A stretch of 64,000 bases of DNA from Geopseudomonas sagittaria (lineage in GTDB: Bacteria > Pseudomonadota > Gammaproteobacteria > Pseudomonadales > Pseudomonadaceae): NCBI RefSeq assembly GCF_900115715.1, contig NZ_FOXM01000003.1:248001-312000 (forward strand). Direction: 5' to 3'. Below, piece after piece: positions 1 to 64,000 of this stretch (its first letter is position 1; each line of letters opens with the position of its first letter). The notes under the pieces are model-generated. The model did not search any database, was not told where the DNA came from, and was given only the letters and a program-made list of their open reading frames with translations. The position numbers and the translations under genes are program-made.

Positions 1-2
1 AT

Positions 3-428
3 CGCACCCTGCACGCCAGCATCGTCTGCCATGCCCACGACGTCGCCCACCTGGCCAAGGGCGAACTGCACGTGCTCAGCGCCCATCCGGCGCCGCTGCT
101 CTCCGCCGCCGACCCGACCTTCCAGCTGCGCGAAACCATCGCCGCGCGCTATCGCGAGGCCTGCCAGAGCTTCCAGGACGAGTACGGCCTGAGCAACCGC
201 CAGCTGCACATCGCCGAGGGTCCGGCCGACCTGCTGATTCCGCAACTGGCGCTGCAGCTGGATGCGGTGGTCACGGTGATCGGCAGCGTGGCGCGCACCG
301 GTCTGTCCGGCGCACTGATCGGCAACACCGCCGAAGTGGTGCTGGACGTGCTGGAGAGCGACGTGCTGGTGCTCAAGCCGGACGATATCTGCGATCAGCT
401 GGAGAAGCTGATCGAAGAACAACCCTGA
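3..428 (+). CDS. uspE: Universal stress protein, UspE-like (3' end only)
   Basis: The reading frame is open from the first bases of the window and ends at a TGA at 426-428, so only the last 141 residues are present and the start lies upstream. The C-terminal part carries the nucleotide-binding signature of ATP-binding Usp domains: a GSVARTG stretch, then GNTAE, followed by a beta strand ending in VLVLKPD. This matches the second domain of tandem-domain UspE proteins, which are cytoplasmic stress and starvation proteins of uncertain biochemistry. It is followed after 9 bp by a hairpin that could terminate it. UspE rather than a single-domain UspA is a judgement from the wording of the C-terminus; the N-terminal domain is not visible here. 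Confidence 0.8.
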   Translation, partial: RTLHASIVCHAHDVAHLAKGELHVLSAHPAPLLSAADPTFQLRETIAARYREACQSFQDEYGLSNRQLHIAEGPADLLIPQLALQLDAVVTVIGSVARTGLSGALIGNTAEVVLDVLESDVLVLKPDDICDQLEKLIEEQP

Positions 429-437
429 GCCACCCCC

Positions 438-505
438 TGCAGGAGCAGATTCACCTGCGACCCTGTCGCGAATGAATTCGCTCCTGCAACATTCGCTCCT
501 GCAAC
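438..505. repeat. REP-like inverted repeat with a 15-bp tandem duplication
   Basis: Arms at 438-453 and 473-488 pair over 16 positions with two adjacent mismatches, and the loop contains a second small stem. The last 15 bases of the right arm region (476-490) are repeated exactly at 491-505. The element lies between two convergent genes and may act as a bidirectional terminator, although there is no clear T-run. Confidence 0.6.
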
Positions 506-518
506 AGCGGTGGCGCCA

Positions 519-995
519 TCAGACGCGGATGTCCTCGCCATCCACCAGGAAGCGCGGCGCGATGTAGCGCTGGTAGTGCGCCTCGGAGAGCAGGAAGTAC
601 TCGCGATCGATGGCATCGCGCAGTTCCGGCAGGCTGCTGTCGCGAAATTCCGGCAGCAGCACGATGCCGTAGGCATCCAGCTGCTGGATCAGCCGCGCGC
701 CGCGGGCGATCAGCAGGTAGGCCCAGCAGTACGGCGATTGCTGGGGGGCGAAGCGGATCTGCCGCTGCTCGAGCTGCCGGCACAGCAGCGCCGGATCGAA
801 CACCTCCAGCTTGGCCGCCATCACTTGGACCAGCAGGCTCTCCAGACGCAGCAACACCGCGCGCTTTTCCTCTTCACGGTACAGGTTCCAGTTCACCACC
901 TCGTGGTGAAAGCGCTTGCAGCCGCGGCACACCAGGTCGCCATAAACCGTGGAACAGAGGCCGACACAGGGGGTCTTGATGCGCTGGTTGGGCAT
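519..995 (-). CDS. DUF1289 family cysteine-cluster protein
   Basis: A 158-residue protein with an N-terminal DUF1289 domain. Four cysteines at residues 10, 14, 23 and 26 (PCVGLC then VCRGC) form the presumed metal or Fe-S site. The longer frame could start at 1058, but homologs as I remember them begin with M(S/P)NQRIKTPC, so I chose the ATG at 995. The remainder is alpha-helical with no motif I recognise. The function of the family is unknown. It is convergent with the uspE-like gene and divergent from acnB. Confidence 0.8.
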   Translation of the reverse strand: MPNQRIKTPCVGLCSTVYGDLVCRGCKRFHHEVVNWNLYREEEKRAVLLRLESLLVQVMAAKLEVFDPALLCRQLEQRQIRFAPQQSPYCWAYLLIARGARLIQQLDAYGIVLLPEFRDSSLPELRDAIDREYFLLSEAHYQRYIAPRFLVDGEDIRV

Positions 996-1077
996 GACAA
1001 ATGAGGCGCTGCAACGAAAACAGAGCGGCATGTTAGCCCTTTGTCTAAGCTGGGTCATCCGCCGTCGGCCGGGAGGG

Positions 1078-1110
1078 TTGCTTAACTTATGCCGGTCTTT
1101 CCAGTAGAAT
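1078..1110 (+). promoter_or_regulatory. Candidate promoter upstream of acnB
   Basis: A TAGAAT -10-like box lies at 1105-1110, with TTAACT at 1083-1088 (16-bp spacer) or TTGCTT at 1078-1083 (longer spacer) as possible -35 boxes. It would give a leader of roughly 200 nt containing the inverted repeat at 1144-1275. This is a reading of box similarity only. Confidence 0.4.
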
Positions 1111-1143
1111 CCGCGTGCCTTGTAACAGGCGCCAATGTCCGCA

Positions 1144-1275
1144 AGAAGCTGTTTTCAAAGCGTCACGAGCACAGTAAACCCGGCAGGAAGCGGTTGGTGG
1201 GCAGCGTATCGGCAGACTCGCACCCACCGACACACTTTCGTCACAGTCCGGCGTAAAACTTTGAAAACAGCTTCT
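1144..1275. repeat. 17-bp perfect inverted repeat in the acnB 5' region
   Basis: The arms at 1144-1160 and 1259-1275 are exact reverse complements over 17 bases and are separated by 98 bp. The right arm ends 49 bp before the acnB GTG start. If transcribed from the upstream promoter, the leader could fold into one long stem enclosing the intervening sequence. The remainder of the 329-bp gap holds no ORF I would support. Confidence 0.75.
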
Positions 1276-1324
1276 GGATGAGAGTCCCGGACTCCCGCAT
1301 GGGACCACTGATGAGGGTAATACT

Positions 1325-3934
1325 GTGCTTGAAGCCTACCGCAAACACGTAGAAGAGCGTGCCGCCCAGGGCGTCGTGCCCCAGCCGCTGAACGCCGAGC
1401 AGACCGCAGGCCTGGTTGAACTGCTGAAGAACCCGCCGGCCGGCGAAGAAGAATTCCTGGTTGACCTGATCACCAACCGCGTTCCTGCGGGCGTCGACGA
1501 AGCCGCCTACGTCAAGGCCGGTTTCCTGTCCGCTGTCGCCAAGGGCGAGACCGCCTCTCCGCTGATCAGCAAGCAGCGCGCTGTCGAGCTGCTGGGCACC
1601 ATGCAGGGCGGCTACAACATCGCCACCCTGGTCGAGCTGCTGGACAACGCCGAACTGGCCGAAGTCGCTGCCGCTCAGCTCAAGCACACCCTGCTGATGT
1701 TCGACGCCTTCCACGACGTTTCCGAGCGCGCCAAGAAGGGCAACGCCGCGGCCAAGGCCGTGATGGCCTCCTGGGCCGAGGGCGAGTGGTTCACCAACCG
1801 TCCGGCGCTGGCCGAGAAGATCACCCTGGCCGTGTTCAAGGTCCCGGGCGAAACCAACACCGACGACCTGTCGCCGGCTCCGGACGCCTGGTCGCGCCCC
1901 GACATCCCGCTGCACGCCCTGGCCATGCTGAAGATGGCCCGCGACGGCATCAACCCGGACGTCCCGGGCTCGGTCGGCCCGCTGAAGCAGATGGAAGAGC
2001 TGAAGGCCAAGGGCTTCCCGGTCGCCTACGTCGGCGACGTGGTCGGCACCGGTTCCTCGCGCAAGTCCGCCACCAACTCCGTGCTGTGGTTCTTCGGTGA
2101 CGACATCCCGAACGTGCCGAACAAGCGCGCCGGTGGCTTCTGCTTCGGCACCAAGATCGCCCCGATCTTCTACAACACCATGGAAGACGCCGGCGCCCTG
2201 CCGATCGAATTCGACTGCACCAACCTGGCCATGGGCGACGTCATCGACGTGTACCCGTACAAGGGCGAAGTCCGTCGTCACGGCAGCGACGAGCTGGTCA
2301 CCACCTTCGAGCTGAAGACCGACGTGCTGCTGGACGAAGTCCGCGCCGGTGGCCGTATTCCGCTGATCATCGGCCGCGGTCTGACCGAGAAGGCGCGCGC
2401 CGAACTGGGCATGGCTCCGTCCACCCTGTTCAAGAAGCCGGTTGCTCCGGCCGACAGCGGCAAGGGCTTCTCCCTCGCCCAGAAGATGGTTGGCCGTGCC
2501 TGCGGTCTGCCTGAAGGCCAGGGCGTACGTCCGGGCACCTACTGCGAACCGAAGATGACCACCGTCGGCTCCCAGGACACCACCGGCCCGATGACCCGCG
2601 ACGAGCTGAAGGACCTGGCTTGCCTGGGCTTCTCCGCCGACCTGGTGATGCAGTCCTTCTGCCACACCGCCGCCTACCCGAAGCCGATCGACGTCATCAC
2701 CCACCACACCCTGCCGGACTTCATCATGAACCGCAGCGGCGTGTCCCTGCGTCCGGGTGACGGCATCATCCACAGCTGGCTGAACCGCATGCTGCTGCCG
2801 GATACCGTCGGCACCGGTGGCGACTCGCACACCCGCTTCCCGATCGGCATCTCCTTCCCGGCCGGTTCCGGCCTGGTCGCCTTCGCCGCCGCCACCGGCG
2901 TGATGCCGCTGGACATGCCGGAATCCGTGCTGGTGCGCTTCAAGGGCAAGATGCAGCCGGGTATCACCCTGCGTGACCTGGTGCATGCCATCCCCTACTA
3001 CGCGATCAAGGCTGGCCTGCTGACCGTCGAGAAGAAGGGCAAGAAGAACATCTTCTCCGGCCGCATCCTCGAGATCGAAGGTCTGGACGGCCTGACCGTC
3101 GAGCAAGCCTTCGAGCTGTCCGACGCCTCCGCCGAGCGTTCCGCTGCCGGTTGCGCCATCAAGCTGCCGGAAGAGGCCATCGCCGAATACCTGCGCTCGA
3201 ACATCACCATGCTGCGCTGGATGATCGGCGAAGGCTACGGCGATGCCCGCACCCTGGAGCGTCGTGCCCAGGCGATGGAAGCCTGGCTGGCCGATCCGAA
3301 GCTGCTGAAAGCCGACAACGACGCCGAATACGCGGCCGTGATCGAGATCGACCTGTCCGAAGTGACCGAGCCGGTTCTCTGCGCGCCGAACGACCCGGAC
3401 GATGCCCGCCTGCTGTCCACCGTTGCCGGTCAGAAGATCGACGAAGTGTTCATCGGTTCGTGCATGACCAACATCGGTCACTTCCGCGCTGCCGGCAAGC
3501 TGCTGGACAAGGTCAAGGGCGGCATCCCGACCCGTCTGTGGCTGGCTCCGCCGACCAAGATGGACGCCCACCAGCTGACCGAAGAAGGCTACTACGGCAT
3601 CTACGGCAAGGCTGGCGCGCGCATGGAAATGCCGGGCTGCTCGCTGTGCATGGGTAACCAGGCTCGCGTACAGACCGGTTCGACCGTGGTCTCCACCTCG
3701 ACCCGTAACTTCCCGAACCGTCTGGGCGACGCTACCAACGTGTTCCTGGCCTCGGCCGAGCTGGCGGCTGTTGCCTCCATCATCGGCAAGCTGCCGACCG
3801 TTGAGGAGTACATGGGCTACGCGAAGAACATCGACAGCATGGCTGCCGACGTTTACCGCTACCTGTCCTTCGACCAGATGGCCGAGTACCGCGACGCGGC
3901 TGCCAAGGCCAACATCCCGGTCATCCAGGCTTGA
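1325..3934 (+). CDS. acnB: Aconitate hydratase B
   Basis: A full-length AcnB (869 residues, the usual size) catalysing citrate to isocitrate via cis-aconitate in the cytoplasmic TCA cycle; it also acts on 2-methyl-cis-aconitate in some bacteria. The N-terminus [14 protein letters not shown] is typical of the family and fixes a GTG start with a GAGGG Shine-Dalgarno. The [4Fe-4S] ligands are visible as GSCMTN near residue 712 and CSLCMGNQ near residues 770-776. The codon use is noticeably more selective than that of its neighbours, as expected for a highly expressed enzyme. A strong terminator follows. Confidence 0.97.
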
Positions 3935-3970
3935 GCCTGCAATGACCCGGCTGTAGTGCCCCGGCACTGA

Positions 3971-4003
3971 AAGAAACCCCGCTTCGGCGGGGTTTCTTTT
4001 TTT
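3971..4003 (+). terminator. Intrinsic terminator of acnB
   Basis: A perfect 12-bp stem (3971-3982 with 3987-3998) closed by a TTCG tetraloop and followed by a run of T to 4003. It begins 36 bp after the acnB stop. Confidence 0.95.
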
Positions 4004-4056
4004 CAGGATCCGGTGATTTCGGGGGTTCTCTCGCAGGCTGTTGAAAAAACCACCGG

Positions 4057-4524
4057 CTAGAACAGCGGCCCGGAGCGGGTATTGTTGCCCTTGGCCAGCC
4101 GGTCGTAGAGCACCACGTTGACCGTGGCGGCGAGGTTCATGCAGCCGTTGGTGGGGATGTAGATCACGTCCTCGCACCAGTCGCGGATCTGCTTGTCCAG
4201 CGAGCCGTCTTCCGGCCCGAAGATGTACAGCGCCCGATCCGGATGGGTGTACTCGGGCAGAGAACGCGCGCCTTCGACCAGCTCCACCGCCACCGGCGTG
4301 CAGCCGAGGGGGAGGATCTTGCGCAGGTCGTCGATGTTGATCAGCGGAATGTCCTGGTGGACCTTCTTGGTGTCGGTGACGAAATCCCGCGCCCGGTCGT
4401 AGCGGGTGCCGGTATAGAACACCGAGCTGACTTCATAGCAGCCCGCCGCGCGCATGATCGATCCGACATTTTCCGGCGACTTGGGATTGCTCAGACCGAT
4501 ACAGCTGTATCTCTTGTTGGCCAC
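4057..4524 (-). CDS. SpoU/TrmH-family RNA 2'-O-methyltransferase
   Basis: A 155-residue SPOUT-class (trefoil-knot) methyltransferase lacking an RNA-binding extension. The three SpoU motifs are present: N-terminal NPKSPENVGSIMRA, the central FGPEDGSL, and the C-terminal CMNLAATVNVVLYD that forms the AdoMet knot. It starts with GTG at 4524, 23 bp from a TATAAT box on the same strand (4552-4547). The size is that of TrmL-like enzymes, but the substrate (tRNA or rRNA position) cannot be read from the sequence. It is convergent with acnB and shares its terminator region. Confidence 0.85.
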   Translation of the reverse strand: MANKRYSCIGLSNPKSPENVGSIMRAAGCYEVSSVFYTGTRYDRARDFVTDTKKVHQDIPLINIDDLRKILPLGCTPVAVELVEGARSLPEYTHPDRALYIFGPEDGSLDKQIRDWCEDVIYIPTNGCMNLAATVNVVLYDRLAKGNNTRSGPLF

Positions 4525-4684
4525 GGGAATACTCGCAAAAGCGCCGATTATACCGGGCCGGTGCCGGCCCGGCGGAAAAGCGGATGGGCTGGGTCAGGCC
4601 GCCAACCTCGGCCCGGGCATTCAGCCCCGCGCGCCACGCTCATCCGCGACAGCGCACCCTGCTCTCCACACCTGCCGCCGCGGC

Positions 4685-5470
4685 CTACTGCCCCTGCCTG
4701 TCCCGCTCGGCGCCGTAGGTGGCGATCACCTCCCCCGCCACCGCAATGGCGATCTCCAGCGGCAGCTTGCCGCGCACCTCGGGCAAGCCCAGCGGGCAGC
4801 GCATGCGCGCGATCGCCTCCGCCGCCAGGCCGCGCTCGCGCAGGCGATGCTCGAAGCGCGCGCGCTTGGTCCGCGAGCCGATCAGGCCGAAATAGGCGAA
4901 GTTGCCGCGGCGCAGGATGCGCTCGGCCAGCGCCAGATCGAGCTGATGGTCGTGGGTCATGACGATGCAGTAGCTTCCGGGCGGCAGCTCGTCCACCTCG
5001 TCGACCGGCTCCTCGCTGACCACCTGCTCGACGCCCGGCGGCAGCTGCTCAGGGAATTCGCCCGCGCGCGAGTCGATCCAGCGCACCCGGCACGGCAGGC
5101 CGGCGAGCAGCGGCACCAGCGCGCGACCGACATGTCCGGCGCCGAACACGGCGACCTCGGCGCACACCCGCCCCAGCGGCTCGAACAGCAGCAGGGTGAC
5201 GCCGCCGCAGCACTGGCCGAGGCTGGCGCCCAGGCTGAAGCGCTCCAGCAGCGGCGTGCGGGCGCCGCTGGCGAGCAGGTCGCGGGCAATCTGGATGGCG
5301 CGCAGCTCCAGATGGCCGCCGCCGATGCTGTGGTAGCTGCGCTCAGCGGTGACCAGCAGCTTGGCCCCGGCATCGCGCGGGGTGGAGCCCTGCTCCTCGA
5401 CCAGGGTCACCAAGACGCAGGGCTCGCCGCGACGCTGCAGTGCGGCCAGGGTTTCGATCCAGTCATGCAT
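4685..5470 (-). CDS. xdhC: Xanthine dehydrogenase accessory protein XdhC
   Basis: A 261-residue XdhC/CoxI-family chaperone that binds the molybdenum cofactor, supports its sulfuration and inserts it into XdhB. The N-terminal XdhC_CoxI segment (VTLVEEQGSTPRDAGAK, then SIGGGHLE) is followed by a Rossmann-like domain with VFGAGHVGRAL. I chose the ATG at 5470 because MHDWIETLAALQ is the family N-terminus; the start overlaps the end of xdhB by 8 bp, which indicates translational coupling. It is the last gene of the xdhABC operon. Confidence 0.92.
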   Translation of the reverse strand: MHDWIETLAALQRRGEPCVLVTLVEEQGSTPRDAGAKLLVTAERSYHSIGGGHLELRAIQIARDLLASGARTPLLERFSLGASLGQCCGGVTLLLFEPLGRVCAEVAVFGAGHVGRALVPLLAGLPCRVRWIDSRAGEFPEQLPPGVEQVVSEEPVDEVDELPPGSYCIVMTHDHQLDLALAERILRRGNFAYFGLIGSRTKRARFEHRLRERGLAAEAIARMRCPLGLPEVRGKLPLEIAIAVAGEVIATYGAERDRQGQ

Positions 5471-7823
5471 GGCGCAGACGCTCCGCCGCCCACAGCACCC
5501 GCTCCGGGGTGGCCGGGGCGTCCAGTTCGGCATGCACGCGGTAGTCGGCGAGGCTGGCCAGCGCATCCTTGAGCGCGCACCACACCGAAATGCCGTGCAT
5601 GAACGGCGGCTCGCCGACCGCCTTGGAGTGGAACACGGTGTCCTGCGGGTTGCCCCGGTTGGCCACCAGCTGCACGCGCAGATCCGCCGGCAGGTCGCCC
5701 ACCGCGGGAATCTTGTAGGTCGCCGGGCTGTCGGTCAGCAGCCGGCCCTGGGCGTCCCAGACCAGCTCCTCGCAGGTCAGCCAGCCCATGCCCTGGATGA
5801 AGCCGCCCTCGATCTGGCCGATGTCGATGGCCGGATTCAGCGAGTCGCCGACGTCGTGGAGGATGTCGGTGCGCAGCACCTTGTATTCGCCGGTCAGGGT
5901 ATCCACCAGCACCTCGGAGCAGGACACGCCGAAGGCGTAGTAGTAGAACGGCCGGCCACGCGCCTGCTCGCGGTCGTAGTGCACGCCGGGCGTGGCGTAG
6001 AAGCCGGTGCTGGACAGCGACACCTGGCCGACATAGGCCAGCGCGATCAGCTCGTCGAAGCTCAGGTAGCGCTCGCCCACCCGCACCTGACCGTTGCCGA
6101 ACTCGACCTGGTCCGGATCGACCTCGAAGTGCGTGGCGGCGAAGGCCACCAGACGCTGACGAATGATCAAGGCGGCGTTCTGCGCGGCCTTGCCATTGAG
6201 GTCGCTGCCCGAGGAGGCGGCGGTCGGCGAGGTGTTCGGCACCTTCTCGGTGTGGGTGGCGCTGATGTGGATGCGCGCCATGTCCACCTGCAAGGTCTCG
6301 GCGACGACCTGCGCCACCTTGGTGTGCAGACCCTGGCCCATCTCGGTGCCGCCGTGATTGAGGTGGATGCTGCCGTCGGTGTAGATGTGCAGCAGCGCGC
6401 CGGCCTGGTTGAGGAAGCTGGAGGTGAAGCTGATGCCGAATTTCACCGGGGTCAGCGCCAGGCCCTTCTTCAGCACCGGGCTGGCGGCATTGAAGGCGCG
6501 GATCGCTGCGCGGCGGGCCCGATAGTCGCAGCTCGCCTCCAGCTGCGCGGTCAGCTCGGCCAGCAGGTTGTGCTCCACCGTCTGGTAATAGTGGGTGACG
6601 TTGCGCGGCGCGGCGCCGTAGTAGTTGCGCTTGCGCACTTCCAGCGGATCGAGGCCCAGATGGCGGGCGATGCGCTCCATGACCTCCTCGATGCCGAGCA
6701 TGCCCTGCGGGCCGCCGAAGCCGCGAAAGGCGGTGTTCGACGCCAGGTTGGTGCGGCAGCGATGGCCGGTGACCCGCGCGCCGCCCAGGTAGTAGGCGTT
6801 GTCGGCATGGAACATGGCGCGATCGACGATCGCCCCGGACAGATCCGGCGAAAAGCCGCAGTTGGCCAGCAGCTGGATGTCGATGCCCTGCAGCACGCCC
6901 TGTTCGTCGAAGCCGACGTCGTAGTCGATCAGGAACGGATGGCGCTTGCCGGTGGTCCGCATGTCGTCGGCGCGCGACAGGCGCATCTTCGCCGGCCGCC
7001 CGGTCAGCAGGGCGACCACCGCGCACAGGCAGGCCGGGCCGGCGGCCTGGGTTTCCTTGCCGCCGAAGCCGCCGCCCATGCGGCGCATGTCCACCGCCAC
7101 CTGGTGCATCGGCACGCCGAGCACCTTGGCGACCAGGCTCTGGATCTCGGTGGGGTTCTGCGTCGAGGAATACACCAGCATGCCGCCGTCCTCGCTGGGC
7201 AGCACCGCGCAGACCTGGGTCTCCAGATAGAAATGCTCCTGGCCACCGACGCGCAGACGCCCCTGCAGGCGATGCGGCGCGCCGGCCAGCGCCGCATCGG
7301 CATCGCCGCGCTGCTGGCGGTGACTGTCGCGCACCAATTCGCCACGGCGCAGCGCCTCCTCGACGTCGAGCAGCGGCTCCAGCACCTCGTAGTCGATCAG
7401 CGCGGCCTGCGCCGCCTGGCGGGCGATCTCGGGGTCGGCGGCGGCCACCGCCAGCACCATCTGCCCGGCGTACTGCACGATGCCGTCGGCCAGCAGCGGA
7501 TCGCCGGGCGCCACCGCGCCGATGTCCAGCTCTCCGGGCACGTCGCGGCTGGTGATGGCGATGGCCACGCCAGGAAATTCGTAACAGGGCGAGGTGTCGA
7601 TGCGCAGGATGCGCGCATGGGCGTGCTCGGAGAGCCGCGCGCAGACGTGCAGCTGGTTGGCGAACTCCAGACGGTCGTCGACATACAGCGCCGTGCCGGA
7701 CACGTGCTTGTCGGCGCTCTCGTGCTTGAGCGGCCGGCCGACGCCGCTGGCGATGCCGGCGCGGAAGCGTTCCGCCAGCTCCTGCTGGGATGGCTGGTCA
7801 GGAGAGCGTTCAGGCCTGTTCAT
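5463..7823 (-). CDS. xdhB: Xanthine dehydrogenase, molybdopterin-binding subunit
   Basis: The 786-residue large subunit of xanthine dehydrogenase, which hydroxylates hypoxanthine to xanthine and xanthine to urate at the molybdenum cofactor. Family marks include RMGGGFGGKET near residue 250 and the FRGFGGPQGM loop, followed by LGLDPLEVRKRNYY. The start at 7823 (MNRPERSPDQ) overlaps xdhA by 14 bp. A longer frame to 7931 runs into xdhA coding sequence and was not used. The bacterial two-subunit layout (XdhA carrying Fe-S and FAD, XdhB carrying Mo) distinguishes it from three-subunit CO dehydrogenases. Confidence 0.95.
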   Translation of the reverse strand: MNRPERSPDQPSQQELAERFRAGIASGVGRPLKHESADKHVSGTALYVDDRLEFANQLHVCARLSEHAHARILRIDTSPCYEFPGVAIAITSRDVPGELDIGAVAPGDPLLADGIVQYAGQMVLAVAAADPEIARQAAQAALIDYEVLEPLLDVEEALRRGELVRDSHRQQRGDADAALAGAPHRLQGRLRVGGQEHFYLETQVCAVLPSEDGGMLVYSSTQNPTEIQSLVAKVLGVPMHQVAVDMRRMGGGFGGKETQAAGPACLCAVVALLTGRPAKMRLSRADDMRTTGKRHPFLIDYDVGFDEQGVLQGIDIQLLANCGFSPDLSGAIVDRAMFHADNAYYLGGARVTGHRCRTNLASNTAFRGFGGPQGMLGIEEVMERIARHLGLDPLEVRKRNYYGAAPRNVTHYYQTVEHNLLAELTAQLEASCDYRARRAAIRAFNAASPVLKKGLALTPVKFGISFTSSFLNQAGALLHIYTDGSIHLNHGGTEMGQGLHTKVAQVVAETLQVDMARIHISATHTEKVPNTSPTAASSGSDLNGKAAQNAALIIRQRLVAFAATHFEVDPDQVEFGNGQVRVGERYLSFDELIALAYVGQVSLSSTGFYATPGVHYDREQARGRPFYYYAFGVSCSEVLVDTLTGEYKVLRTDILHDVGDSLNPAIDIGQIEGGFIQGMGWLTCEELVWDAQGRLLTDSPATYKIPAVGDLPADLRVQLVANRGNPQDTVFHSKAVGEPPFMHGISVWCALKDALASLADYRVHAELDAPATPERVLWAAERLRHA

Positions 7824-9267
7824 GCTGGTACACCCGGGTAGCCACGGAAGGCTGTTGCAGCTCGATGAAGCAGCGGCGCAGCAGGTTCTGCGCCACCTGC
7901 AGGCGATAGGCGGCGCTGGCGCGCTGGTCACTGAGCGGGGTGAGCTCGCCGGCCAGCGTCTGGCAGGCCGCCTCGATGGCCGCCGCCTCGCCGCGCGTGC
8001 CGAGCAGCGCCTGCTCGCACTGCAAGGCGCGCCTGGGCGTCGCCGCCATGCCGCCGAAGGCGATGCGCACCTGCGTCACCACGCCGTCGTGCAGGTGCAG
8101 ACTGAACGCCGCGCAGACCGCGGAGATGTCGTCGTCCAGACGCTTGCTGACCTTGTAGGCGCGCAGCGCCTGCCCCGCCGTGGCCCGCGGCACGCGGATG
8201 CACTCGATGAACTCGCCGGGCGCCAGCGCTGTCACCCGGTAGTCGCGGAAGAAGTCCTCCAGCGCCAGGGTGCGGCGCGCCGATCCGCAGCGCAGCAGCA
8301 GCTCGGCGCCGAGGGCGATCAGCAGCGGCGTCGTATCGCCGATCGGCGAGGCGTTGCCGAGATTGCCGCCGAGGGTGCCGCGGTTGCGGATCTGCCGCGA
8401 GGCAAAGCGCGCCAGCAGCGCGCCGAAGTCCGGATATTCGCCGGCCAGCACGGCCTGGCAGTCGCTCAGCGCGACGCCCGCGCCGATCTCGAGGTGGCTG
8501 TCGGTCACCGCGATACGCTTGAGCTCGGCCACCCGGCCGAGGTCGATCAGCAGCGGCAAGGCGCGGTGCTGCTGGGTGACTTCCAGCGCCAGGTCGGTGC
8601 CGCCGGCCAGCAGGCGCGCCTGCGGCTGGGCCCGATAGAGCTCCGCCAGCTCGTCCAGCGTCTGCGGCAGCCAGCAGCGCCGCTCGCCCCGCGCCAGCCC
8701 GGCCTCGTCCTGGCTGGCGATGGCGCGCAGGGCGGCCAGGGTCTCGGCGGCATGGCGATCGAAGGTGTCCGCCTGCTTGTCCGTGCAGGCCTGTTCGGCG
8801 GCGGCGAGGATCGGCCGATAGCCGGTACAGCGGCACAGGTTGCCGGTCAGCGCATCGACTGCCTGCGCGCGGTCGTAAGCGTTGCCACCTTTGTGCAGGG
8901 CAAACAGCGACATGACGAAGCCCGGCGTACAGAAGCCGCACTGGCTGCCGTGACAGTCGGCCATCGCCTGCTGCACGCCGTGCAGATGGCCCGGCTGGCC
9001 AAGATCCTCGACGCTGAGCAATTGCTTGCCGTGCAGCGCGGACATGAAGGTCAGACAGGCATTCAGGCTGCGGTAGCGCAGGCGCTCGCCGCGGGCGGCC
9101 GGGTCCGGCTCGGCGACCACCACGGTGCAGGCTCCGCAGTCGCCCGACGCACAGCCCTCCTTGGTGCCGCTGCGGCCGAGATGGCGGCGCATGTATTCGA
9201 GCACCGTCAGGTTAGGATCGAGCGCAGTCTCGCAGCGCAGCTCGCGGTTGAGCAGAAACTGGATCAC
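7810..9267 (-). CDS. xdhA: Xanthine dehydrogenase, Fe-S/FAD small subunit
   Basis: A 485-residue electron-transfer subunit. It begins with a plant-type [2Fe-2S] domain (GCASGDCGAC), then a second all-helical [2Fe-2S] domain (CGFCTPGF and GNLCRCTGYRP). After a linker comes the FAD-binding domain with LLAGGTDLAL and IRNRGTLGGN, and a CO-dehydrogenase flavoprotein C-terminal domain. The start is a GTG at 9267 (V-I-Q-F-L-L-N), preceded by a purine-rich AGGCAGGGGG; no ATG is in a sensible position. It is the first gene of the xdhABC operon and diverges from nasS, linking purine catabolism and nitrate genes as nitrogen-source functions. Confidence 0.94.
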   Translation of the reverse strand: MIQFLLNRELRCETALDPNLTVLEYMRRHLGRSGTKEGCASGDCGACTVVVAEPDPAARGERLRYRSLNACLTFMSALHGKQLLSVEDLGQPGHLHGVQQAMADCHGSQCGFCTPGFVMSLFALHKGGNAYDRAQAVDALTGNLCRCTGYRPILAAAEQACTDKQADTFDRHAAETLAALRAIASQDEAGLARGERRCWLPQTLDELAELYRAQPQARLLAGGTDLALEVTQQHRALPLLIDLGRVAELKRIAVTDSHLEIGAGVALSDCQAVLAGEYPDFGALLARFASRQIRNRGTLGGNLGNASPIGDTTPLLIALGAELLLRCGSARRTLALEDFFRDYRVTALAPGEFIECIRVPRATAGQALRAYKVSKRLDDDISAVCAAFSLHLHDGVVTQVRIAFGGMAATPRRALQCEQALLGTRGEAAAIEAACQTLAGELTPLSDQRASAAYRLQVAQNLLRRCFIELQQPSVATRVYQHEQA

Positions 9268-9436
9268 GGCGGCCCCCTGCCTTGGCTTTTTCGATAAGCC
9301 CTTGAAAGGACTGTAGTGAGCCCGGCGCGCCTGAGCAACCACCCCTGGCCATCGCCGTCGGCGGTAGCGCCCCCTACTGCACGGGCGTGCGCCACGGGAC
9401 GGGCAACGGCATCGTTGGCGCGACCGGCTGCCAGAC

Positions 9437-9452
9437 TGGCATACGGCTTGCT
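9437..9452 (+). promoter_or_regulatory. Sigma-54 (-24/-12) promoter of nasS-nasT
   Basis: TGGCATACGGCTTGCT matches the TGGCAC-N5-TTGCW consensus at all but one fixed position, with GG at 9438-9439 and GC at 9450-9451 separated by exactly 10 bases. The nasS ATG lies 50 bp downstream. It implies RpoN and an enhancer-binding protein (NtrC is the usual one for nitrogen genes). Confidence 0.75.
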
Positions 9453-9501
9453 TTATCGCTGGCATGCAGCCCGCCTGCCCTGCCCGTCTCTGGAACCTGT
9501 C

Positions 9502-10713
9502 ATGCCCGACCATACCCCCGCCCCCCGCCACGATGCCCTGTCCTGGGTCGCCGGCTCGGACGCCCCGGAAAAGAACGTCCTCGACCTCGGCTTCATGGCC
9601 CTGGCCGACTCGGCGTCGCTGATCGTCGCCGCCACCCAGGGCTTCGCCCAGCCCTACGGCCTGACCCTCAACCTGCACCGCCAGGCCTCCTGGGCCGGCC
9701 TGCGCGACAAGCTGGTCAGCGGCGAACTGGACGCGGCGCAGATGCTCTATGGCCAGGTCTACGGCACCCATCTGGGCATCGGCAGCCCGGCCACGCCCAT
9801 GGCCATCCTCATGGGCCTGAACCAGAACGGCCAGTCGATCAACCTGAGCACGGCGCTGCGCGAGGCCGGCGTGACCTCTGCCGAGGCACTGCGCGAGCAT
9901 ACGCACCACCACGGTGCGAAACTCACCTTCGCCCACACCTTCCCCACCGGCACCCATGCCCTGTGGCTGTACTACTGGCTGGCCGGCCACGGCATCCATC
10001 CGCTCAGCGACGTCAACAGCGTGGTGGTGCCGCCCGCACAGATGGTCACCCACCTGCGCGCCGGACGCATCGACGGCTTCTGCGCCGGCGACCCCTGGGG
10101 CGCCCACGCGGTCGACGAGGGTCTGGGCTTCACCATCGCCACCAGCCAGTCGATCTGGCCGGATCACCCGGAAAAGGTCCTTGGCGTCACCCGCGAGTTC
10201 GTCGAGCAGTGCCCCAACAGCGCGCGCGCCCTGAGCATGGCGCTGCTCGAGGCCAGTCGCTTCATCGACGCGAGCCCGGAGAACCGCCGCAGCACCGCCC
10301 AGCTGTTGAGCGCCGCGGAGTTCGTCAACGCGCCGGCGAGCACCCTGGAGCCGCGCTTTCTCGGCCACTACCAGGACGGCCTCGGCCACGCCTGGCTGGA
10401 TGCCCACCCGCTGCGCTTCTTCGCCGAAGGCACGGTGAACATGCCCTACCTGTCCGACGGCATCTGGTTTCTCACCCAACTGCGCCGCTGGGGTCTATTG
10501 CGCGACGATCCGGCGTACCATGAACTGGCCAGCGAAGTGCATCAGCTAGCCTTGTACCGAGAAGCCGCGGATGCGCTGGGCATTGCCGTGCCGCAGCCCA
10601 TGCGCAGGTCCACCCTGCAGGATGGCAAGGTCTGGGACGGCAGCGACCCGGCTGGCTACGCCCGCAGCTTCGCGCTGCACGCGCTGGCCGAACGCCAGTC
10701 ACTGGCCCTCTGA
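9502..10713 (+). CDS. nasS: Nitrate-sensing regulator NasS
   Basis: A 403-residue protein of the NrtA/CmpA substrate-binding fold but without a signal peptide, which fits the cytoplasmic nitrate/nitrite sensor NasS. In Azotobacter, Paracoccus and Pseudomonas, NasS holds NasT inactive until nitrate or nitrite binds. Shared motifs with the periplasmic NrtA in this window include [17 protein letters not shown] and [11 protein letters not shown], showing common ancestry. I chose the ATG at 9502 ([11 protein letters not shown]); upstream codons in frame have no ribosome site. It is 18 bp from nasT and forms an operon with it. Confidence 0.92.
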
Positions 10714-10731
10714 TCCGCAGGAGACCTGTCC

Positions 10732-11310
10732 ATGTTGCGCATTCTCCTGATCAACGACACCGCGAAGAAGGTCGGCCGCCTGCGAAGCGCGCTGATCGAA
10801 GCCGGCTTCGAGGTGGTCGACGAGTCCGGGCTGACCATCGACCTGCCGGCGCGGGTCGCCGCGGTACGCCCGGACGTGATCCTCATCGACAGCGAATCGC
10901 CGGGCCGCGACGTGATGGAGCAGGTCTGCCTGCTCAGCCGCGACCAGCCGCACCCGATCGTCATGTTCACCGACGAGCACGACCCGAAGGTGATGCGCCA
11001 GGCCATCCAGTCCGGGGTCAGCGCCTACATCGTCGAGGGCATCCACGCCCAGCGCCTGCAGCCGATCCTCGACGTGGCCATGGCGCGCTTCGAAAGCGAC
11101 CAGGCCCTGCGCGCCCAGCTCAACGCCCGCGACCAGCAGATGGCCGAGCGCAAGCGCATCGAGCTGGCCAAGGGCCTGCTGATGAAGATGCGCCAGTGCA
11201 ACGAGGAAGAGGCCTACACGCTGATGCGCCGCCAGGCCATGAGCAAGCAGCAGAAACTGATCCAGGTGGCCGAGCAGATCATCTCCATGCACGAGATGCT
11301 CGGCAACTGA
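10732..11310 (+). CDS. nasT: ANTAR-domain antiterminator NasT
   Basis: A 192-residue response-regulator-like protein. The N-terminal receiver fold has the aspartate in [10 protein letters not shown] (about residue 53). The C-terminal ANTAR RNA-binding domain spans about residues 125-190 and includes [28 protein letters not shown] and a terminal helix QVAEQIISM. When released by NasS, NasT binds a two-hairpin RNA and prevents termination in nitrate-assimilation leaders. Three such leaders are present in this window (14,373, 17,913 and 53,511), so its targets can be named here. A GGAG ribosome site precedes the ATG. Confidence 0.94.
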
Positions 11311-11483
11311 GCCGATTCCAACTCGCCCGGTTGACCGTTGCCCCACGGACGGGCGGCAACGGTCAAACCGCGTCAGTCCCTCTCGACAGCCCGCGCGCGC
11401 CGGCGTATGTTTCTGCGCGCAGGCCAGCGCACTGGCCAACGTCGCTCGGACGGTTCCGGGCGCTTACGTATTCGAGAAAATTC

Positions 11484-12719
11484 ATGACCGACTCCCGTTC
11501 CGGGCGCCGCTTCGCGCGCATCGATCGCCTCCCCCCCTACGTCTTCAACATCACCGCCGAACTGAAGATGGCCGCCCGCCGCCGTGGCGAGGACATCATC
11601 GACTTCAGCATGGGCAACCCCGACGGTGCCACCCCGCCGCACATCGTCGACAAGCTGGTGCAGGTCGCCCAGCGCGACGACACCCACGGCTACTCCACCT
11701 CGCGCGGCATCCCGCGCCTGCGCCGCGCCATCTCGCGCTGGTACCAGGATCGCTATCAGGTGGAGATCGACCCGGACAGCGAAGCCATCGTCACCATCGG
11801 CTCCAAGGAAGGCCTGGCGCACCTGATGCTGGCCACCCTCGACCATGGCGACACCGTGCTGGTGCCCAACCCCAGCTACCCGATCCACATCTACGGCGCG
11901 GTGATCGCCGGCGCCCAGGTGCGCTCGGTGCCGCTGGTGCCCGGTGTGGACTTCTTCGCCGAGCTGGAGCGGGCGATCCGCGAGTCGATCCCCAAGCCGA
12001 AGATGATGATCATCGGCTTCCCCTCCAACCCCACCGCGCAGTGCGTGGAGCTGGACTTCTTCGAGCGCGTGGTGGCGCTGGCCAAGCAGTACGACATCCT
12101 CGTGGTGCACGACCTGGCCTACGCCGACATCGTCTTCGACGGCTGGAAGGCGCCGTCGATCATGCAGGTGCCGGGCGCCAAGGACGTCGCCGTGGAGTTC
12201 TTCACCCTGTCGAAGAGCTACAACATGGCCGGCTGGCGGATCGGCTTCATGGTCGGCAACCCGGAGCTGGTCAGCGCCCTGGCGCGGATCAAGAGCTACC
12301 ACGACTACGGCACCTTCACCCCGCTGCAGGTGGCCGCCATCGCCGCGCTGGAAGGCGACCAGCAGTGCGTGCACGAGATCGCCGACAAGTACTGCGAGCG
12401 GCGCAACGTGCTGGTCAAGGGCCTGCACGAGATCGGCTGGATGGTCGAGAAGCCCAAGGCGGCGATGTACATCTGGGCGAAGATTCCCGAAGCCTACGCC
12501 CACCTCGGATCGCTGGAGTTCGCCAAGAAGCTGCTGCTGGAGGCCAAGGTCTGCGTTTCGCCCGGCATCGGCTTCGGCGACTACGGCGACGACCACGTGC
12601 GCTTCGCGCTGATCGAGAACCTCGACCGCACCCGCCAGGCGATCCGCGGCATCAAGGCCATGTTCCGCGCCGACGGCCTGCTGCCGCCGAAGGCGGCCAA
12701 GGGCGACAGCGCCGGCTAA
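11484..12719 (+). CDS. alaC: PLP-dependent aminotransferase, AlaC-type
   Basis: A 411-residue class I/II aminotransferase. The PLP lysine lies in [17 protein letters not shown], with the substrate-carboxylate arginine in the same family motif. The start [19 protein letters not shown], followed by the [13 protein letters not shown] stretch, matches AlaC/YfdZ glutamate-pyruvate transaminase, which makes alanine in the cytoplasm. I chose the ATG at 11,484. A gap of 173 bp separates it from nasT, so it probably has its own promoter. Alanine-specific use is inferred from resemblance; other keto acids are possible. Confidence 0.85.
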
Positions 12720-12730
12720 GACGAAACGAC

Positions 12731-13097
12731 ATGTTGTAGGAGGCGCGCCCTCGCGGCGCTACGGGCCGCAGGACCGCCAAGGGCAAAAAACATCGCCCCG
12801 GGGGCGGGCCTCCTACACAACGTGTTAGTCAGCGCCGGGCATTTTACAGGCGCATAGGCAGCGCCGGGCATGTTGTAGGAGGCGCGCCCTCGCGGCGATG
12901 CGGGCCGCAGGACCGCCAAGGGCAAAAAGCATCGCCCCGGGGTCGGGCCTCCTACACAAGGTGTTAGTCAGCGCCGGGCATTTTACAGGCGCATCAGGCA
13001 GCGCCGGGTATGGTGTAGGAGGCGCGCCCTCGCGGCGATGCGGGCCGCAGGACCGCCAAGGGCAAAAAGCATCGCCCCGGGGTCGGGCCTTCTACAA
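12731..13097. repeat. Three tandem ~140-bp REP/BIME-like repeats
   Basis: Copies start at 12,731, 12,870 and 13,010, giving periods of 139 and 140 bp, and are nearly identical; the third is shortened. Each has an inverted repeat that begins with TGTAGGAGGCGCGCCCTCG and ends with GCGGGCCTCCTACA or close variants, plus a spacer with GTGTTAGTCAGCGCCGGGCA. This fits a multiplied bacterial interspersed mosaic element between convergent genes. The rest of this 398-bp gap has no gene. Confidence 0.85.
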
Positions 13098-13117
13098 GAG
13101 CGGCGCCGCGACGTCTT

Positions 13118-14044
13118 TCAATCCGCACCAAACAAGCGCTGCACATCCTCCGCCCGGCACAGCTCGGTGCCCGGGCGCATGATGGTCGCCGAACCAGCGG
13201 CGATGCCGTAGCGCACGGCCTTCTGCAGGCTCCAGCCGCGGCTCAGGGCGAGGACCATGGCGCCGACCATGCTGTCGCCGGCGCCCACCGCGCTGCACAC
13301 CGGCACGTCCAGCGGCGCGAAGCGCTCGATCCCTTCCCTGCTCGCCAGCACGGCGCCCTCGCCGCCCAGCGACAGCACCACGATCTCCGCCACGCCCCGC
13401 TCGATCAGGCGGCGCAGCGCCGCTTCCTGCGCGGCCTCGCCCTCCACCTTGCTTCCCACCAGGGTGGCCAGTTCGCTCAGGCTCGGCTTGAGCAGATGGA
13501 TGCCGCCTTTTCCGGCCGCGTACTGCAACGCCTCGCCCGAGCAGTCGAGCACCAGGCGCGCGCCGATGCGCCGCGCCAGCGCGGCCACCGCGTCGAAGAA
13601 GCTCGGCGCCACGCCGGGCGGGAAGCTGCCGCTGAGCACCACATAGCCGGGCAACGGATCGAGCGCGGCGATGGCCGCCAGGCAGGCCTGCTGCTCGGCC
13701 GCCGCCAGCTCCGGACCGGGCAGCACGAAGCGGAACTGCCGGCCCGTGGCGCCCTCGTCGACGGTGAAGCTCTCGCGGGTGTCGCCGGCGATCGGCACCC
13801 GTACCTGCACCACGCCGAGCGCTGCCAGCATGCGCTGCAGCATGTCGCCGAACGGACCGCCGGCCGGGTAGACCGCCACGGCGGCGCCGCCGAGGGTGGC
13901 GACCACCCGCGCCACGTTGATGCCGCCGCCGCCCGGATCGTAGTGCGGCAGGCTGCAGCGCAGCTTGCGGGTCGGCTCGACCCGCTCGACGCCAGTCGAG
14001 AGATCCATCGCCGGGTTGAGGGTCAGGGTGGCAATGCGGGACAT
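13118..14044 (-). CDS. PfkB-family sugar-phosphate kinase (Pfk-2 / 1-phosphofructokinase type)
   Basis: A 308-residue ribokinase-superfamily kinase. The N-terminus MSRIATLTLNPAMDLS, the PGGGGINVARV motif near residue 38 and the C-terminal VGAGDSMVGAM anion hole with catalytic aspartate are all intact. The overall wording (KLRCSLPHYDPGGGGINVARV, VLSGSFPPGV, LDCSGEAL) is closer to Escherichia coli PfkB (6-phosphofructokinase II) than to FruK as I remember them. Most pseudomonads use the Entner-Doudoroff route and lack PfkA, so a Pfk-2-like enzyme is noteworthy. It stands alone with no fru PTS nearby. The substrate (fructose-6-P, fructose-1-P or tagatose-6-P) is not settled by sequence. Confidence 0.82.
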   Translation of the reverse strand: MSRIATLTLNPAMDLSTGVERVEPTRKLRCSLPHYDPGGGGINVARVVATLGGAAVAVYPAGGPFGDMLQRMLAALGVVQVRVPIAGDTRESFTVDEGATGRQFRFVLPGPELAAAEQQACLAAIAALDPLPGYVVLSGSFPPGVAPSFFDAVAALARRIGARLVLDCSGEALQYAAGKGGIHLLKPSLSELATLVGSKVEGEAAQEAALRRLIERGVAEIVVLSLGGEGAVLASREGIERFAPLDVPVCSAVGAGDSMVGAMVLALSRGWSLQKAVRYGIAAGSATIMRPGTELCRAEDVQRLFGAD

Positions 14045-14332
14045 CGGGTGCTCCAGGCGGTTCGGTCGGCGGACAGGCGACCGAAACAGGGGTTTTCAGC
14101 CTTGCGGTCAGCCAGGGCCCATTCTGCCCCAAGCGGCCGTCATGAACCAAAAATGCCCAGTGCGCACCACCCACGCACAGCCATGACCCAGCGCGCCAGC
14201 GCGGCAGTCGCTGCGCGGCAACCGCCCGCCTGCCCGCAGAAAACAGCAAGCCATTGATTCAACAGCGCTTATCGGTAGAAACCGGGCAGCAGGGGCGGGT
14301 CCAGGCGAATGTGTGCCGCTGAGCCGAAAAAC

Positions 14333-14348
14333 TGGCAAGCCCCTTGCT
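14333..14348 (+). promoter_or_regulatory. Sigma-54 promoter of the nrt operon
   Basis: TGGCAAGCCCCTTGCT has GG at 14,334-14,335 and GC at 14,346-14,347, exactly 10 bases apart, and one mismatch to the consensus. Transcription from about 14,359 would begin just before the ANTAR leader. A GCGCACCA octamer at 14,162-14,169 resembles an NtrC half-site and recurs upstream of the other two leaders. The 444-bp gap before nrtA otherwise contains no gene. Confidence 0.85.
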
Positions 14349-14372
14349 ACAGTGACCGTACATCCGTCTTCG

Positions 14373-14463
14373 GATCGCCAACGGCGGTGATCGGGACGAA
14401 CTGACAAAGACGTCAAAAGCCGGCTGATCCCTGCAGGATCGGCGCGCTTGCGACGTCTTTTTT
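14373..14463 (+). promoter_or_regulatory. NasT-responsive ANTAR-target leader RNA of nrtA
   Basis: Hairpin P1 is 14,373-14,392, a 7-bp stem with hexaloop AACGGC. Hairpin P2 is 14,402-14,415, stem TGAC/GTCA with hexaloop AAAGAC. Both loops have A at position 1 and G at position 4, the mark of ANTAR-bound RNAs. P2 overlaps the 5' arm of the terminator at 14,406-14,463, so NasT-stabilised P2 would exclude termination. Confidence 0.85.
14406..14463 (+). terminator. Conditional terminator in the nrtA leader
   Basis: AAAGACGTC at 14,406-14,414 pairs with GACGTCTTT at 14,452-14,460, with a further internal stem and a T-run to 14,463. It lies 26 bp before nrtA. Confidence 0.85.
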
Positions 14464-14488
14464 CGTTTCTGACCTTTGGGAAATCGCC

Positions 14489-15856
14489 ATGAAAATTCGC
14501 AGTCGCCTCTTCAAGCATGCCTTGGCCGCCGCCGCCCTGCTGCTTGCGCCGCTGGCCAGCTCCATCGCCCTGGCCGCCGATCCGGAGAAGGAAGAACTCA
14601 AGCTCGGCTTCATCAAGCTCACCGACATGGCCCCGCTGGCCATCGCCTACGAGAAGGGCTTCTTCGAGGATGAGGGGCTGTACGTCAGCCTTGAGGCCCA
14701 GGCCAACTGGAAGGTGCTGCTCGACCGGGTGATCACCGGCGAGCTGGACGGCGCGCACATGCTGGCCGGCCAGCCGCTGGGCGCAACCATCGGCTTCGGC
14801 ACCAAGGCCGACGTGGTCACCGCCTTCTCCATGGACCTCAACGGCAACGCCATCACCGTGTCCAACGCGGTGTGGGCGGAAATGAAGAAGCACGTGCCGA
14901 TGGCGGACGGCAAGCCGGTGCACCCGATCAAGGCCGACGCGCTCAAGCCGGTAATCGAGCAGTACAAGGCCCAGGGCAAGCCGTTCAACCTCGGCATGGT
15001 GTTCCCGGTATCCACCCACAACTACGAGCTGCGCTACTGGCTGGCCGCCGGCGGCATCCACCCGGGCTACTACGCCCCGGCCAAGGGCGACATCACCGGC
15101 ACCCTGAGCGCCGACGCGCTGCTCTCGGTGACGCCGCCGCCGCAGATGCCGGCCACCATGGAGGCCGGCACCATCCACGGCTACAGCGTGGGCGAGCCGT
15201 GGAACCAGGCCGCGGTGTTCAAGGGCATCGGCGTGCCGGTGATCACCGACTACCAGATCTGGAAGAACAACCCGGAAAAGGTCCTCGGCGTGTCCAAGGC
15301 CTGGGCCGAGGCCAACCCGGAAACCCACAAGCGCCTGGTCAAGGCACTGATCCGCGCCGCCATGTGGCTGGACGAGAACGGCAACGCCAACCGCGCCGAG
15401 GCGGTGGAGATCCTCGCCCGTCCGGAATACGTCGGCGCCGACGCCAAGGTCATCGCCAACTCGATGACCGGCACCTTCGAGTACGAGAAGGGCGACAAGC
15501 GCGAGGTACCGGACTTCAACGTGTTCTTCCGCCACAACGCGACCTATCCCTACTACTCCGACGCCATCTGGTACCTGACCCAGATGCGCCGCTGGGGGCA
15601 GATCGGCGAGGCCAAGCCGGACGCCTGGTACTTCGAGACCGCCAAGAAGGTCTACCTGCCGGAGATCTACCAGGCCGCCGCCAGCGAACTGGTCGCCGAA
15701 GGCAAGGCCAAGGCCGCCGACTTCCCGGCGGCCGGCGAGGAAGGCTTCCGCGCCCCGAGCAGCGACTTCATCGATGGCCTGACCTATGACGGGCGCCAGC
15801 CGAATGCCTACATCGAGCAGTTCGGCATCGGCCTGAAAGCCGACAGCAAACTGTGA
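14489..15856 (+). CDS. nrtA: Nitrate ABC transporter, periplasmic substrate-binding protein
   Basis: A 455-residue NrtA/CmpA-family protein that captures nitrate (and probably nitrite) in the periplasm. Residues 1-30 form a signal peptide with a basic start, a hydrophobic core and cleavage near SIALAAD. The family pattern continues with [21 protein letters not shown] and [14 protein letters not shown]. It is the first gene after the antiterminated leader and is followed by a strong hairpin before the permease gene. NasS in this window is its cytoplasmic, signal-less relative. Cyanate or bicarbonate are alternative ligands in the wider family, but the nas context favours nitrate. Confidence 0.92.
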
Positions 15857-15871
15857 CATTGCCCATGCAGC

Positions 15872-15894
15872 GGGAGCCGGTAAAACCGGCTCCC
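15872..15894 (+). repeat. Intercistronic hairpin nrtA-nrtB
   Basis: A perfect 10-bp stem (15,872-15,881 with 15,885-15,894) with a 3-base loop and no T-run. Such stems after a binding-protein gene commonly protect the upstream mRNA and lower expression of the membrane genes. Confidence 0.7.
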
Positions 15895-15915
15895 CATGAA
15901 TCCGAGGACACGACG

Positions 15916-16908
15916 ATGAGCAACCCTGCCGTCGCCCAACCGATCCAAGACACCCTGAAAACCGCGCGCAAGGCGGCTCTGGTCAAGCGCTGGCTGCCCG
16001 CCCTGCTGCTGCCGGTGGTCGGCCTGCTCGCCTTCCTGCTGTTCTGGCAGCTCGCTGCCGGCAGCATCGACACCAGCCTCGGCAAGTTCCCCGGCCCGGC
16101 CCAGGCGGTCAGCCAGTTCTCCAGCCTGGTCGACGAACACATCGCCGAGCAGCGCAAGGCCGACGCCTTCTACCAGCGCCAGGAGACGCGCAACGCCGAG
16201 CGCCTGGCCAGGGACCCCGACGCCAAGGTGACCGTGCGTCCGTACACCGGCAAGCCGACCTTCTTCAAGCAGATCCTCACCAGCCTGTACACGGTGATGA
16301 CCGGCTTCGCCATCGCCTCGCTGATCGCCATTCCGCTGGGCATCGTCTGCGGCCTGAGCCGGCCGATCTACAACGCCATCAACCCGCTGATCCAGGTGTT
16401 CAAGCCGGTGTCGCCGCTGGCCTGGCTGCCGCTGGTGACCATGGTGGTCAGCGCCGTGTACACCAGCACCGATCCGCTGTTCGCCAAGTCCTTCGTCACC
16501 TCGGCCCTCACCGTGGCGCTGTGCTGCCTGTGGCCGACGGTGATCAACACCACGGTCGGCGTGGCCAACATGGACAAGGACCTACTCAACGTCAGCCGCG
16601 TGCTCAGCCTGTCGCCGCTCAGCCACGTGCGGCGCATCGTCCTGCCGGCGGCCATCCCGATGATCTTCACCGGCCTGCGCCTGTCGCTGGCCACCGGCTG
16701 GATGGTGCTGATCGCCGCCGAGATGCTGGCGCAGAACCCGGGGCTGGGCAAATTCATCTGGGACGAGTTCCAGAACGGCAGCTCCAACTCCCTCGGCCGC
16801 ATCATGGTCGCCGTGATCGTCATCGGCCTGATCGGCTTCGTCCTCGACCGTCTCATGCTCGCGCTGCAGCGCCGCGTCAGCTGGGACAAGAACGCCGACC
16901 TGCGCTAA
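15916..16908 (+). CDS. nrtB: Nitrate ABC transporter permease
   Basis: A 330-residue inner-membrane permease of the SsuC/NrtB binding-protein-dependent family. A transmembrane helix at about residues 25-50 precedes a long periplasmic segment; further helices and the EAA-type loop (VSRVLSLSPLSHVRRIVLPAAIPMI) that docks the ATPase lie in the second half. I start at the ATG at 15,916 (MSNPAVAQPIQD), which has a GAGG site; the frame continues upstream only into the intercistronic hairpin. It works with NrtA and the ATPase 22 bp downstream. Confidence 0.92.
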   Translation: MSNPAVAQPIQDTLKTARKAALVKRWLPALLLPVVGLLAFLLFWQLAAGSIDTSLGKFPGPAQAVSQFSSLVDEHIAEQRKADAFYQRQETRNAERLARDPDAKVTVRPYTGKPTFFKQILTSLYTVMTGFAIASLIAIPLGIVCGLSRPIYNAINPLIQVFKPVSPLAWLPLVTMVVSAVYTSTDPLFAKSFVTSALTVALCCLWPTVINTTVGVANMDKDLLNVSRVLSLSPLSHVRRIVLPAAIPMIFTGLRLSLATGWMVLIAAEMLAQNPGLGKFIWDEFQNGSSNSLGRIMVAVIVIGLIGFVLDRLMLALQRRVSWDKNADLR

Positions 16909-16930
16909 GCGCCGCCCCAAGGAGATCGCC

Positions 16931-17725
16931 ATGAACCACAACCACCTCGAACTGACCGGCGTCGGCATCAGCTTCCCCACCGACAAGGGCCTGTTCTGCG
17001 CCCTGCAGAACGTCAACCTGAAGATCGACAAGGGCGAGTTCGTCTCGCTGATCGGCCACTCCGGCTGCGGCAAGTCGACCGTGCTCAACATCGTCGCCGG
17101 CCTCTACCAGGCCAGCACCGGCGGGGTGATCCTCGACGGCAAGGAGGTCAATTCACCCGGCCCCGAGCGCGCGGTGGTGTTCCAGAACCACAGCCTGCTG
17201 CCCTGGCTGACCTGCTACCAGAACATCGAGCTGGCCGTGCAGCAGGTGTTCAAGGGCAGGAAGGGCAAGGCCGAGATGCGCGAGTGGATCGAGCACAACC
17301 TGGCCCTGGTGCACATGACCCACGCCCGCGACAAGCGCCCCAGCGAGATCTCCGGCGGCATGAAGCAGCGCATCGGCATCGGCCGCGCGCTGGCCATGCA
17401 GCCCAAGGTGCTGCTGATGGACGAGCCGTTCGGCGCCCTCGACGCGCTGACCCGCGCCCACCTGCAGGACTCGCTGATGGAGATCCACGCCGATCTGGGC
17501 AACACGGTGATCATGATCACCCACGACGTCGACGAGGCCGTGCTGCTCTCCGACCGCATCGTGATGATGAGCAATGGCCCCTCGGCCACCGTCGGCGACA
17601 TCCTCAAGGTCGACCTGGCGCGCCCGCGCGAGCGCATGGCGCTGGCCCACGACCCGCGCTACCACGAGTACCGCGCGGCGGTGCTGGAGTTCCTCTACCA
17701 GCGTCAGCGCCGGCCGGCGGCCTGA
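16931..17725 (+). CDS. nrtD: Nitrate ABC transporter ATP-binding protein
   Basis: A 264-residue ABC ATPase. Walker A GHSGCGKST (about residues 43-51), Q-loop VFQNHSLLPW, signature SGGMKQR, Walker B LLMDEPFGALD and switch histidine in THDVDEAV are all intact. It powers the NrtAB importer from the cytoplasmic face. It lacks the NrtA-like C-terminal regulatory domain of cyanobacterial NrtC, so the NrtD name is the better fit. AAGGAG precedes the start. It ends the nrt operon; a GC-rich stem without T-run (17,743-17,767) follows. Confidence 0.93.
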   Translation: MNHNHLELTGVGISFPTDKGLFCALQNVNLKIDKGEFVSLIGHSGCGKSTVLNIVAGLYQASTGGVILDGKEVNSPGPERAVVFQNHSLLPWLTCYQNIELAVQQVFKGRKGKAEMREWIEHNLALVHMTHARDKRPSEISGGMKQRIGIGRALAMQPKVLLMDEPFGALDALTRAHLQDSLMEIHADLGNTVIMITHDVDEAVLLSDRIVMMSNGPSATVGDILKVDLARPRERMALAHDPRYHEYRAAVLEFLYQRQRRPAA

Positions 17726-17884
17726 GTGGCTATTCCTGACCAGCGCCCGGCCCGGACAGCCGGGCGCACCACGCACCAGAACAACGCAGCAATACCGCCA
17801 GCCGCCCCCTTTTTGCTCGCCAACCTCGTGAAGTGAACCAGGCCATCGCCGGCAAAGCCGCGCCAGGCCAGCGTCGCAGAAAGT

Positions 17885-17900
17885 TGGCCCATCACTTGCA
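17885..17900 (+). promoter_or_regulatory. Sigma-54 promoter of the MFS nitrate transporter gene
   Basis: TGGCCCATCACTTGCA has GG at 17,886-17,887 and GC at 17,898-17,899 with the exact 10-base spacing. A GCGCACCA octamer lies at 17,764-17,771, about 115 bp upstream, as in the other two leaders. Confidence 0.82.
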
Positions 17901-17912
17901 ATAACCATCGCA

Positions 17913-17992
17913 TCGACAACCAATGGCGGTGGTCGACCAAGACAAAGGCGTCGCATCACCCAGCTCCGGCTGGCGTGCTGCGACGCCTTTTT
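17913..17992 (+). promoter_or_regulatory. NasT-responsive ANTAR-target leader RNA of the MFS nitrate transporter
   Basis: P1 is 17,913-17,936: a 9-position stem with one A-G mismatch and hexaloop AATGGC. P2 is 17,941-17,952: stem GAC/GTC and hexaloop AAAGGC. Both loops keep A1 and G4. P2 shares its loop and 3' strand with the terminator arm that starts at 17,944. The MFS start codon lies about 200 bp further on, an unusually long distance that I cannot explain; I see no gene in it. Confidence 0.83.
17944..17992 (+). terminator. Conditional terminator in the MFS transporter leader
   Basis: A perfect 12-bp stem between 17,944-17,955 and 17,979-17,990, with T residues to 17,992. Confidence 0.88.
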
Positions 17993-18192
17993 CGTTGCAC
18001 GCCCCAATGCCCGGGGCGGGCGGCGGGCGCGCGATCCGCACCGCTGCCCAGTAACCCTTCCCCCTTGGGTGGCCATGCCACCAGCGCCTGGCCACAAGCC
18101 CGGCGTACCCGGAGGCAGGCGCGGACCATCCGACCAGGCTCGGTTCCACGCCAGCCCCCGGCCTTTTGCGAACTTTGGATTCGAGGTGTCAG

Positions 18193-19404
18193 ATGAACAC
18201 GAGTTTCTGGAAAGCCGGCCATACGCCAACCCTGTTCGCCGCATTTCTCTATTTCGACCTGAGCTTCATGGTCTGGTACGTGCTCGGCCCGCTGGGCGTG
18301 CAGATCGCCGCCGACCTCGGCCTGACCACCCAGCAGCGCGCCATGATGGTCGCCACGCCGATCCTCGCCGGCGCGGTGCTGCGCTTCCTGATGGGCATGC
18401 TGGCCGACCGCACCTCGCCGAAGAGCGCCGGCCTGGTCGGCCAGGTGATCGTCATCGCCGCCCTGGCGGTGGCCTGGCTGCACGGCGTGCACAGCTATGA
18501 GCAGGCGCTGCTGCTCGGCCTGTTCCTCGGCTTCGCCGGCGCCTCCTTCGCCGTAGCCCTGCCGCTGGCCTCGCAGTGGTACCCGGCGCAGCACCAGGGC
18601 AAGGCCATGGGCATCGCCGGCGCCGGCAACTCCGGCACCGTGCTCGCCGCCCTGTTCGCGCCGGTGCTGGCCAGCGCCTTCGGCTGGGGCAACGTGTTCG
18701 GCCTGGCGCTGATCCCGTTGGTACTGACCCTGATCATCTTTGCCAGCGTGGCCAGGAACGCCCCCGAGCGGGCCAAGCCCAAGTCGGGCGCCGACTACCT
18801 GAAGGCGCTGACCGACCGCGACAGCTGGTGGTTCATGCTGTTCTACAGCGTGACCTTCGGCGGCTTCCTCGGCCTGGCCAGCACCCTGCCCGGCTACTTC
18901 CACGACCAGTACGGCTTCGACCCGGTCAAGGCCGGCTACTACACCGCCGCCTGCGTGTTCGCCGGCAGCCTGCTGCGCCCGCTGGGCGGTGCGCTGGCCG
19001 ACCGCATCGGCGGCATCCGCACCCTGCTGGTGATGTACACCATCGCCTCGCTGTGCCTCGCCGTGGTCGGCTTCAACCTGTCCAGCTCGGCGGCCGCCCT
19101 GGCCCTGTTCGTGGTCGCCATGCTCAGCCTGGGTGCCGGCAACGGCGCGGTGTTCCAGCTGGTGCCGCAGCGCTTCCGCCAGTCGATCGGCGTGATGACC
19201 GGGCTGATCGGCATGGCCGGCGGCATCGGCGGCTTCGCCCTGACCGCAGGCCTCGGCGCGATCAAGCAGGCCACCGGCGACTACCAGCTCGGCCTGTGGC
19301 TGTTCGCCGCCCTCGGCGTGGTCGCCTGGATCGGCCTGCACGGCGTCAAGCTGCGCTGGAGAACCACCTGGGGCTCGGCGGCGGTGACCGCCGCACGGGT
19401 CTGA
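18193..19404 (+). CDS. nasA: MFS nitrate/nitrite transporter (NarK/NasA family)
   Basis: A 403-residue major facilitator with about 12 transmembrane helices. The nitrate-signature glycine-rich segments are present: GFAGASFAVALPLASQWY in the first half and SLGAGNGAVFQLVPQRF in the second, each next to a pore arginine as in NarK. It moves nitrate into the cytoplasm for assimilation. I chose the ATG at 18,193 (MNTSFWKAGH) with GAGGTG upstream. It sits behind its own sigma-54 promoter and ANTAR leader, separately from the ABC importer, giving the cell two nitrate uptake systems. Confidence 0.92.
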   Translation: MNTSFWKAGHTPTLFAAFLYFDLSFMVWYVLGPLGVQIAADLGLTTQQRAMMVATPILAGAVLRFLMGMLADRTSPKSAGLVGQVIVIAALAVAWLHGVHSYEQALLLGLFLGFAGASFAVALPLASQWYPAQHQGKAMGIAGAGNSGTVLAALFAPVLASAFGWGNVFGLALIPLVLTLIIFASVARNAPERAKPKSGADYLKALTDRDSWWFMLFYSVTFGGFLGLASTLPGYFHDQYGFDPVKAGYYTAACVFAGSLLRPLGGALADRIGGIRTLLVMYTIASLCLAVVGFNLSSSAAALALFVVAMLSLGAGNGAVFQLVPQRFRQSIGVMTGLIGMAGGIGGFALTAGLGAIKQATGDYQLGLWLFAALGVVAWIGLHGVKLRWRTTWGSAAVTAARV

Positions 19405-19428
19405 TCGGCAGCCGATGGCGAGCGCTGC

Positions 19429-19468
19429 GCACCACCCATCCTGTGCAATGGCGTAGGTTGGGTGGTGC
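19429..19468. repeat. Inverted repeat after the MFS gene
   Basis: GCACCACCCA (19,429-19,438) and TGGGTGGTGC (19,459-19,468) are exact complements around a 20-base loop containing GTAGG. It resembles dispersed intergenic palindromes rather than a T-tailed terminator. Confidence 0.6.
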
Positions 19469-19522
19469 CACAGACGATCCCCAACACCTCCCCGCACCCC
19501 GCCAATCACCACGGACCCGCCC

Positions 19523-21193
19523 ATGCCCCTGCAACTGACCACCGGCGAAGCCAGCGCCACCGGCCCGCGCAGCGAGAATCAGGACGCCCTGCGCGTGGTG
19601 ACCCCGGCGCCGGCGCTGGCCGCCAGCAAGGGCCATCTGCTGGCCCTGGCCGACGGCGTCAGCCAGTGCGCCGACGGCGGCCTGGCGGCGCGTGCCACCC
19701 TGCAGGCGCTGGCGCTGGACTACTACGCCACGCCGGAAACCTGGCCGGTGGCGCAATCACTGGACCGCCTGCTGCTGGCGCACAACCGCTGGCTGCAGGC
19801 GGCCGGCGGTGGCCAGCCGCTGCTCACCACGCTCACCGCGCTGGTGCTGCGCGGCCGACGCTTCACCCTCGCCCACGTCGGCGACTGCCGCGCCTATCGC
19901 TGGCACGCCGGCAAGCTGCAGCGCCTGACCAGCGAGCACGTGTGGGAGCAGGAGGGCATGCAGCACGTGCTCAAGCGCGCCCTCGGCCTCGACCAGCATC
20001 TGGTGATGGACTATCTGGACGGCGACCTGCAGGTCGGCGAAAGCTTCCTGCTGGTCAGCGACGGCGTCTGGGCGGTGCTCAACGACTCGATCATCCGCAG
20101 CATCCTCGAAGCCGAACCCGAACCGCAGGCCGCCGCGGCCGCGCTGGTCGGCGCCGCCCACCGCGCCGGCAGCCAGGACAACGCCAGCGCCCTGTTGGTG
20201 CGCATCGACGCGCTGCCGGAAAGCAGCCTGGCCGACGCCCTCGCCCGCCTGCAGCAGTGGCCGCTGCCACCACGCCTGCGCGACGGCCAGAGCTTCGAGG
20301 GCTGGCAGGTGGAGCGCCTGCTCGGCGAAAGCCGCCAGTCGCTGCTCTATCGGGTGCGTGACGGCCAGGGCCGCCCCTGGCTGCTGAAGACCCTGACCCC
20401 GGCGCTGGCCGAGGATCCGCACACCCAGCAAGCCCTGCTGCTGGAGGAATGGTTCCTGCGCCGCGTGGCCGGGCGCAGCTTTCCCGAGGTGCACGGCCTG
20501 GCGCAGCGCCAGCACCTGTACTTCGTCATGCGCGAATACGCCGGGCAGACCCTGGCGGCGCGCCTGGAGCAGCAGGGCCCGCTGCCGCTGGCCGACTGGC
20601 TGGCGCTGGCGCGCAGCCTGCTGCGCGCGCTGGGCCAGCTGCACCGGCGCAACATCCTGCACCGCGACATCAAGCCGGAGAACCTGCTGGTCGGCGCCGA
20701 CGGCGAGCTGCGCCTGCTCGACTTCGGCCTGGCCTACTGCCCGGGCCTCTCCGAGGACGAGGCCCACAGCCTGCCGGGCACGCCCAGCTACATCGCCCCG
20801 GAGGCCTTCGCCGGCCAGCCGCCGGACGAGCGCCAGGACCTGTTCGCCGCCGGGGTCACCCTCTATCGCCTGCTGACCGGCCACTACCCCTACGGCGAGG
20901 TCGAAGCCTTCCAGCAGCCGCCGAATCGCGCGCCGACGCCGGCCAGCCGCTATCGCCCGGACCTGCCGGCCTGGCTCGACGAAATCCTCCTCAAGGCGCT
21001 GGCCAACAACCCCGCGCAGCGCTTCGAGACCACCGAGGAATGGCTGTTGGCCCTCGACCAGGGCGAGCGCCGCGCCCAGGACCTGCCGGCCCGCCCGCTG
21101 CTCGAGCGCGAGCCGCTGAAGTTCTGGCGCGGCCTGGCGCTGGTTTCGCTGCTGGTCAATCTGGCGTTGCTGGTGCTGCTGCTCAGGCATTGA
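19523..21193 (+). CDS. Bifunctional PP2C phosphatase / Ser-Thr protein kinase
   Basis: A 556-residue fusion. Residues 1-240 are a PP2C-type phosphatase: SENQDALRV, LADGVSQCADGG, VGDCRAYRW and LLVSDGVW supply the metal-binding aspartates. Residues about 265-530 are a Hanks-type kinase: LLKTL lysine, HRDIKPEN near 378, DFG near 398 and GTPSYIAPE. A single transmembrane helix (FWRGLALVSLLVNLALLVLLL) ends the protein, placing the catalytic domains in the cytoplasm. P. aeruginosa has, as I remember, the same fusion between nasA and nirB, so it is a conserved part of the nitrate locus, but its substrates are unknown. It is not behind a leader of its own; it follows the MFS gene by 118 bp. Confidence 0.9.
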   Translation: MPLQLTTGEASATGPRSENQDALRVVTPAPALAASKGHLLALADGVSQCADGGLAARATLQALALDYYATPETWPVAQSLDRLLLAHNRWLQAAGGGQPLLTTLTALVLRGRRFTLAHVGDCRAYRWHAGKLQRLTSEHVWEQEGMQHVLKRALGLDQHLVMDYLDGDLQVGESFLLVSDGVWAVLNDSIIRSILEAEPEPQAAAAALVGAAHRAGSQDNASALLVRIDALPESSLADALARLQQWPLPPRLRDGQSFEGWQVERLLGESRQSLLYRVRDGQGRPWLLKTLTPALAEDPHTQQALLLEEWFLRRVAGRSFPEVHGLAQRQHLYFVMREYAGQTLAARLEQQGPLPLADWLALARSLLRALGQLHRRNILHRDIKPENLLVGADGELRLLDFGLAYCPGLSEDEAHSLPGTPSYIAPEAFAGQPPDERQDLFAAGVTLYRLLTGHYPYGEVEAFQQPPNRAPTPASRYRPDLPAWLDEILLKALANNPAQRFETTEEWLLALDQGERRAQDLPARPLLEREPLKFWRGLALVSLLVNLALLVLLLRH

Positions 21194-21368
21194 GGCCGGC
21201 CCGGCCAGCGAGACTCGCGCTCGCAGCCGGTGTCGGCGCAGGGCGTGGAGCGTCATCTAGCGGATACAGCCAGCACGGCGCTTTCCCTGCACCAACCCCT
21301 CCCGGCATCGGGGCCTCTGGGGTAAAGTCGCCGCCTTTGCAGCTTTGCTCTCAGGGACGACTCGACTC

Positions 21369-24300
21369 ATGGCACTACCTCCGCAACCGAAATGCCTGGT
21401 ATTCGATCTGGAGGTGGTACCGGAAACCCCGGAGCAGCCGGCGCGGATCATCAAGCTCGGCGCCCTGCGCCCCGACACCGGCGAGGAGCTGGAACTCGAC
21501 ACCCCGTCCCGGCAGCGGCTCGACGCCGCCCTCGCCCAGCTGGAACGGATGGCCGAGGGGGCCAGCTTCCTGCTCGGTCACAACCTGCAGGTCCACGATC
21601 TGCCACTGCTCGAGGCGCTCGCTCCGCAACTCGCCCTTCTGCGTCTGCCGGCGGTCGACACCCTGCGCCTGTCGCCGCTGGCCTTTCCGCAGAATCCCTA
21701 TCACCGGCTGATCAAGGACTACAAGCTGATCCGCGCCAGCCTCAACTCGCCGCTGGCCGACTGCCGGGCGACCCTGGCGCTGTTTCTCGACCAGCACCAG
21801 GCCTTCCGTCAACTCAACACCAGCCGCCCCGAGGAACTGCTCTGCTACCAGGCGCTGATCGCTCCGCAGGTCGGCGCAGGTCTCGGCAACTTCTTCATGC
21901 ACATGAGCGGCCAGCGGCCGTTACCCATCGAGCGATTGAACGAACTGCTGCACGACCTGCTGCGCGAGAACGATCCGACCCTGGCGCGCGATCTCAAGGT
22001 CTGTCGCACCCGCCTGCAGCGCCTGCTGGTCGATGACCTGCACCAACCCGAGCGGCACTGGCCACTGGCCTACGCCCTGGCCTGGCTGCGAGTGGCCGGC
22101 GGCAACTCAGTGCTGGCGCCCTGGGTGCGCCACCAGTTCCCTGCGGTCAGCCAGCTGATCGGCGAACTGCGCGACCAACCGTGCAGCGATCCCGCCTGCC
22201 AGTATTGCCGCAGCGCCCACGACCCGCGCCACGAACTCAAGCGCTACTTCGGCTTCGACGATTTCCGCCGCGAGGCGGACGGCAGCAGCGCGCAGCAGGA
22301 CATCGTGCAGACCGGCATGCAGGGCCAGTCGGTGCTGGCGGTGCTCGCCACCGGCGGCGGCAAGTCGCTGTGCTACCAGCTGCCGGCACTCAATCGCTAC
22401 CACCGCAACGGCAGCCTGACGGTGATCATCTCGCCGCTGCAGTCGCTGATGAAGGATCAGGTGGACGGCCTGCTGGCGCGCAACGTGCAGTGCGCCGCCG
22501 CCCTCAACGGCCTGCTGACCCTGCCCGAGCGTGCCGATGTACTGGAGAAGATCCAGATGGGCGACATCGGCCTGCTGCTGGTGTCGCCGGAGCAGTTCCG
22601 CAACAAGGCCCTGCGCGGCGCCATCGCCCAGCGCCAGATCGGCGCCTGGATCTTCGATGAGGCGCACTGTCTGTCGAAGTGGGGCAACGACTTCCGCCCG
22701 GACTATCTCTACGCCGCCCGTTTCATCCGCGAGTTCAGCGTCGCTCAGCCCCTGGCGCCGATCGGCTGCTTCACTGCCACCGCCAAGCAAGACGTGCTGG
22801 AGGACATCCGCACGCACTTTCGCGACGAACTGGGGATCACCTTCCGCGACTTCATCGGCACGCCCGAGCGCAGCAATTTGAGCTTCGAGGTGCTGCCGGT
22901 CGGCGCCGGCGAGAAGTGGCCGCGCACCCACCAGCTGCTGGGCGACGAGCTGGGGCAGCGCGACGGCGGCGCGGTGGTTTTCGTTGCCAGCCGCAAGAAC
23001 GCCGAGACCCTGGCCGAGTTCCTGCAGCGCCAGGACTGGGCCTGCCGCTTCTTCCATGCCGGCTTGCAGCCCCACGAGAAGAAGGACATCCAGGACGAGT
23101 TCAAGGATGGCCGACTGCGGGTGATCGTCGCCACCAACGCTTTTGGCATGGGCGTGGACAAGCAGGACGTGCGCCTGGTGGTGCACGCCGACATCCCCGG
23201 CTCGCTGGAGAACTACCTGCAGGAAGCCGGCCGCGCCGGCCGCGACCAGCAGCAGGCGCGCTGTGTGCTGCTCTACGACCCGCAGGACATCGAGACCCAG
23301 TTCGGCCTCAGCGAGCGCTCGCAGCTCAGCCAGCGCGACATCCAGCAGATCCTCGCCAAGCTGCGCGCTGAAAGCGGCCGACGCAAGGGCGGCCAGCTGG
23401 TCATCACCGCCGGCGAGATCCTCCAGGACGACAGCGTGCAGACCAGCTTCGACGCCGACGACCGCGACGCCGAAACCAAGGTGGCCACCGCCATCGCCTG
23501 GCTGGAGCGCGGCCGCTTTCTGCGCCGCGAGGAGAACCACACGCGGGTGTTTCCGGCGCGCCTGAAGCTGCCGGAGGAGCAGGCCGAGGCGCGCCTGGCG
23601 CTGGCCGACCTGCCGGCCCGGCGCCTGGAGGAGTTCCGCGCCATCCTGCAGTTCCTCTACGCCGCCGAGGCCGACGAGCGCATCAACACCGACCAGCTGA
23701 TGGCGCTCACCGGGCAGACCGCCGAGGAAGTCGCCGGCAGCCTGCGCCAGCTGGAAGACCTCGGCCTGCTGGAGAACGACACCCAGTTGACCCTCTACCT
23801 GCGCCACGCCATCGCCGGCGCGTCCGCCGAGCGGCTCAAGCAGTCGCTGCAGCTGGAGCAGGCGCTGCTCGACGAGATGCGCGAACAGGCCCCGGATGCC
23901 GACCAGGGCGGCTGGCAGGACGTCCATCTGCCGGCGCTCAGCGCCCGCCTGCGCGAGGTCAGCGGCCTGGCCGACCTGCTGCCGCTGCACATCCTGCGCC
24001 TGCTGCACAGCCTAGCGCAGGATCGCGACGGCGACCGCCAGCAGGGCAGCACCCTCGAGCTACGCCAGATCAACCATGACTACCTCAAGCTGCGCCTGCG
24101 CAACGGTCGCAGCTGGCAGCAGCTGGCGCGCCAGGGGGACAGGCGTCGCGCCATCGCCGCCGCCCTGCTGCCCTTCCTGCTCGACAAGCTGCCCGCCGGC
24201 GCCCGCGGCAAGGACCTGCTGGTGCAGACCACCTTCGGCGAACTGCTCCAGCTGCTCGACACCGACCTCGAGCTGCGCACCTATATCCCGGCGGAGCAGC

Positions 24301-26516
24301 GCCAGGCGGCCATCGAACATACGCTGCTGTACCTGCACCAGCAGGAAGTGCTGACCCTCAACCACGGCATGACCGTGATGCGTCGGGCCATGACCATCGC
24401 CATCAGCCCGGAGCGCCAGGGCCAGCGCTATCTCAAGGAGGACTTCCAGCGCCTCGACGAGCACTACCGCGAGCGGCGCATCCAGGTGCACGTAATGCGC
24501 GAGTATGCGGAAATCGCCCTCAAGGAAATGGCCGCCGCCCTGGGCCTGGTGCTGCACTACTTCAGCGACAGCAAGCAGGAGTTCCTGCGCCGCTATTTCG
24601 CCGGCAAGGAGAAAGTGCTCGCCCTGGCCACCAGCGAGGCCTCGTGGAAGTCCATCGTCGGGTCGCTCAACGCCACGCAGAAGCTCATCGTCACCGACCA
24701 CGACGACCGCAACCGGCTGATCCTCGCCGGCCCCGGCTCCGGCAAGACGCGGGTGATCGTGCACCGCATCGCCTACCTGCTGCGGGTGCGCCGGGTGCCG
24801 GCCAGCGCCATCATCGCGCTGACCTTCAACCGCCACGCCGCCAACGAGATCCGCCGGCGCCTGCTCGAACTGGTCGGCCAGGAAGCGTGGGGGCTGACCG
24901 TGCTGACCTACCACGCCATGGCCATGCGCCTCACCGGTACCCGCTTCGAGCGCCGCGAGAAGGTCGAGGAGCGCGAGCTGCAGGCCCTCCTCGAGCGTGC
25001 CGCCGAACTGCTCGAAGGGCAGCATCTGGTGGAGGGCGAGGACGACCTGCGCGAGCGCCTGCTGCGCGGCTACCGCTACATCCTGGTGGACGAATACCAG
25101 GACATTGACGAGCACCAGTATCGTCTGGTCAGCGCCCTGGCCAAACGGCGCGGCGACAGTGAGAGCGACGCCGCGCTGTGCATCCTCGCCGTCGGCGACG
25201 ACGACCAGAACATCTATCACTGGCGCGGCGGCAGCAACCGGCATATCGAAAACTACCGAGCGGAATACCAGGCCGACATCAGCTACCTGGTGGAGAACTA
25301 CCGCTCCAGCCAGACGATCATCGCCGCCGCCAACCAGCTGATCGAGCACAACCCGGCGCGGCTCAAGGCCGCACAGCCGATCCGCATCGACAAGCAACGC
25401 GAGGAGGACCCCGCCAGCGGCCACTGGCAGAGTCTCGATCTTGCGCGCGAGGGCCGAGTGCTGTGCCTGCGCCTGCCGGCCGGCGATCGAGAACACGGCA
25501 ACCTGCAGGCCCAGGCCGTGCTCGGCGAGCTGAAGCGCCTGCTGGACCTGGAGCAACGTGGCGACGACTGGCAGGACTGCGCCATCCTTGCGCGCAGCCA
25601 CCGCTACCTGCAGCCGCTGCAGGCCTGGTGCGAGCAGCAGGGCATCGCCTACCACCTCGCCGACGACAAGGTCAGCCTGCCGCTGACCCGACAGCGCGGC
25701 TTCATCCAGGCCATCGACCAGCTGCGTGGCGGCAAGCCGCAGTTCGATGTCGCCGGCGTGCGCGAGCGCCTTGGCGAACTGGCACTCGACGCTCCCTGGC
25801 AGGCGTTCTTCGCCACCGCTGTCGAGCAGCTCCAGGGCGAGTTCGGCGACTGCCGGCTGTCCACGGCCGCACTGACCGACTGGCTCTACGACTACGCCCG
25901 CGAGCTGCGTCAGCAAGCGCGCCCCGGACTGTACCTGGGCACGGTGCATTCGGCCAAGGGCCTGGAATTCCGCCATGTGGTGCTGCTCGACGGTGGCTGG
26001 AGCCGCAGCCCGCAGCATCTGGAAGAGGAGCGCCGCTTGTACTATGTCGGAATGACTCGCGCCCGGGAAACCCTGACCCTCGGCGAGTTCCAGCCCGGCA
26101 ACCCGTTCACCCGCTCGCTGGCCGGCGCAGTACTGGAGCAGGAGTTCGCCGGCCGCCATGATCCACAACTGGAGATCCGCTACCAGATGCTCGGCCTGCA
26201 GGAGATCGACATCGACTACCCCGGCCGGCACAGCACACAGGCGCCTATCCACCAGGCGATCCGGGAGCTGCAGACCGGCGATACCCTGCAGCTGCAGGAG
26301 GACGGCAGGCGCTACCAGATCCTCGACCGCCAGGGCCGCACCGTCGGCCGTACCGCCCGCGCCTTCCGCCCCACCCTGCACGCCGAGCACTGCGAGGTGG
26401 CAGGCATCGTCACCCGCTTCGCCGACGACAGCAGCGAGGAGTTCCGCGACCGCCTAAGGTGCGGGCAATGGGAGATCGTCGTGCCGCGCCTGCGTGGGCG
26501 AGATAGCCGTCAGTAG
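21369..26516 (+). CDS. Giant exonuclease-RecQ-UvrD-like DNA helicase
   Basis: A 1715-residue multi-domain protein. Residues 1-190 look like a DEDD-type 3'-5' exonuclease (CLVFDLEVVPE; LLGHNLQVHDLPLL; a later DTLRLS). Residues about 310-700 are a RecQ helicase: Walker A TGGGKSLCYQ near 330, DEAH near 428 and QEAGRAGRD. Residues about 1090-1600 are a UvrD/PcrA-type helicase: GPGSGKTRVI near 1122, VDEYQDID near 1240, GDDDQNIYHWRG and HSAKGLEF near 1525. The C-terminal 100 residues are unassigned. The first motor is SF2 and the second SF1, so it may process branched or damaged DNA by combined unwinding and digestion. I chose the ATG at 21,369. Role unknown; repair or defence are both possible. 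Confidence 0.88.
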   Translation: MALPPQPKCLVFDLEVVPETPEQPARIIKLGALRPDTGEELELDTPSRQRLDAALAQLERMAEGASFLLGHNLQVHDLPLLEALAPQLALLRLPAVDTLRLSPLAFPQNPYHRLIKDYKLIRASLNSPLADCRATLALFLDQHQAFRQLNTSRPEELLCYQALIAPQVGAGLGNFFMHMSGQRPLPIERLNELLHDLLRENDPTLARDLKVCRTRLQRLLVDDLHQPERHWPLAYALAWLRVAGGNSVLAPWVRHQFPAVSQLIGELRDQPCSDPACQYCRSAHDPRHELKRYFGFDDFRREADGSSAQQDIVQTGMQGQSVLAVLATGGGKSLCYQLPALNRYHRNGSLTVIISPLQSLMKDQVDGLLARNVQCAAALNGLLTLPERADVLEKIQMGDIGLLLVSPEQFRNKALRGAIAQRQIGAWIFDEAHCLSKWGNDFRPDYLYAARFIREFSVAQPLAPIGCFTATAKQDVLEDIRTHFRDELGITFRDFIGTPERSNLSFEVLPVGAGEKWPRTHQLLGDELGQRDGGAVVFVASRKNAETLAEFLQRQDWACRFFHAGLQPHEKKDIQDEFKDGRLRVIVATNAFGMGVDKQDVRLVVHADIPGSLENYLQEAGRAGRDQQQARCVLLYDPQDIETQFGLSERSQLSQRDIQQILAKLRAESGRRKGGQLVITAGEILQDDSVQTSFDADDRDAETKVATAIAWLERGRFLRREENHTRVFPARLKLPEEQAEARLALADLPARRLEEFRAILQFLYAAEADERINTDQLMALTGQTAEEVAGSLRQLEDLGLLENDTQLTLYLRHAIAGASAERLKQSLQLEQALLDEMREQAPDADQGGWQDVHLPALSARLREVSGLADLLPLHILRLLHSLAQDRDGDRQQGSTLELRQINHDYLKLRLRNGRSWQQLARQGDRRRAIAAALLPFLLDKLPAGARGKDLLVQTTFGELLQLLDTDLELRTYIPAEQRQAAIEHTLLYLHQQEVLTLNHGMTVMRRAMTIAISPERQGQRYLKEDFQRLDEHYRERRIQVHVMREYAEIALKEMAAALGLVLHYFSDSKQEFLRRYFAGKEKVLALATSEASWKSIVGSLNATQKLIVTDHDDRNRLILAGPGSGKTRVIVHRIAYLLRVRRVPASAIIALTFNRHAANEIRRRLLELVGQEAWGLTVLTYHAMAMRLTGTRFERREKVEERELQALLERAAELLEGQHLVEGEDDLRERLLRGYRYILVDEYQDIDEHQYRLVSALAKRRGDSESDAALCILAVGDDDQNIYHWRGGSNRHIENYRAEYQADISYLVENYRSSQTIIAAANQLIEHNPARLKAAQPIRIDKQREEDPASGHWQSLDLAREGRVLCLRLPAGDREHGNLQAQAVLGELKRLLDLEQRGDDWQDCAILARSHRYLQPLQAWCEQQGIAYHLADDKVSLPLTRQRGFIQAIDQLRGGKPQFDVAGVRERLGELALDAPWQAFFATAVEQLQGEFGDCRLSTAALTDWLYDYARELRQQARPGLYLGTVHSAKGLEFRHVVLLDGGWSRSPQHLEEERRLYYVGMTRARETLTLGEFQPGNPFTRSLAGAVLEQEFAGRHDPQLEIRYQMLGLQEIDIDYPGRHSTQAPIHQAIRELQTGDTLQLQEDGRRYQILDRQGRTVGRTARAFRPTLHAEHCEVAGIVTRFADDSSEEFRDRLRCGQWEIVVPRLRGRDSRQ

Positions 26517-26534
26517 CTCGGCGCCGCCCCCGAC

Positions 26535-27350
26535 TCAGACCGGCTCCATCGCCCCCAGCGCCTCGGCCGCAACCAGCCCGTTCTGCGCCAGAAACTCCCC
26601 GATCAAGCGCAGGGTCGCTGCGCCCGCCTCGCGGTGCGGGATGTGCCGGCAGTCGCCGAGCAGCGCGGTGCGGCAGGGGCCGGCGACGCCGCGGGCGATG
26701 CGCGCCAGCTGTTCGGCGGTGGCGTACTGGTCGCCCTCGCCCTGGAAGGCCAGCAGCGGCACGCGGATCTGCGCCAGCTCGCGGTCGAGGTTCCAGGCGG
26801 CGAACTCGGGCTGCTGCCAGGTATCCACCCAGCCATGGAAGACGCCCTCGAGGTTGGCGCCGTGGTAGACGCGCAGGCGCTCGAGCAGGTCGCTGTTGCT
26901 GAAATGCGCGTCGGCCGCGCGGATGCCGGCCAGGGTGGCCTCCTCGACGATCACGTGCGGCGCCATGGCGACCACGCCGAGCACCCGCGGGTCGTTGCGC
27001 GCGGCGTAGGCCAGGGCGATGGAGGCGCCGTCGCTGTGGCCGACCAGCACCACGTTGCGCAGGTCGAGGGCTTCGAGCAAGGCGCCCAGTTCGTCGGGGC
27101 AGCCGACGCTCAGGTAGTCGAGGGGCCGCGGCTGCGGCGCCGGGCTGGAGCGGCCGTGGCCCTGACGGCTGTAGGCCAGCACCGCGCAGCCGCTGTGCTC
27201 GGCCAGCTGACGGGGGAAATCCTTCCAGTGGGCAATGCCGCCGAGGGCTTCGTGCAGCAGCACCAGGGTCGGCAGCCCCGCCGCGCGAGCCGGGATCTGC
27301 TGGTATTCGAGACGGGCATGGGCAAGGTCGAGCCACTCGACGTCATGCAT
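26535..27350 (-). CDS. Alpha/beta hydrolase
   Basis: A 271-residue alpha/beta-hydrolase fold protein. The nucleophile elbow GHSDGAS is near residue 104, the acid is probably in FQGEGDQY, and the histidine in CRHIPHRE. There is no signal peptide, so it is cytoplasmic. It looks like a small ester or C-C hydrolase of the MhpC/BphD-like or lactone-hydrolase group, but I cannot name a substrate. It is convergent with the helicase gene and lies downstream of the glutaryl-CoA dehydrogenase gene on the same strand after a 277-bp gap with a palindromic repeat. Confidence 0.75.
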   Translation of the reverse strand: MHDVEWLDLAHARLEYQQIPARAAGLPTLVLLHEALGGIAHWKDFPRQLAEHSGCAVLAYSRQGHGRSSPAPQPRPLDYLSVGCPDELGALLEALDLRNVVLVGHSDGASIALAYAARNDPRVLGVVAMAPHVIVEEATLAGIRAADAHFSNSDLLERLRVYHGANLEGVFHGWVDTWQQPEFAAWNLDRELAQIRVPLLAFQGEGDQYATAEQLARIARGVAGPCRTALLGDCRHIPHREAGAATLRLIGEFLAQNGLVAAEALGAMEPV

Positions 27351-27534
27351 GGGGAACGCTCCTGATGGTTCTTGTCGGCCGGCGAATGTGCCGTGCCTCG
27401 CTCGGCGCCGGCCAGCGCCGGGACATCACGGGCATAGGCAAAAAGTCGGACACCACTGCTCGCCCCCCGCAGTGGTGCCCGCAAATGGCGGGAACCGGGG
27501 GTGACCCGGCTCCCCGCCCAGTGGCACTCAGAGC

Positions 27535-27610
27535 GTAGGATGGGTTAGCCGCCGTGCGGCGTAACCCATCGGGCGGATTGATGGGTATCGCTGTGCTCAA
27601 CCCATCCTGC
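27535..27610. repeat. Dispersed-type intergenic palindrome
   Basis: GTAGGATGGGTT at the left end and AACCCATCCTGC at the right end form inverted arms, with an inner pair of shorter stems (GCCGCCGTGCGGCG and the ATGGGTATCG side). It resembles REP-like elements common in Pseudomonas intergenic DNA and lies just after the glutaryl-CoA dehydrogenase stop, where it could help end that operon. Confidence 0.65.
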
Positions 27611-27627
27611 GAGTCCGGGGTTCAGGC

Positions 27628-28809
27628 TCAGTAGAACGCCTGGATGCCGGTCTGCGCGCGGCCGAGGATCAGCGCGTGGATGTCGTGGGTGCCCTCGTAG
27701 GTGTTGACCACCTCGAGGTTGACCAGGTGGCGGGCCACGCCGAACTCGTCGCTGATGCCGTTGCCGCCCAGCATGTCGCGGGCCAGGCGGGCGATGTCCA
27801 GCGCCTTGCCGCAGCTGTTGCGCTTCATGATCGAGGTGATCTCCACCGCCGCAGTGCCCTCGTCCTTCATGCGGCCCAGGCGCAGGCAGCCCTGCAGGGC
27901 CAGGGTGATCTCGGTCTGCATGTCAGCCAGCTTCTTCTGGATCAGCTGGTTGGCGGCCAGCGGGCGGCCGAACTGCTGGCGGTCGAGGGTGTACTGGCGC
28001 GCGGTGTGCCAGCAGGCCTCGGCGGCGCCCAGTGCACCCCAGGCGATGCCGTAGCGCGCCGAGTTCAGGCAGGTGAACGGACCCTTGAGGCCGCGCACCT
28101 CGGGGAACACGTTCTCCTCGGGGACGAACACGTTGTCCATGACGATCTCGCCGGTGATCGAGGCGCGCAGGCCGACCTTGCCGTGGATCGCCGGGGCGCA
28201 CAGGCCCTGCCAGCCCTTCTCCAGCACGAAGCCGCGGATCTCCCCCGCGTCGTCCTTGGCCCACACCACGAACACGTCGGCGATCGGGCTGTTGGTGATC
28301 CACATCTTGCTGCCGGTCAGCCGGTAGCCGCCGTCGACCGTCCTGGCGCGGGTGATCATCGAGCCCGGGTCGGAGCCGTGGTTCGGCTCGGTCAGGCCGA
28401 AGCAGCCGATCCACTCGCCGCTGGCCAGCTTCGGCAGGTACTTCTGCCGGGTGGCCTCGTTGCCGAACTCGTTGATCGGCACCATCACCAGGGAGGACTG
28501 CACGCTGAGCATCGAGCGGTAGCCGGAGTCGATGCGCTCGACCTCGCGGGCGATCAGGCCGTAGCACACGTAGTTGAGGCCGCTGCCGCCGTACTCGACC
28601 GGGATGGTCGCGCCGAGCAGGCCGGTCTCGCCCATCTCGCGGAAGATCGCCGGGTCGGTGTGCTCGTGACGGAAGGCTTCCAGCACTCGCGGCGCCAGGC
28701 GGTCGGCGGCGAACTTGCGGGCGCTGTCCTGCACCATGCGCTCTTCTTCGCTGAGTTGCTGGTCGAGCAGCAGCGGATCTGCCCAGTTGAAGCTTGCCTT
28801 GTTGGCCAT
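27628..28809 (-). CDS. gcdH: Glutaryl-CoA dehydrogenase
   Basis: A 393-residue FAD acyl-CoA dehydrogenase of the glutaryl-CoA type, converting glutaryl-CoA to crotonyl-CoA and CO2 with electrons passed to ETF. The N-terminus [19 protein letters not shown] and the segment [17 protein letters not shown] are family hallmarks. The catalytic glutamate is in [10 protein letters not shown] near residue 370. The ATG at 28,809 is the family start; the upstream extension is spurious. It is the last gene of the minus-strand pimelate-type operon, 40 bp after the thiolase gene, and closes the route from pimeloyl-CoA to central metabolism. Confidence 0.95.
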
Positions 28810-28849
28810 GTCGGTAGTCCTCGGTATGGGTCTTGTTATGGGTATGGAT

Positions 28850-30052
28850 TCAATCGAGCCGTTCGATGACGCAGGCGATGCCCTGCCCCAGGCCGATGCA
28901 CAGGCTGACCAGCGCATGGCGCCCGCCGGTGCGTTCCAGCTGGCGCAGCGCGGTCAGCGCCAGGCGTGCACCGGAGGCGCCCAGCGGGTGGCCGAGAGCG
29001 ATGGCGCCGCCATTGGGGTTGAGGCGCGGGTCGTCCCAGGCCAGGCCCAGCTCGCGGGTGCAGCCGAGCACCTGGGCAGCGAAGGCCTCGTTGATCTCGA
29101 TCACGTCCATGTCGCCCAGGGTCAGGCCGCTGCGCTGCAGCGTCTTGCGGATCGCCGGCACCGGACCGAGGCCCATCAGCCGCGGCTCCACCCCGGCGAT
29201 GGCGCCGGCGAGGATGCGCGCCCGCGGCTGGCACTCGAAGCGCTCGCCGATGGCCTTGGAGCCGATCAGCAGCGCCGCGGCGCCATCGTTGACCCCGGAG
29301 GCATTGCCGGCGGTGACCACGCCACCTTCGAACAGCGGGTTCAGCCGCGACAGCGCCGCGAAGGTGCTTTCCGGACGCGGATGCTCGTCGCTCGCCACCA
29401 CCTTCGGCGGCTGCTTGCGGCCCTGCGTCACCTCGATGGGCAGGATCTCGCCGCTGTAGAAGCCCGCCGCGGCGGCCGCGGCATACAGCTGCTGGCTGCG
29501 CGCAGCATAGCGGTCGGCCGCCTCGCGGCTGATGTTTAGCGCTTGCGCCACGTTGTCGGCGGTTTCCGGCATTGAGTCGGCGCCGAACTCGGCCTCCACC
29601 CGCGGGTTGGCGAAGCGCGCACCGATGGTGCTGTCGAACACGCGCAGCTCGCGGGCGTAGGGGCTTTCGCTCTTGGCCAGCACGAAGGGCGCGCGGCTCA
29701 TGCTTTCCACGCCGCCGACTACGAACAGCTCGCCCTCGCCGGTACGCACGGCGCGCGCGGCATCCAGCACCGCCGCCAGTCCTGAGCCGCACAGACGGTT
29801 GACGGTGAGACCACCCACCGACAACGGCAAGCCGGACAACAGGCCGACATGCCGCGCCACGTTGCGCGCGTCCTCGCCGGCCTGGTTGGTGCAGCCGGCG
29901 ACGATGTCCTCGTAGACCTCGCCGGTGAACGGATTGCGCGCCACCAGGGCGCGGACCACGCTGGCCAGCAGGTCGTCCGGGCGCAGCGAGGCCAGGGCAC
30001 CGGCATAGCGGCCGAAGGGCGAACGCAGGCCGTCATAGATGTAGGCAGTCAT
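28850..30052 (-). CDS. Acetyl-CoA acyltransferase (thiolase), dicarboxylyl type
   Basis: A 400-residue thiolase II-fold enzyme. The nucleophilic cysteine is in [11 protein letters not shown] (residue about 90), with [10 protein letters not shown] histidine and C-terminal CIGLGQGIA cysteine. It resembles PcaF/PaaJ beta-ketoadipyl-CoA thiolases. In this operon its likely substrate is 3-oxopimeloyl-CoA, giving glutaryl-CoA and acetyl-CoA, the PimB role. The ATG at 30,052 overlaps the stop of the upstream dehydrogenase by 4 bp (ATGA), showing tight coupling. A true beta-ketoadipyl-CoA function cannot be excluded, but no other beta-ketoadipate gene is near. Confidence 0.9.
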
Positions 30053-31572
30053 GCCGATGGCTCCTGATCTTCCGGGGTGGTGAGCGGCAGGCCGAGCTGC
30101 ACGCGCCGACGCAGCCACGGGCTGACCCGGTAGCGCGGCTCCTGATACTGCTCGTGCAACTCATGGAGGATCTGCTCGACGCGGGCCGCGCCAAACTGCT
30201 CGCCAAAGCCGAGCGGGCCATGGGGATAGCCCAGCGCCAGCTGCACGGCGCGATCGAGCACCGCCGGGCTGGCGATGCGCCGCTGGGCGATCTCGCAGCC
30301 GAGGTTGACGATGACGGCCAGCACGCGCTGGGCGACGAAGCCGGGCGAGTCGTTGATCACTTCCACCGGCACGCCATCGGCGCCCAGCGCCTGACGGGCC
30401 TGGGCCAGCAGCTGCGGGTCGAGCCCCGGCTGGCGCATCAGCACACGGCGCGTGGCGAAGCCGGCGAGGGTTTCCAGCGCCAGACTGCGCGCGGCGGGCA
30501 GCTGCTGGCGGGCAATGCAGCTGCTGGCGTCCTCGCCCAGCGGGGTGACCAGGCAGATGGCCTGCGCCGAGGGCTGGGCGCCCTCCTCCAGCACCGCGCC
30601 GGCGGCGGCCAGCACCGCGGCGACCTGCCCGCGCACCTGTGGATCGCGGCTGTCCAGCCAGAACGGCCGCTCGATGGCCACCGGCGCCGGGGCCGGCTCG
30701 GCCTCGTGCTGGATCTGGCCGTCGACGTAACGGTAGAAACCCTCGCCGCTCTTGCGCCCCAGCAGGCCGGCGGCCAGGCGCGGCGCCACCAGGTAGGACG
30801 GCGTGTAGCGCGGATCCTGGTAGAACTGCTGGTACACCGATTCCATCACCGCCTGGGTGACATCCAGGCCGATCAGGTCGAGCAGCTCGAACGGCCCCAT
30901 GCGAAAGCCCAGGCTGTCGCGCAGGATGCGATCGATCTGCGCCGGCGTGGCCACGCCCTCGGCGAGGATGCGCAGCGCCTCGGTGCCGTAGGCTCGGCCG
31001 GCGTGGTTGACCAAGAAGCCGGGGGTATCCGGGGTGCTCGCCGGGAAGTGCCCGGCCTGCTCGGCCAGCGCCGCCAGACGGCGGATCACCGCCGGGTCGG
31101 TACGCTCGCCGCGCACCACCTCGACGATCTTCATCAGCGGCACCGGGTTGAAGAAATGGAAACCGGCGACCCGCTCGGGGTGCCGGCAGCCGCTGGCGAT
31201 GCGGGTCACCGACAGCGACGAGGTGTTGGTGGCCAGTACCGCATCGGCGGCGACCAGCGCCTCCAGCTCGCGGAACAGCGCCTGCTTGGCCTCGAGGTTC
31301 TCGACGATGGCCTCGATCAGCAGGTCGCAGTCGGCCAGTTCCGCCAGGCTTGCCGCCGGGCGCAGGCGCGCCAGGGTCGCCTCGAGCTGCTCGGGGCTCA
31401 GCCGGCCCTTGGCCGCCGCGCGCTCGAGCGTCTCGCGGTTATAGGCCAGCGCCTGGTCGATGGCCTCGCTGCGGCTGTCATGCAGCAGCACCTCGACCCC
31501 GGCGGTGGCGAACAACTGGGCAATGCCACGCCCCATCGCACCACTGCCGATCACGCCAATTCGTTTGAACAT
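30049..31572 (-). CDS. 3-hydroxyacyl-CoA dehydrogenase, PaaH/PaaC-type
   Basis: A 507-residue NAD-dependent enzyme with a Rossmann domain at the start ([15 protein letters not shown]), the [10 protein letters not shown] and [17 protein letters not shown] signatures, and two 3HCDH C-terminal domains (the second from about residue 410 begins [11 protein letters not shown]). The length and duplication match PaaH-type enzymes that oxidise 3-hydroxy dicarboxylyl-CoA esters. Here 3-hydroxypimeloyl-CoA is the logical substrate. It lies between the etf genes and the thiolase gene in one operon. Confidence 0.9.
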
Positions 31573-31597
31573 CCTGCCTCCTTCACCTGGGCTGGAT

Positions 31598-31617
31598 GAC
31601 CGCCCCGCAGGGCGGTC
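31598..31617. repeat. Short hairpin between etfA and the hydroxyacyl-CoA dehydrogenase gene
   Basis: A 7-bp perfect stem (31,598-31,604 with 31,611-31,617) and 6-base loop, with no T-run on either strand. It may mark a processing point within the operon. Confidence 0.4.
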
Positions 31618-31628
31618 GGAAAGCGTCC

Positions 31629-32573
31629 TCAGAGCTGGCGCTCCAGCTCGGGAACCGCCTCGAACAGGTCGCCGACCAGGCCGTAGTCGGCGACCTGGAA
31701 GATCGGCGCCTCCTCGTCCTTGTTGATCGCCACGATGACCTTGGAGTCCTTCATGCCGGCCAGGTGCTGGATCGCCCCGCTGATGCCGACGGCGAGGTAC
31801 AGCTGCGGCGCGACGATCTTGCCGGTCTGGCCGACCTGCATGTCGTTGGGCACGAAGCCGGCGTCCACCGCCGCGCGCGAGGCGCCGACCGCGGCGCCGA
31901 GCTTGTCGGCCACGCTGTAGAGCAGCTGGAAGTTTTCGCCGTTCTGCATGCCGCGACCGCCGGAGACGATGATCTTGGCGGCGGTCAGCTCCGGGCGTTC
32001 GGACTTGGCGATCTCCTCGCCGACGAAGCGGGAGATGCCGGCATCGGTGACGCTGGCGATGGTCTCGATGCTGGCCGAGCCACCGCTGGCGGCCACGGCG
32101 TCGAAGCCGGTGCCGCGTACGCTGATCACCTTCACGGTGGCCGAAGACTGCACGGTGGCGATGGCGTTGCCGGCATAGATCGGCCGCTGGAAGGTATCCG
32201 GCGCGATGACCCTGACGATCTCGGAGATCTGGTCGACGTCGAGCAGCGCGGCGACGCGCGGCAGCAGGTTCTTACCGTTGGTGGTGGCCGGGGCCAGCAC
32301 GTGGCTGTAGGCGGCCGGCGAGGTCCCGCAGACCAGCTCGGCCACCAGCGGGGCGAGGTTCTCCGCCAGCTGGTGGGCGTAGGCGGCGTGGTCGGCGACC
32401 AGCACCTTGGCCACCCCGGCGACCTTGGCGGCGGCCTCGGCCACGGCTCCGCAGTTAGCGCCAGCGACCAGCAGGTGGATGTCGCCACCGATCTGTTGCG
32501 CCGCAGCCACGGTGTTCAGGGTGGCGCCGGCCAGGGCGGCGTTGTCGTGCTCGGCAATGACGAGAATGGCCAT
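31629..32573 (-). CDS. etfA: Electron transfer flavoprotein alpha subunit
   Basis: A 314-residue ETF-alpha. The N-terminal domain starts [10 protein letters not shown], and the C-terminal FAD domain has the family signature around [17 protein letters not shown] and [22 protein letters not shown]. With EtfB it collects electrons from the acyl-CoA dehydrogenases coded in this island and passes them to ETF-ubiquinone oxidoreductase, which is not in the window. Its start shares one base with the etfB stop (TGATG). Confidence 0.95.
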
Positions 32574-33322
32574 CAGATCACCTTCGCTTCGTTCTTGAGT
32601 TTGTCGACCAGCTCGGCGACCGAGCCCACCTTGATGCCGGCACTGCGCGTGGCCGGTGCCTCGACCTTGAGTACCTTCACCGTGGAGGCGACGGACACGC
32701 CCAGCGCCTCCGGGGTCAGCACGTCGAGCGGCTTCTTCTTGGCCTTCATGATGTTGGGCAAGGAGGCGTAGCGCGGTTCGTTGAGGCGCAGGTCGGTGGT
32801 GACGATGGCCGGCAGCTTGAGGGCGACGGTCTGCAGGCCGCCGTCGATCTCGCGGGTGACGTTGAGCTGGTCGCCGGCGACTTCCACCTTGGAGGCGAAG
32901 GTGCCCTGGGCGAAGCCGGTCAGTGCGGCGAGCATCTGCCCGGTCTGGTTGTTGTCGCTGTCGATGGCCTGCTTGCCGAGGATGACCAGCTGCGGCTGTT
33001 CCTGGTCGACCACGGCCTTGAGCAGCTTGGCCACCGCCAGCGAGTTCAGCTCGTCGTTGGACTCGACCAGCACGGCGCGGTCGGCGCCGAGGGCCAGGGC
33101 GGTGCGCAGCTGTTCCTGGGCAGCGTTGCTGCCGATGCTGACCACCACCACTTCGCTGGCCACGCCCTTCTCTTTCAGGCGCACGGCTTCTTCCACGGCG
33201 ATCTCGCAGAAGGGGTTCATCGCCATCTTGACGTTGGCGAGGTCGACGCCGGAGCCGTCCGCCTTGACGCGGACCTTGACGTTGTAGTCGACCACTCGTT
33301 TTACCGCGACCAGTATCTTCAT
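32573..33322 (-). CDS. etfB: Electron transfer flavoprotein beta subunit
   Basis: A 249-residue ETF-beta with the typical [20 protein letters not shown] start, the GADRAVLVE motif that binds AMP, and the [22 protein letters not shown] region ending in the ETF-beta recognition loop. It binds AMP and docks with acyl-CoA dehydrogenases. It is 29 bp downstream of the small acyl-CoA dehydrogenase gene. Its placement inside the catabolic operon suggests an ETF pair dedicated to ring-acid and pimelate degradation in addition to a housekeeping pair elsewhere. Confidence 0.95.
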
Positions 33323-33351
33323 CTTGTTGTCCTCAGGTCTTCGGATGGAAT

Positions 33352-34494
33352 TCAGGCGCTGTGCAGCAGTTCGGAGTAAGCCTGCAGGTGATGGTCGTCG
33401 TCGCCCAGCTGGTGGCTGAGCATCACCAGGCGCTTGGCGTGGTGGGCCAGGCTGTATTCCCAGGTCATGCCGATGCCGCCGTGCAGCTGGATCGCCTGCT
33501 CGGCGATGAAGCGCGCGGCGCGGGTGACGATGAACTTGGCGGCGGCCAGGCGCCGGCTGCGCTCCAGGCTGTCGGCCTGGTCAGCCACACAGGCGGCGAG
33601 GATGGCCATGGAGGTGGCCAGCTCCAGTTCGGTGCGCATGTCGACCATGCGGTGCTGCAGGGCCTGGAACTTGCCGATCGGCGCGCCGAACTGCTGGCGG
33701 GTCTTCAGGTAGTCGAGGGTCAGCTGGCAGGCCTCCTGCATGCTGCCGATGGCCTCGGCGCACTGGGCGGCGATGGCGCGGCCCTGCTGGTAGCGCAGCG
33801 CCGCCAGCGCCTGGCCCGGCTCGCCGAGCAGGTCGCTGTCGCGCACCAGCACGCGGTCGAGCAGCAGGTCGCAGGCCTTCGGCCCGTCGATGGTCGGGTA
33901 GACCCGGCGGCTCAGCCCTTCGGCCTGGGCGTCGACCAGGAACAGCGAGATGCCCTGCTCGTCGCGCGCCGCGCCGCGGGTGCGGGCCGATACCAGCAGC
34001 ATCCTGGCGCTGTGCCCGCCGATCACCACCACCTTGCGTCCGCTCAGCTCCCAGCCGCCGTCGACCCGCTCGGCGCGGGTCTGCACGTCGTGCAGGTGGT
34101 AGTGGCTCTGGCGCTCCTCGAGGGCGACTGCCAGCTGCAGCTCGCCGCTGGTCACCACCGGCAGCAGGCGTTCGTGCTGCTCGGCGTTGCCCAGCTGCTG
34201 CAGCAGGCCGCCGGCGTGGATCTGCGACTGCAGGTAGGGCTCCAGGCACAGGCCGCGGCCCAGCTCGGTCATGATCAGCATGTTGTCCACGCCACTGCCG
34301 CCGAAGCCGCCGTGGGCCTCGCTGAAGGGCACGCCGCAGAGGCCCAGCTCGCCCAGCTGCTGCCAGAACTCGCGGCTGAAACCCGCCTCGCTGCGGTAGA
34401 AATGCTCGCGCTGCTCGAAGCCGTAGCTGTCGCGCACCAGACGGGCCACGGTATCCTGCAACATCTGCTGCTCTTCGGTCAATTTGAAGTCCAT
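33352..34494 (-). CDS. pimD: Acyl-CoA dehydrogenase, pimeloyl-CoA dehydrogenase small-subunit type
   Basis: A 380-residue acyl-CoA dehydrogenase-fold protein starting [19 protein letters not shown]. The C-terminal region has [20 protein letters not shown] but lacks the usual YEGT catalytic-base motif, as expected for the non-catalytic or half-site subunit of heteromeric enzymes. The partner is coded 11 bp upstream. Such adjacent large/small pairs are known as PimC/PimD of Rhodopseudomonas palustris and in actinobacterial steroid degradation. I take the ATG at 34,494; a much longer frame upstream is out-of-frame reading of the partner gene. Confidence 0.8.
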
Positions 34495-34505
34495 GGGGTG
34501 CTCTC

Positions 34506-35687
34506 CTACAGATCGAGGATCATCTTGGAGATGATGTTCTTCTGGATTTCGTTGGAGCCGCCGTAGATCGACAGCTTGCGCAGGTTGAAGTACTGGCTGG
34601 CCGGGCCGGCGCAGTAGTCGCCGTGCAGCGGCGCGCCAGCGAAGGCCGGGGCCAGCTCGTCCTCGAGGAACGGCAGCGCGCAGGGGCCGATGACCTTGCG
34701 CAGCAGGTGGCTGATCGCCTGGCGGATTTCCGAGCCCTTGATCTTGAGGATCGAGCTTTCCGCGCCCGGCACGCCGCCGGCCTGGGCGGCGGCGAGGATG
34801 CGCAGGGTGCTGACCTCGATGGCCAGCAGCTGCATCTCCACTTCGGCGATCTGCGCGCGCAGCAGCGGGTCGGCGAGGCGCCCCTCGCGGGCGGCGACCT
34901 GCTTGAGGTGGGCCAGCGCGGCCTTGGAGATGCCGATGCCGGCCTGGCCGGTGCGCTCGTGGGTGAGCAGGTACTTGGCGCAGGTCCAGCCCTGGTTCTC
35001 CTCGCCGACCAGGTTGCCCACCGGCACCCGCACGTTGTCGAAGAACACCTCGTTGACTTCGTGCTCGCCGTCCAGGGTGATGATCGGCCGCACGCTGATG
35101 CCGGGGCTGGCCATGTCGATCAGCAGGAAGGAGATGCCGCGCTGCTGCTGGGCCTGCGGGTCGGTGCGCACCAGGCAGAAGATCCAGTTGGCGTGCTGGC
35201 CGAGGGTGGTCCAGGTCTTCTGGCCGTTGACCACGTAGTGATCGCCCTCGCGCACCGCGCGGGTCTTCAGCGAGGACAGGTCGGAGCCGGCGCCCGGCTC
35301 GGAGTAGCCCTGGCACCACCAGTCGCTGCCGTCGAGGATGCGCGGCAGGTAGTGGGCCTTCTGCTCGGCGCTGCCGAACTTGATGATCACCGGGGCGACC
35401 ATGTTGACGCCGAAGGAGATCAGCCGCGGCGCACCGAAGGCGGCGCACTCCTCCTCGAAGATGTGTTTCTGCACCACGCTCCAGCCGGTGCCGCCGAACT
35501 CCACCGGCCAGTTGGCGGCATACCAGCCGCGGGTATTGAGGATGCGCTGCCAGCGCTGGTGGTCGTCCTTGCCGAGATGCTTGCCGAGGCGCACCCGCTC
35601 GGCGATGTCCGCGGGCAGTTCGGCGCGCAGGAACTCGCGCACCTGGTCGCGGAAGGCGAGTTCTTCCGCGCTGTAGTTGATGTCCAT
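34506..35687 (-). CDS. pimC: Acyl-CoA dehydrogenase, pimeloyl-CoA dehydrogenase large-subunit type
   Basis: A 393-residue acyl-CoA dehydrogenase with FAD-binding segments CQGYSEPGAGSDLSSL and KTWTTLGQHANWIF. The C-terminal motif reads YGGSNEIQKNII, with glycine where short-chain enzymes have the catalytic glutamate, so the base must come from elsewhere, as in other heteromeric relatives. It starts at 35,687 (MDINYSAEELAFRDQ) after a GAGGAG site. Together with the downstream small subunit it probably oxidises pimeloyl-CoA to 2,3-didehydropimeloyl-CoA. Confidence 0.82.
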   Translation of the reverse strand: MDINYSAEELAFRDQVREFLRAELPADIAERVRLGKHLGKDDHQRWQRILNTRGWYAANWPVEFGGTGWSVVQKHIFEEECAAFGAPRLISFGVNMVAPVIIKFGSAEQKAHYLPRILDGSDWWCQGYSEPGAGSDLSSLKTRAVREGDHYVVNGQKTWTTLGQHANWIFCLVRTDPQAQQQRGISFLLIDMASPGISVRPIITLDGEHEVNEVFFDNVRVPVGNLVGEENQGWTCAKYLLTHERTGQAGIGISKAALAHLKQVAAREGRLADPLLRAQIAEVEMQLLAIEVSTLRILAAAQAGGVPGAESSILKIKGSEIRQAISHLLRKVIGPCALPFLEDELAPAFAGAPLHGDYCAGPASQYFNLRKLSIYGGSNEIQKNIISKMILDL

Positions 35688-35734
35688 GAAGACTCCTCGA
35701 TTGATGGCGGCCGGGCCGCCCACGGTGACTGGGA

Positions 35735-36595
35735 TCAGGCGGCCGGTTGCGCCTTGCGCGCGGCGCGCTCTGCGAAGAAAGCCGCCACCAGGGCGGCGCG
35801 CTGCGGCGACTGCAGGCACTGCTCGAACAGCGCGCGCTCGCGCTTGAGGCCCTCGGCCAGCGGCAACAGGGTAGCGGCCTCGATGGCGTCGACGGCGCGC
35901 AGTGGCGCGAAGGCTTCCGCCTGCTGCGCCAGCTCGCTGCGCCGGGCGGAGAACAGCCCCGCCGCATCGCTGACCTGCAGCTGCTCGCGGCGCTCGCCGC
36001 TGCGCCGCGGGCCGCGCCCCTCGGCCAGCAGGCGCTCGGCAAAAGCCAGCCCGGCGGCCTGCGCCTCGCCGTCGAAGTAGTCGTCGACCAATCCGCAAGC
36101 CAGCGCCTCGGCGGTCGCGATGGGCGTGCCGCTGGTGATCATGCGCAGCGCGCGGGCCACGCCGACCAGGCGCGGCAAGCGCTGGGTGCCGCCGGCGCCG
36201 GGGATCAGCCCAAGCTTGACCTCCGGCAGGCCGAGGCTGGCGTCGCAGCGGGCGATGCGGTAGTGGCAGGCCAGCGCCACTTCCAGCCCGCCACCGAGGG
36301 CCGAGCCGTGGATGGCGGCGACGCAGGGCTTGCGGCACGCCTCGATGGCCTCGACCAGCTCCGGCAGCAGCGGCGCCTGCGGGGTCTGGCCGAACTCGCG
36401 GATGTCCGCGCCGGCGATGAAGGTGCGCCCGGCGCAGCTCAGCACTACGGCCTGTACCGCAGCGTCGGCTTCGGCCTGGCGGAAGGCGTCCAGCAGGGCC
36501 GCACGCAGCGCGTGGCCGAGGGCATTGACCGGGGGATTGTCGACCGTGATCAGGGCGATGGCGCCCTGGCGGGAATACTGCACAAGGGATGACAT
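35735..36595 (-). CDS. Enoyl-CoA hydratase (FadJ/PimF N-domain-like)
   Basis: A 286-residue crotonase-fold protein. The oxyanion-hole motifs are AGADIREFG and HGSALGGGLEVALACHYRIA, and the acid-base region is LPEVKLGLIPGAGGTQRLPRL. The sequence is closest to the N-terminal half of trifunctional FadJ/PimF proteins but ends with its own stop, and the dehydrogenase half is a separate PaaH-type gene. The likely role is hydration of 2,3-didehydropimeloyl-CoA. It is 47 bp before the large dehydrogenase subunit gene. Confidence 0.85.
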   Translation of the reverse strand: MSSLVQYSRQGAIALITVDNPPVNALGHALRAALLDAFRQAEADAAVQAVVLSCAGRTFIAGADIREFGQTPQAPLLPELVEAIEACRKPCVAAIHGSALGGGLEVALACHYRIARCDASLGLPEVKLGLIPGAGGTQRLPRLVGVARALRMITSGTPIATAEALACGLVDDYFDGEAQAAGLAFAERLLAEGRGPRRSGERREQLQVSDAAGLFSARRSELAQQAEAFAPLRAVDAIEAATLLPLAEGLKRERALFEQCLQSPQRAALVAAFFAERAARKAQPAA

Positions 36596-36665
36596 CGATC
36601 AGCTCCTGCAGGCTCGCGGGCCTGCGTTCTTGTTGTTGTGCGGTGGAGTCGGTACTACGTGCGGC

Positions 36666-37442
36666 TCAGCGGTGCCGCCACAGCGGCTTGCGCTTCTGCA
36701 CGAAGGCCTGCATGCCTTCCTTCTGATCCTCGGAACCGAAGCTGGCGTGCATCAGGCGGCGCTCGAACTCCACGCCCTCGGCCAGGGTGGTCTCGAAGGC
36801 GCGGTTGACCGCTTCCTTGTTCAGGCGCACCGCCATGCCGGAGTAGCTGGCGATCTGCGCGGCGCAGGTCATGGCCTCGTCGAGCAGCTTGTCCAGCGGC
36901 ACCACCCGGCTGGCCAGGCCGAAGCGCACGGCCTCCTCAGCATCCAGGGTTCTGCCGGTCAGGCACATGTCCATGGCCATGGCCTTGCCGACCGCGCGGG
37001 TCAGGCGCTGGGTGCCACCGGCCCCCGGCAGGGTGCCGACCTTGACCTCGGGCTGGCCGAAGCGCGCGTTGTCGGCGGCGATGATGAAGTCGCACATCAT
37101 CGCCAGCTCGCAGCCGCCGCCCAGCGCCAGGCCGGCCACCGCGGCGATCACCGGCTTGCGGCAGCGGGTCACCTCCTCCCAGGTGGCGGTCACGAAGTTC
37201 TCCAGATAGACGTCGGAGAAGGTCTTGAACTGCAGCTCGGAGATGTCCGCACCGGCGGCGAAGGCCTTGTCGCTGCCGGTGATGACCATGGCGCGGACGT
37301 TCGTTTCCCGCTCGAACAGCCGCAAGGCGGCGCCCAGCTCGCGCATCAGCGCGCCGTTCAGCGCGTTGTGGACTTCCGGTCGATGCAGGCGGATCAGACC
37401 GACCGCCCCCTGGACCTCTATCTGAATGTTGTCGAACTCCAT
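36666..37442 (-). CDS. badK: Cyclohex-1-ene-1-carboxyl-CoA hydratase, BadK-like
   Basis: A 258-residue crotonase-family hydratase, the same length as R. palustris BadK. The wording AFAAGADI, SDVYLENFVT, VAGLALGGGCELA, LPGAGGTQRL and KAMAMDMCLTGR follows BadK closely as I recall it. The two glutamates of hydratases are in the GGCELAMM and GQPEVKVG stretches. It would add water to cyclohex-1-ene-1-carboxyl-CoA, giving the 2-hydroxy compound that BadH oxidises. It is the first gene of the minus-strand operon (ATG at 37,442 after GAGGAG). A general enoyl-CoA hydratase role is the alternative. Confidence 0.78.
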   Translation of the reverse strand: MEFDNIQIEVQGAVGLIRLHRPEVHNALNGALMRELGAALRLFERETNVRAMVITGSDKAFAAGADISELQFKTFSDVYLENFVTATWEEVTRCRKPVIAAVAGLALGGGCELAMMCDFIIAADNARFGQPEVKVGTLPGAGGTQRLTRAVGKAMAMDMCLTGRTLDAEEAVRFGLASRVVPLDKLLDEAMTCAAQIASYSGMAVRLNKEAVNRAFETTLAEGVEFERRLMHASFGSEDQKEGMQAFVQKRKPLWRHR

Positions 37443-37574
37443 GACCTGCTCCTCTGCAGCTCCCGAACCCATCAGGTCCGGGTCAGCTTCTTGTTCTTGT
37501 CGTGCCTGATCACACCGACCGGCAAGGTTTCGCGCATGACGCTCGGCTCGTGGTGATCCCCGAACCGTGACCCG

Positions 37575-37603
37575 AGAATAGTCCCGCTCAAAATTAAAGA
37601 CAA
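37575..37603 (-). promoter_or_regulatory. Sigma-70-type promoter of the badK-gcdH operon
   Basis: On the minus strand, TTGTCT (37,603-37,598) and TATTCT (37,580-37,575) are separated by 17 bases in a locally AT-rich stretch. The predicted transcript would have a leader of about 125 nt before badK. Confidence 0.65.
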
Positions 37604-37610
37604 CATGTTG
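37601..37610. promoter_or_regulatory. Candidate operator between divergent catabolic promoters
   Basis: The perfect 10-bp palindrome CAACATGTTG overlaps the -35 boxes of both divergent promoters. A dimeric MarR protein bound here would block both operons, and a MarR gene lies in the plus operon at 42,275. The pairing of site and regulator is inferred. Confidence 0.5.
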
Positions 37611-37637
37611 ACATATTAAAATTGCAGGGCTTATCTT
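37608..37637 (+). promoter_or_regulatory. Sigma-70-type promoter of the aliA operon
   Basis: TTGACA at 37,608-37,613 (perfect -35) and TATCTT at 37,632-37,637 are separated by 18 bases. The aliA start chosen here lies about 60 bp downstream. Confidence 0.68.
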
Positions 37638-37704
37638 GGCTCTCAGCAGGAACGCAGTGGTTTGCCTAAAAGAACCGATAAACCTCTATAAAGTGAGGGA
37701 ATGC

Positions 37705-39372
37705 ATGAAAATAAGAACAAACATGCACGAAGGGCGGCGTACGGAGATGTACGCATGCGGCGCCTGGAATGACATGATCATTACAGATTGCTTTGAGAAG
37801 GCGGTCACAGCGACGCCGCACAAGATCGCCCTGACCGGCTACCGGGTTCATGCTGACGATCGCGTTTCGCTGAGCTACAGCGAGCTGGATCGACAGATCA
37901 CCCGCATGGCCGCCGGCCTGGCCGGCCTGGGCGTCGACAAGGGTGATGTGGTGTCCTGCCAGCTACCCAACTGGTGGCAGATGAGCGCCCTGTTCCTGGC
38001 CTGCGTGCGCATCGGTGCGGTGTGCAACCCGCTGATGCCGATCTTCCGCGAGCACGAGATGCAGTACATGCTCGCCCATGCGCAGAGCAAGGTGGCGGTG
38101 GTCCCCAAGACCTTCCGCAACTTCGACCACCAGGCGATGCTCCGCGGCCTGCGCAGCGAGCTGCCGGACCTCAAGCACGTGCTGGTGATCGACAGCGACG
38201 ACGAGCAGTCGTTCGACAAGGTGCTGCTGCAGCGCGCCTGGGAAGAGGAAGTCGACACCACCCGGCTGTTCGCCGAGCGCCGGCCGAGCGCCGACGATGT
38301 GGTGCAGCTGCTGTACACCTCCGGCACCACCGGCAAGCCCAAGGGGGTGATGCACACCTCCAACACCCTGCTCAGCAACATCCGTCCGTTCAGCGAGCGC
38401 CAGCGCCTGTGTGCCGACGACATCATCCTGATGCCCTCGCCGCTGGCCCACCAGCTCGGCTTCCTCTATGGCCTGATGCTGCCGATGTACCTCGGCGCCA
38501 CCGCCATCCTCCAGGACGTCTGGGAGCCGGCATTCGCCGTCCGGGTGATCGCCGAGGAAGGCTGCAGCCTGACCCTGGGCTCCACCCCCTTCCTCGCCGA
38601 CCTGGCCGAGCAGGCCCGCACCGAGCGCGGCCGTCTGGCCAGCCTGAAGACCTTCATCTCCGCCGGCGCACCGATTCCCGGCGCCCTGGTCGAGAAGGCC
38701 GCCAGCGTGATGCAGGGCACCAAGGTCATCTCGGCCTGGGGCATGACCGAGAACGGCGCGGTAACCACCACCCGCCCCGAGGACCCGCAGACCACCGCGG
38801 TCAACTTCGACGGCGTGGCCCTGCCTTATATGCAGATCAAGATCGTCGACGAGCACGGCAACGAACTGCCGGCCGGCGAGGAAGGCGACCTGCTGGTGCG
38901 CGGCGCCAGCCAGTGTGTCGGCTACTTCCGCCAGCCGGACATGTACAGCGTCGATGCCGAGGGTTGGTTCGCCACCGGCGACATCGCCCGCAAGGACGCG
39001 GCCGGCTACATCCGCATCACCGGGCGCAGCAAGGACGTGGTGATCCGCGGCGGCGAGAACCTGCCGATCGCTGACATCGAGAACAGCCTGTACCAGCACC
39101 CGGCGATCCAGGCCGTCGCGCTGGTCGGCGCGCCCGATGAACGCCTGGGCGAGCGCCTGTGCGCCTACGTCACCCTGCACGACGCCAGCGCCATGCTGAC
39201 CCTCAAGGACGTCACCGACTTCCTGATGGAGCAGAGATTCACCCGCCAGTACCTGCCCGAATACCTCGAGGTGCTGCCGGCCATGCCGCGCACCCCGTCC
39301 GGGAAGATCCAGAAATTCAAGCTGCGGGACATGGCCAAGGACATCTTCCACAACCAGCAGGCCCATGCCTGA
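37705..39372 (+). CDS. aliA: Cyclohexanecarboxylate-CoA ligase, AliA-like
   Basis: A 555-residue AMP-forming acyl-CoA synthetase. The P-loop motif YTSGTTGKPKGVMH is near residue 215, the WGMTENGA motif near 350, the hinge TGRSKDVVIRGGEN and the catalytic lysine in PSGKIQKFKL near the end. The close setting with BadH, BadI and AliB homologs and the length point to AliA, which activates cyclohexanecarboxylate with CoA and ATP. I chose the ATG at 37,705 for its GAGGGA site; ATGs at 37,723 and 37,747 are possible. The leader is short and AT-rich. It is the first gene of the plus-strand catabolic operon. Confidence 0.8.
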   Translation: MKIRTNMHEGRRTEMYACGAWNDMIITDCFEKAVTATPHKIALTGYRVHADDRVSLSYSELDRQITRMAAGLAGLGVDKGDVVSCQLPNWWQMSALFLACVRIGAVCNPLMPIFREHEMQYMLAHAQSKVAVVPKTFRNFDHQAMLRGLRSELPDLKHVLVIDSDDEQSFDKVLLQRAWEEEVDTTRLFAERRPSADDVVQLLYTSGTTGKPKGVMHTSNTLLSNIRPFSERQRLCADDIILMPSPLAHQLGFLYGLMLPMYLGATAILQDVWEPAFAVRVIAEEGCSLTLGSTPFLADLAEQARTERGRLASLKTFISAGAPIPGALVEKAASVMQGTKVISAWGMTENGAVTTTRPEDPQTTAVNFDGVALPYMQIKIVDEHGNELPAGEEGDLLVRGASQCVGYFRQPDMYSVDAEGWFATGDIARKDAAGYIRITGRSKDVVIRGGENLPIADIENSLYQHPAIQAVALVGAPDERLGERLCAYVTLHDASAMLTLKDVTDFLMEQRFTRQYLPEYLEVLPAMPRTPSGKIQKFKLRDMAKDIFHNQQAHA

Positions 39373-39433
39373 GTCCGGCAGCAGCGTGCGCAATCTTCCG
39401 ACAAGCAGTCATCCGACAAGAGAGAGACAAGCG

Positions 39434-40201
39434 ATGAAAGGTCTGAATGGAAAAACCGTAATTGTCACCGGCGGCGGCGGCGGCATCGGCCGCGCGGTGT
39501 GCCTGCGCTTCGCCGAGGAAGGCAGCCTGGTGGCGGTGCTCGATCGCGACGCCGGCGCCGCGCAAACCACCGTCGACCTGATCGTCGAGGCTGGCGGCCA
39601 GGCCCGCGCCTACGCCGCCGACATCACCGACTACGCGGCCATCGTCAGCACCGTGGCGGCCATCGAGCAGGATCTGGGCGTGCCCACCGTGCTGGTCAAC
39701 AACGCCGGGTTCGACCGCTTCATGCCGTTCCTCAAGACCGAGCCGGCGATGTGGGAGCAACTGATCGCCATCAACCTGACCGGCGCGCTGAACATGCACC
39801 ACGTGGTCCTGCCGAAGATGCTAGCCGCCGGTGGCGGCAAGGTGATCAACGTCGCTTCCGACGCCGCCCGCGTCGGCTCCTCCGGCGAAGCGGTGTACGC
39901 CGCCTGCAAGGCTGGCCTGGTCGGCCTGTCGAAGACCCTGGCGCGCGAACTGGCGACCAAGAACGTCAACTTCAACGTGGTCTGCCCCGGCCCGACCGAT
40001 ACCGCGCTGCTCAAGGCGGTGGCGGACACCTCGAACAACCCGGAAAAACTGCTGGAAGCCTTCAAGAACGCCGTGCCGATGCGCCGCCTCGGCCAGCCGG
40101 AAGACTACCCGGGGATCATCGCCCTGCTCGCCAGCGACGACGCCAACTTCATCACCGGACAGGTCATCAGCGTGTCCGGCGGCCTGACCATGGCCGGCTA
40201 A
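39434..40201 (+). CDS. badH: 2-hydroxycyclohexanecarboxyl-CoA dehydrogenase, BadH-like
   Basis: A 255-residue short-chain dehydrogenase, the same length as BadH of R. palustris. Cofactor motif TGGGGGIG (residues 12-19), an acidic residue in LDRDA favouring NAD, NNAGF, and catalytic YAACK are in place. It would oxidise the ring hydroxyl to give 2-ketocyclohexanecarboxyl-CoA. The ATG at 39,434 (MKGLNGKTVIVTG) is chosen over upstream codons that lie in the aliA tail. It is 16 bp before the badI-like gene. Confidence 0.83.
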   Translation: MKGLNGKTVIVTGGGGGIGRAVCLRFAEEGSLVAVLDRDAGAAQTTVDLIVEAGGQARAYAADITDYAAIVSTVAAIEQDLGVPTVLVNNAGFDRFMPFLKTEPAMWEQLIAINLTGALNMHHVVLPKMLAAGGGKVINVASDAARVGSSGEAVYAACKAGLVGLSKTLARELATKNVNFNVVCPGPTDTALLKAVADTSNNPEKLLEAFKNAVPMRRLGQPEDYPGIIALLASDDANFITGQVISVSGGLTMAG

Positions 40202-40217
40202 CCAGGAGAACATACCC

Positions 40218-41000
40218 ATGAACTACGAAGACATTCTGTACAGCGAAGTCGATGGCGTCGCCACCATCACCATCAACCGCCCGGACCGCTACAACGCCTT
40301 CCGCGGCCAGACCTGCCTGGAGCTGATCGACGCCTTCAACCGCGCCGGCTGGAACAAGGCCATCGGCGTGATCGTCTTCACCGGCGCCGGCGACAAGGCG
40401 TTCTGCACCGGTGGCGACCAGGGCGCCCACGCCGGCCAGTACGACGGCCGCGGCCTGATCGGCCTGCCGGTGGAAGAGCTGCAGAGCCTGATCCGCGCCG
40501 TGCCCAAGCCGGTGATCGCCCGCGTCAACGGCTTCGCCATCGGCGGCGGCCACGTGCTGCACGTGGTCTGCGACCTGTCCATCGCCTCCGACAAGGCCAT
40601 CTTCGGCCAGGTCGGGCCGAAGGTCGGCTCGGTCGACCCGGGCTTCGGCACCGCCTACCTGGCGCGGGTGATCGGCGAGAAGCGCGCCCGCGAGATCTGG
40701 TACATGTGCCGCAAGTACAGCGCCCAGCAGGCGCTGGACTGGGGCCTGGTCAACGCCGTGGTGCCGCACGAGGAGCTGGATGCCGAAGTGCAGAAGTGGT
40801 GCGACGAGATCCTCGAGAAGAGTCCGACCGCCCTGTCGATCGCCAAGCGCTCGTTCAACGCCGACAGCGAGAACATCGCCGGCATCGGCGGTCTCGGCAT
40901 GCAGGCGCTGAGCCTGTACTACGACACCGACGAGGCCAAGGAAGGCACCGCCGCGTTCAAGGAAAAGCGCAAGCCGGACTTCCGCAAGTTCTACCGCTAA
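40218..41000 (+). CDS. badI: 2-ketocyclohexanecarboxyl-CoA hydrolase, BadI-like
   Basis: A 260-residue crotonase-superfamily protein of the MenB branch. Motifs include INRPDRYNAF, FCTGGDQG (replacing the usual AGADI of hydratases), and GFAIGGGHVLHVVCDLSIA, with VGPKVGSVDPGFG. These features and the length match BadI, which hydrolytically opens the six-membered ring to give pimeloyl-CoA. This step commits the ring carbon to linear beta-oxidation. An AGGAG site is present. It is the most diagnostic gene of the island because few crotonases share the GGDQ pattern outside MenB, and no menaquinone gene is nearby. Confidence 0.87.
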   Translation: MNYEDILYSEVDGVATITINRPDRYNAFRGQTCLELIDAFNRAGWNKAIGVIVFTGAGDKAFCTGGDQGAHAGQYDGRGLIGLPVEELQSLIRAVPKPVIARVNGFAIGGGHVLHVVCDLSIASDKAIFGQVGPKVGSVDPGFGTAYLARVIGEKRAREIWYMCRKYSAQQALDWGLVNAVVPHEELDAEVQKWCDEILEKSPTALSIAKRSFNADSENIAGIGGLGMQALSLYYDTDEAKEGTAAFKEKRKPDFRKFYR

Positions 41001-41008
41001 CGCGCTGA

Positions 41009-41034
41009 CGCCGGCAGCCCTCGCGCTGCCGGCG
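41009..41034 (+). repeat. Intercistronic hairpin badI-aliB
   Basis: A perfect 9-bp GC-rich stem, 41,009-41,017 with 41,026-41,034, and an 8-base loop; no T-run. Confidence 0.6.
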
Positions 41035-41063
41035 CAGCCCCCAGACCAGGCTCGGAGAGAATC

Positions 41064-42203
41064 ATGAATTTCGGATTCAACGAACAACAGAACGCCATCC
41101 GGGAAAGCGTTGCCCGCTTCAGCGCCGACGTGCTCGCCCCCGGCTATCGCCAGCGCGACCGCGAAGGCAACATCGAGCGCGCCGTCATCCAGCAGATGGG
41201 TGAAATGGGCCTGCTCGGCGGCGAACTGCCGGAAGAATTCGGCGGCAGCGGTCTGGACTGCGTCACCGCCGGCATCATCATCGAGGAGATTTCCAGGGGC
41301 GACTTCAACGTCGGCTACATCCCGCTGCTGACCTCGCTCAACGGCCAGATCATCGCCCAGCACGCCGCGCCGGAACTGGCCCGCGAGTGGCTCGCCGAGA
41401 TCACCGCCGGGCGCAAGGTGGCGTGCATCGCCCTGACCGAGCCGAGCGGCGGCTCCGACGCCGCCAGCCTGCGGCTCAAGGCCGAGCGCAAGGGTGACGT
41501 CTACGTGCTCAACGGCGAGAAGACCTCGATCTCCATGGCCGACCAGGCCGACGTCGCGGTGGTGTTCGCCCGCACCGGCAGCCAGGAATCACGCGCCAAC
41601 GGCATCAGCGCCTTCCTCGTGCCGATGAATGCCAAAGGCATCAGCACCACCCGTTTCGAGGATGCCGGCCAGCGCGCCATCGGCCGTGGCTCGATCTTCT
41701 TCGACAACGTCGAAGTACCAGCCAGCCATCGCCTCGGCGAGGAAGGCAAGGGCTTCAAGCAGGTCATGCAGGGCTTCGACTACAGCCGCGCGCTGATCGG
41801 CCTGCAGTGCCTGGCCCTGGCCCAGCAGTCGCTGGACGAGACCTGGCAGTGGCTGACCGAGCGCCAGGCCTTCGGCCAGCCGCTGGCGGCCTTCCAGGGC
41901 CTGACCCATCCGCTGGCCGAGTACCAGACCTTCGTCCAGGCGGCGCGCCTGCAGTGCTACTACGCGCTGTGGCTGAAGGACAACGGCCTGCCGCACAACC
42001 CCGAAGCCGCCATGAACAAGTGGTGGGGGCCGAAGCTGGCCTATGACACGATCAACCAGTGCCTGCTGGCCCACGGCCACACCGGCTACGGCGAGGATCT
42101 GCCGTTCGCCCAGCGTCTGCGCGACGTGCTCGGCCTGCAGATCGGTGACGGCACCGCGCAGATCATGAAAAATATCATCGCTCGCGAATACATACCCAAG
42201 TGA
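41064..42203 (+). CDS. aliB: Cyclohexanecarboxyl-CoA dehydrogenase, AliB-like
   Basis: A 379-residue acyl-CoA dehydrogenase. FAD and substrate motifs are IALTEPSGGSDAASLRL and SISMADQADVAVVF. The C-terminus has IGDGTAQIMKNIIARE, with aspartate where the general family has the catalytic glutamate (YEGT). This variant is what I remember of AliB-type alicyclic dehydrogenases. It would introduce the first double bond to give cyclohex-1-ene-1-carboxyl-CoA, passing electrons to the island's ETF. The spacing from badI is 63 bp with a hairpin between. Confidence 0.82.
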   Translation: MNFGFNEQQNAIRESVARFSADVLAPGYRQRDREGNIERAVIQQMGEMGLLGGELPEEFGGSGLDCVTAGIIIEEISRGDFNVGYIPLLTSLNGQIIAQHAAPELAREWLAEITAGRKVACIALTEPSGGSDAASLRLKAERKGDVYVLNGEKTSISMADQADVAVVFARTGSQESRANGISAFLVPMNAKGISTTRFEDAGQRAIGRGSIFFDNVEVPASHRLGEEGKGFKQVMQGFDYSRALIGLQCLALAQQSLDETWQWLTERQAFGQPLAAFQGLTHPLAEYQTFVQAARLQCYYALWLKDNGLPHNPEAAMNKWWGPKLAYDTINQCLLAHGHTGYGEDLPFAQRLRDVLGLQIGDGTAQIMKNIIAREYIPK

Positions 42204-42274
42204 AGCCCCTGCTGCCCCGGCAAGCAGGGCGCCACTTCGGCCAAGCCAGGCTTACCGGGACATAGGGAATCGAC

Positions 42275-42775
42275 ATGAACGACAACGCATCGAAGGGTGT
42301 AGCGAACAGGCTGTTCTTCCGCCTGTTCCAGACGGGGAACATCCTGCAGCGCCAGGTGCAGAACGAGATGGGCATCAGCACCGTGCAATGGGCGGTGCTC
42401 GGCGCCCTGTCCCGCCCGGGTTACGAGCAGGGCATCTCGTTCAACCAGCTGACCGAGTACCTGGTGGTCAGCCGGCAGAGCCTGGACGGGGTGCTCAAGC
42501 GCATGGAGCGCGACAACCATGTGCTGCGCATTCCGCACCCCGACGACGGCCGTGCCCGTCTGGTGCAGTTGACCGAACAGGGCCAGGCCTACTGGGAAAG
42601 CCTGCAGCCGAGGATCTACGCGTTCTACCAGCAGGCCCTGAGCGGCCTGGGGTTCGACGACAGCGTGAGCCTGCTGCACTTTCTCAACAAGCTGCAGACC
42701 GACCTGGCCAAGGTGGAGCTGGAGCCGCTGGAAGGCCACGAACGGGAAGAAGAGCAGGAACAGCAGTTGCTATAG
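42275..42775 (+). CDS. badR: MarR-family regulator, BadR-like
   Basis: A 166-residue winged-helix MarR protein. The DNA-binding core runs from about residue 30 to 105 and includes VQWAVLGALSR, the recognition-helix segment LVVSRQSLDGVLKRMER and the wing HPDDGRARLVQL. In R. palustris BadR is a MarR repressor of cyclohexanecarboxylate genes relieved by a CoA-thioester pathway intermediate. Its place after aliB and the palindrome at 37,601 suggest the same job here, including autoregulation. The acidic, glutamine-rich C-terminal tail (EEEQEQQLL) is unusual. Confidence 0.8.
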   Translation: MNDNASKGVANRLFFRLFQTGNILQRQVQNEMGISTVQWAVLGALSRPGYEQGISFNQLTEYLVVSRQSLDGVLKRMERDNHVLRIPHPDDGRARLVQLTEQGQAYWESLQPRIYAFYQQALSGLGFDDSVSLLHFLNKLQTDLAKVELEPLEGHEREEEQEQQLL

Positions 42776-42776
42776 C

Positions 42777-42851
42777 TACGCAGGACGCACCACGGATTCC
42801 TCTCCTGCGTACGCGGCCACGGCCGCAGCGTTACCCGCGCCTCAGGCGCGG
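42777..42851 (+). repeat. Two hairpins between the MarR and ABC transporter genes
   Basis: A 9-bp stem (42,777-42,785 with 42,803-42,811) and a 7-bp stem (42,835-42,841 with 42,845-42,851). Neither has a T-run, so they look like attenuating or stabilising structures separating regulator from transporter mRNA. Confidence 0.6.
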
Positions 42852-42897
42852 TGCCGGTTGAACAACAACAATCAACACCTGGCAGGAAAAGTATCCG

Positions 42898-43656
42898 ATG
42901 AGCAATGTCATCCTCGAAACCCGGGGATTGACCAAGGAGTTCAATGGCTTCACCGCCGTGGACTCGGTCGATCTCCAGGTGCAGCAAGGGCATATCCACG
43001 CCCTGATCGGCCCCAATGGCGCCGGCAAATCCACCTTCTTCAACCTGCTGACGCACTTTCTGCCCGCCACCCGCGGCGAGGTACTCTACCAGGGCAAGGC
43101 CATCGGCAAGCTGGCCCCCAACCAGATCGCCTGCCAGGGCCTGGTGCGCTCGTTCCAGATCTCGGCGGTGTTCGGCCAGATGAGCGTGCTGGAGAACGTG
43201 CGCGTGGCCCTGCAGCGCCCGCTGGGCACCTCGTTCCACTTCTGGAAGCCGGCCAGCACCCTCAACATGCTCAACGAACGCGCCATGCAGCTGCTCGAAG
43301 CCGTCGACCTGCAGAGCTTCGCCGCGCGCAAGACCGTCGAACTGCCCTACGGCCGCAAGCGCGCCCTGGAGCTGGCCACCACCCTGGCCCTGGATCCCAA
43401 GGTGATGCTGCTCGACGAGCCGACCCAGGGCATGGGCCACGAGGACGTCGAGCGGGTGGTCGAGCTGATCCGCAGGGCGGCCGTGGGCCGCACCGTGCTG
43501 ATGGTCGAGCACAACCTCAAGGTGGTCAGCAGCCTGTGCGACCGCATCACCGTGCTGGCGCGCGGCAAGGTGCTGGCCGAGGGTGACTACCCGACGGTTT
43601 CCGCCAACCCGCAGGTGCGCGAGGCCTACATGGGCAAGGAGGCCGCACATGTCTGA
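42898..43656 (+). CDS. HAAT-type ABC importer ATPase, LivG-like
   Basis: A 252-residue ATPase of the branched-chain amino acid/aromatic acid (HAAT) importer family. Walker A GPNGAGKST (residues 39-47), QISAVFGQMS Q-loop region, PYGRKRALELA in the signature position, Walker B VMLLDEPTQGM and switch histidine in MVEHNLKVV. The signature motif is degenerate (LPYGRKRAL), as is common in LivG. Given the catabolic neighbours, the likely cargo is cyclohexanecarboxylate or related ring acids rather than amino acids. Confidence 0.87.
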   Translation: MSNVILETRGLTKEFNGFTAVDSVDLQVQQGHIHALIGPNGAGKSTFFNLLTHFLPATRGEVLYQGKAIGKLAPNQIACQGLVRSFQISAVFGQMSVLENVRVALQRPLGTSFHFWKPASTLNMLNERAMQLLEAVDLQSFAARKTVELPYGRKRALELATTLALDPKVMLLDEPTQGMGHEDVERVVELIRRAAVGRTVLMVEHNLKVVSSLCDRITVLARGKVLAEGDYPTVSANPQVREAYMGKEAAHV

Positions 43657-44371
43657 GTTGCATGCCACGCCGATCGAACAGCTGCGCCTGGACAACCTGC
43701 ACGCCTTCTACGGCGAATCGCACATCCTCCACGGCATCGACATGAAGGTGAACCGCGGCGAACTGGTCACCCTGCTCGGCCGCAACGGCGCCGGACGCAG
43801 CACCATCCTCAAGTCGATCATGGGCATGGTCGGCCGGCGCACCGGCTCGATCATGGTCAACGGCCGGGAAACCACCTGCCTGCCCGCCTACCAGATCCCG
43901 CGTCTGGGCGCCGGCTACTGCCCGGAAGAGCGCGGCATCTTCGCCAGCCTGAACGTCGAAGAGAACCTGCTGCTGCCGCCGACCGTGCGCAGCGGCGGCA
44001 TGAGCCTCGACGAGATCTACGAGATGTTTCCCAACCTCTACGAGCGGCGCAGAAGCCAGGGCACCCGGCTGTCCGGCGGTGAGCAGCAGATGCTGGCCAT
44101 GGCGCGCATCCTGCGCACCGGCGCCAACCTGCTGCTGCTCGACGAGATCACCGAGGGTCTCGCCCCGGTGATCGTGCAGAAGCTCGGCGAGGTGCTGGTC
44201 AGGCTCAAGGAGAAGGGCCTGACCATCATCCTGGTGGAGCAGAACTTCCGCTTCGCCGCGCCCCTGGCCGACCGCCATTACCTGATCGAGCACGGTCAGG
44301 TGGTCGACCAGTTCAGCGCCGCGGAGCTGGACAGCAAGCGCGAACATCTCAACGCCATGCTCGGCGTTTGA
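43649..44371 (+). CDS. HAAT-type ABC importer ATPase, LivF-like, with altered Walker A
   Basis: A 240-residue LivF-type ATPase overlapping the LivG-type gene by 8 bp. The signature RLSGGEQQMLAMAR and Walker B NLLLLDEITEGLAP are present. The Walker A reads GRNGAGRST (near residues 43-51): arginine replaces the lysine that contacts ATP phosphates. The codon is CGC, so this is not an ambiguous base. I believe the same substitution occurs in some other HAAT ATPases, and the heterodimer with the LivG-type subunit may tolerate one altered site. Confidence 0.87.
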   Translation: MSELHATPIEQLRLDNLHAFYGESHILHGIDMKVNRGELVTLLGRNGAGRSTILKSIMGMVGRRTGSIMVNGRETTCLPAYQIPRLGAGYCPEERGIFASLNVEENLLLPPTVRSGGMSLDEIYEMFPNLYERRRSQGTRLSGGEQQMLAMARILRTGANLLLLDEITEGLAPVIVQKLGEVLVRLKEKGLTIILVEQNFRFAAPLADRHYLIEHGQVVDQFSAAELDSKREHLNAMLGV

Positions 44372-44427
44372 ATCCGTACTGCCAATTCATAACAACAACG
44401 AGCTCCCCTGGAGCCATGGAGACGCAC

Positions 44428-45666
44428 ATGTCAGTTCCTTTCAGCTTCAGCACTTCGCGCATTGCCAAAGCCATCGCGACCGGACTCTGCACCGGCTTGC
44501 TGGCCGGCACCGCACAGGCCAGCATCAGCGACGATGAAATCCGCATCGGCTACCTGGACGATCTGAGCGGCCCCTACAGCGATCTGGCCGGCCCTGGCGG
44601 CCTGGAAGCCATCCGCATGGCCGTCGAGGATTTCGACAGCAAGGTCGGCGACAAGAAAATCGTGCTGTTCAGCGCCGACCACAAGAACAACGCCGACCTC
44701 GGCGCCAATACCGCCCGCGAGTGGCTCGATCGCCGCGGCGTCGACCTGATCGCCGGCCTCAACTCCTCGGCGGTGGCCATCACCGTGAGCCGCCTGGTGG
44801 AAGAGAAAAACCGCTTCGCCATCGTCTCCACCGCCGCAGCCGCCAGCCTGACCAACGAATACTGCACCCCCAACCATCTCCACTACGTCTACGACACCTA
44901 CTCGGTGTCCAACGGTGCCGCCAACGCCATCGTCGCCAACGGCGGCGACAGCTGGTACCTGCTGAGCGCCGACTACGCCTTCGGTCATGCCATGGAAGAG
45001 CAGGTATCCAAGGCGGTAGCGGCCAGCGGCGGCAAGGTCATCGGCAAGGCCCGCCACCCCTTCCCGACCAGCGACTTCTCCTCCTACATCCTCCAGGCCC
45101 AGGCCTCGGGCGCCAAGGTCATCGGCCTAGCCAGCGCCGGCTCGGATCTGGTCAACGCCATCTCCACCGCCAACCAGTTCGGCCTGGTCGACGCCGGCCA
45201 GACCATGGCCAGCCTCATGGTGTTCATCACCGACATCAAGGCCATCGGCCTGCCGACCGCCCAGGGCACCCAGTTCGTTTCCGGCTGGTACTGGGACATG
45301 AACGACGCGTCCCGCGCCTGGGCCAAGCGCTACTACGAACGCACCAAGCGCATGCCGACCATGGTTCAGGCCGGCATGTACTCCAGCACCTATCAGTACC
45401 TGAAGGCCGTCGAAGCCACCGGTTCCGACGACCCGCAGGGGATCCGCGAACACATGATGAAAACCCCGATCAACGACATGTTCACCCAGAACGGTCGCGT
45501 GCGGGCTGACGGCCGCATGGTGCACGACATGTACCTGGCCCAGGTCAAGACCCCGGAAGAGTCTAAGGGCGAGTGGGATCTGTTCAAGATCCTCTCCACC
45601 ATTCCGGCGGACGAAGCCTTCCTGCCGCTCTCGGAAAGCAAGTGCAAGCTGGTGGCAAAGAACTGA
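44428..45666 (+). CDS. HAAT-type ABC importer periplasmic binding protein
   Basis: A 412-residue Periplasmic-binding-protein-type-1 protein, similar to LivK-like receptors for organic acids. A signal peptide covers about residues 1-31 (basic residues, hydrophobic core, cleavage near TAQASIS). Family marks are IRIGYLDDLSGPYSDLAGPGG and KNNADLGANTAREWLD. I chose the ATG at 44,428 because GGAGA lies 6 bp upstream; 44,416 is also possible. It would be the ligand-determining part of the importer; ring-acid binding is inferred from context. Confidence 0.85.
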   Translation: MSVPFSFSTSRIAKAIATGLCTGLLAGTAQASISDDEIRIGYLDDLSGPYSDLAGPGGLEAIRMAVEDFDSKVGDKKIVLFSADHKNNADLGANTAREWLDRRGVDLIAGLNSSAVAITVSRLVEEKNRFAIVSTAAAASLTNEYCTPNHLHYVYDTYSVSNGAANAIVANGGDSWYLLSADYAFGHAMEEQVSKAVAASGGKVIGKARHPFPTSDFSSYILQAQASGAKVIGLASAGSDLVNAISTANQFGLVDAGQTMASLMVFITDIKAIGLPTAQGTQFVSGWYWDMNDASRAWAKRYYERTKRMPTMVQAGMYSSTYQYLKAVEATGSDDPQGIREHMMKTPINDMFTQNGRVRADGRMVHDMYLAQVKTPEESKGEWDLFKILSTIPADEAFLPLSESKCKLVAKN

Positions 45667-45674
45667 TCGGTCAG

Positions 45675-45699
45675 GTCACGGGCGCGCCGCGCCCGTGAC
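45675..45699 (+). repeat. Intercistronic hairpin after the binding-protein gene
   Basis: A perfect 10-bp stem (45,675-45,684 with 45,690-45,699) and CGCCG loop without T-run, placed as usual between a binding-protein gene and permease genes. Confidence 0.7.
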
Positions 45700-45720
45700 T
45701 CCTCTGGAGGGTGAGCGACA

Positions 45721-46608
45721 ATGACAACAATATTCGGTGTACCTCTGGCAGCAATGTTCGGCCAGCTGTTGCTGGGCCTGATCAACGGCGCGTTCTACGC
45801 GCTCCTGAGTCTGGGGCTGGCAGTCATCTTCGGTCTGCTGCGCATCATCAACTTCGCCCATGGCGTGCAGTACATGCTGGGCGCCTTCAGCGCAATGCTG
45901 TTGCTGAAGTTTCTCGGTGTTGGCTACTGGACGACTCTGCTTCTGGCGCCCCTGCTGGTCGGCACCCTGGGGATCCTGATCGAGCGCCTGCTGCTGCGCC
46001 GCATCGCGCATCTGGATCATCTCTACGGCCTGCTGCTGACGTTCGGCCTGGCCATGATCATCGAGGGTAGCTTCATCAACCTGTTCGGCGTGTCCGGCAG
46101 CAGCTATCCGATCCCGGAGGCGCTGCAGGGCGGCTTCAAGCTGGGCTTCATGTTCCTGCCGACCTACCGCGTCTGGGTCCTGGTGGCGGGCCTGGGGATG
46201 TGCTTGTTCACCTGGTACATGATCGAGAAGACCCGTCTGGGCGCCTACATGCGGGCCGGCACCGAGAAGCCGCAACTGATGCAGGCCTTCGGCGTCAACG
46301 TACCGCTGCTGACCACCCTGACCTACGGTTTCGGCGTGGCGCTGGCGGCCTTCGCCGGGGCTCTCGCCGCGCCCATCTACTCGGTGTCGCCAACCATGGG
46401 CTCGAACCTGCTGATCGTGGTGTTTGCCGTGGTGGTGATCGGCGGCATGGGTTCGATCATGGGCGCCATCATCACCGGTGTATCCATGGGTCTGATCGAG
46501 GGCCTGACCAAGGTGTACTGGCCCGAGTCGGCCAGCACCGTGATCTTCTTCGTGATGATCCTGGTCCTGCTGGTACGCCCCAACGGTCTGTTCGGTAAGG
46601 AGGCATAA
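45721..46608 (+). CDS. HAAT-type ABC importer permease, LivH-like
   Basis: A 295-residue inner-membrane permease with about eight hydrophobic helices. LivH signatures are GLINGAFYALLSLGLAVIFG near the start and FGVNVPLLTTLTYGFGVALA, then the loop ending AVVVIGGMGSIMGAIITG. It forms the transport channel with the LivM-like subunit. Its C-terminus reads VRPNGLFGKEA, the usual ending. Confidence 0.9.
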   Translation: MTTIFGVPLAAMFGQLLLGLINGAFYALLSLGLAVIFGLLRIINFAHGVQYMLGAFSAMLLLKFLGVGYWTTLLLAPLLVGTLGILIERLLLRRIAHLDHLYGLLLTFGLAMIIEGSFINLFGVSGSSYPIPEALQGGFKLGFMFLPTYRVWVLVAGLGMCLFTWYMIEKTRLGAYMRAGTEKPQLMQAFGVNVPLLTTLTYGFGVALAAFAGALAAPIYSVSPTMGSNLLIVVFAVVVIGGMGSIMGAIITGVSMGLIEGLTKVYWPESASTVIFFVMILVLLVRPNGLFGKEA

Positions 46609-46612
46609 GCCG

Positions 46613-47596
46613 ATGAATACCCAATCTGTGCTGACAATCACGCAACAACGCGAGATCGGCAAACAGCGCCAGATCAACGCACTATACATCGCGCTGATCG
46701 CCATCGGCCTGGTGGCGCCCTGGGTCGCCTACCCGGTGTTCCTGATGAAGCTGCTGTGCTTCGGCCTGTTCGCCTGCTCGTTCAACCTGCTGCTGGGCTA
46801 CACCGGACTGCTGTCGTTCGGCCACGCCGCCTTCCTCGCCGCCGGCGGCTACAGCACCGGCTACCTGCTGAGCCAGCACCCGGGCATCGGCCCGGAGCTG
46901 GCGATCATCGGCGGCACCCTGGCCGCGGCCCTGATCGGCGCGCTGTTCGGCGCCCTGGCCATTCGCCGCCAGGGTATCTATTTCGCCATGATCACCCTGG
47001 CCCTGTCGCAGATGCTGTACTTCCTGTTCCTCAAGGCGCCCTTCACCGGCGGCGAAGACGGACTGCACGGCATCACTCGCGGCAAGCTGCTGGGCTTCAT
47101 CGACCTGGCCGACGACCACGCCCTGTATTACTTCGTGCTGGCCATCGCCGTACTCGGCTTCGCCGTGGTACTGCGCGTGGTGCACTCGCCCTTCGGCCAG
47201 ATCCTCAATGCCATCCGCGAGAACGAGGATCGGGCCACCTCGCTGGGCTACAACATCAGCCGCTACAAGTGGCTGGCCTTCGTCATCTCCTCGGCCATTG
47301 CCGGCCTGGCCGGCTCCACCAAGGCCGTGGTGTTCCAGCTGGTGACCCTGACCGATGCGCACTGGCACATGTCCGGCGAAGTGGTGCTGATGACCCTGCT
47401 CGGTGGCGTCGGTACCCTGCTCGGCCCCTTCGTCGGCGCTGGCATCGTGGTTTCGCTGCAGCACCTGCTGGCAGGTTCGCCGCTGGGCACCTGGGGCACC
47501 TCGATCCTTGGCGGCATCTTCGTGCTCTGCGTGCTGTGCTTCCGCGCAGGCGTGGTTGGCTCGCTCAAGCTGCTGGTGAACAAGAACTTCAAGTGA
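46613..47596 (+). CDS. HAAT-type ABC importer permease, LivM-like
   Basis: A 327-residue permease partner. It starts 4 bp after the LivH-like gene with a TAAGGAGG site. LivM marks are NLLLGYTGLLSFGHAAFLAAGGY, the RRQGIYFAMITLALSQM segment and ENEDRATSLGYNISRYKWLAFV. About ten helices are visible. With it the five-part importer (two ATPases, receptor, two permeases) is complete. Confidence 0.9.
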   Translation: MNTQSVLTITQQREIGKQRQINALYIALIAIGLVAPWVAYPVFLMKLLCFGLFACSFNLLLGYTGLLSFGHAAFLAAGGYSTGYLLSQHPGIGPELAIIGGTLAAALIGALFGALAIRRQGIYFAMITLALSQMLYFLFLKAPFTGGEDGLHGITRGKLLGFIDLADDHALYYFVLAIAVLGFAVVLRVVHSPFGQILNAIRENEDRATSLGYNISRYKWLAFVISSAIAGLAGSTKAVVFQLVTLTDAHWHMSGEVVLMTLLGGVGTLLGPFVGAGIVVSLQHLLAGSPLGTWGTSILGGIFVLCVLCFRAGVVGSLKLLVNKNFK

Positions 47597-47628
47597 CACA
47601 AGTTAAATAACAAGATCAGGAAACGACC

Positions 47629-49581
47629 ATGACCAGCACAGCCGTTTGGACACCCAGCCAGGATTTCATCCAGCGCACTCGCCTGCATCAGTGGATGCAG
47701 GCCCTGGGCGAGAGCGACTACGAGACCTTCCTCGAGCGATCGACCAATGATCCGCGCTGGTTTGCCCAGGCCCTGGAGCAAGCCCTGGGCATCACTTGGG
47801 ACACGCCCTACCAGACCGCCCTGAATGACGCCGGCGGCATCAAGCACCCGCGCTGGTACGAAGGCGGCCAGTTGAACATCATTCGCTCCGCCCTGGAGCG
47901 CTGGGCCGCCGATCCGGTCCAGGCCCAGCGCCCGGCGCTGATCTGGGAGAGCGAGGACGGGCAGATCGTCGAAGCCAGCTACGGCGAACTCGCCCGCCGG
48001 GTGAACAACGTGGCCCAGGGCCTGGTTGAACTGGGCGTGGAGCCCGGCGACCGCGTCGCCATCTACATGCCGCTGCTGATCGAGACCGTGGTCGCTCTGC
48101 TGGCGGTGGTCAAGCTCGGCGCCATCTTCACCCCGGCCTTCTCCGGCTATGCCGCCGAAGCCCTGGCCACCCGCCTGGAGGCCAGCGGCGCCAAGCTGCT
48201 GATCACCGCCGACGGCTTCCTGCGCCGCGGCAAGACCATCCGCATGAAGGAGGAAGCCGACCGGGCCGCCGCCCTCTGCCCGGGTCTGGAAAAGGTGGTG
48301 GTGGTGCGCCGCCTCGGTCGCGATATCCCCTGGAACGCCGAGCGCGACCTCGATTTCGCCAGCCTGGAAAGCTGCGACGGCAGCCAGTGCGCGACCGCGG
48401 TGGTCGACAGCCAGGCACCGCTGATGCTCATCTACACCTCCGGCACCACCGGCAAGCCCAAGGGCGCGGTGCACACCCACAGCGGCTTCCCGCTCAAGGC
48501 CGCGCTGGACGTTGGCCTGTGCATGGACGTCGGCCAGAACGATCGGCTGTTCTGGATCACCGACATGGGCTGGTTGACCGGCCCGGTGGTGGTGTTCGGC
48601 AGCCTGATCAATGGCGCCTGTGCCGTCCTCTACGAAGGCTCGCCGGACTTCCCGCAGGCGGACCGCGTCTGGCAGATCGGCACCCGGCACCGGGCCACCC
48701 ACATCGGCGTCTCGCCGACCCTGGTGCGCTCGCTGATGCAGCATGGCGACGCCATCGCCCAGGGCCACGACCTCGGCGCCCTGCGCACCTTCACCTCGAC
48801 CGGCGAACCGTGGAACCCGGAACCATGGTTGTGGCTGTTCGACACCGTGGGCAACGGCCGCTATCCGATCATCAACTACGCCGGCGGCACCGAGATCGGC
48901 GGCGGCATCCTCACCAACGTGCTGGTCAAGCCGATTTCGCCGGTGACCTTCAACAGCCGCATGCCGGGCATGGCCGCCCAGGTCTGCGACAGCCAGGGCC
49001 AAGCGGTGCAGCAGGCGCTGGGCGAACTGGCGATGACCCAGCCATGGATCGGCATGACCCACAGCTTCTGGCAGGAGCCGGAGCGCTACGAGAACTCCTA
49101 CTTCAACCGCTTTCCCGACACTTGGGTGCACGGCGACTGGGCGATCATCGATGCAGAAGGCTTCTGGACCATCACCGGCCGCTCCGACGACACCCTGAAC
49201 GTCGCCGGCAAGCGCATCGGTCCGGCGGAGATGGAGTCCATCCTGGTCAGCCATCCGCAGGTGCTCGAGGCCGGCGCCATCGGCGTCCCCGACGACATCA
49301 AGGGCGAGGCGCCAGTGTGCTTCGTGGTGCTGCACCCCGGCGTCCAGCCGAGCCCGGCGCTGGACAGCGAGCTGCGCGGGCTGATCGGCAACCGGCTGGG
49401 CAAGGCCATGGCGCCCAAGCACCTGCACTTCGTCAGCGAGCTGCCGAAGACCCGCAACGGCAAGGTCATGCGCCGGGTCATCCGCGCCGCCTACTTAGGC
49501 CAGGACACCGGCGACCTGTCGTCGCTGGAAAACACCGGCGCCCTCGGCGCCATCAGCCGCTGCCACCTCCAGGCGGCATGA
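47629..49581 (+). CDS. Acyl-CoA synthetase, acetyl/propionyl-CoA synthetase-like
   Basis: A 650-residue AMP-forming synthetase with the longer acetyl-CoA-synthetase layout. An N-terminal extension (residues 1-110) precedes the core: YTSGTTGKPKGAVHTH near residue 265, WITDMGWLTGP, YAGGTEIGGG, hinge GRSDDTLNVAGKRIGPAE and catalytic lysine in TRNGKVMRR. Being a second CoA ligase in the same operon, it may activate a side substrate such as an unsaturated or hydroxylated ring acid, or a short-chain acid. Nothing in the sequence fixes the substrate. Confidence 0.85.
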   Translation: MTSTAVWTPSQDFIQRTRLHQWMQALGESDYETFLERSTNDPRWFAQALEQALGITWDTPYQTALNDAGGIKHPRWYEGGQLNIIRSALERWAADPVQAQRPALIWESEDGQIVEASYGELARRVNNVAQGLVELGVEPGDRVAIYMPLLIETVVALLAVVKLGAIFTPAFSGYAAEALATRLEASGAKLLITADGFLRRGKTIRMKEEADRAAALCPGLEKVVVVRRLGRDIPWNAERDLDFASLESCDGSQCATAVVDSQAPLMLIYTSGTTGKPKGAVHTHSGFPLKAALDVGLCMDVGQNDRLFWITDMGWLTGPVVVFGSLINGACAVLYEGSPDFPQADRVWQIGTRHRATHIGVSPTLVRSLMQHGDAIAQGHDLGALRTFTSTGEPWNPEPWLWLFDTVGNGRYPIINYAGGTEIGGGILTNVLVKPISPVTFNSRMPGMAAQVCDSQGQAVQQALGELAMTQPWIGMTHSFWQEPERYENSYFNRFPDTWVHGDWAIIDAEGFWTITGRSDDTLNVAGKRIGPAEMESILVSHPQVLEAGAIGVPDDIKGEAPVCFVVLHPGVQPSPALDSELRGLIGNRLGKAMAPKHLHFVSELPKTRNGKVMRRVIRAAYLGQDTGDLSSLENTGALGAISRCHLQAA

Positions 49582-49596
49582 TCGGGGAGTATGCAC

Positions 49597-50355
49597 ATGA
49601 CTCAGACCGGCCGTACCGTCGTCGTCACCGGCGCCGCCCAGGGCATCGGCCTGGCGATTGCCCGGGCCTTCGCCGCCCAGGGTGATTTCGTGGCCCTGTG
49701 CGACATCAACCTGGCGGCGGCCGAACAGGCCGCCAGCCAGCTGCCCAATGCCCGCGCCTATGCCGTGGATGTCACCAGCGAGGCGCAGATCGCCGCCTTC
49801 TTTGCACAATTGCGGGAGGAACGGCCGGCCGTGGATGTGCTGGTCAACAATGCCGGGCTGCAGTACATCGCCCCCGTGCAGGACTTCCCGCTGGATCGGT
49901 GGAACACCCTGCTGGCGGTGATGCTCACCGGCCCGTTCCTGATGAGCAAGCACGCCCTGCCGAGCATGCTGGCGCAGCAGAGCGGACGCATCATCAACAT
50001 CGCCTCGGTGCACGGCAAGCTGGCCTCGCCCTACAAGAGCGCCTACATCGCCGCCAAGCATGGCCTGATCGGCCTGACCCGCACCCTGGCGCTGGAAACC
50101 GCCAACCAGGGCATCACCGCCAACGCCATCCTGCCCGGTGCGGTGCGCACCAGCCTGGTGGAGAAACAGCTGCCGCAACTGGCCGCCCAGGACGGCATCA
50201 GCGAGGAGGAGGCCCTGCAACAGCACATACTCGACCGCCAGCCGCTCAAGCGCCTGCTCGAGCCCAGCGAGATCGGCGACAGCGCGGTATTTCTTGCCTC
50301 CCACGCGGCGCGCGCCATCACCGGCGAATCGCTCAGCGTTGCCGGCGGCTGGTGA
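49597..50355 (+). CDS. Short-chain dehydrogenase, 3-hydroxybutyrate-dehydrogenase-like
   Basis: A 252-residue SDR. TGAAQGIG cofactor motif, acidic CDINL suggesting NAD, NNAGLQY, and catalytic S-YIAAK. The ending GESLSVAGGW and the insert SLVEKQLPQLAAQDGISEEEA follow D-3-hydroxybutyrate dehydrogenases. I chose the ATG at 49,597 because GGGGAG lies 7 bp before it and only 1 bp before the other ATG at 49,591. The neighbouring synthetase and MaoC-like genes suggest a small acyl or hydroxy-acid module. Confidence 0.82.
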   Translation: MTQTGRTVVVTGAAQGIGLAIARAFAAQGDFVALCDINLAAAEQAASQLPNARAYAVDVTSEAQIAAFFAQLREERPAVDVLVNNAGLQYIAPVQDFPLDRWNTLLAVMLTGPFLMSKHALPSMLAQQSGRIINIASVHGKLASPYKSAYIAAKHGLIGLTRTLALETANQGITANAILPGAVRTSLVEKQLPQLAAQDGISEEEALQQHILDRQPLKRLLEPSEIGDSAVFLASHAARAITGESLSVAGGW

Positions 50356-50360
50356 ACACC

Positions 50361-51125
50361 ATGGATCTCCAGTCACTCAGCGGACAGCGCTTCGCCGACG
50401 GTCAATGGTCGTTCGCCAGTGCGCGGGCGCAGGCGCTGCAGCAGGCCATCGGCATCACCCCGGACAGCCGCGAGCTGCCGCCGACGCTGGCCTTCAGCGC
50501 CGACATGGACCTGCGCGTGATCGATCAGCTGTTTTCCATGACCGGTCTGGCGGCCCATCAACTGCTGCACGGCGAACAGCATTTCGTCTACCACCGTGCA
50601 CTGTTGCCCGGCCAGCTGTACCACAGCCGTGCCGAGCTGGGCACGGTGCACGACAAGGGCCGCTTCAGCCTGCTGCACAAGCACACCCGGCTGAGTGCGG
50701 AGGACGGTGCGCTGGTCTGCGAAATGCTCAGCATCTACGTCGCCATACCCACGCCGGGCGCGCCGCGCAACGGGCCGCGGCTGGATACGCCGGCAGCCCC
50801 GGCGCGCAGCGCCGTGCCGATCAGCCGCGAGCAGATCGGCGCCTTTGCCCAGGCCTCGGGGGATGACAATCGCGTGCACCTGCAGGCGGAGATCGCCCGC
50901 CAGGCCGGACATGCCGATGTGTTCGCCCAGGGCATGCTGGGCATGGGCATGCTCGGCGCCCTGCTGCCGAGCGCGCGCCTCAAGCGCTTCGGCGCGCGCT
51001 TCGTGTCACCCATTGCCATGGGTGATCAACCCCGGCTGTATCGCCAGGGCGGTACTCCGGGCGAGCTTCTCTTGACCAATCAGCAAGGACACATACGCCT
51101 CAGAGGCTACGCCGAGCTCACCTGA
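50361..51125 (+). CDS. MaoC-like acyl dehydratase, double hot-dog type
   Basis: A 254-residue protein. The C-terminal half has ASGDDNRVHLQAEIA and FAQGMLGMGMLGALL, the hydratase-2 motif with the D-N-H residues. The N-terminal half resembles the non-catalytic FAS1 dehydratase-like hot dog (FSADMDLRVIDQLF, HGEQHFVYHR). Such two-hot-dog proteins hydrate or dehydrate acyl-CoA esters, including R-specific enoyl-CoA hydration and mesaconyl-type reactions. I used the ATG at 50,361; a GTG at 50,352 overlapping the previous stop is an alternative. Substrate unknown. Confidence 0.75.
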   Translation: MDLQSLSGQRFADGQWSFASARAQALQQAIGITPDSRELPPTLAFSADMDLRVIDQLFSMTGLAAHQLLHGEQHFVYHRALLPGQLYHSRAELGTVHDKGRFSLLHKHTRLSAEDGALVCEMLSIYVAIPTPGAPRNGPRLDTPAAPARSAVPISREQIGAFAQASGDDNRVHLQAEIARQAGHADVFAQGMLGMGMLGALLPSARLKRFGARFVSPIAMGDQPRLYRQGGTPGELLLTNQQGHIRLRGYAELT

Positions 51126-51283
51126 AACAACCAAGCAACTGCTGAACCCCTGACAGGCAGCGAACTTCGCCAGTTCACTGCACGGGCCGACTCATGCCCG
51201 AAAAAACATCGCGCAGCACGTGTTGCGCCAGCCGACTCAAGTGACGCAGTACCCGACCAACGACAACAACAAGAGGTTTGAAC

Positions 51284-52540
51284 ATGCTCAAGACATTCCC
51301 AGTACTTCCCCTGGCCCTCGCCATCGGCGCTGCCAGCGCCTCCGCACCGGCGCTGGCCGCCTTCGTCGAGGACAGCCAGCTGAACCTCAACGCGCGCAAC
51401 TTCTACATGAACCGCGACTTTCGCGACAACGCGGTCGGCAACCATAAGGCCGAGGAATGGGGCCAGGGCTTCATGCTGCGCTACAACTCGGGCTTCACCG
51501 AGGGCCCGCTGGGCTTTGGCGTCGACGGCCTCGGCCTGCTCGGCATCAAGCTGGACGGCGGCGATGGCACCGGCGGCGCCAACGTGCTGCCGCGCAACCG
51601 GGTAACCGGCGAGACGCCCGACGAGTGGAGCTTTCTCGGCCTGACCGGCAAGGCCAGGTTCGCCCAGAGCGTGCTCAGCGTCGGCACCCACGAGCCGCTG
51701 CTGCCGGTGGCCTATCGCAACGATACCCGCCTGCTGCCGCAGACCTTCGAGGGCGCGCAACTGGTATCGAAGGACATCGACAAGCTGACCCTGACCGCCG
51801 GCCAGTTCCGCAGCACCCGCCTGCGCGACTCGACCAACTACGAGGACATGAAAATGGCCGCCTTCGCCGAAGGCGGCGCCCTGGTCGGCGGTGGCGTGGA
51901 CAGCGACCGCTTCAACTATGCCGGCGCCAGCTACGCACCGCTGGCCAACCTGACGGCCAGCTACTTCTATGCCGAGCTGGAGGACAACTACCACCAGCAC
52001 TACGGCAACCTGCTGTACAGCCTGCCGCTGGCCGAAGGCATGACGCTGAAGACCGACATCCGCTACTTCGACAGCGGCGAGGAAGGCAACACCACGGTCG
52101 ACAACCGCAACCTCGGCGCCATGTTCACCCTCGCCTTCAAGGGCCATGCCTTCGGCGTCGCCTACCAGGACCAGAGCGGCGACACCGGCCTGCCCTTCAT
52201 CGCCGGCGGCACCGACCCCTGGGCGCTGAACACCGTGACCTACCACCACTTCCTGCGCGCCAGGGAGGACTCCTGGCAGGCCCGCTACGACTACGACTTC
52301 GCCGCCCTGGGGATGCCCGGCCTGACCCTGATGTCCCGCTACGTCAGCGGCGACAACTTCAAGATCGGCGGCGCCGAGGCGAAGGAATGGGAGCGCGATA
52401 TCGACCTCGGCTACGTGATCCAGAGCGGCCCGCTGAAGAACGTCGGCCTGCGCCTGCGCAACGTCGCCTATCGCGGCAGCCACACCACCGACATCGACGA
52501 GAACCGCGTCATCGTCAACTACACCGTCAAGCTCTGGTAA
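51284..52540 (+). CDS. OprD-family outer-membrane porin
   Basis: A 418-residue OprD/OccK-type 18-stranded beta-barrel. A signal peptide (residues 1-24, cleavage near ALAAF) is followed by the family N-terminus FVEDSQLNLNARNFYMNRD, and the protein ends in a C-terminal aromatic residue (VNYTVKLW), the BAM recognition signal. Members of this family pass small carboxylates, so a role as outer-membrane gate for ring acids fits its place at the end of the operon. AAGAGG precedes the ATG; the earlier TTG codon was not used. Confidence 0.93.
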   Translation: MLKTFPVLPLALAIGAASASAPALAAFVEDSQLNLNARNFYMNRDFRDNAVGNHKAEEWGQGFMLRYNSGFTEGPLGFGVDGLGLLGIKLDGGDGTGGANVLPRNRVTGETPDEWSFLGLTGKARFAQSVLSVGTHEPLLPVAYRNDTRLLPQTFEGAQLVSKDIDKLTLTAGQFRSTRLRDSTNYEDMKMAAFAEGGALVGGGVDSDRFNYAGASYAPLANLTASYFYAELEDNYHQHYGNLLYSLPLAEGMTLKTDIRYFDSGEEGNTTVDNRNLGAMFTLAFKGHAFGVAYQDQSGDTGLPFIAGGTDPWALNTVTYHHFLRAREDSWQARYDYDFAALGMPGLTLMSRYVSGDNFKIGGAEAKEWERDIDLGYVIQSGPLKNVGLRLRNVAYRGSHTTDIDENRVIVNYTVKLW

Positions 52541-52625
52541 GCCGCTGCGGCCTGGTCGCCCGGCCAGGCCGTCTCGCCGAGCAATAGCCGTCAGAACCAG
52601 GCCCTTCAGTCCGAGGAAAATCCGC

Positions 52626-53321
52626 ATGCACGTCGATCACGCGATCCGCTCCCGCAAGTCGGTACGCCGCTTCCTGCCCACCGGGGTCTCCCCGGAGGTG
52701 ATCCGCCACATCCTCGAGGTCGCCGCCCGCGCCCCCAGCGGCAACAACATCCAGCCCTGGCGCGTCTACGTGGTCAGCGGCGAGGTCCGCGAGGCGCTGT
52801 GCCGCGACATCCTGCAGGCGGCCAGCGAAAGCCCCGACCAGCATCAGGCCGAGTACAGCTACTACCCCACGCAGTGGGTCGAGCCCTATCGGGAGCGGCG
52901 CCGGCGCAACGGCTTCGCCCTCTACGAACAGCTCGGCATCGGCCGCGACGACCACCAGCGGCGCGAGCAGCAGATGCTGCGCAACTACCAGTTCTTCGAC
53001 GCCCCCGTCGGCCTGCTGGTGACCCTCGACCGCCGTCTCAACACCGGCAGCTACCTGGATGTCGGCATGTTCATCCAGAACATCCTGATCGCCGCCCGTG
53101 CCCAGCAACTGCACACCTGCGCCCAGGCCGCCTTCGCCCCCTTCCACGCCGTGGTGCGCCGCCACCTGCCGCTGGGCGAGGATGAGGTGCTGGTGTGTGG
53201 CATTGCCCTCGGCCATGGCGACAACGAGGCGCCGGAGAACTGGCTGCAGAGCGAGCGCCAGCCCGTCGAGGCGTTCGCCAGTTTCCATGGTTTCCGGGAA
53301 GCGCAGCGCGAGGCGTGCTGA
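52626..53321 (+). CDS. Nitroreductase-family flavoprotein
   Basis: A 231-residue FMN-dependent nitroreductase-fold protein. RSRKSVRRFLP and AARAPSGNNIQPWRVYVV form the FMN phosphate site, and GSYLDVGMFIQNILIAARA the central helix; the C-terminus has VLVCGIALGHGD. The substrate is not readable. Its place as last gene of the catabolic run may mean a side reduction or a housekeeping oxidoreductase that came with the island. AGGAAAA precedes the ATG. Confidence 0.82.
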   Translation: MHVDHAIRSRKSVRRFLPTGVSPEVIRHILEVAARAPSGNNIQPWRVYVVSGEVREALCRDILQAASESPDQHQAEYSYYPTQWVEPYRERRRRNGFALYEQLGIGRDDHQRREQQMLRNYQFFDAPVGLLVTLDRRLNTGSYLDVGMFIQNILIAARAQQLHTCAQAAFAPFHAVVRRHLPLGEDEVLVCGIALGHGDNEAPENWLQSERQPVEAFASFHGFREAQREAC

Positions 53322-53472
53322 AGCGACCGCCCCGAGCCTGGCGCACGACTCCGCACGGCGCCAGCGCACGCGCACCATAACGAGGCAATCCGCCTCATGG
53401 CGGTGCCGAAAAGCCTGATTGGGTCACTCAGGAACTCCTGAAAACCCCGGCAAACCGCCGCTTCCGGGCAGT

Positions 53473-53488
53473 TGGCACAGCACCTGCA
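53473..53488 (+). promoter_or_regulatory. Sigma-54 promoter of the nirB operon
   Basis: TGGCACAGCACCTGCA has GG at 53,474-53,475 and GC at 53,486-53,487 with a 10-base spacing and one mismatch to the consensus. The octamer GCGCACCA at 53,370-53,377 lies about 100 bp upstream, matching those at the other two leaders. The 319-bp gap holds no other gene. Confidence 0.87.
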
Positions 53489-53510
53489 TTAGAACTTCCC
53501 ACAATTCATC

Positions 53511-53602
53511 GAGCGCAACCCTCAACGGCGAGGGGTGGCGCTCCCCGAGCGATTCGGGATCGGACAAAGGCGTCCTGCTGGCAACGGCAGGACGCCTTTT
53601 TT
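53511..53602 (+). promoter_or_regulatory. NasT-responsive ANTAR-target leader RNA of nirB
   Basis: P1 has an outer stem 53,511-53,516 with 53,538-53,543 and an inner stem CCCTC/GAGGG (53,519-53,534) with hexaloop AACGGC. P2 is 53,562-53,575: GGAC/GTCC with hexaloop AAAGGC. Both loops have A1 and G4. P2 overlaps the terminator arm starting at 53,566. Confidence 0.87.
53566..53602 (+). terminator. Conditional terminator in the nirB leader
   Basis: A perfect 13-bp stem, 53,566-53,578 with 53,587-53,599, followed by T residues to 53,602; nirB starts 39 bp later. Confidence 0.92.
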
Positions 53603-53640
53603 GTTTTTCGCAGGGCGGTTTGCGCGACGGGAGTCAAACC

Positions 53641-56094
53641 ATGAACAAGCTCAAGCTGGTGATGGTCGGCAATGGCATGGCTGGGGTGCGGACCCTGGAG
53701 GAGCTGCTCAAGCTCGCGCCAGACATGTACGACATCACCGTGTTCGGTGCCGAGCCGCATCCCAACTACAACCGCATCCTGCTCTCCCCGGTGCTGGCCG
53801 GCGAACAGACCTTCGAGGAGATCGTGCTCAACGACCTCGACTGGTACAAGGCCAACGGCATCGACCTGCGCATCGGCTGCAAGGTGGTCGACATCGACCG
53901 CCGCAACCGCAAGGTGATCGCCGCCGACGGCAGCGAGGTCGCCTACGACCGCCTGCTCATCGCCACCGGCTCCAACCCGTTCATCCTGCCGGTCCCCGGC
54001 AACGATCTGGACGGCGTGATCGGCTACCGCGACATCGCCGACACCGAGATGATGATGGCCACCGCCAAGACCCACCGCCACGCGCTGGTGATCGGTGGCG
54101 GCCTGCTCGGCCTGGAGGCGGCCAACGGTCTCAAGCTGCGCGGCATGGACGTCACCGTGGTGCACATCGGCGACTGGCTGCTCGATCGCCAGCTGGACAA
54201 GACCGCCGGCCAGCTGCTGCAGAGCGCCCTGGAAGCGCGCGGCATCCGCTTCCGCCTCAACACCCACACCGCCGCCCTGCTCGACAACGGCGAAGGCCGG
54301 GTGTGCGCCGCCCAGTTCAAGGATGGCGAGGTGATCCCCGCCGACCTGGTGGTGATGGCCGCCGGCATCCGCCCCAACACCGAACTGGCCGAGCGCGCGG
54401 GCCTGGCCTGCAACCGCGGCATCCTGGTCAGCGACACCCTGCAGACCTTCGATCCGCGCATCTACGCCGTCGGCGAGTGCGCCAGCCACCGCGGCATCGC
54501 CTACGGCCTGGTCGCCCCGCTGTTCGAGCAGGCCAAGGTCTGCGCCAACCACCTGGCCCAGTTCGGCATCGGCATGTACCAGGGCTCGGTGACCTCGACC
54601 AAGCTCAAGGTGACCGGCATCGACCTGTTCTCCGCCGGCGACTTCATGGGCGAGGACGGCACCGAGACCATCACCCTCTCCGACCCGATCGGCGGCGTGT
54701 ACAAGAAGCTGGTGGTCAAGGACGACATCCTGGTCGGCGCCTGCCTGTACGGCGATACCGCCGACGGCGGCTGGTATTTCCGCCAGGTTCGCGAGCGCGC
54801 CAACATCAGCCAGATCCGCGACCACCTGATGTTCGGCGAGAACACTATCGGCGACGTCGGCCACCAGGGCCAGCACAGCACCGCGAACATGCCCGACGAC
54901 ATGGAGGTGTGCGGCTGCAACGGCGTGTGCAAGGGCACCATCGTCAAGGCCATTCAGGAAAACGGCCTGTTCAGCGTCGACGAGGTGAAGAAGCACACCA
55001 AGGCCGCCAGCTCCTGCGGCTCCTGCACTGGCCTGGTCGAGCAGATCCTGATCAGCACCGTCGGCGGCGCCGCCGACGTCAAGCCCAAGAGCGAGAAGGC
55101 CATCTGCGGCTGCAGCGACCTCAATCACGGCCAGGTACGCAAGGCGATCCGCGACCATCACCTGACCTCGCTGGCCGATACCATGGCCTTCATGGAGTGG
55201 CGCACCCCCAACGGCTGCGCCACCTGCCGCCCGGCGCTGAACTACTACCTGATCTCCACCTGGCCGGGCGAGGCCAGGGACGATGCGCAGTCGCGCCTGA
55301 TCAACGAGCGCGCCCACGCCAACATCCAGAAGGACGGCACCTACTCGGTGGTGCCGCGCATGTGGGGCGGCGTGACCACCCCGGCCGAGCTGCGGCGCAT
55401 CGCTGACGTGGCCGACAAGTACCAGGTGCCGATGGTCAAGGTCACCGGCGGCCAGCGCATCGACCTGCTCGGCATCAAGAAGGAAGACCTGCCGGGCGTC
55501 TGGCAGGACCTGGACATGCCCTGCGGCCACGCCTACGGCAAGTCCATCCGTACCGTGAAGACCTGCGTCGGCAGCGAGTTCTGCCGCTTCGGCACGCAGA
55601 ACTCGACGCAGATGGGCATCGACCTCGAGCACGCGCTGTTCGGCATGTGGTCGCCGCACAAGGTCAAGCTGGCGGTCTCCGGTTGCCCGCGCAACTGCGC
55701 CGAATCGGGGATCAAGGACGTCGGCATCATCGGCGTGGATTCGGGCTGGGAGCTGTACATCGGCGGCAACGGCGGCATCAAGACCGAGGCCGGCGAGTTC
55801 TTCGTCAAGCTCAAGAGCGCCGAGGAGGTCATGGAGTACAGCCTGGCCTTCCTCCAGCTGTACCGCGAGGAGGCCTTCTACCTGGAGCGCACCGTGCACT
55901 ACCTGCACCGCGTCGGCCTCGAGCACATCAAGAAGGCGGTACTCGAGGACGCCGGCAAGCGTCAGGCGCTGCATGCGCGGCTGCTGTTCGCCCTGTCCTT
56001 CGAGCAGGACCCTTGGCAGCAGCAGGTCGCCACCCCGGCGCTGAAGAAGGAATTCGAACGCATCCCCGTCGTCGCAGTGGAGGCCACCCCATGA
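53641..56094 (+). CDS. nirB: Assimilatory nitrite reductase large subunit
   Basis: An 817-residue NAD(P)H-nitrite reductase converting nitrite to ammonia in the cytoplasm. The N-terminal FAD/NAD disulfide-oxidoreductase domain starts MVGNGMAGVRTLEELL; paired BFD-type [2Fe-2S] segments follow (CGCNGVCKG near residue 423 and SSCGSCTGL), and the C-terminal siroheme/[4Fe-4S] domain has CVGSEFCRFG near 642 and SGCPRNCAE near 680. The ATG at 53,641 is the family start. A longer frame upstream runs through the leader terminator and is rejected. It overlaps nirD by 4 bp. Confidence 0.97.
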   Translation: MNKLKLVMVGNGMAGVRTLEELLKLAPDMYDITVFGAEPHPNYNRILLSPVLAGEQTFEEIVLNDLDWYKANGIDLRIGCKVVDIDRRNRKVIAADGSEVAYDRLLIATGSNPFILPVPGNDLDGVIGYRDIADTEMMMATAKTHRHALVIGGGLLGLEAANGLKLRGMDVTVVHIGDWLLDRQLDKTAGQLLQSALEARGIRFRLNTHTAALLDNGEGRVCAAQFKDGEVIPADLVVMAAGIRPNTELAERAGLACNRGILVSDTLQTFDPRIYAVGECASHRGIAYGLVAPLFEQAKVCANHLAQFGIGMYQGSVTSTKLKVTGIDLFSAGDFMGEDGTETITLSDPIGGVYKKLVVKDDILVGACLYGDTADGGWYFRQVRERANISQIRDHLMFGENTIGDVGHQGQHSTANMPDDMEVCGCNGVCKGTIVKAIQENGLFSVDEVKKHTKAASSCGSCTGLVEQILISTVGGAADVKPKSEKAICGCSDLNHGQVRKAIRDHHLTSLADTMAFMEWRTPNGCATCRPALNYYLISTWPGEARDDAQSRLINERAHANIQKDGTYSVVPRMWGGVTTPAELRRIADVADKYQVPMVKVTGGQRIDLLGIKKEDLPGVWQDLDMPCGHAYGKSIRTVKTCVGSEFCRFGTQNSTQMGIDLEHALFGMWSPHKVKLAVSGCPRNCAESGIKDVGIIGVDSGWELYIGGNGGIKTEAGEFFVKLKSAEEVMEYSLAFLQLYREEAFYLERTVHYLHRVGLEHIKKAVLEDAGKRQALHARLLFALSFEQDPWQQQVATPALKKEFERIPVVAVEATP

Positions 56095-56417
56095 ACTGGC
56101 TGGATATCTGCGCCCTGGAAGAGATCAACGTGCTCGGCGCGCGCATCGTCGCCGGCCCCAAGGGCGACATCGCGCTGTTCCGGACTGCCGCCGACGAGGT
56201 GTTCGCCCTCGACGACCGCTGCCCGCACAAGGGCGGCCCGCTGTCCCAGGGGCTGATCTACGGCAAGCGCGTGGCCTGCCCGCTGCACAACTGGCAGATC
56301 GACCTGGAGAGCGGCGCGGCGCTGGAGCCGGACGTCGGCTGCACGCACAAGTACCCGGTCAAGGTCGAGGGCGGCCGCGTGCTGCTGGCCCTGACGACCA
56401 TCGGCGAATGCGCCTGA
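56091..56417 (+). CDS. nirD: Assimilatory nitrite reductase small subunit
   Basis: A 108-residue Rieske-type protein that partners NirB. The Rieske ligands are visible as CPHKGGPLSQ and CPLHNWQIDLESG, with the C-H pairs intact. Its ATG overlaps the nirB stop (ATGA), giving translational coupling. I start at MNWLDICALEEI; the longer upstream frame is within nirB in another frame. Confidence 0.95.
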   Translation: MNWLDICALEEINVLGARIVAGPKGDIALFRTAADEVFALDDRCPHKGGPLSQGLIYGKRVACPLHNWQIDLESGAALEPDVGCTHKYPVKVEGGRVLLALTTIGECA

Positions 56418-56421
56418 CCCT

Positions 56422-56446
56422 GCGGGAGCCGCTGGCCGGCTCCCGC
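56422..56446 (+). repeat. Intercistronic hairpin nirD-nasC
   Basis: A perfect 10-bp stem, 56,422-56,431 with 56,437-56,446, and 5-base loop; no T-run, so transcription probably continues. Confidence 0.65.
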
Positions 56447-56472
56447 AACCTGCATCACACGGAGCGACTGCC

Positions 56473-59184
56473 ATGAATCAGCCCACCCAGACCACCGCCT
56501 CCACCTGCTGCTACTGCGGCGTCGGCTGCGGCGTGCTGATCGAGCACGACGGCGAGACGATTCGCGGCGTGCAGGGTGACCCCGACCACCCGGCCAACTA
56601 CGGCCGCCTGTGCAGCAAGGGCTCGACCCTGCACCTGACCGGCGACCTGGCCGCCCGCGCGCTGTACCCCGAACTGCGCCTGGGCAAGGGCCTGGCCCGC
56701 GCGCGCACCGACTGGGACGGCGCGCTGGATCACGCCGCCGCGGTGTTCGCCGAAACCATCCGCGAACACGGCCCGGACAGCGTGGCCTTCTACATCTCCG
56801 GCCAGCTGCTGACCGAGGACTACTACGCCTTCAACAAGCTGGCCCGCGCGCTGGTCGGCACCAACAATATCGACAGCAACTCGCGGCTGTGCATGTCCTC
56901 GGCGGTGGTCGGCTACAAGCGCAGCCTGGGCGCCGACGCCCCGCCCTGCTCCTACGAGGACATCGAGCAGAGCGACTGCCTGCTGATCGCCGGCAGCAAC
57001 ATGGCCTACGCCCATCCGGTGCTGTTCCGCCGCCTGGAGGCGGCCAAGGCCAGCCGCCCGGAGATGAAGATCATCGTCGTCGACCCGCGGCGCACCGACA
57101 CCTGCGAGCTGGCCGACCTGCACCTGGCGATCCTGCCCGGCACCGACGTGGCGCTGCTCCACGGCATCCTGCACATCCTGCTGTGGGAAGGCTGGATCGA
57201 CCGCGCCTTCATCGACGCCCACACCGAGGGCTTCGACGCGCTGAAGAAGCTGGTCCACGCCTACACCCCGGCGGCGGTGGCGGATATCTGCGGCATCTCC
57301 GTCGACAGCCTGCAGAGCTGCGCCGAACTGATCGGCAAGGCGCCCAGCTTTCTGTCGCTGTGGTGCATGGGCCTCAACCAGTCCAGCGCCGGCAGCGCCA
57401 AGAACAGCGCGCTGATCAACCTGCACCTGGCCACCGGGCAGATCGGCCGGGTCGGCGCCGGGCCCTTCTCGCTCACCGGCCAGCCCAACGCCATGGGCGG
57501 GCGCGAGACCGGCAGCCTGAGCAACCTGCTGCCCGGCCACCGCGAGGCCGGCAATGCCGCGCACCGCGCGGAGGTCGCCGGCTACTGGGGCGTCGACGGC
57601 CTGCCCGAGCAGCCCGGTCTGTCCGCCATCGAACTGTTCGAGGCGGTGAGGGTCGGCAAGATCAAGGCGCTGTGGATCGCCTGCACCAACCCGGCACAGT
57701 CGATGCCCGACCAGACCAGGATCCACGAAGCCCTGTCCACCTGCCCGTTCGTGGTGGTACAGGAAGCCTTCTTCACCACCGAGACCTGCCGCTACGCCGA
57801 CCTGCTGCTGCCCGCCGCCACCTGGGGCGAGAAGGAAGGCTCGGTGACCAATTCCGAGCGGCGCATCAGCCATGTGCGCCGCGCCGTGCCGGCGCCCGCA
57901 GAGGCGCGGCCGGACTGGGCGATCGTCTGCGACTTCGCCCGCCGCCTGGAACCCCAGCTGCGCCCCGGCCTGCCCAGCCTGTTCGACTTCAGCAACCCCG
58001 CCGCCCTGTTCGAGGAGTACAAGCAGCTCACCGCCGGCCGCGACCTCGACCTGTCCGGGATCAGCCACGCCCTGCTCGACGACCTCGGCCCGCAGCAGTG
58101 GCCGTTCCCCGCCGGCGCCACCCGCGGCACGCCGCGCCTGTACGGCGACGGGGTGTTCCCCACGCCCAGCGGCCGCGCCCAGTTCGTCGCTGATCCGTAC
58201 CGCGCCGCCCAGGAACAGCGCGAGGCGCGCTATCCGCTGACCCTCAACACCGGCCGCCTGCGCGACCAGTGGCACGGCATGAGCCGCACCGGCACCGCCG
58301 CGCAGCTGTTCGGCCATGTCGAGGAGGCCGCGCTCAGTCTGCACCCGGACGAACTGCAGCGTCGGCGCCTGGCCAGTGGCGATCTGGTCAAGCTGCGCAG
58401 CCGCCGCGGCAGCCTGATCCTGCCGGTGCAGGCCGACGAGGCGATCCGTCCCGGCCAGGCCTTCCTGCCGATGCACTGGGGCGACCGCTTCCTCAAGGGC
58501 CTGGGCACCAACGTGCTGACCCTGCCGGCCTTCGATCCACTGTCCAAGCAGCCGGAGCTCAAGCACGCCGGCGTCGAGGTGGACAAGGTCGAGCTGCCCT
58601 GGCAGCTGTTCGCCCTGGTGGAGGGCGAGGTGCAAGAGCGCTTCGAGGCCCTGCGCCCGCTGTTCGAGTCGTTCGCCTACGCCAGCCTGACCCTCACCGG
58701 TCGCGAGCGCCCGGCGCTGCTGATCAAGGCCGCCTGTGCCGTGGCGCCGGAAACCGAACTGCTGGCGCAGATCGATGCCCTGCTCAAGCTCGACCAGGGT
58801 CCGGTGCTGGCCTACGACGACCCGCGGCGCACCGTCGGCAAGCGCGTGCGCATCGAGGACGGGCGCATCACCGCCATCCGCCTGGCCGGCGAAACCGCCG
58901 CGCGCGACTGGCTGAAGGCGCTGTGGAGCGAAGGCAAGGCCGACACCGAGCTGCGCCGCTGGCTGCTCGCCCCGCTCAGCACGCCACCGGGCAACGCCGG
59001 GGGATGCAAGAGCAAGACGCTGTGCAGCTGCATGAACGTCAGCGATACCGCGATCCGCGCGGGCATCGACCGCGGCCTCGACCTCGACGGCCTCAAGCAG
59101 GAACTCAAGTGCGGCACCAGCTGCGGCTCCTGCGTACCGGAAATCAAGCGGCTGCTCGCGCAGCCGGTGACGGCCAAGGCCTGA
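56473..59184 (+). CDS. nasC: Assimilatory nitrate reductase catalytic subunit
   Basis: A 903-residue Mo-bisMGD enzyme reducing nitrate to nitrite in the cytoplasm. It begins with a [4Fe-4S] ligand set (CCYCGVGCGV, then RLCSKG) and has no Tat signal. Mo-domain marks include SNSRLCMSSAV and GRETGSLSNLLPGHR (the G-R-E region), then VVVQEAFFTTET. The C-terminal 60 residues form a BFD-like [2Fe-2S] domain (CSCMNVSD near residue 853, then CGTSCGSCVPEIK), as in Klebsiella NasA but more compact. Its electron donor is not coded beside it; a flavoprotein or ferredoxin elsewhere is needed. Confidence 0.95.
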   Translation: MNQPTQTTASTCCYCGVGCGVLIEHDGETIRGVQGDPDHPANYGRLCSKGSTLHLTGDLAARALYPELRLGKGLARARTDWDGALDHAAAVFAETIREHGPDSVAFYISGQLLTEDYYAFNKLARALVGTNNIDSNSRLCMSSAVVGYKRSLGADAPPCSYEDIEQSDCLLIAGSNMAYAHPVLFRRLEAAKASRPEMKIIVVDPRRTDTCELADLHLAILPGTDVALLHGILHILLWEGWIDRAFIDAHTEGFDALKKLVHAYTPAAVADICGISVDSLQSCAELIGKAPSFLSLWCMGLNQSSAGSAKNSALINLHLATGQIGRVGAGPFSLTGQPNAMGGRETGSLSNLLPGHREAGNAAHRAEVAGYWGVDGLPEQPGLSAIELFEAVRVGKIKALWIACTNPAQSMPDQTRIHEALSTCPFVVVQEAFFTTETCRYADLLLPAATWGEKEGSVTNSERRISHVRRAVPAPAEARPDWAIVCDFARRLEPQLRPGLPSLFDFSNPAALFEEYKQLTAGRDLDLSGISHALLDDLGPQQWPFPAGATRGTPRLYGDGVFPTPSGRAQFVADPYRAAQEQREARYPLTLNTGRLRDQWHGMSRTGTAAQLFGHVEEAALSLHPDELQRRRLASGDLVKLRSRRGSLILPVQADEAIRPGQAFLPMHWGDRFLKGLGTNVLTLPAFDPLSKQPELKHAGVEVDKVELPWQLFALVEGEVQERFEALRPLFESFAYASLTLTGRERPALLIKAACAVAPETELLAQIDALLKLDQGPVLAYDDPRRTVGKRVRIEDGRITAIRLAGETAARDWLKALWSEGKADTELRRWLLAPLSTPPGNAGGCKSKTLCSCMNVSDTAIRAGIDRGLDLDGLKQELKCGTSCGSCVPEIKRLLAQPVTAKA

Positions 59185-59257
59185 AACAACATTGACGGAT
59201 GGCTCCCGCGCAGAGCGCGGGGAGCGATCGGCAAGCGACACAAGAGAGGTGATGAAC

Positions 59258-60037
59258 ATGAGCGCAAAAGTCTGGCTGATCGGTGCCGGCCCGGGTGACC
59301 CGGAACTGCTGACCCTCAAGGCCGTGCGCGCCCTGGGCGAGGCCGAGGTGGTGATGATCGACGACCTGGTCAACCCGGCGGTGCTCGAACACTGCCCGCA
59401 GGCGCGGGTGATCGGCGTCGGCAAGCGCGGCGGCTGCCGCTCCACGCCGCAGGAGTTCATCCATCGCCTGATGCTGCGCTACGCCCGCCAAGGCAAGTGC
59501 GTGGCGCGCCTGAAGGGCGGCGATCCGTGCATCTTCGGCCGCGGCAGCGAGGAAGCCGACTGGCTGGCAGAACGCGGCATCGCCAGCGAGATCGTCAACG
59601 GCATCACCGCCGGGCTGGCCGGCGCCACCCAGTGCGGCATCCCGCTGACCCTGCGCGGCGTCGCGCGCGGCGTGACCCTGGTCACCGCCCACACCCAGGA
59701 CGACAGCAGCCTCAACTGGCCGGCGCTGGCCCAGGGCGGCACCACGCTCGTCGTCTACATGGGCGTGGCCAAGCTGGCCGACATCCGCGACGGCCTGCTG
59801 GCCGGCGGCATGCGCGCCGACATGCCGGTGGCGATGATCGAGAACGCCTCGCTGGCGCAGCAACGCGAATGCCGCAGCAGCCTCGGCGCCATGGCGCAAG
59901 ACGCCGCCGCCTTCGGGCTGAAAAGCCCGGCGATCCTGGTGATCGGTGCGGTCGCGGCAGAACGGATGGCGGGCACCCAGACCGGCGCAAGCGAGCAGTC
60001 GATCCCGGCGCTGCTCGCGGCGGCGGGTCTGCGCTAG
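59258..60037 (+). CDS. cobA: Uroporphyrinogen-III C-methyltransferase
   Basis: A 259-residue AdoMet-dependent SUMT that makes precorrin-2, the precursor of siroheme used by NirB. VWLIGAGPGDPELLTLKA at the N-terminus, GDPCIFGRG and the VNGITAGLAG loop are standard. It lacks the CysG dehydrogenase/ferrochelatase domain. I chose the ATG at 59,258 because AGAGAGGT lies 8 bp before it; the ATG at 59,252 is too close. Its place after nasC ensures siroheme supply with nitrite reductase. No terminator is clear downstream. Confidence 0.94.
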   Translation: MSAKVWLIGAGPGDPELLTLKAVRALGEAEVVMIDDLVNPAVLEHCPQARVIGVGKRGGCRSTPQEFIHRLMLRYARQGKCVARLKGGDPCIFGRGSEEADWLAERGIASEIVNGITAGLAGATQCGIPLTLRGVARGVTLVTAHTQDDSSLNWPALAQGGTTLVVYMGVAKLADIRDGLLAGGMRADMPVAMIENASLAQQRECRSSLGAMAQDAAAFGLKSPAILVIGAVAAERMAGTQTGASEQSIPALLAAAGLR

Positions 60038-60357
60038 CGCTTGCCGAGCCACGCTCGAACCCGGTCGCGGCCGGTCCCCACAGCACTGCCCCCTGCACAG
60101 GCTTGTGCACTGGTCAAAAAACTGACAGTGCCGCCTGTGCTATCATTCGTGCCTGCCGATGCGTCAGCAGCGCCACTCCGAACCCACGCGGCCCCACGGG
60201 CTTTCGCATGCGGGCTGCCCGCTGTTCAAGCCCTGCAGACGAGCATCCGACCAATGGTCAACGCGCATGGCGCGCCGTTCGAGCAGCACGCCAAGGCTCT
60301 GCGATAAGCCTTGGCTGGGGATTGCCGGTACTGCGCTAGTGCGCAGCATCGTGCTCA

Positions 60358-60385
60358 GGAAACTTTTTGCGGCGAAAACATCTAA
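60358..60385 (+). promoter_or_regulatory. Possible ECF-sigma (AlgU/SigX-like) promoter
   Basis: GGAAACTT (60,358-60,365) and TCTAA (60,381-60,385) are 15 bases apart and resemble a RpoE/AlgU-type promoter (GAACTT, TCTGA) with one mismatch or one-base insertion. The stretch from 60,361 to 60,430 is strikingly AT-rich for this DNA and includes the 12-bp palindrome TTCAATATTGAA at 60,413-60,424. The 471-bp gap 60,038-60,508 otherwise holds no gene I would support. Confidence 0.4.
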
Positions 60386-60508
60386 CTTTGTAACGATACG
60401 AATTGTAGAGTGTTCAATATTGAATCCACTCTGAACCTGCCCGAATTGCAGGTAGTTTGCTGCCAGACAGCCCCTTTAACAGGCCAACAACAATAAAAGG
60501 CCCTGACA

Positions 60509-60607
60509 ATGATCAAGTTCACCCCCAAATGGCGGCAGGCCACACTGGCCGTCGTTGCCGTGACCCTGCTGCTGGTGTTGCCCAATCTGAGTCGCCTGGT
60601 CGGCTGA
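60509..60607 (+). CDS. 32-residue single-helix membrane peptide
   Basis: An ATG with an AAAGG site 8 bp upstream opens a 32-codon frame. The peptide has a basic start (MIKFTPKWRQ), one hydrophobic segment (about residues 12-26, ATLAVVAVTLLLVLP) and a short polar tail ending RLVG. This is the layout of small inner-membrane peptides. It is preceded by AT-rich DNA with a possible ECF promoter and palindrome. No homolog comes to mind, and it is convergent with the AEC transporter gene. Chance occurrence is possible at this length, but the ribosome site and composition favour a real gene. Confidence 0.5.
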   Translation: MIKFTPKWRQATLAVVAVTLLLVLPNLSRLVG

Positions 60608-60627
60608 ACCCTGCCGGCCAACCCGCG

Positions 60628-61509
60628 TCAGGCCGGCAGCCACCAGACCAGCAGCAGCGGCAGAAAGACGAAGGACAGCAGCGTCGAACACAGCACCAGA
60701 CTCGCCACCGCCTCCGGCGAGCGGTTGGCGCGCACGGCGAACAGGTAGTTGAACACGGCTACCGGCATCGCCGACTGCAGCACCAGCACCCCATGCGCCA
60801 GCGGCTGCAGATCCAGCGCCAGCCCGATCAGCCAGCCCACCCCCGCCCCGCAGAAGATCCGCAACGCGCCGAGCAGCACGCCCTGGCCGATGTGCCGCAC
60901 GCGGATGCTTGCCAGCGACACGCCGAGGGTGATCAGCATCAGCGGAATGCTCAGCCCGCCCAGCAGGTTGACGGTGTTGGCCAGCCAGCGCGGCAGCTGC
61001 AGATCAAGCAGCATCACCGCCAGCGCCGCACCCAGGCTGAGGATGATCGGGTTGATCAGCAGCTTGCGCCACGAGCGTTCGGCACCGGAGAGGATCATGC
61101 CGAGGGTGAAATGGCCGACCGAGAGCATCAGGAAGAAGGCCACCGCCAGCGCCAGGCCGGCTTCGCCGAAGGCGTACAGACTGATCGGCAGGCCCATGTT
61201 GCCGGTGTTGGGGAACAGGTAGGCCGGCACCAGCACCTTCCAGTCCTGGTCCATGACCCGGCTGAGGGCGACGCCGATCAGACCCATCAGCGCCGACACC
61301 AGCACGCAGGCCAGCGCCATCTGGCCGAAGGCTTGGGCGTCGACCTCGGTCCGGCTGAGGGTGGACAGCACCAGGCAGGGGGTGCCGACATTCAGCACCA
61401 GGCGGGCGACGAAGTCGGTGGGATAGGGTTGCCCTGAGCGCGCCCAGGCGTATCCGATACCGGCGACAATCAGCACCGGCGCCATCACGGCGAACAACTC
61501 GGCGAGCAT
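60628..61509 (-). CDS. AEC-family (auxin efflux carrier-like) transporter
   Basis: A 293-residue inner-membrane protein with about ten hydrophobic helices arranged as two five-helix repeats. LFPNTGNMGLPISLYAFGE and LQSAMPVAVFNYLFA are the crossover-type motifs of the AEC/PIN family. Bacterial members move small organic acids such as malate or malonate; the cargo here is unknown. The ATG at 61,509 is preceded by AAGGAAGAG. It diverges from the cytochrome c gene. Confidence 0.87.
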   Translation of the reverse strand: MLAELFAVMAPVLIVAGIGYAWARSGQPYPTDFVARLVLNVGTPCLVLSTLSRTEVDAQAFGQMALACVLVSALMGLIGVALSRVMDQDWKVLVPAYLFPNTGNMGLPISLYAFGEAGLALAVAFFLMLSVGHFTLGMILSGAERSWRKLLINPIILSLGAALAVMLLDLQLPRWLANTVNLLGGLSIPLMLITLGVSLASIRVRHIGQGVLLGALRIFCGAGVGWLIGLALDLQPLAHGVLVLQSAMPVAVFNYLFAVRANRSPEAVASLVLCSTLLSFVFLPLLLVWWLPA

Positions 61510-61609
61510 GACTCTTCCTTGCGGCAAAGACGGCGATGCTACGCGGCCGGGACGCGCTCTGCCAACTTTGCTAAGGTCCGCGCGAAGCCTCCACGCGGAA
61601 TACCTGCCC

Positions 61610-62410
61610 ATGCGCGCCCTGCCGCTCCTGCTCGCCCTTCTCTCGCCCCTGGCCGGCGCCACCGAGCTGCTGGTGGAACTGGCCGACGGCAGCCGCCGCT
61701 ACAGCAGCGCCGAACTGCTCGCCCACCCGGCCAGTCGCGTGCTGGAGATTCCCGCCGACGTGTCCTACAAGCGCGCCATGCGCTACCGCGCCCTGCCGCT
61801 GGCCGAGCTGCTGCCGGGAGTGAAGCCCGAGGACCACCTGCAGGCGGTGGCCGACGACGGCTTTGCCGCCGAGCTGTCGGCTGCCGCCCTGCTCGACGCG
61901 CCGGGCTCGCGCGCCTGGCTGGCGGTGGAAGACCCGGCCGCGCCCTGGCCACCGCTGGGCAAGGCCGGCAGGAGCGCCGGCCCGTTCTATCTGGTATGGA
62001 GCAACCCCGCAGCGGAGCAGATCGGCCCCGAGCAATGGCCGTTTCGCATGGTGCGCCTGCGCGTGCTGGCATCGGTGGCCAAGCGCTTCCCGGCGATGCG
62101 CCCCGATCCCGCGCTGGCGGCGGACGATCCGGTCAGCCTCGGCTTCGCCCAGTTCCAGAAGCACTGCCTGGCCTGCCACCGCCTGAACAAGCAGGGCGAT
62201 GCGGCCTTCGGCCCGGATCTCAACCTGCCCTACAACCCTACCGAGTACCTGCGCGCCGACCTGCTGCGCCGCTACATCCGCGACCCGCAGGCCCTGCGCC
62301 ACTGGCCGCAGGGGCGCATGCCGGGCTTCGACGAGGCCGCGCTGAGCGAAGCGCAGCTCGACCAGCTGCTGGCCTACCTGCGCCACATGGCCGGCCGCAA
62401 GGCCGAATGA
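61610..62410 (+). CDS. Periplasmic c-type cytochrome with sulfite-oxidase-like N-domain
   Basis: A 266-residue protein with a short signal peptide (MRALPLLLALLSPLAGA). Residues about 20-160 resemble the molybdopterin-oxidoreductase-like domain seen in DUF-type cytochromes (PFYLVWSNPAAEQIGPEQWPF) but without visible molybdenum ligand cysteine. The C-terminal class I cytochrome c domain has the heme site CLACH near residue 190 and a likely axial methionine in QGRMPGF. It would carry electrons in the periplasm; partner and role unknown. I chose the ATG at 61,610 because only it is followed by a signal peptide. Confidence 0.78.
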   Translation: MRALPLLLALLSPLAGATELLVELADGSRRYSSAELLAHPASRVLEIPADVSYKRAMRYRALPLAELLPGVKPEDHLQAVADDGFAAELSAAALLDAPGSRAWLAVEDPAAPWPPLGKAGRSAGPFYLVWSNPAAEQIGPEQWPFRMVRLRVLASVAKRFPAMRPDPALAADDPVSLGFAQFQKHCLACHRLNKQGDAAFGPDLNLPYNPTEYLRADLLRRYIRDPQALRHWPQGRMPGFDEAALSEAQLDQLLAYLRHMAGRKAE

Positions 62411-62411
62411 C

Positions 62412-62696
62412 TCAGCGCCCGGCGCGCGACTCGCGGATGTAGTAGCGCGCCCGCTCGGCCTTTTTCACGCAGCCATCGTAGGCCTCGAACTGCTGCTGGG
62501 TCTTGGCGGCGGTGATCAGGGACAGGGCCTTGGAGTAGCTGACCGTGCCGGCAAAGCCTTCGGCCTTGGCGAGATCCAGCTCCTGCCACGCCGCGTCCAG
62601 CTGATAGGCACAGCCGTCGCGATTCTGCGTCTTGCCGGCGCAGCCGGCCAGCGTCAGGCCCAGCGCCAGTGCCGGCAGCACGATCCAGGTCTTCAT
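62412..62696 (-). CDS. Small lipoprotein
   Basis: A 94-residue protein with a clear lipoprotein signal peptide ending in a lipobox LAGC (cysteine at residue 20). The mature part is helical and rich in alanine with two cysteines (DGCAYQL and DGCVKKAERARYY) that may form a disulfide. It resembles Lpp-like or TolA-binding small lipoproteins in style only; I do not recognise the family. The start is at 62,696 with GGAGCATCAACG upstream. It lies downstream of mnmH on the same strand. Confidence 0.75.
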   Translation of the reverse strand: MKTWIVLPALALGLTLAGCAGKTQNRDGCAYQLDAAWQELDLAKAEGFAGTVSYSKALSLITAAKTQQQFEAYDGCVKKAERARYYIRESRAGR

Positions 62697-62775
62697 CGTT
62701 GATGCTCCTTTTTGCGGGAATTCCTGCAAGTCTAGTCGCCGGCCCGGACGCCAGGCGCCGGGCCGGTTCCTCGCC

Positions 62776-63882
62776 TCAGCGGCGATGGGCTGCCCGCTGG
62801 CGCAGATACTCCACGACCGCGCGCTGGTCGCCGCTGAACTCGATGCGCGCCGCCTTGCTCTCGCGCTGGTAGGCGTACATCGGGTCGTAGTACTCGCCGA
62901 GCAGACCCTCGATCCAGCCGCGGTGCAGGTCGACCGCGCCACTGCGCTGCTGCTCGGCCAGCGCCTCGTCCATGATCGCCGCCAGACGCTGGTAGCGCTC
63001 GCCCCCCAGGCGCTTGACGATGTTCTTCAGGCTCTGCTGCAGGCGCTCGGCAAAGGCGACGAAACCCTGCTCCGCGCCGTGCAGGGCGATGAATTCGGCG
63101 GACAGGTCGATCACGTAGTCGCCGAGGATGCGCTCGATGCGGCCTTGCAGGCTGTCTTCCAGCCATACCAGCGGGTATTCCTGCATGCCCTGGTGCAACG
63201 GCAGCGGCAGCGAGCAGCTGCCGATCAGGCGGCTCTCGTCCTCGAGGACGAACTGCTGGATGCCGGCGGCGCGCTTCTTCAGCAGGTCGATGGCCAGCAG
63301 GTTCTCGAAGTCGATCTGCCCCGGCTGCGGCGTGGCGTGCTTGCCGAAGCTGGAGCCGCGATGGTTGGCCAGCGCCTCCAGGTCGAGGGGGTTGTCCAGT
63401 TGCGCCAGCACCTCGGTCTTGCCGGTGCCGGTGAGGCCGCCGACGATGACGAAGTCGCACTCGCTCACCGCCGCCTCGGTGGTGTCGATGAGGAAGTTGC
63501 GCAGCGCCTTGTAGCCGCCGATCACCCGCGGATACTCGATGCCGGCCTCGTCCTTGAGCCACTGCTGGGTGATCTGCGAGCGCAGGCCGCCGCGGAAGCA
63601 GTACAGGTAGCCGTTGGGGTTGGCGCGGGCGAAGGCCGCCCAGGCCTCGATGCGCTCGGCCTTGAGCTGGCCGCTCACCAGCTGGTGGCCCAGCTCGATG
63701 GCGGCGTCCTGGCCGTGCTGCTTGTAGCAGGTGCCGACCTTCTGCCGCTCGAGATCGTTCATCAGCGGCAAGTTGACCGTGTGCGGGAAGGCCCCCTTGG
63801 TGTATTCCACCGGGGCGCGCACATCCATCAGCGGCAGGTCGTGAAGGAAGATGTCGCGGTAGTGGGCGCTGTTGGCACGCAT
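62776..63882 (-). CDS. mnmH: tRNA 2-selenouridine synthase
   Basis: A 368-residue MnmH/SelU that replaces sulfur with selenium (via geranyl-tRNA) in the wobble 2-thiouridine of tRNA-Lys, -Glu and -Gln. An N-terminal rhodanese domain has the catalytic cysteine in [12 protein letters not shown] near residue 94, and a P-loop [11 protein letters not shown] near residue 150 starts the second domain. Its ATG overlaps the stop of the upstream selD-like frame by one base, a standard arrangement because SelD provides selenophosphate. Confidence 0.95.
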
Positions 63883-64000
63883 CAGAGCACCTCTACCGCG
63901 TGGTTCTGTCGGGCCACCAGCTCGCCGATCGGCGCCAGCGCAAGACCCAGCTCGGCGGCCAGGGCGAGGAATTCCGCCTCGCCAGCCGGCTCCACCGCCA
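63882..64000 (-). CDS. selD: Selenide, water dikinase (C-terminal end only)
   Basis: The last 39 codons of a gene that enters from the right edge. The visible end reads [19 protein letters not shown], then a short tail ending VEVL, which resembles the C-terminus of SelD. Its stop shares one base with the mnmH start. SelD makes selenophosphate from selenide and ATP. Identification rests on this short piece plus the mnmH neighbour. Confidence 0.75.

What the first reader, a model, noticed from the sequence alone, without database searches (positions are those of the whole stretch)
27628..53321. Putative complete aerobic cyclohexanecarboxylate-to-crotonyl-CoA catabolic island
The genes line up step by step: import (OprD plus HAAT ABC), AliA ligase, AliB dehydrogenase, BadK hydratase, BadH dehydrogenase, BadI ring opening to pimeloyl-CoA, PimC/D dehydrogenase, hydratase, 3-hydroxyacyl-CoA dehydrogenase, thiolase to glutaryl-CoA, and GcdH to crotonyl-CoA, with a dedicated ETF. 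The route is best known from the photosynthetic Rhodopseudomonas palustris. Finding all parts in two divergent operons in a Pseudomonas-type genome suggests naphthenic-acid degradation.
Basis: partly seen in the sequence, partly recalled or inferred. Interest (0 to 1): 0.85.

Follow-up and report, generated by a model that had tools for sequence, protein, structure and literature searches.

The report
Pseudomonas gene cluster degrading cyclohexanecarboxylate
This stretch of a Pseudomonas chromosome carries a complete, already described kind of gene cluster for breaking down the ring acid cyclohexanecarboxylate, plus an unusual swapped-in cassette (transporter parts and three extra enzymes) that may let a second, related acid enter the same pathway.

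Summary
Window 27628-53321 encodes a full bad-ali pathway (AliA, BadH, BadI, AliB, BadK) with a lower arm: PimC/PimD-like, hydratase, 3-hydroxyacyl-CoA dehydrogenase, thiolase, EtfAB, GcdH. A MarR gene and a BadR-type operator are present; the operator runs into a TTGACA -35 box here and in 44 of 44 comparable relatives. The core is not new: Sanz and Diaz (2022) proved such a cluster with and without oxygen in Aromatoleum and listed others in Pseudomonas, including P. sagittaria.

In P. linyingensis, whose flanking DNA is mostly 90% or more identical, a different binding protein/permease set stands there instead. The ligase-SDR-MaoC triad turned up in four genomes, each time beside bad-ali. 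Its ligase and SDR have lost a pocket tryptophan. My reading: it feeds a second acid, perhaps 2-hydroxycyclohexanecarboxylate or cyclohex-1-enecarboxylate, to BadI. This is inference; growth is untested.

The parts
27628..28809 (-). gcdH, glutaryl-CoA dehydrogenase
   Evidence: 751 bits to solved glutaryl-CoA dehydrogenase 3eom; TYEGT motif present
28850..30052 (-). thiolase, proposed 3-oxopimeloyl-CoA thiolase (AabD/PimB role)
   Evidence: passes NF006001 3-oxoadipyl-CoA thiolase 670>622, fails pcaF 551<597; motifs NRLCGSG, GHPLG, CIGLGQG; C7 substrate inferred
30049..31572 (-). 3-hydroxyacyl-CoA dehydrogenase, 507 aa (AabC role)
   Evidence: NF006124 657>508, fails PaaH 423<669; 3HCDH_N and 3HCDH
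31629..32573 (-). etfA, electron transfer flavoprotein alpha
   Evidence: ETF alpha models, all below their cut-offs
32573..33322 (-). etfB, electron transfer flavoprotein beta
   Evidence: ETF beta models, all below their cut-offs
33352..34494 (-). pimD-like acyl-CoA dehydrogenase subunit
   Evidence: best hit TIGR03203 375 bits (cut-off 653), next 163
34506..35687 (-). pimC-like acyl-CoA dehydrogenase subunit
   Evidence: best hit TIGR03204 478 bits (cut-off 624), next 147
35735..36595 (-). enoyl-CoA hydratase (proposed 2,3-dehydropimeloyl-CoA hydratase, AabB role)
   Evidence: ECH_1; the 25 best NCBIfam models shown are all below cut-off; both Glu motifs GGGLE and LPEVKLG
36666..37442 (-). 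badK, cyclohex-1-enecarboxyl-CoA hydratase
   Evidence: enoyl-CoA hydratase NF004517 398.6>396; divergent from aliA in 44 of 79 loci
37601..37610 (.). BadR-type operator CAACATGTTG (CAAN4TTG)
   Evidence: only match in the 304-bp badK/aliA gap; present in 44 of 44 comparable loci
37608..37637 (+). possible aliA promoter TTGACA-N18-TATCTT, -35 overlapping the operator
   Evidence: 2 promoter-like sites found in the region against 1.7 expected, so weak alone; TTGACA joined to the operator in 44 of 44 loci
37705..39372 (+). aliA, cyclohexanecarboxylate-CoA ligase (start 37705 or 37747)
   Evidence: TIGR03208 731.6 bits, cut-off 792.3
39434..40201 (+). badH, 2-hydroxycyclohexanecarboxyl-CoA dehydrogenase
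   Evidence: TIGR03206 365 bits, cut-off 431, next best 211
40218..41000 (+). badI, 2-ketocyclohexanecarboxyl-CoA hydrolase (ring opening)
   Evidence: TIGR03210 466.1 bits, cut-off 467.6; next MenB models 368 and 329
41064..42203 (+). aliB, cyclohexanecarboxyl-CoA dehydrogenase
   Evidence: TIGR03207 612.5>575.4
42275..42775 (+). MarR regulator, proposed BadR
   Evidence: MarR domains; with the four core genes in 68 of 79 loci
42898..43656 (+). livG-type ABC ATPase
   Evidence: role read from the translation, not run against a family library; 94% identical in P. linyingensis
43649..44371 (+). livF-type ABC ATPase
   Evidence: role read from the translation, not run against a family library; 90% identical in P. 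linyingensis
44428..45666 (+). HAAT-type periplasmic binding protein, swapped cassette
   Evidence: Peripla_BP_6; 66% to P. linyingensis but 86% to P. fluorescens PS833
45721..46608 (+). livH-type permease, swapped cassette
   Evidence: role read from the translation; 70% versus 89%, same comparison
46613..47596 (+). livM-type permease, swapped cassette
   Evidence: role read from the translation; 66% versus 87%, same comparison
47629..49581 (+). acetyl-CoA-synthetase-family ligase with opened acyl pocket (W413-W414 to A-G)
49591..50355 (+). D-3-hydroxybutyrate-dehydrogenase-like SDR with A for W187 and H for L215
50361..51125 (+). MaoC / hydratase-2-like double hotdog protein
   Evidence: Pfam FAS1_DH_region and MaoC; GDxNxxH kept; model matches enoyl-CoA hydratase 2 and other MaoC-type structures
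51278..52540 (+). OprD-family outer-membrane porin
   Evidence: PF03573 473 bits
52626..53321 (+). nitroreductase-family protein, linked gene of unknown role
   Evidence: PF00881; near the cluster in 22 of 79 loci

Best explanation
This is a bad-ali-aab-type catabolic island for cyclohexanecarboxylate (CHC). AliA makes CHC-CoA, AliB desaturates it, BadK hydrates it, BadH oxidises it, and BadI opens the ring to pimeloyl-CoA. The PimC/PimD pair (electrons to EtfAB), a hydratase, a 3-hydroxyacyl-CoA dehydrogenase and a thiolase give acetyl-CoA and glutaryl-CoA, and GcdH gives crotonyl-CoA and CO2. A BadR-like MarR protein represses aliA, and probably the divergent badK operon, from an operator that overlaps the likely aliA -35 box; CHC-CoA would relieve it, as shown for Aromatoleum BadR. 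Shown here: gene content, gene order, family assignments, catalytic motifs, and an operator joined to TTGACA that is conserved. Inferred: the substrates of each enzyme in this strain, that this MarR protein is the one that binds the site, growth on CHC, and uptake by OprD and the ABC transporter. An accessory cassette (binding protein, LivH, LivM, ligase, SDR, MaoC) appears to have been exchanged into the island and most likely handles a second acid that joins the same pathway.
For: Families. The four core genes are in 70 of 79 loci, 67 in the window's order. The operator CAAN4TTG occurs once in the 304-bp divergent gap, where about 0.03 would be expected (arithmetic), in 44 of 44 comparable loci, and in all 44 it is followed at once by an exact TTGACA. 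Functional precedent and prior listing of Pseudomonas clusters: PMC9795900. The own genome has no HGD-D (PF06050) protein (that this family covers class I benzoyl-CoA reductase is recalled, and other types were not searched) and no ChcB2 above cut-off (best 205 of 350), so that anaerobic aromatic route and one marker of the 4-hydroxybenzoate route were not found. Cassette swap.
Against: AliA, BadH, BadI, PimC and PimD fall below the curated NCBIfam cut-offs, BadI by only 1.5 bits. The thiolase model that passes is named for 3-oxoadipyl-CoA, and the more specific thiolase and HAD models fail. The strict CIB operator is absent. The number of promoter-like sites in the region is no more than chance (2 against 1.7). 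MarR is not divergent as is usual in the Gram-negative clusters described by Sanz and Diaz. The loci are relatives, so 44 of 44 is not 44 independent events. No expression or growth data for this strain were seen in any call.
Confidence: 0.9

Rival explanations
1. The core is a CHC pathway, but the ABC transporter, ligase, SDR and MaoC form an unrelated ketone-body module: import of (R)-3-hydroxybutyrate or a similar short acid, oxidation by the SDR, activation of acetoacetate by the ligase, thiolysis by housekeeping enzymes.
For: The SDR is in the 3-hydroxybutyrate dehydrogenase family (308.7 bits, over the NF009093 cut-off of 258; TIGR01963 304.6, just under 307) and keeps Q94, H144, K152 and Q196. 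The ligase resembles acetyl/acetoacetyl-CoA synthetases, though under the cut-off of each of the 25 models shown. A more distant ligase (44%) on a Rhodococcus ruber plasmid has MaoC, SDR and thiolase genes near it with no bad-ali annotated, so such enzyme sets also occur apart from bad-ali.
Against: W187 and L215, present in the solved enzyme 1wmb and in the genome's own copy, are A and H in 4 of 4 triad SDRs. The genome already has a canonical HBDH (344 bits, over the TIGR01963 cut-off) beside what looks like a GntP-type permease, a label recalled and not searched. The four triads found all sit beside bad-ali.
Confidence: 0.3
2. The lower operon is a general dicarboxylate (adipate/pimelate) beta-oxidation cluster that only happens to adjoin bad-ali.
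For: The thiolase passes a 3-oxoadipyl-CoA thiolase model. Sanz and Diaz note that multiple dicarboxylate clusters are common.
Against: GcdH is needed for odd-chain acids such as pimelate, not for adipate (established biochemistry); the operon diverges from the bad operon across one shared operator; pimC- and pimD-like genes lie near bad-ali in 31 of 79 loci.
Confidence: 0.1
3. BadI is really MenB and the SDR/hydratase genes are ordinary beta-oxidation genes, so there is no ring-opening pathway.
For: BadI and MenB are close relatives; MenB models score 329-368 bits and solved MenB-type chains are the best PDB hits.
Against: The BadI model scores about 98 bits above the best MenB model, and the MenB models are below cut-off. 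AliB passes its equivalog. The four-gene order recurs in 67 of 79 loci.
Confidence: 0.02

Closest known systems
bad-ali-aab cluster of Aromatoleum sp. CIB (Sanz and Diaz 2022, PMC9795900)
   Same: Same enzymes from CHC to pimeloyl-CoA, CAAN4TTG operator, MarR regulator, adjacent lower pathway; proven aerobically and anaerobically there.
   Different: CIB has divergent aliA-badK and aliB-badH-badI operons; here badH-badI-aliB follow aliA and badK diverges, with MarR last on the same strand. Pimeloyl-CoA dehydrogenase looks like a PimC/PimD pair where CIB has aabA. An ABC transporter, OprD and the ligase-SDR-MaoC cassette stand beside it.
Pseudomonas bad-ali clusters listed in the Figure 6 legend of PMC9795900 (P. 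silesiensis, P. fluorescens, P. sagittaria, TCU-HL1) and Azotobacter beijerinckii
   Same: Same kind of cluster; the A. beijerinckii locus (L010) and the five P. fluorescens loci fetched here share the core order with the window.
   Different: The swapped cassette is absent from L010 and from four of the five P. fluorescens loci (L011, L012, L018, L063); it is present in PS833 (L020). The figure itself could not be seen, only its legend, so what it draws around the P. sagittaria cluster is unknown to me.
Rhodopseudomonas palustris bad-ali and pim genes
   Same: Same reactions; PimC/PimD-type pair.
   Different: Single operon with divergent badR in R. palustris (as described in PMC9795900); PimC and PimD here are below the cut-offs of the models. 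No R. palustris sequence was compared directly.
D-3-hydroxybutyrate dehydrogenase (PDB 1wmb) and acetyl-CoA synthetase (PDB 2p20)
   Same: Family of the SDR and of the ligase; carboxylate-binding residues of the SDR (roles recalled).
   Different: Pocket residues W187, L215 and W414 replaced.

Membership tests
bad-ali cluster (CHC to pimeloyl-CoA) | AliB, cyclohexanecarboxyl-CoA dehydrogenase | tested here: met
   TIGR03207 612.5 bits, cut-off 575.4
bad-ali cluster (CHC to pimeloyl-CoA) | AliA, BadH and BadI at equivalog level | tested here: inconclusive
   Each model is the best hit of its protein but the score lies below the curated cut-off: 731.6/792.3, 365.2/431.2, 466.1/467.6
bad-ali cluster (CHC to pimeloyl-CoA) | BadK hydratase present | tested here: met
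   Enoyl-CoA hydratase with both Glu motifs at 36666-37442; same place in 44 of 79 loci; no BadK-specific model was among the hits shown
bad-ali cluster (CHC to pimeloyl-CoA) | MarR-type gene and CAAN4TTG operator in the divergent region | tested here: met
   MarR domain; operator 37601-37610, 44 of 44 relatives
bad-ali cluster (CHC to pimeloyl-CoA) | Strict operator CAATnnATTG of strain CIB | tested here: not met
   0 matches in the window; CIB tests found substitutions at positions 3 or 4 without significant loss of binding
bad-ali cluster (CHC to pimeloyl-CoA) | Growth on CHC lost on badHI deletion | not testable with these tools
   needs an experiment
pim/aab lower pathway | Pimeloyl-CoA dehydrogenase PimC/PimD at equivalog level | tested here: not met
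   478 of 623.9 and 375.4 of 652.7 bits; best hits nevertheless
pim/aab lower pathway | Glutaryl-CoA dehydrogenase with EtfAB | tested here: met
   751 bits to 3eom; EtfA/EtfB-like genes on the same strand in the same block, below model cut-offs
D-3-hydroxybutyrate dehydrogenase (for the cassette SDR) | NCBIfam 3-hydroxybutyrate dehydrogenase models | tested here: inconclusive
   over NF009093 (308.7/258), just under TIGR01963 (304.6/307), under NF009931 (244.6/340)
D-3-hydroxybutyrate dehydrogenase (for the cassette SDR) | Q94, H144, K152, Q196 (numbering of 1wmb) | tested here: met
   alignment, counted by hand; 4 of 4; residue roles recalled
D-3-hydroxybutyrate dehydrogenase (for the cassette SDR) | W187 and L215 at the methyl end of the substrate | tested here: not met
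   A and H in 4 of 4; both kept in the own-genome HBDH and in 1wmb and 5yss; roles recalled
acetate--CoA ligase (for the cassette ligase) | Trp414 closing the acyl pocket | tested here: not met
   Gly in 4 of 4; role of Trp414 from PMC6122825 and PMC10455477, passages only; also under the AcsA cut-off, 571/725

The most novel reading that the evidence does not exclude
The exchanged cassette is a second, stereochemically opposite entry branch into the ring-opening step. Its transporter brings in a related acid, and the ligase, MaoC (hydratase-2 type, R-specific) and HBDH-like SDR (R-specific) convert cyclohex-1-enecarboxylate or free 2-hydroxycyclohexanecarboxylate to 2-oxocyclohexanecarboxyl-CoA for BadI, bypassing AliA, AliB, BadK and BadH. 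Bad-ali islands would then gain or lose substrate range by swapping binding-protein/permease/enzyme cassettes between conserved ATPase and porin genes.
Probability: 0.25. Interest if true: 0.5.

Novelty: new variant of a known kind. Interest (0 to 1): 0.33.

Why it matters
The core adds to the evidence that this oxygen-independent ring-opening route is common in gammaproteobacteria such as Pseudomonas, Marinobacter and Halomonas, and it shows a repressor logic (operator joined to the -35 box) kept across the 44 loci examined. The cassette exchange, if it does set a second substrate, would show how such islands change diet by a single recombination, and it gives a concrete enzyme set to test on alicyclic acids other than CHC. 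The same core on a Marinobacter salarius plasmid that MOB-suite predicts to be conjugative shows one way it could spread.

Tried and rejected
Plasmid megablast of 24.9 kb of the island: the best record covers 13% of it in one place. The strict CIB operator CAATnnATTG: none in the window. The cassette ligase as plain acetate-CoA ligase: below the AcsA cut-off and Trp414 lost; the own genome has one other match within the 1e-60 limit, 37% identical, not identified. MarR as HpaR: 54 bits against a cut-off of 121. Ligase relatives in plasmids: 188 records at E of 1e-100 or better, all below 60% identity; I opened one neighbourhood (Rhodococcus ruber): acyl-CoA dehydrogenases, two MaoC genes, SDR and thiolase genes but no bad-ali annotated, so no substrate clue and a mild argument against exclusivity. 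Paper searches for an R. palustris solute-binding protein with cyclohexanecarboxylate (0 papers), 2-hydroxycyclohexanecarboxylate or cyclohex-1-enecarboxylate with bacteria, cyclohexanecarboxyl-CoA with Pseudomonas, ABC transporter and HBDH and HBDH with Trp187 (0 papers) gave nothing used. Two papers on Pseudomonas and naphthenic acids (PMC8289671, PMC8540809) appeared in the listing and were not opened. The binding protein's best solved relatives, 3i09 and 3n0w, are named only as branched-chain amino-acid family binding proteins, so the ligand stays open.

Mended: 67 of the 70 core-bearing loci share the window's order; locus L051 is not among the 14 with a lone binding protein; L032 ends before any MarR gene; three, not two, low-identity steps lie in the right flank.
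Full report
WHAT IS THERE. ORF and start analysis gives a minus-strand block from 37442 down to 27628: badK, a second enoyl-CoA hydratase, pimC-like, pimD-like, etfB, etfA, a 507-residue 3-hydroxyacyl-CoA dehydrogenase, a thiolase and gcdH. A plus-strand block runs from 37705 to 53321: aliA, badH, badI, aliB, marR, livG, livF, binding protein, livH, livM, an acetyl-CoA-synthetase-family ligase, an SDR, a MaoC protein, OprD and a nitroreductase-family protein. The Liv names of the two ATPases and two permeases, and the nirB-type gene that follows, were read from the translations and not run against a family library.

FAMILY TESTS. NCBIfam: AliB passes its equivalog (612.5 against 575.4). AliA (731.6/792.3), BadH (365.2/431.2), BadI (466.1/467.6), PimC (478/623.9) and PimD (375.4/652.7) are each matched best by the expected model but below cut-off. 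The thiolase passes NF006001 (670/622, named 3-oxoadipyl-CoA thiolase) and fails pcaF (551/597); the HAD passes NF006124 (657/508) and fails PaaH (423/669); BadK passes a general enoyl-CoA hydratase model (398.6/396). GcdH passes no NCBIfam model but matches solved glutaryl-CoA dehydrogenase 3eom at 751 bits. Both hydratases keep the two glutamate motifs (roles recalled). BadI is close to MenB, but the BadI model exceeds the best MenB model by about 98 bits. Scores below cut-off count against strict naming. They may reflect models tuned on R. palustris (inference): the functional CIB proteins are themselves only 51-63% identical to R. palustris (PMC9795900, section 17 read).

GENE ORDER ELSEWHERE. 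A scan of genome contigs with AliB found 85 relatives and kept 79 distinct loci, a sample limited to close relatives. Nearest are P. linyingensis (98%) and Azotobacter beijerinckii (95%). With flanks of at most 10 kb, aliA, badH, badI and aliB are all in 70 of 79 loci, 67 in the window's order; with MarR 68, BadK 44, PimC and PimD 31, GcdH 18, OprD 17, nitroreductase 22, EtfA and EtfB 13, all five ABC genes 10, and a binding protein without other ABC genes 14 (40% identity or more, partial matches counted). At least 63 of 79 have 9.9 kb or more downstream of AliB. GcdH lies about 12 kb from aliB in this layout, so its count is a lower bound. The same core lies on plasmid pHL2708Z5 of Marinobacter salarius, predicted conjugative by MOB-suite. 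In the window's genus 2 of 8 genomes, own included, have AliB at E of 1e-150 or better.

REGULATION. PMC9795900 (outline and abstract, passages, and sections 17, 19, 21 and 22 read; figures not seen) reports that Aromatoleum BadR binds CAATnnATTG, tolerates substitutions at positions 3 or 4, responds to CHC-CoA, and that CAAN4TTG lies between divergent operons in most Gram-negative clusters. Here the strict form is absent, but CAACATGTTG lies at 37601-37610. It is the only CAAN4TTG in the 304-bp badK/aliA gap; 3 matches occur in the whole window against 6.65 expected by shuffling, so the pattern is not enriched overall and about 0.03 would be expected in that gap (and arithmetic). All 44 loci with a divergent badK/aliA pair carry a match, and in all 44 it runs straight into an exact TTGACA; TTG elsewhere in those gaps reaches 5 or more of 6 in 35 of 136 cases. 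In the window it overlaps a promoter-like match, TTGACA-18-TATCTT, 10 of 12; the region holds 2 such matches against 1.7 expected. A repressor sitting on the -35 box is the natural reading. The 44 loci are relatives, not independent cases.

WHAT IS KNOWN. Literature searches lead to one key paper, PMC9795900. It shows loss of CHC growth in a badHI deletion under oxic and anoxic conditions and reports growth on CHC of P. putida KT2440 and other hosts with a bad-ali-aab plasmid (abstract and Figure 9 legend passage). Its Figure 6 legend lists group 3 as P. silesiensis, P. fluorescens, P. sagittaria, Pseudomonas sp. TCU-HL1 and A. beijerinckii. P. sagittaria and P. linyingensis are sister species by recall, so this window's cluster or a near twin may already be in that figure. 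The terms 'transport', 'badJ', 'OprD' and 'MaoC' have no occurrence in its main text. I did not find the cassette described in searches; the library lacks most subscription journals.

THE CASSETTE. Against P. linyingensis (L009) the DNA is 86-97% identical from 33300 to 41999 in 300-base steps and 88-99% from 42275 to 44274 in 100-base steps, then drops to 33-70%. From about 51350 it is mostly 84-96%, with three steps at 70-73%. Between these points the window has binding protein, livH, livM, ligase, SDR and MaoC. L009 has a different binding protein, livH and livM (66-70% protein identity), with the OprD gene next after livM. The window cassette resembles P. fluorescens PS833 (L020): 80-89% DNA from 44675 to 50374, falling to 57-71% over MaoC, while its livG and livF are 75-79% identical to L020 at protein level against 90-94% to L009. 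This is the signature of a cassette exchange; no tree or recombination test was run. The triad is in 3 of 79 loci: PS833, P. profundi and P. saliphila. At 1e-200 it is in 1 of 390 sampled genomes of the order and 1 of 369 of the class, each time the own genome only. The four triads known from these calls all adjoin bad-ali.

WHAT THE CASSETTE MAY DO. The SDR aligns over its length with D-3-hydroxybutyrate dehydrogenase 1wmb, keeps Q94, H144, K152 and Q196, and in 4 of 4 members has A for W187 and H for L215 (numbering by hand count, roles recalled). The genome's own canonical HBDH (C22, 344 bits) keeps both. The ligase has A-G in place of W413-W414 of acetyl-CoA synthetase in 4 of 4; W414 limits acyl size and is Gly in medium-chain enzymes (PMC6122825 and PMC10455477, passages read). 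MaoC keeps GDxNxxH. Its model (pLDDT 80, from four sequences; two of the five models much lower) matches enoyl-CoA hydratase 2 structures best (E 4e-17, TM about 0.75, 18% identity), with HtdX and itaconyl-CoA hydratase also among the hits, so the substrate is not fixed by fold. A ligase, an R-type hydratase and an R-type dehydrogenase mirror AliA, BadK and BadH with opposite expected stereochemistry (recalled from the families). The product, 2-oxocyclohexanecarboxyl-CoA, would enter at BadI. Against this: HBDH-type enzymes act on free acids, not CoA esters (recalled), so the order of steps is unclear; 3-hydroxybutyrate or another beta-hydroxy acid remains possible; a more distant ligase keeps company with MaoC and SDR genes away from bad-ali; and MaoC is much less conserved (53-64%) than ligase and SDR (80-90%).

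VERDICT. The transport claims are guesses. The exchanged cassette is the new part, and its function is a testable inference.

Noticed in passing
window 41064-42203; AliB of 75 loci: AliB has IGDGT where GcdH here has TYEGT, so the base at the usual catalytic Glu position of acyl-CoA dehydrogenases (recalled) may be Asp; seen in 75 of 75 AliB matches with over 90% coverage, the other 4 of 79 loci being left out.
   Followed up: partly
L023, L042, L054, L055, L057-L060, L062, L064, L065, L067, L070, L086: In 14 of 79 loci (11 Halomonas/Billgrantia/Vreelandella, 3 Marinobacter) a relative of the HAAT binding protein lies near the cluster while no related ATPase or permease gene was matched in the stretch held.
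   Followed up: no
L024, L029, L032, L048: In Marinobacter L024 and L029 the ABC genes lie between aliB and MarR; in L032 they follow aliB and the contig then ends; in L048 they follow MarR on the opposite strand. This suggests repeated independent recruitment of a transporter.
   Followed up: no
L100 (Marinobacter salarius plasmid pHL2708Z5): A badK-aliA-badH-badI-aliB-marR core on a plasmid predicted to be conjugative, with transposase genes several kb away.
   Followed up: partly
window 53566-53599: A terminator-like hairpin (15 pairs plus T tract) sits ahead of the downstream nirB-like gene (8 terminator-like sites in the region against 9.5 expected), possibly an antitermination leader of nitrate assimilation (recalled, not tested).
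   Followed up: no
window 26535-27350: An alpha/beta hydrolase of the PcaD/esterase kind lies downstream of gcdH on the same strand; all NCBIfam models below cut-off.
   Followed up: no
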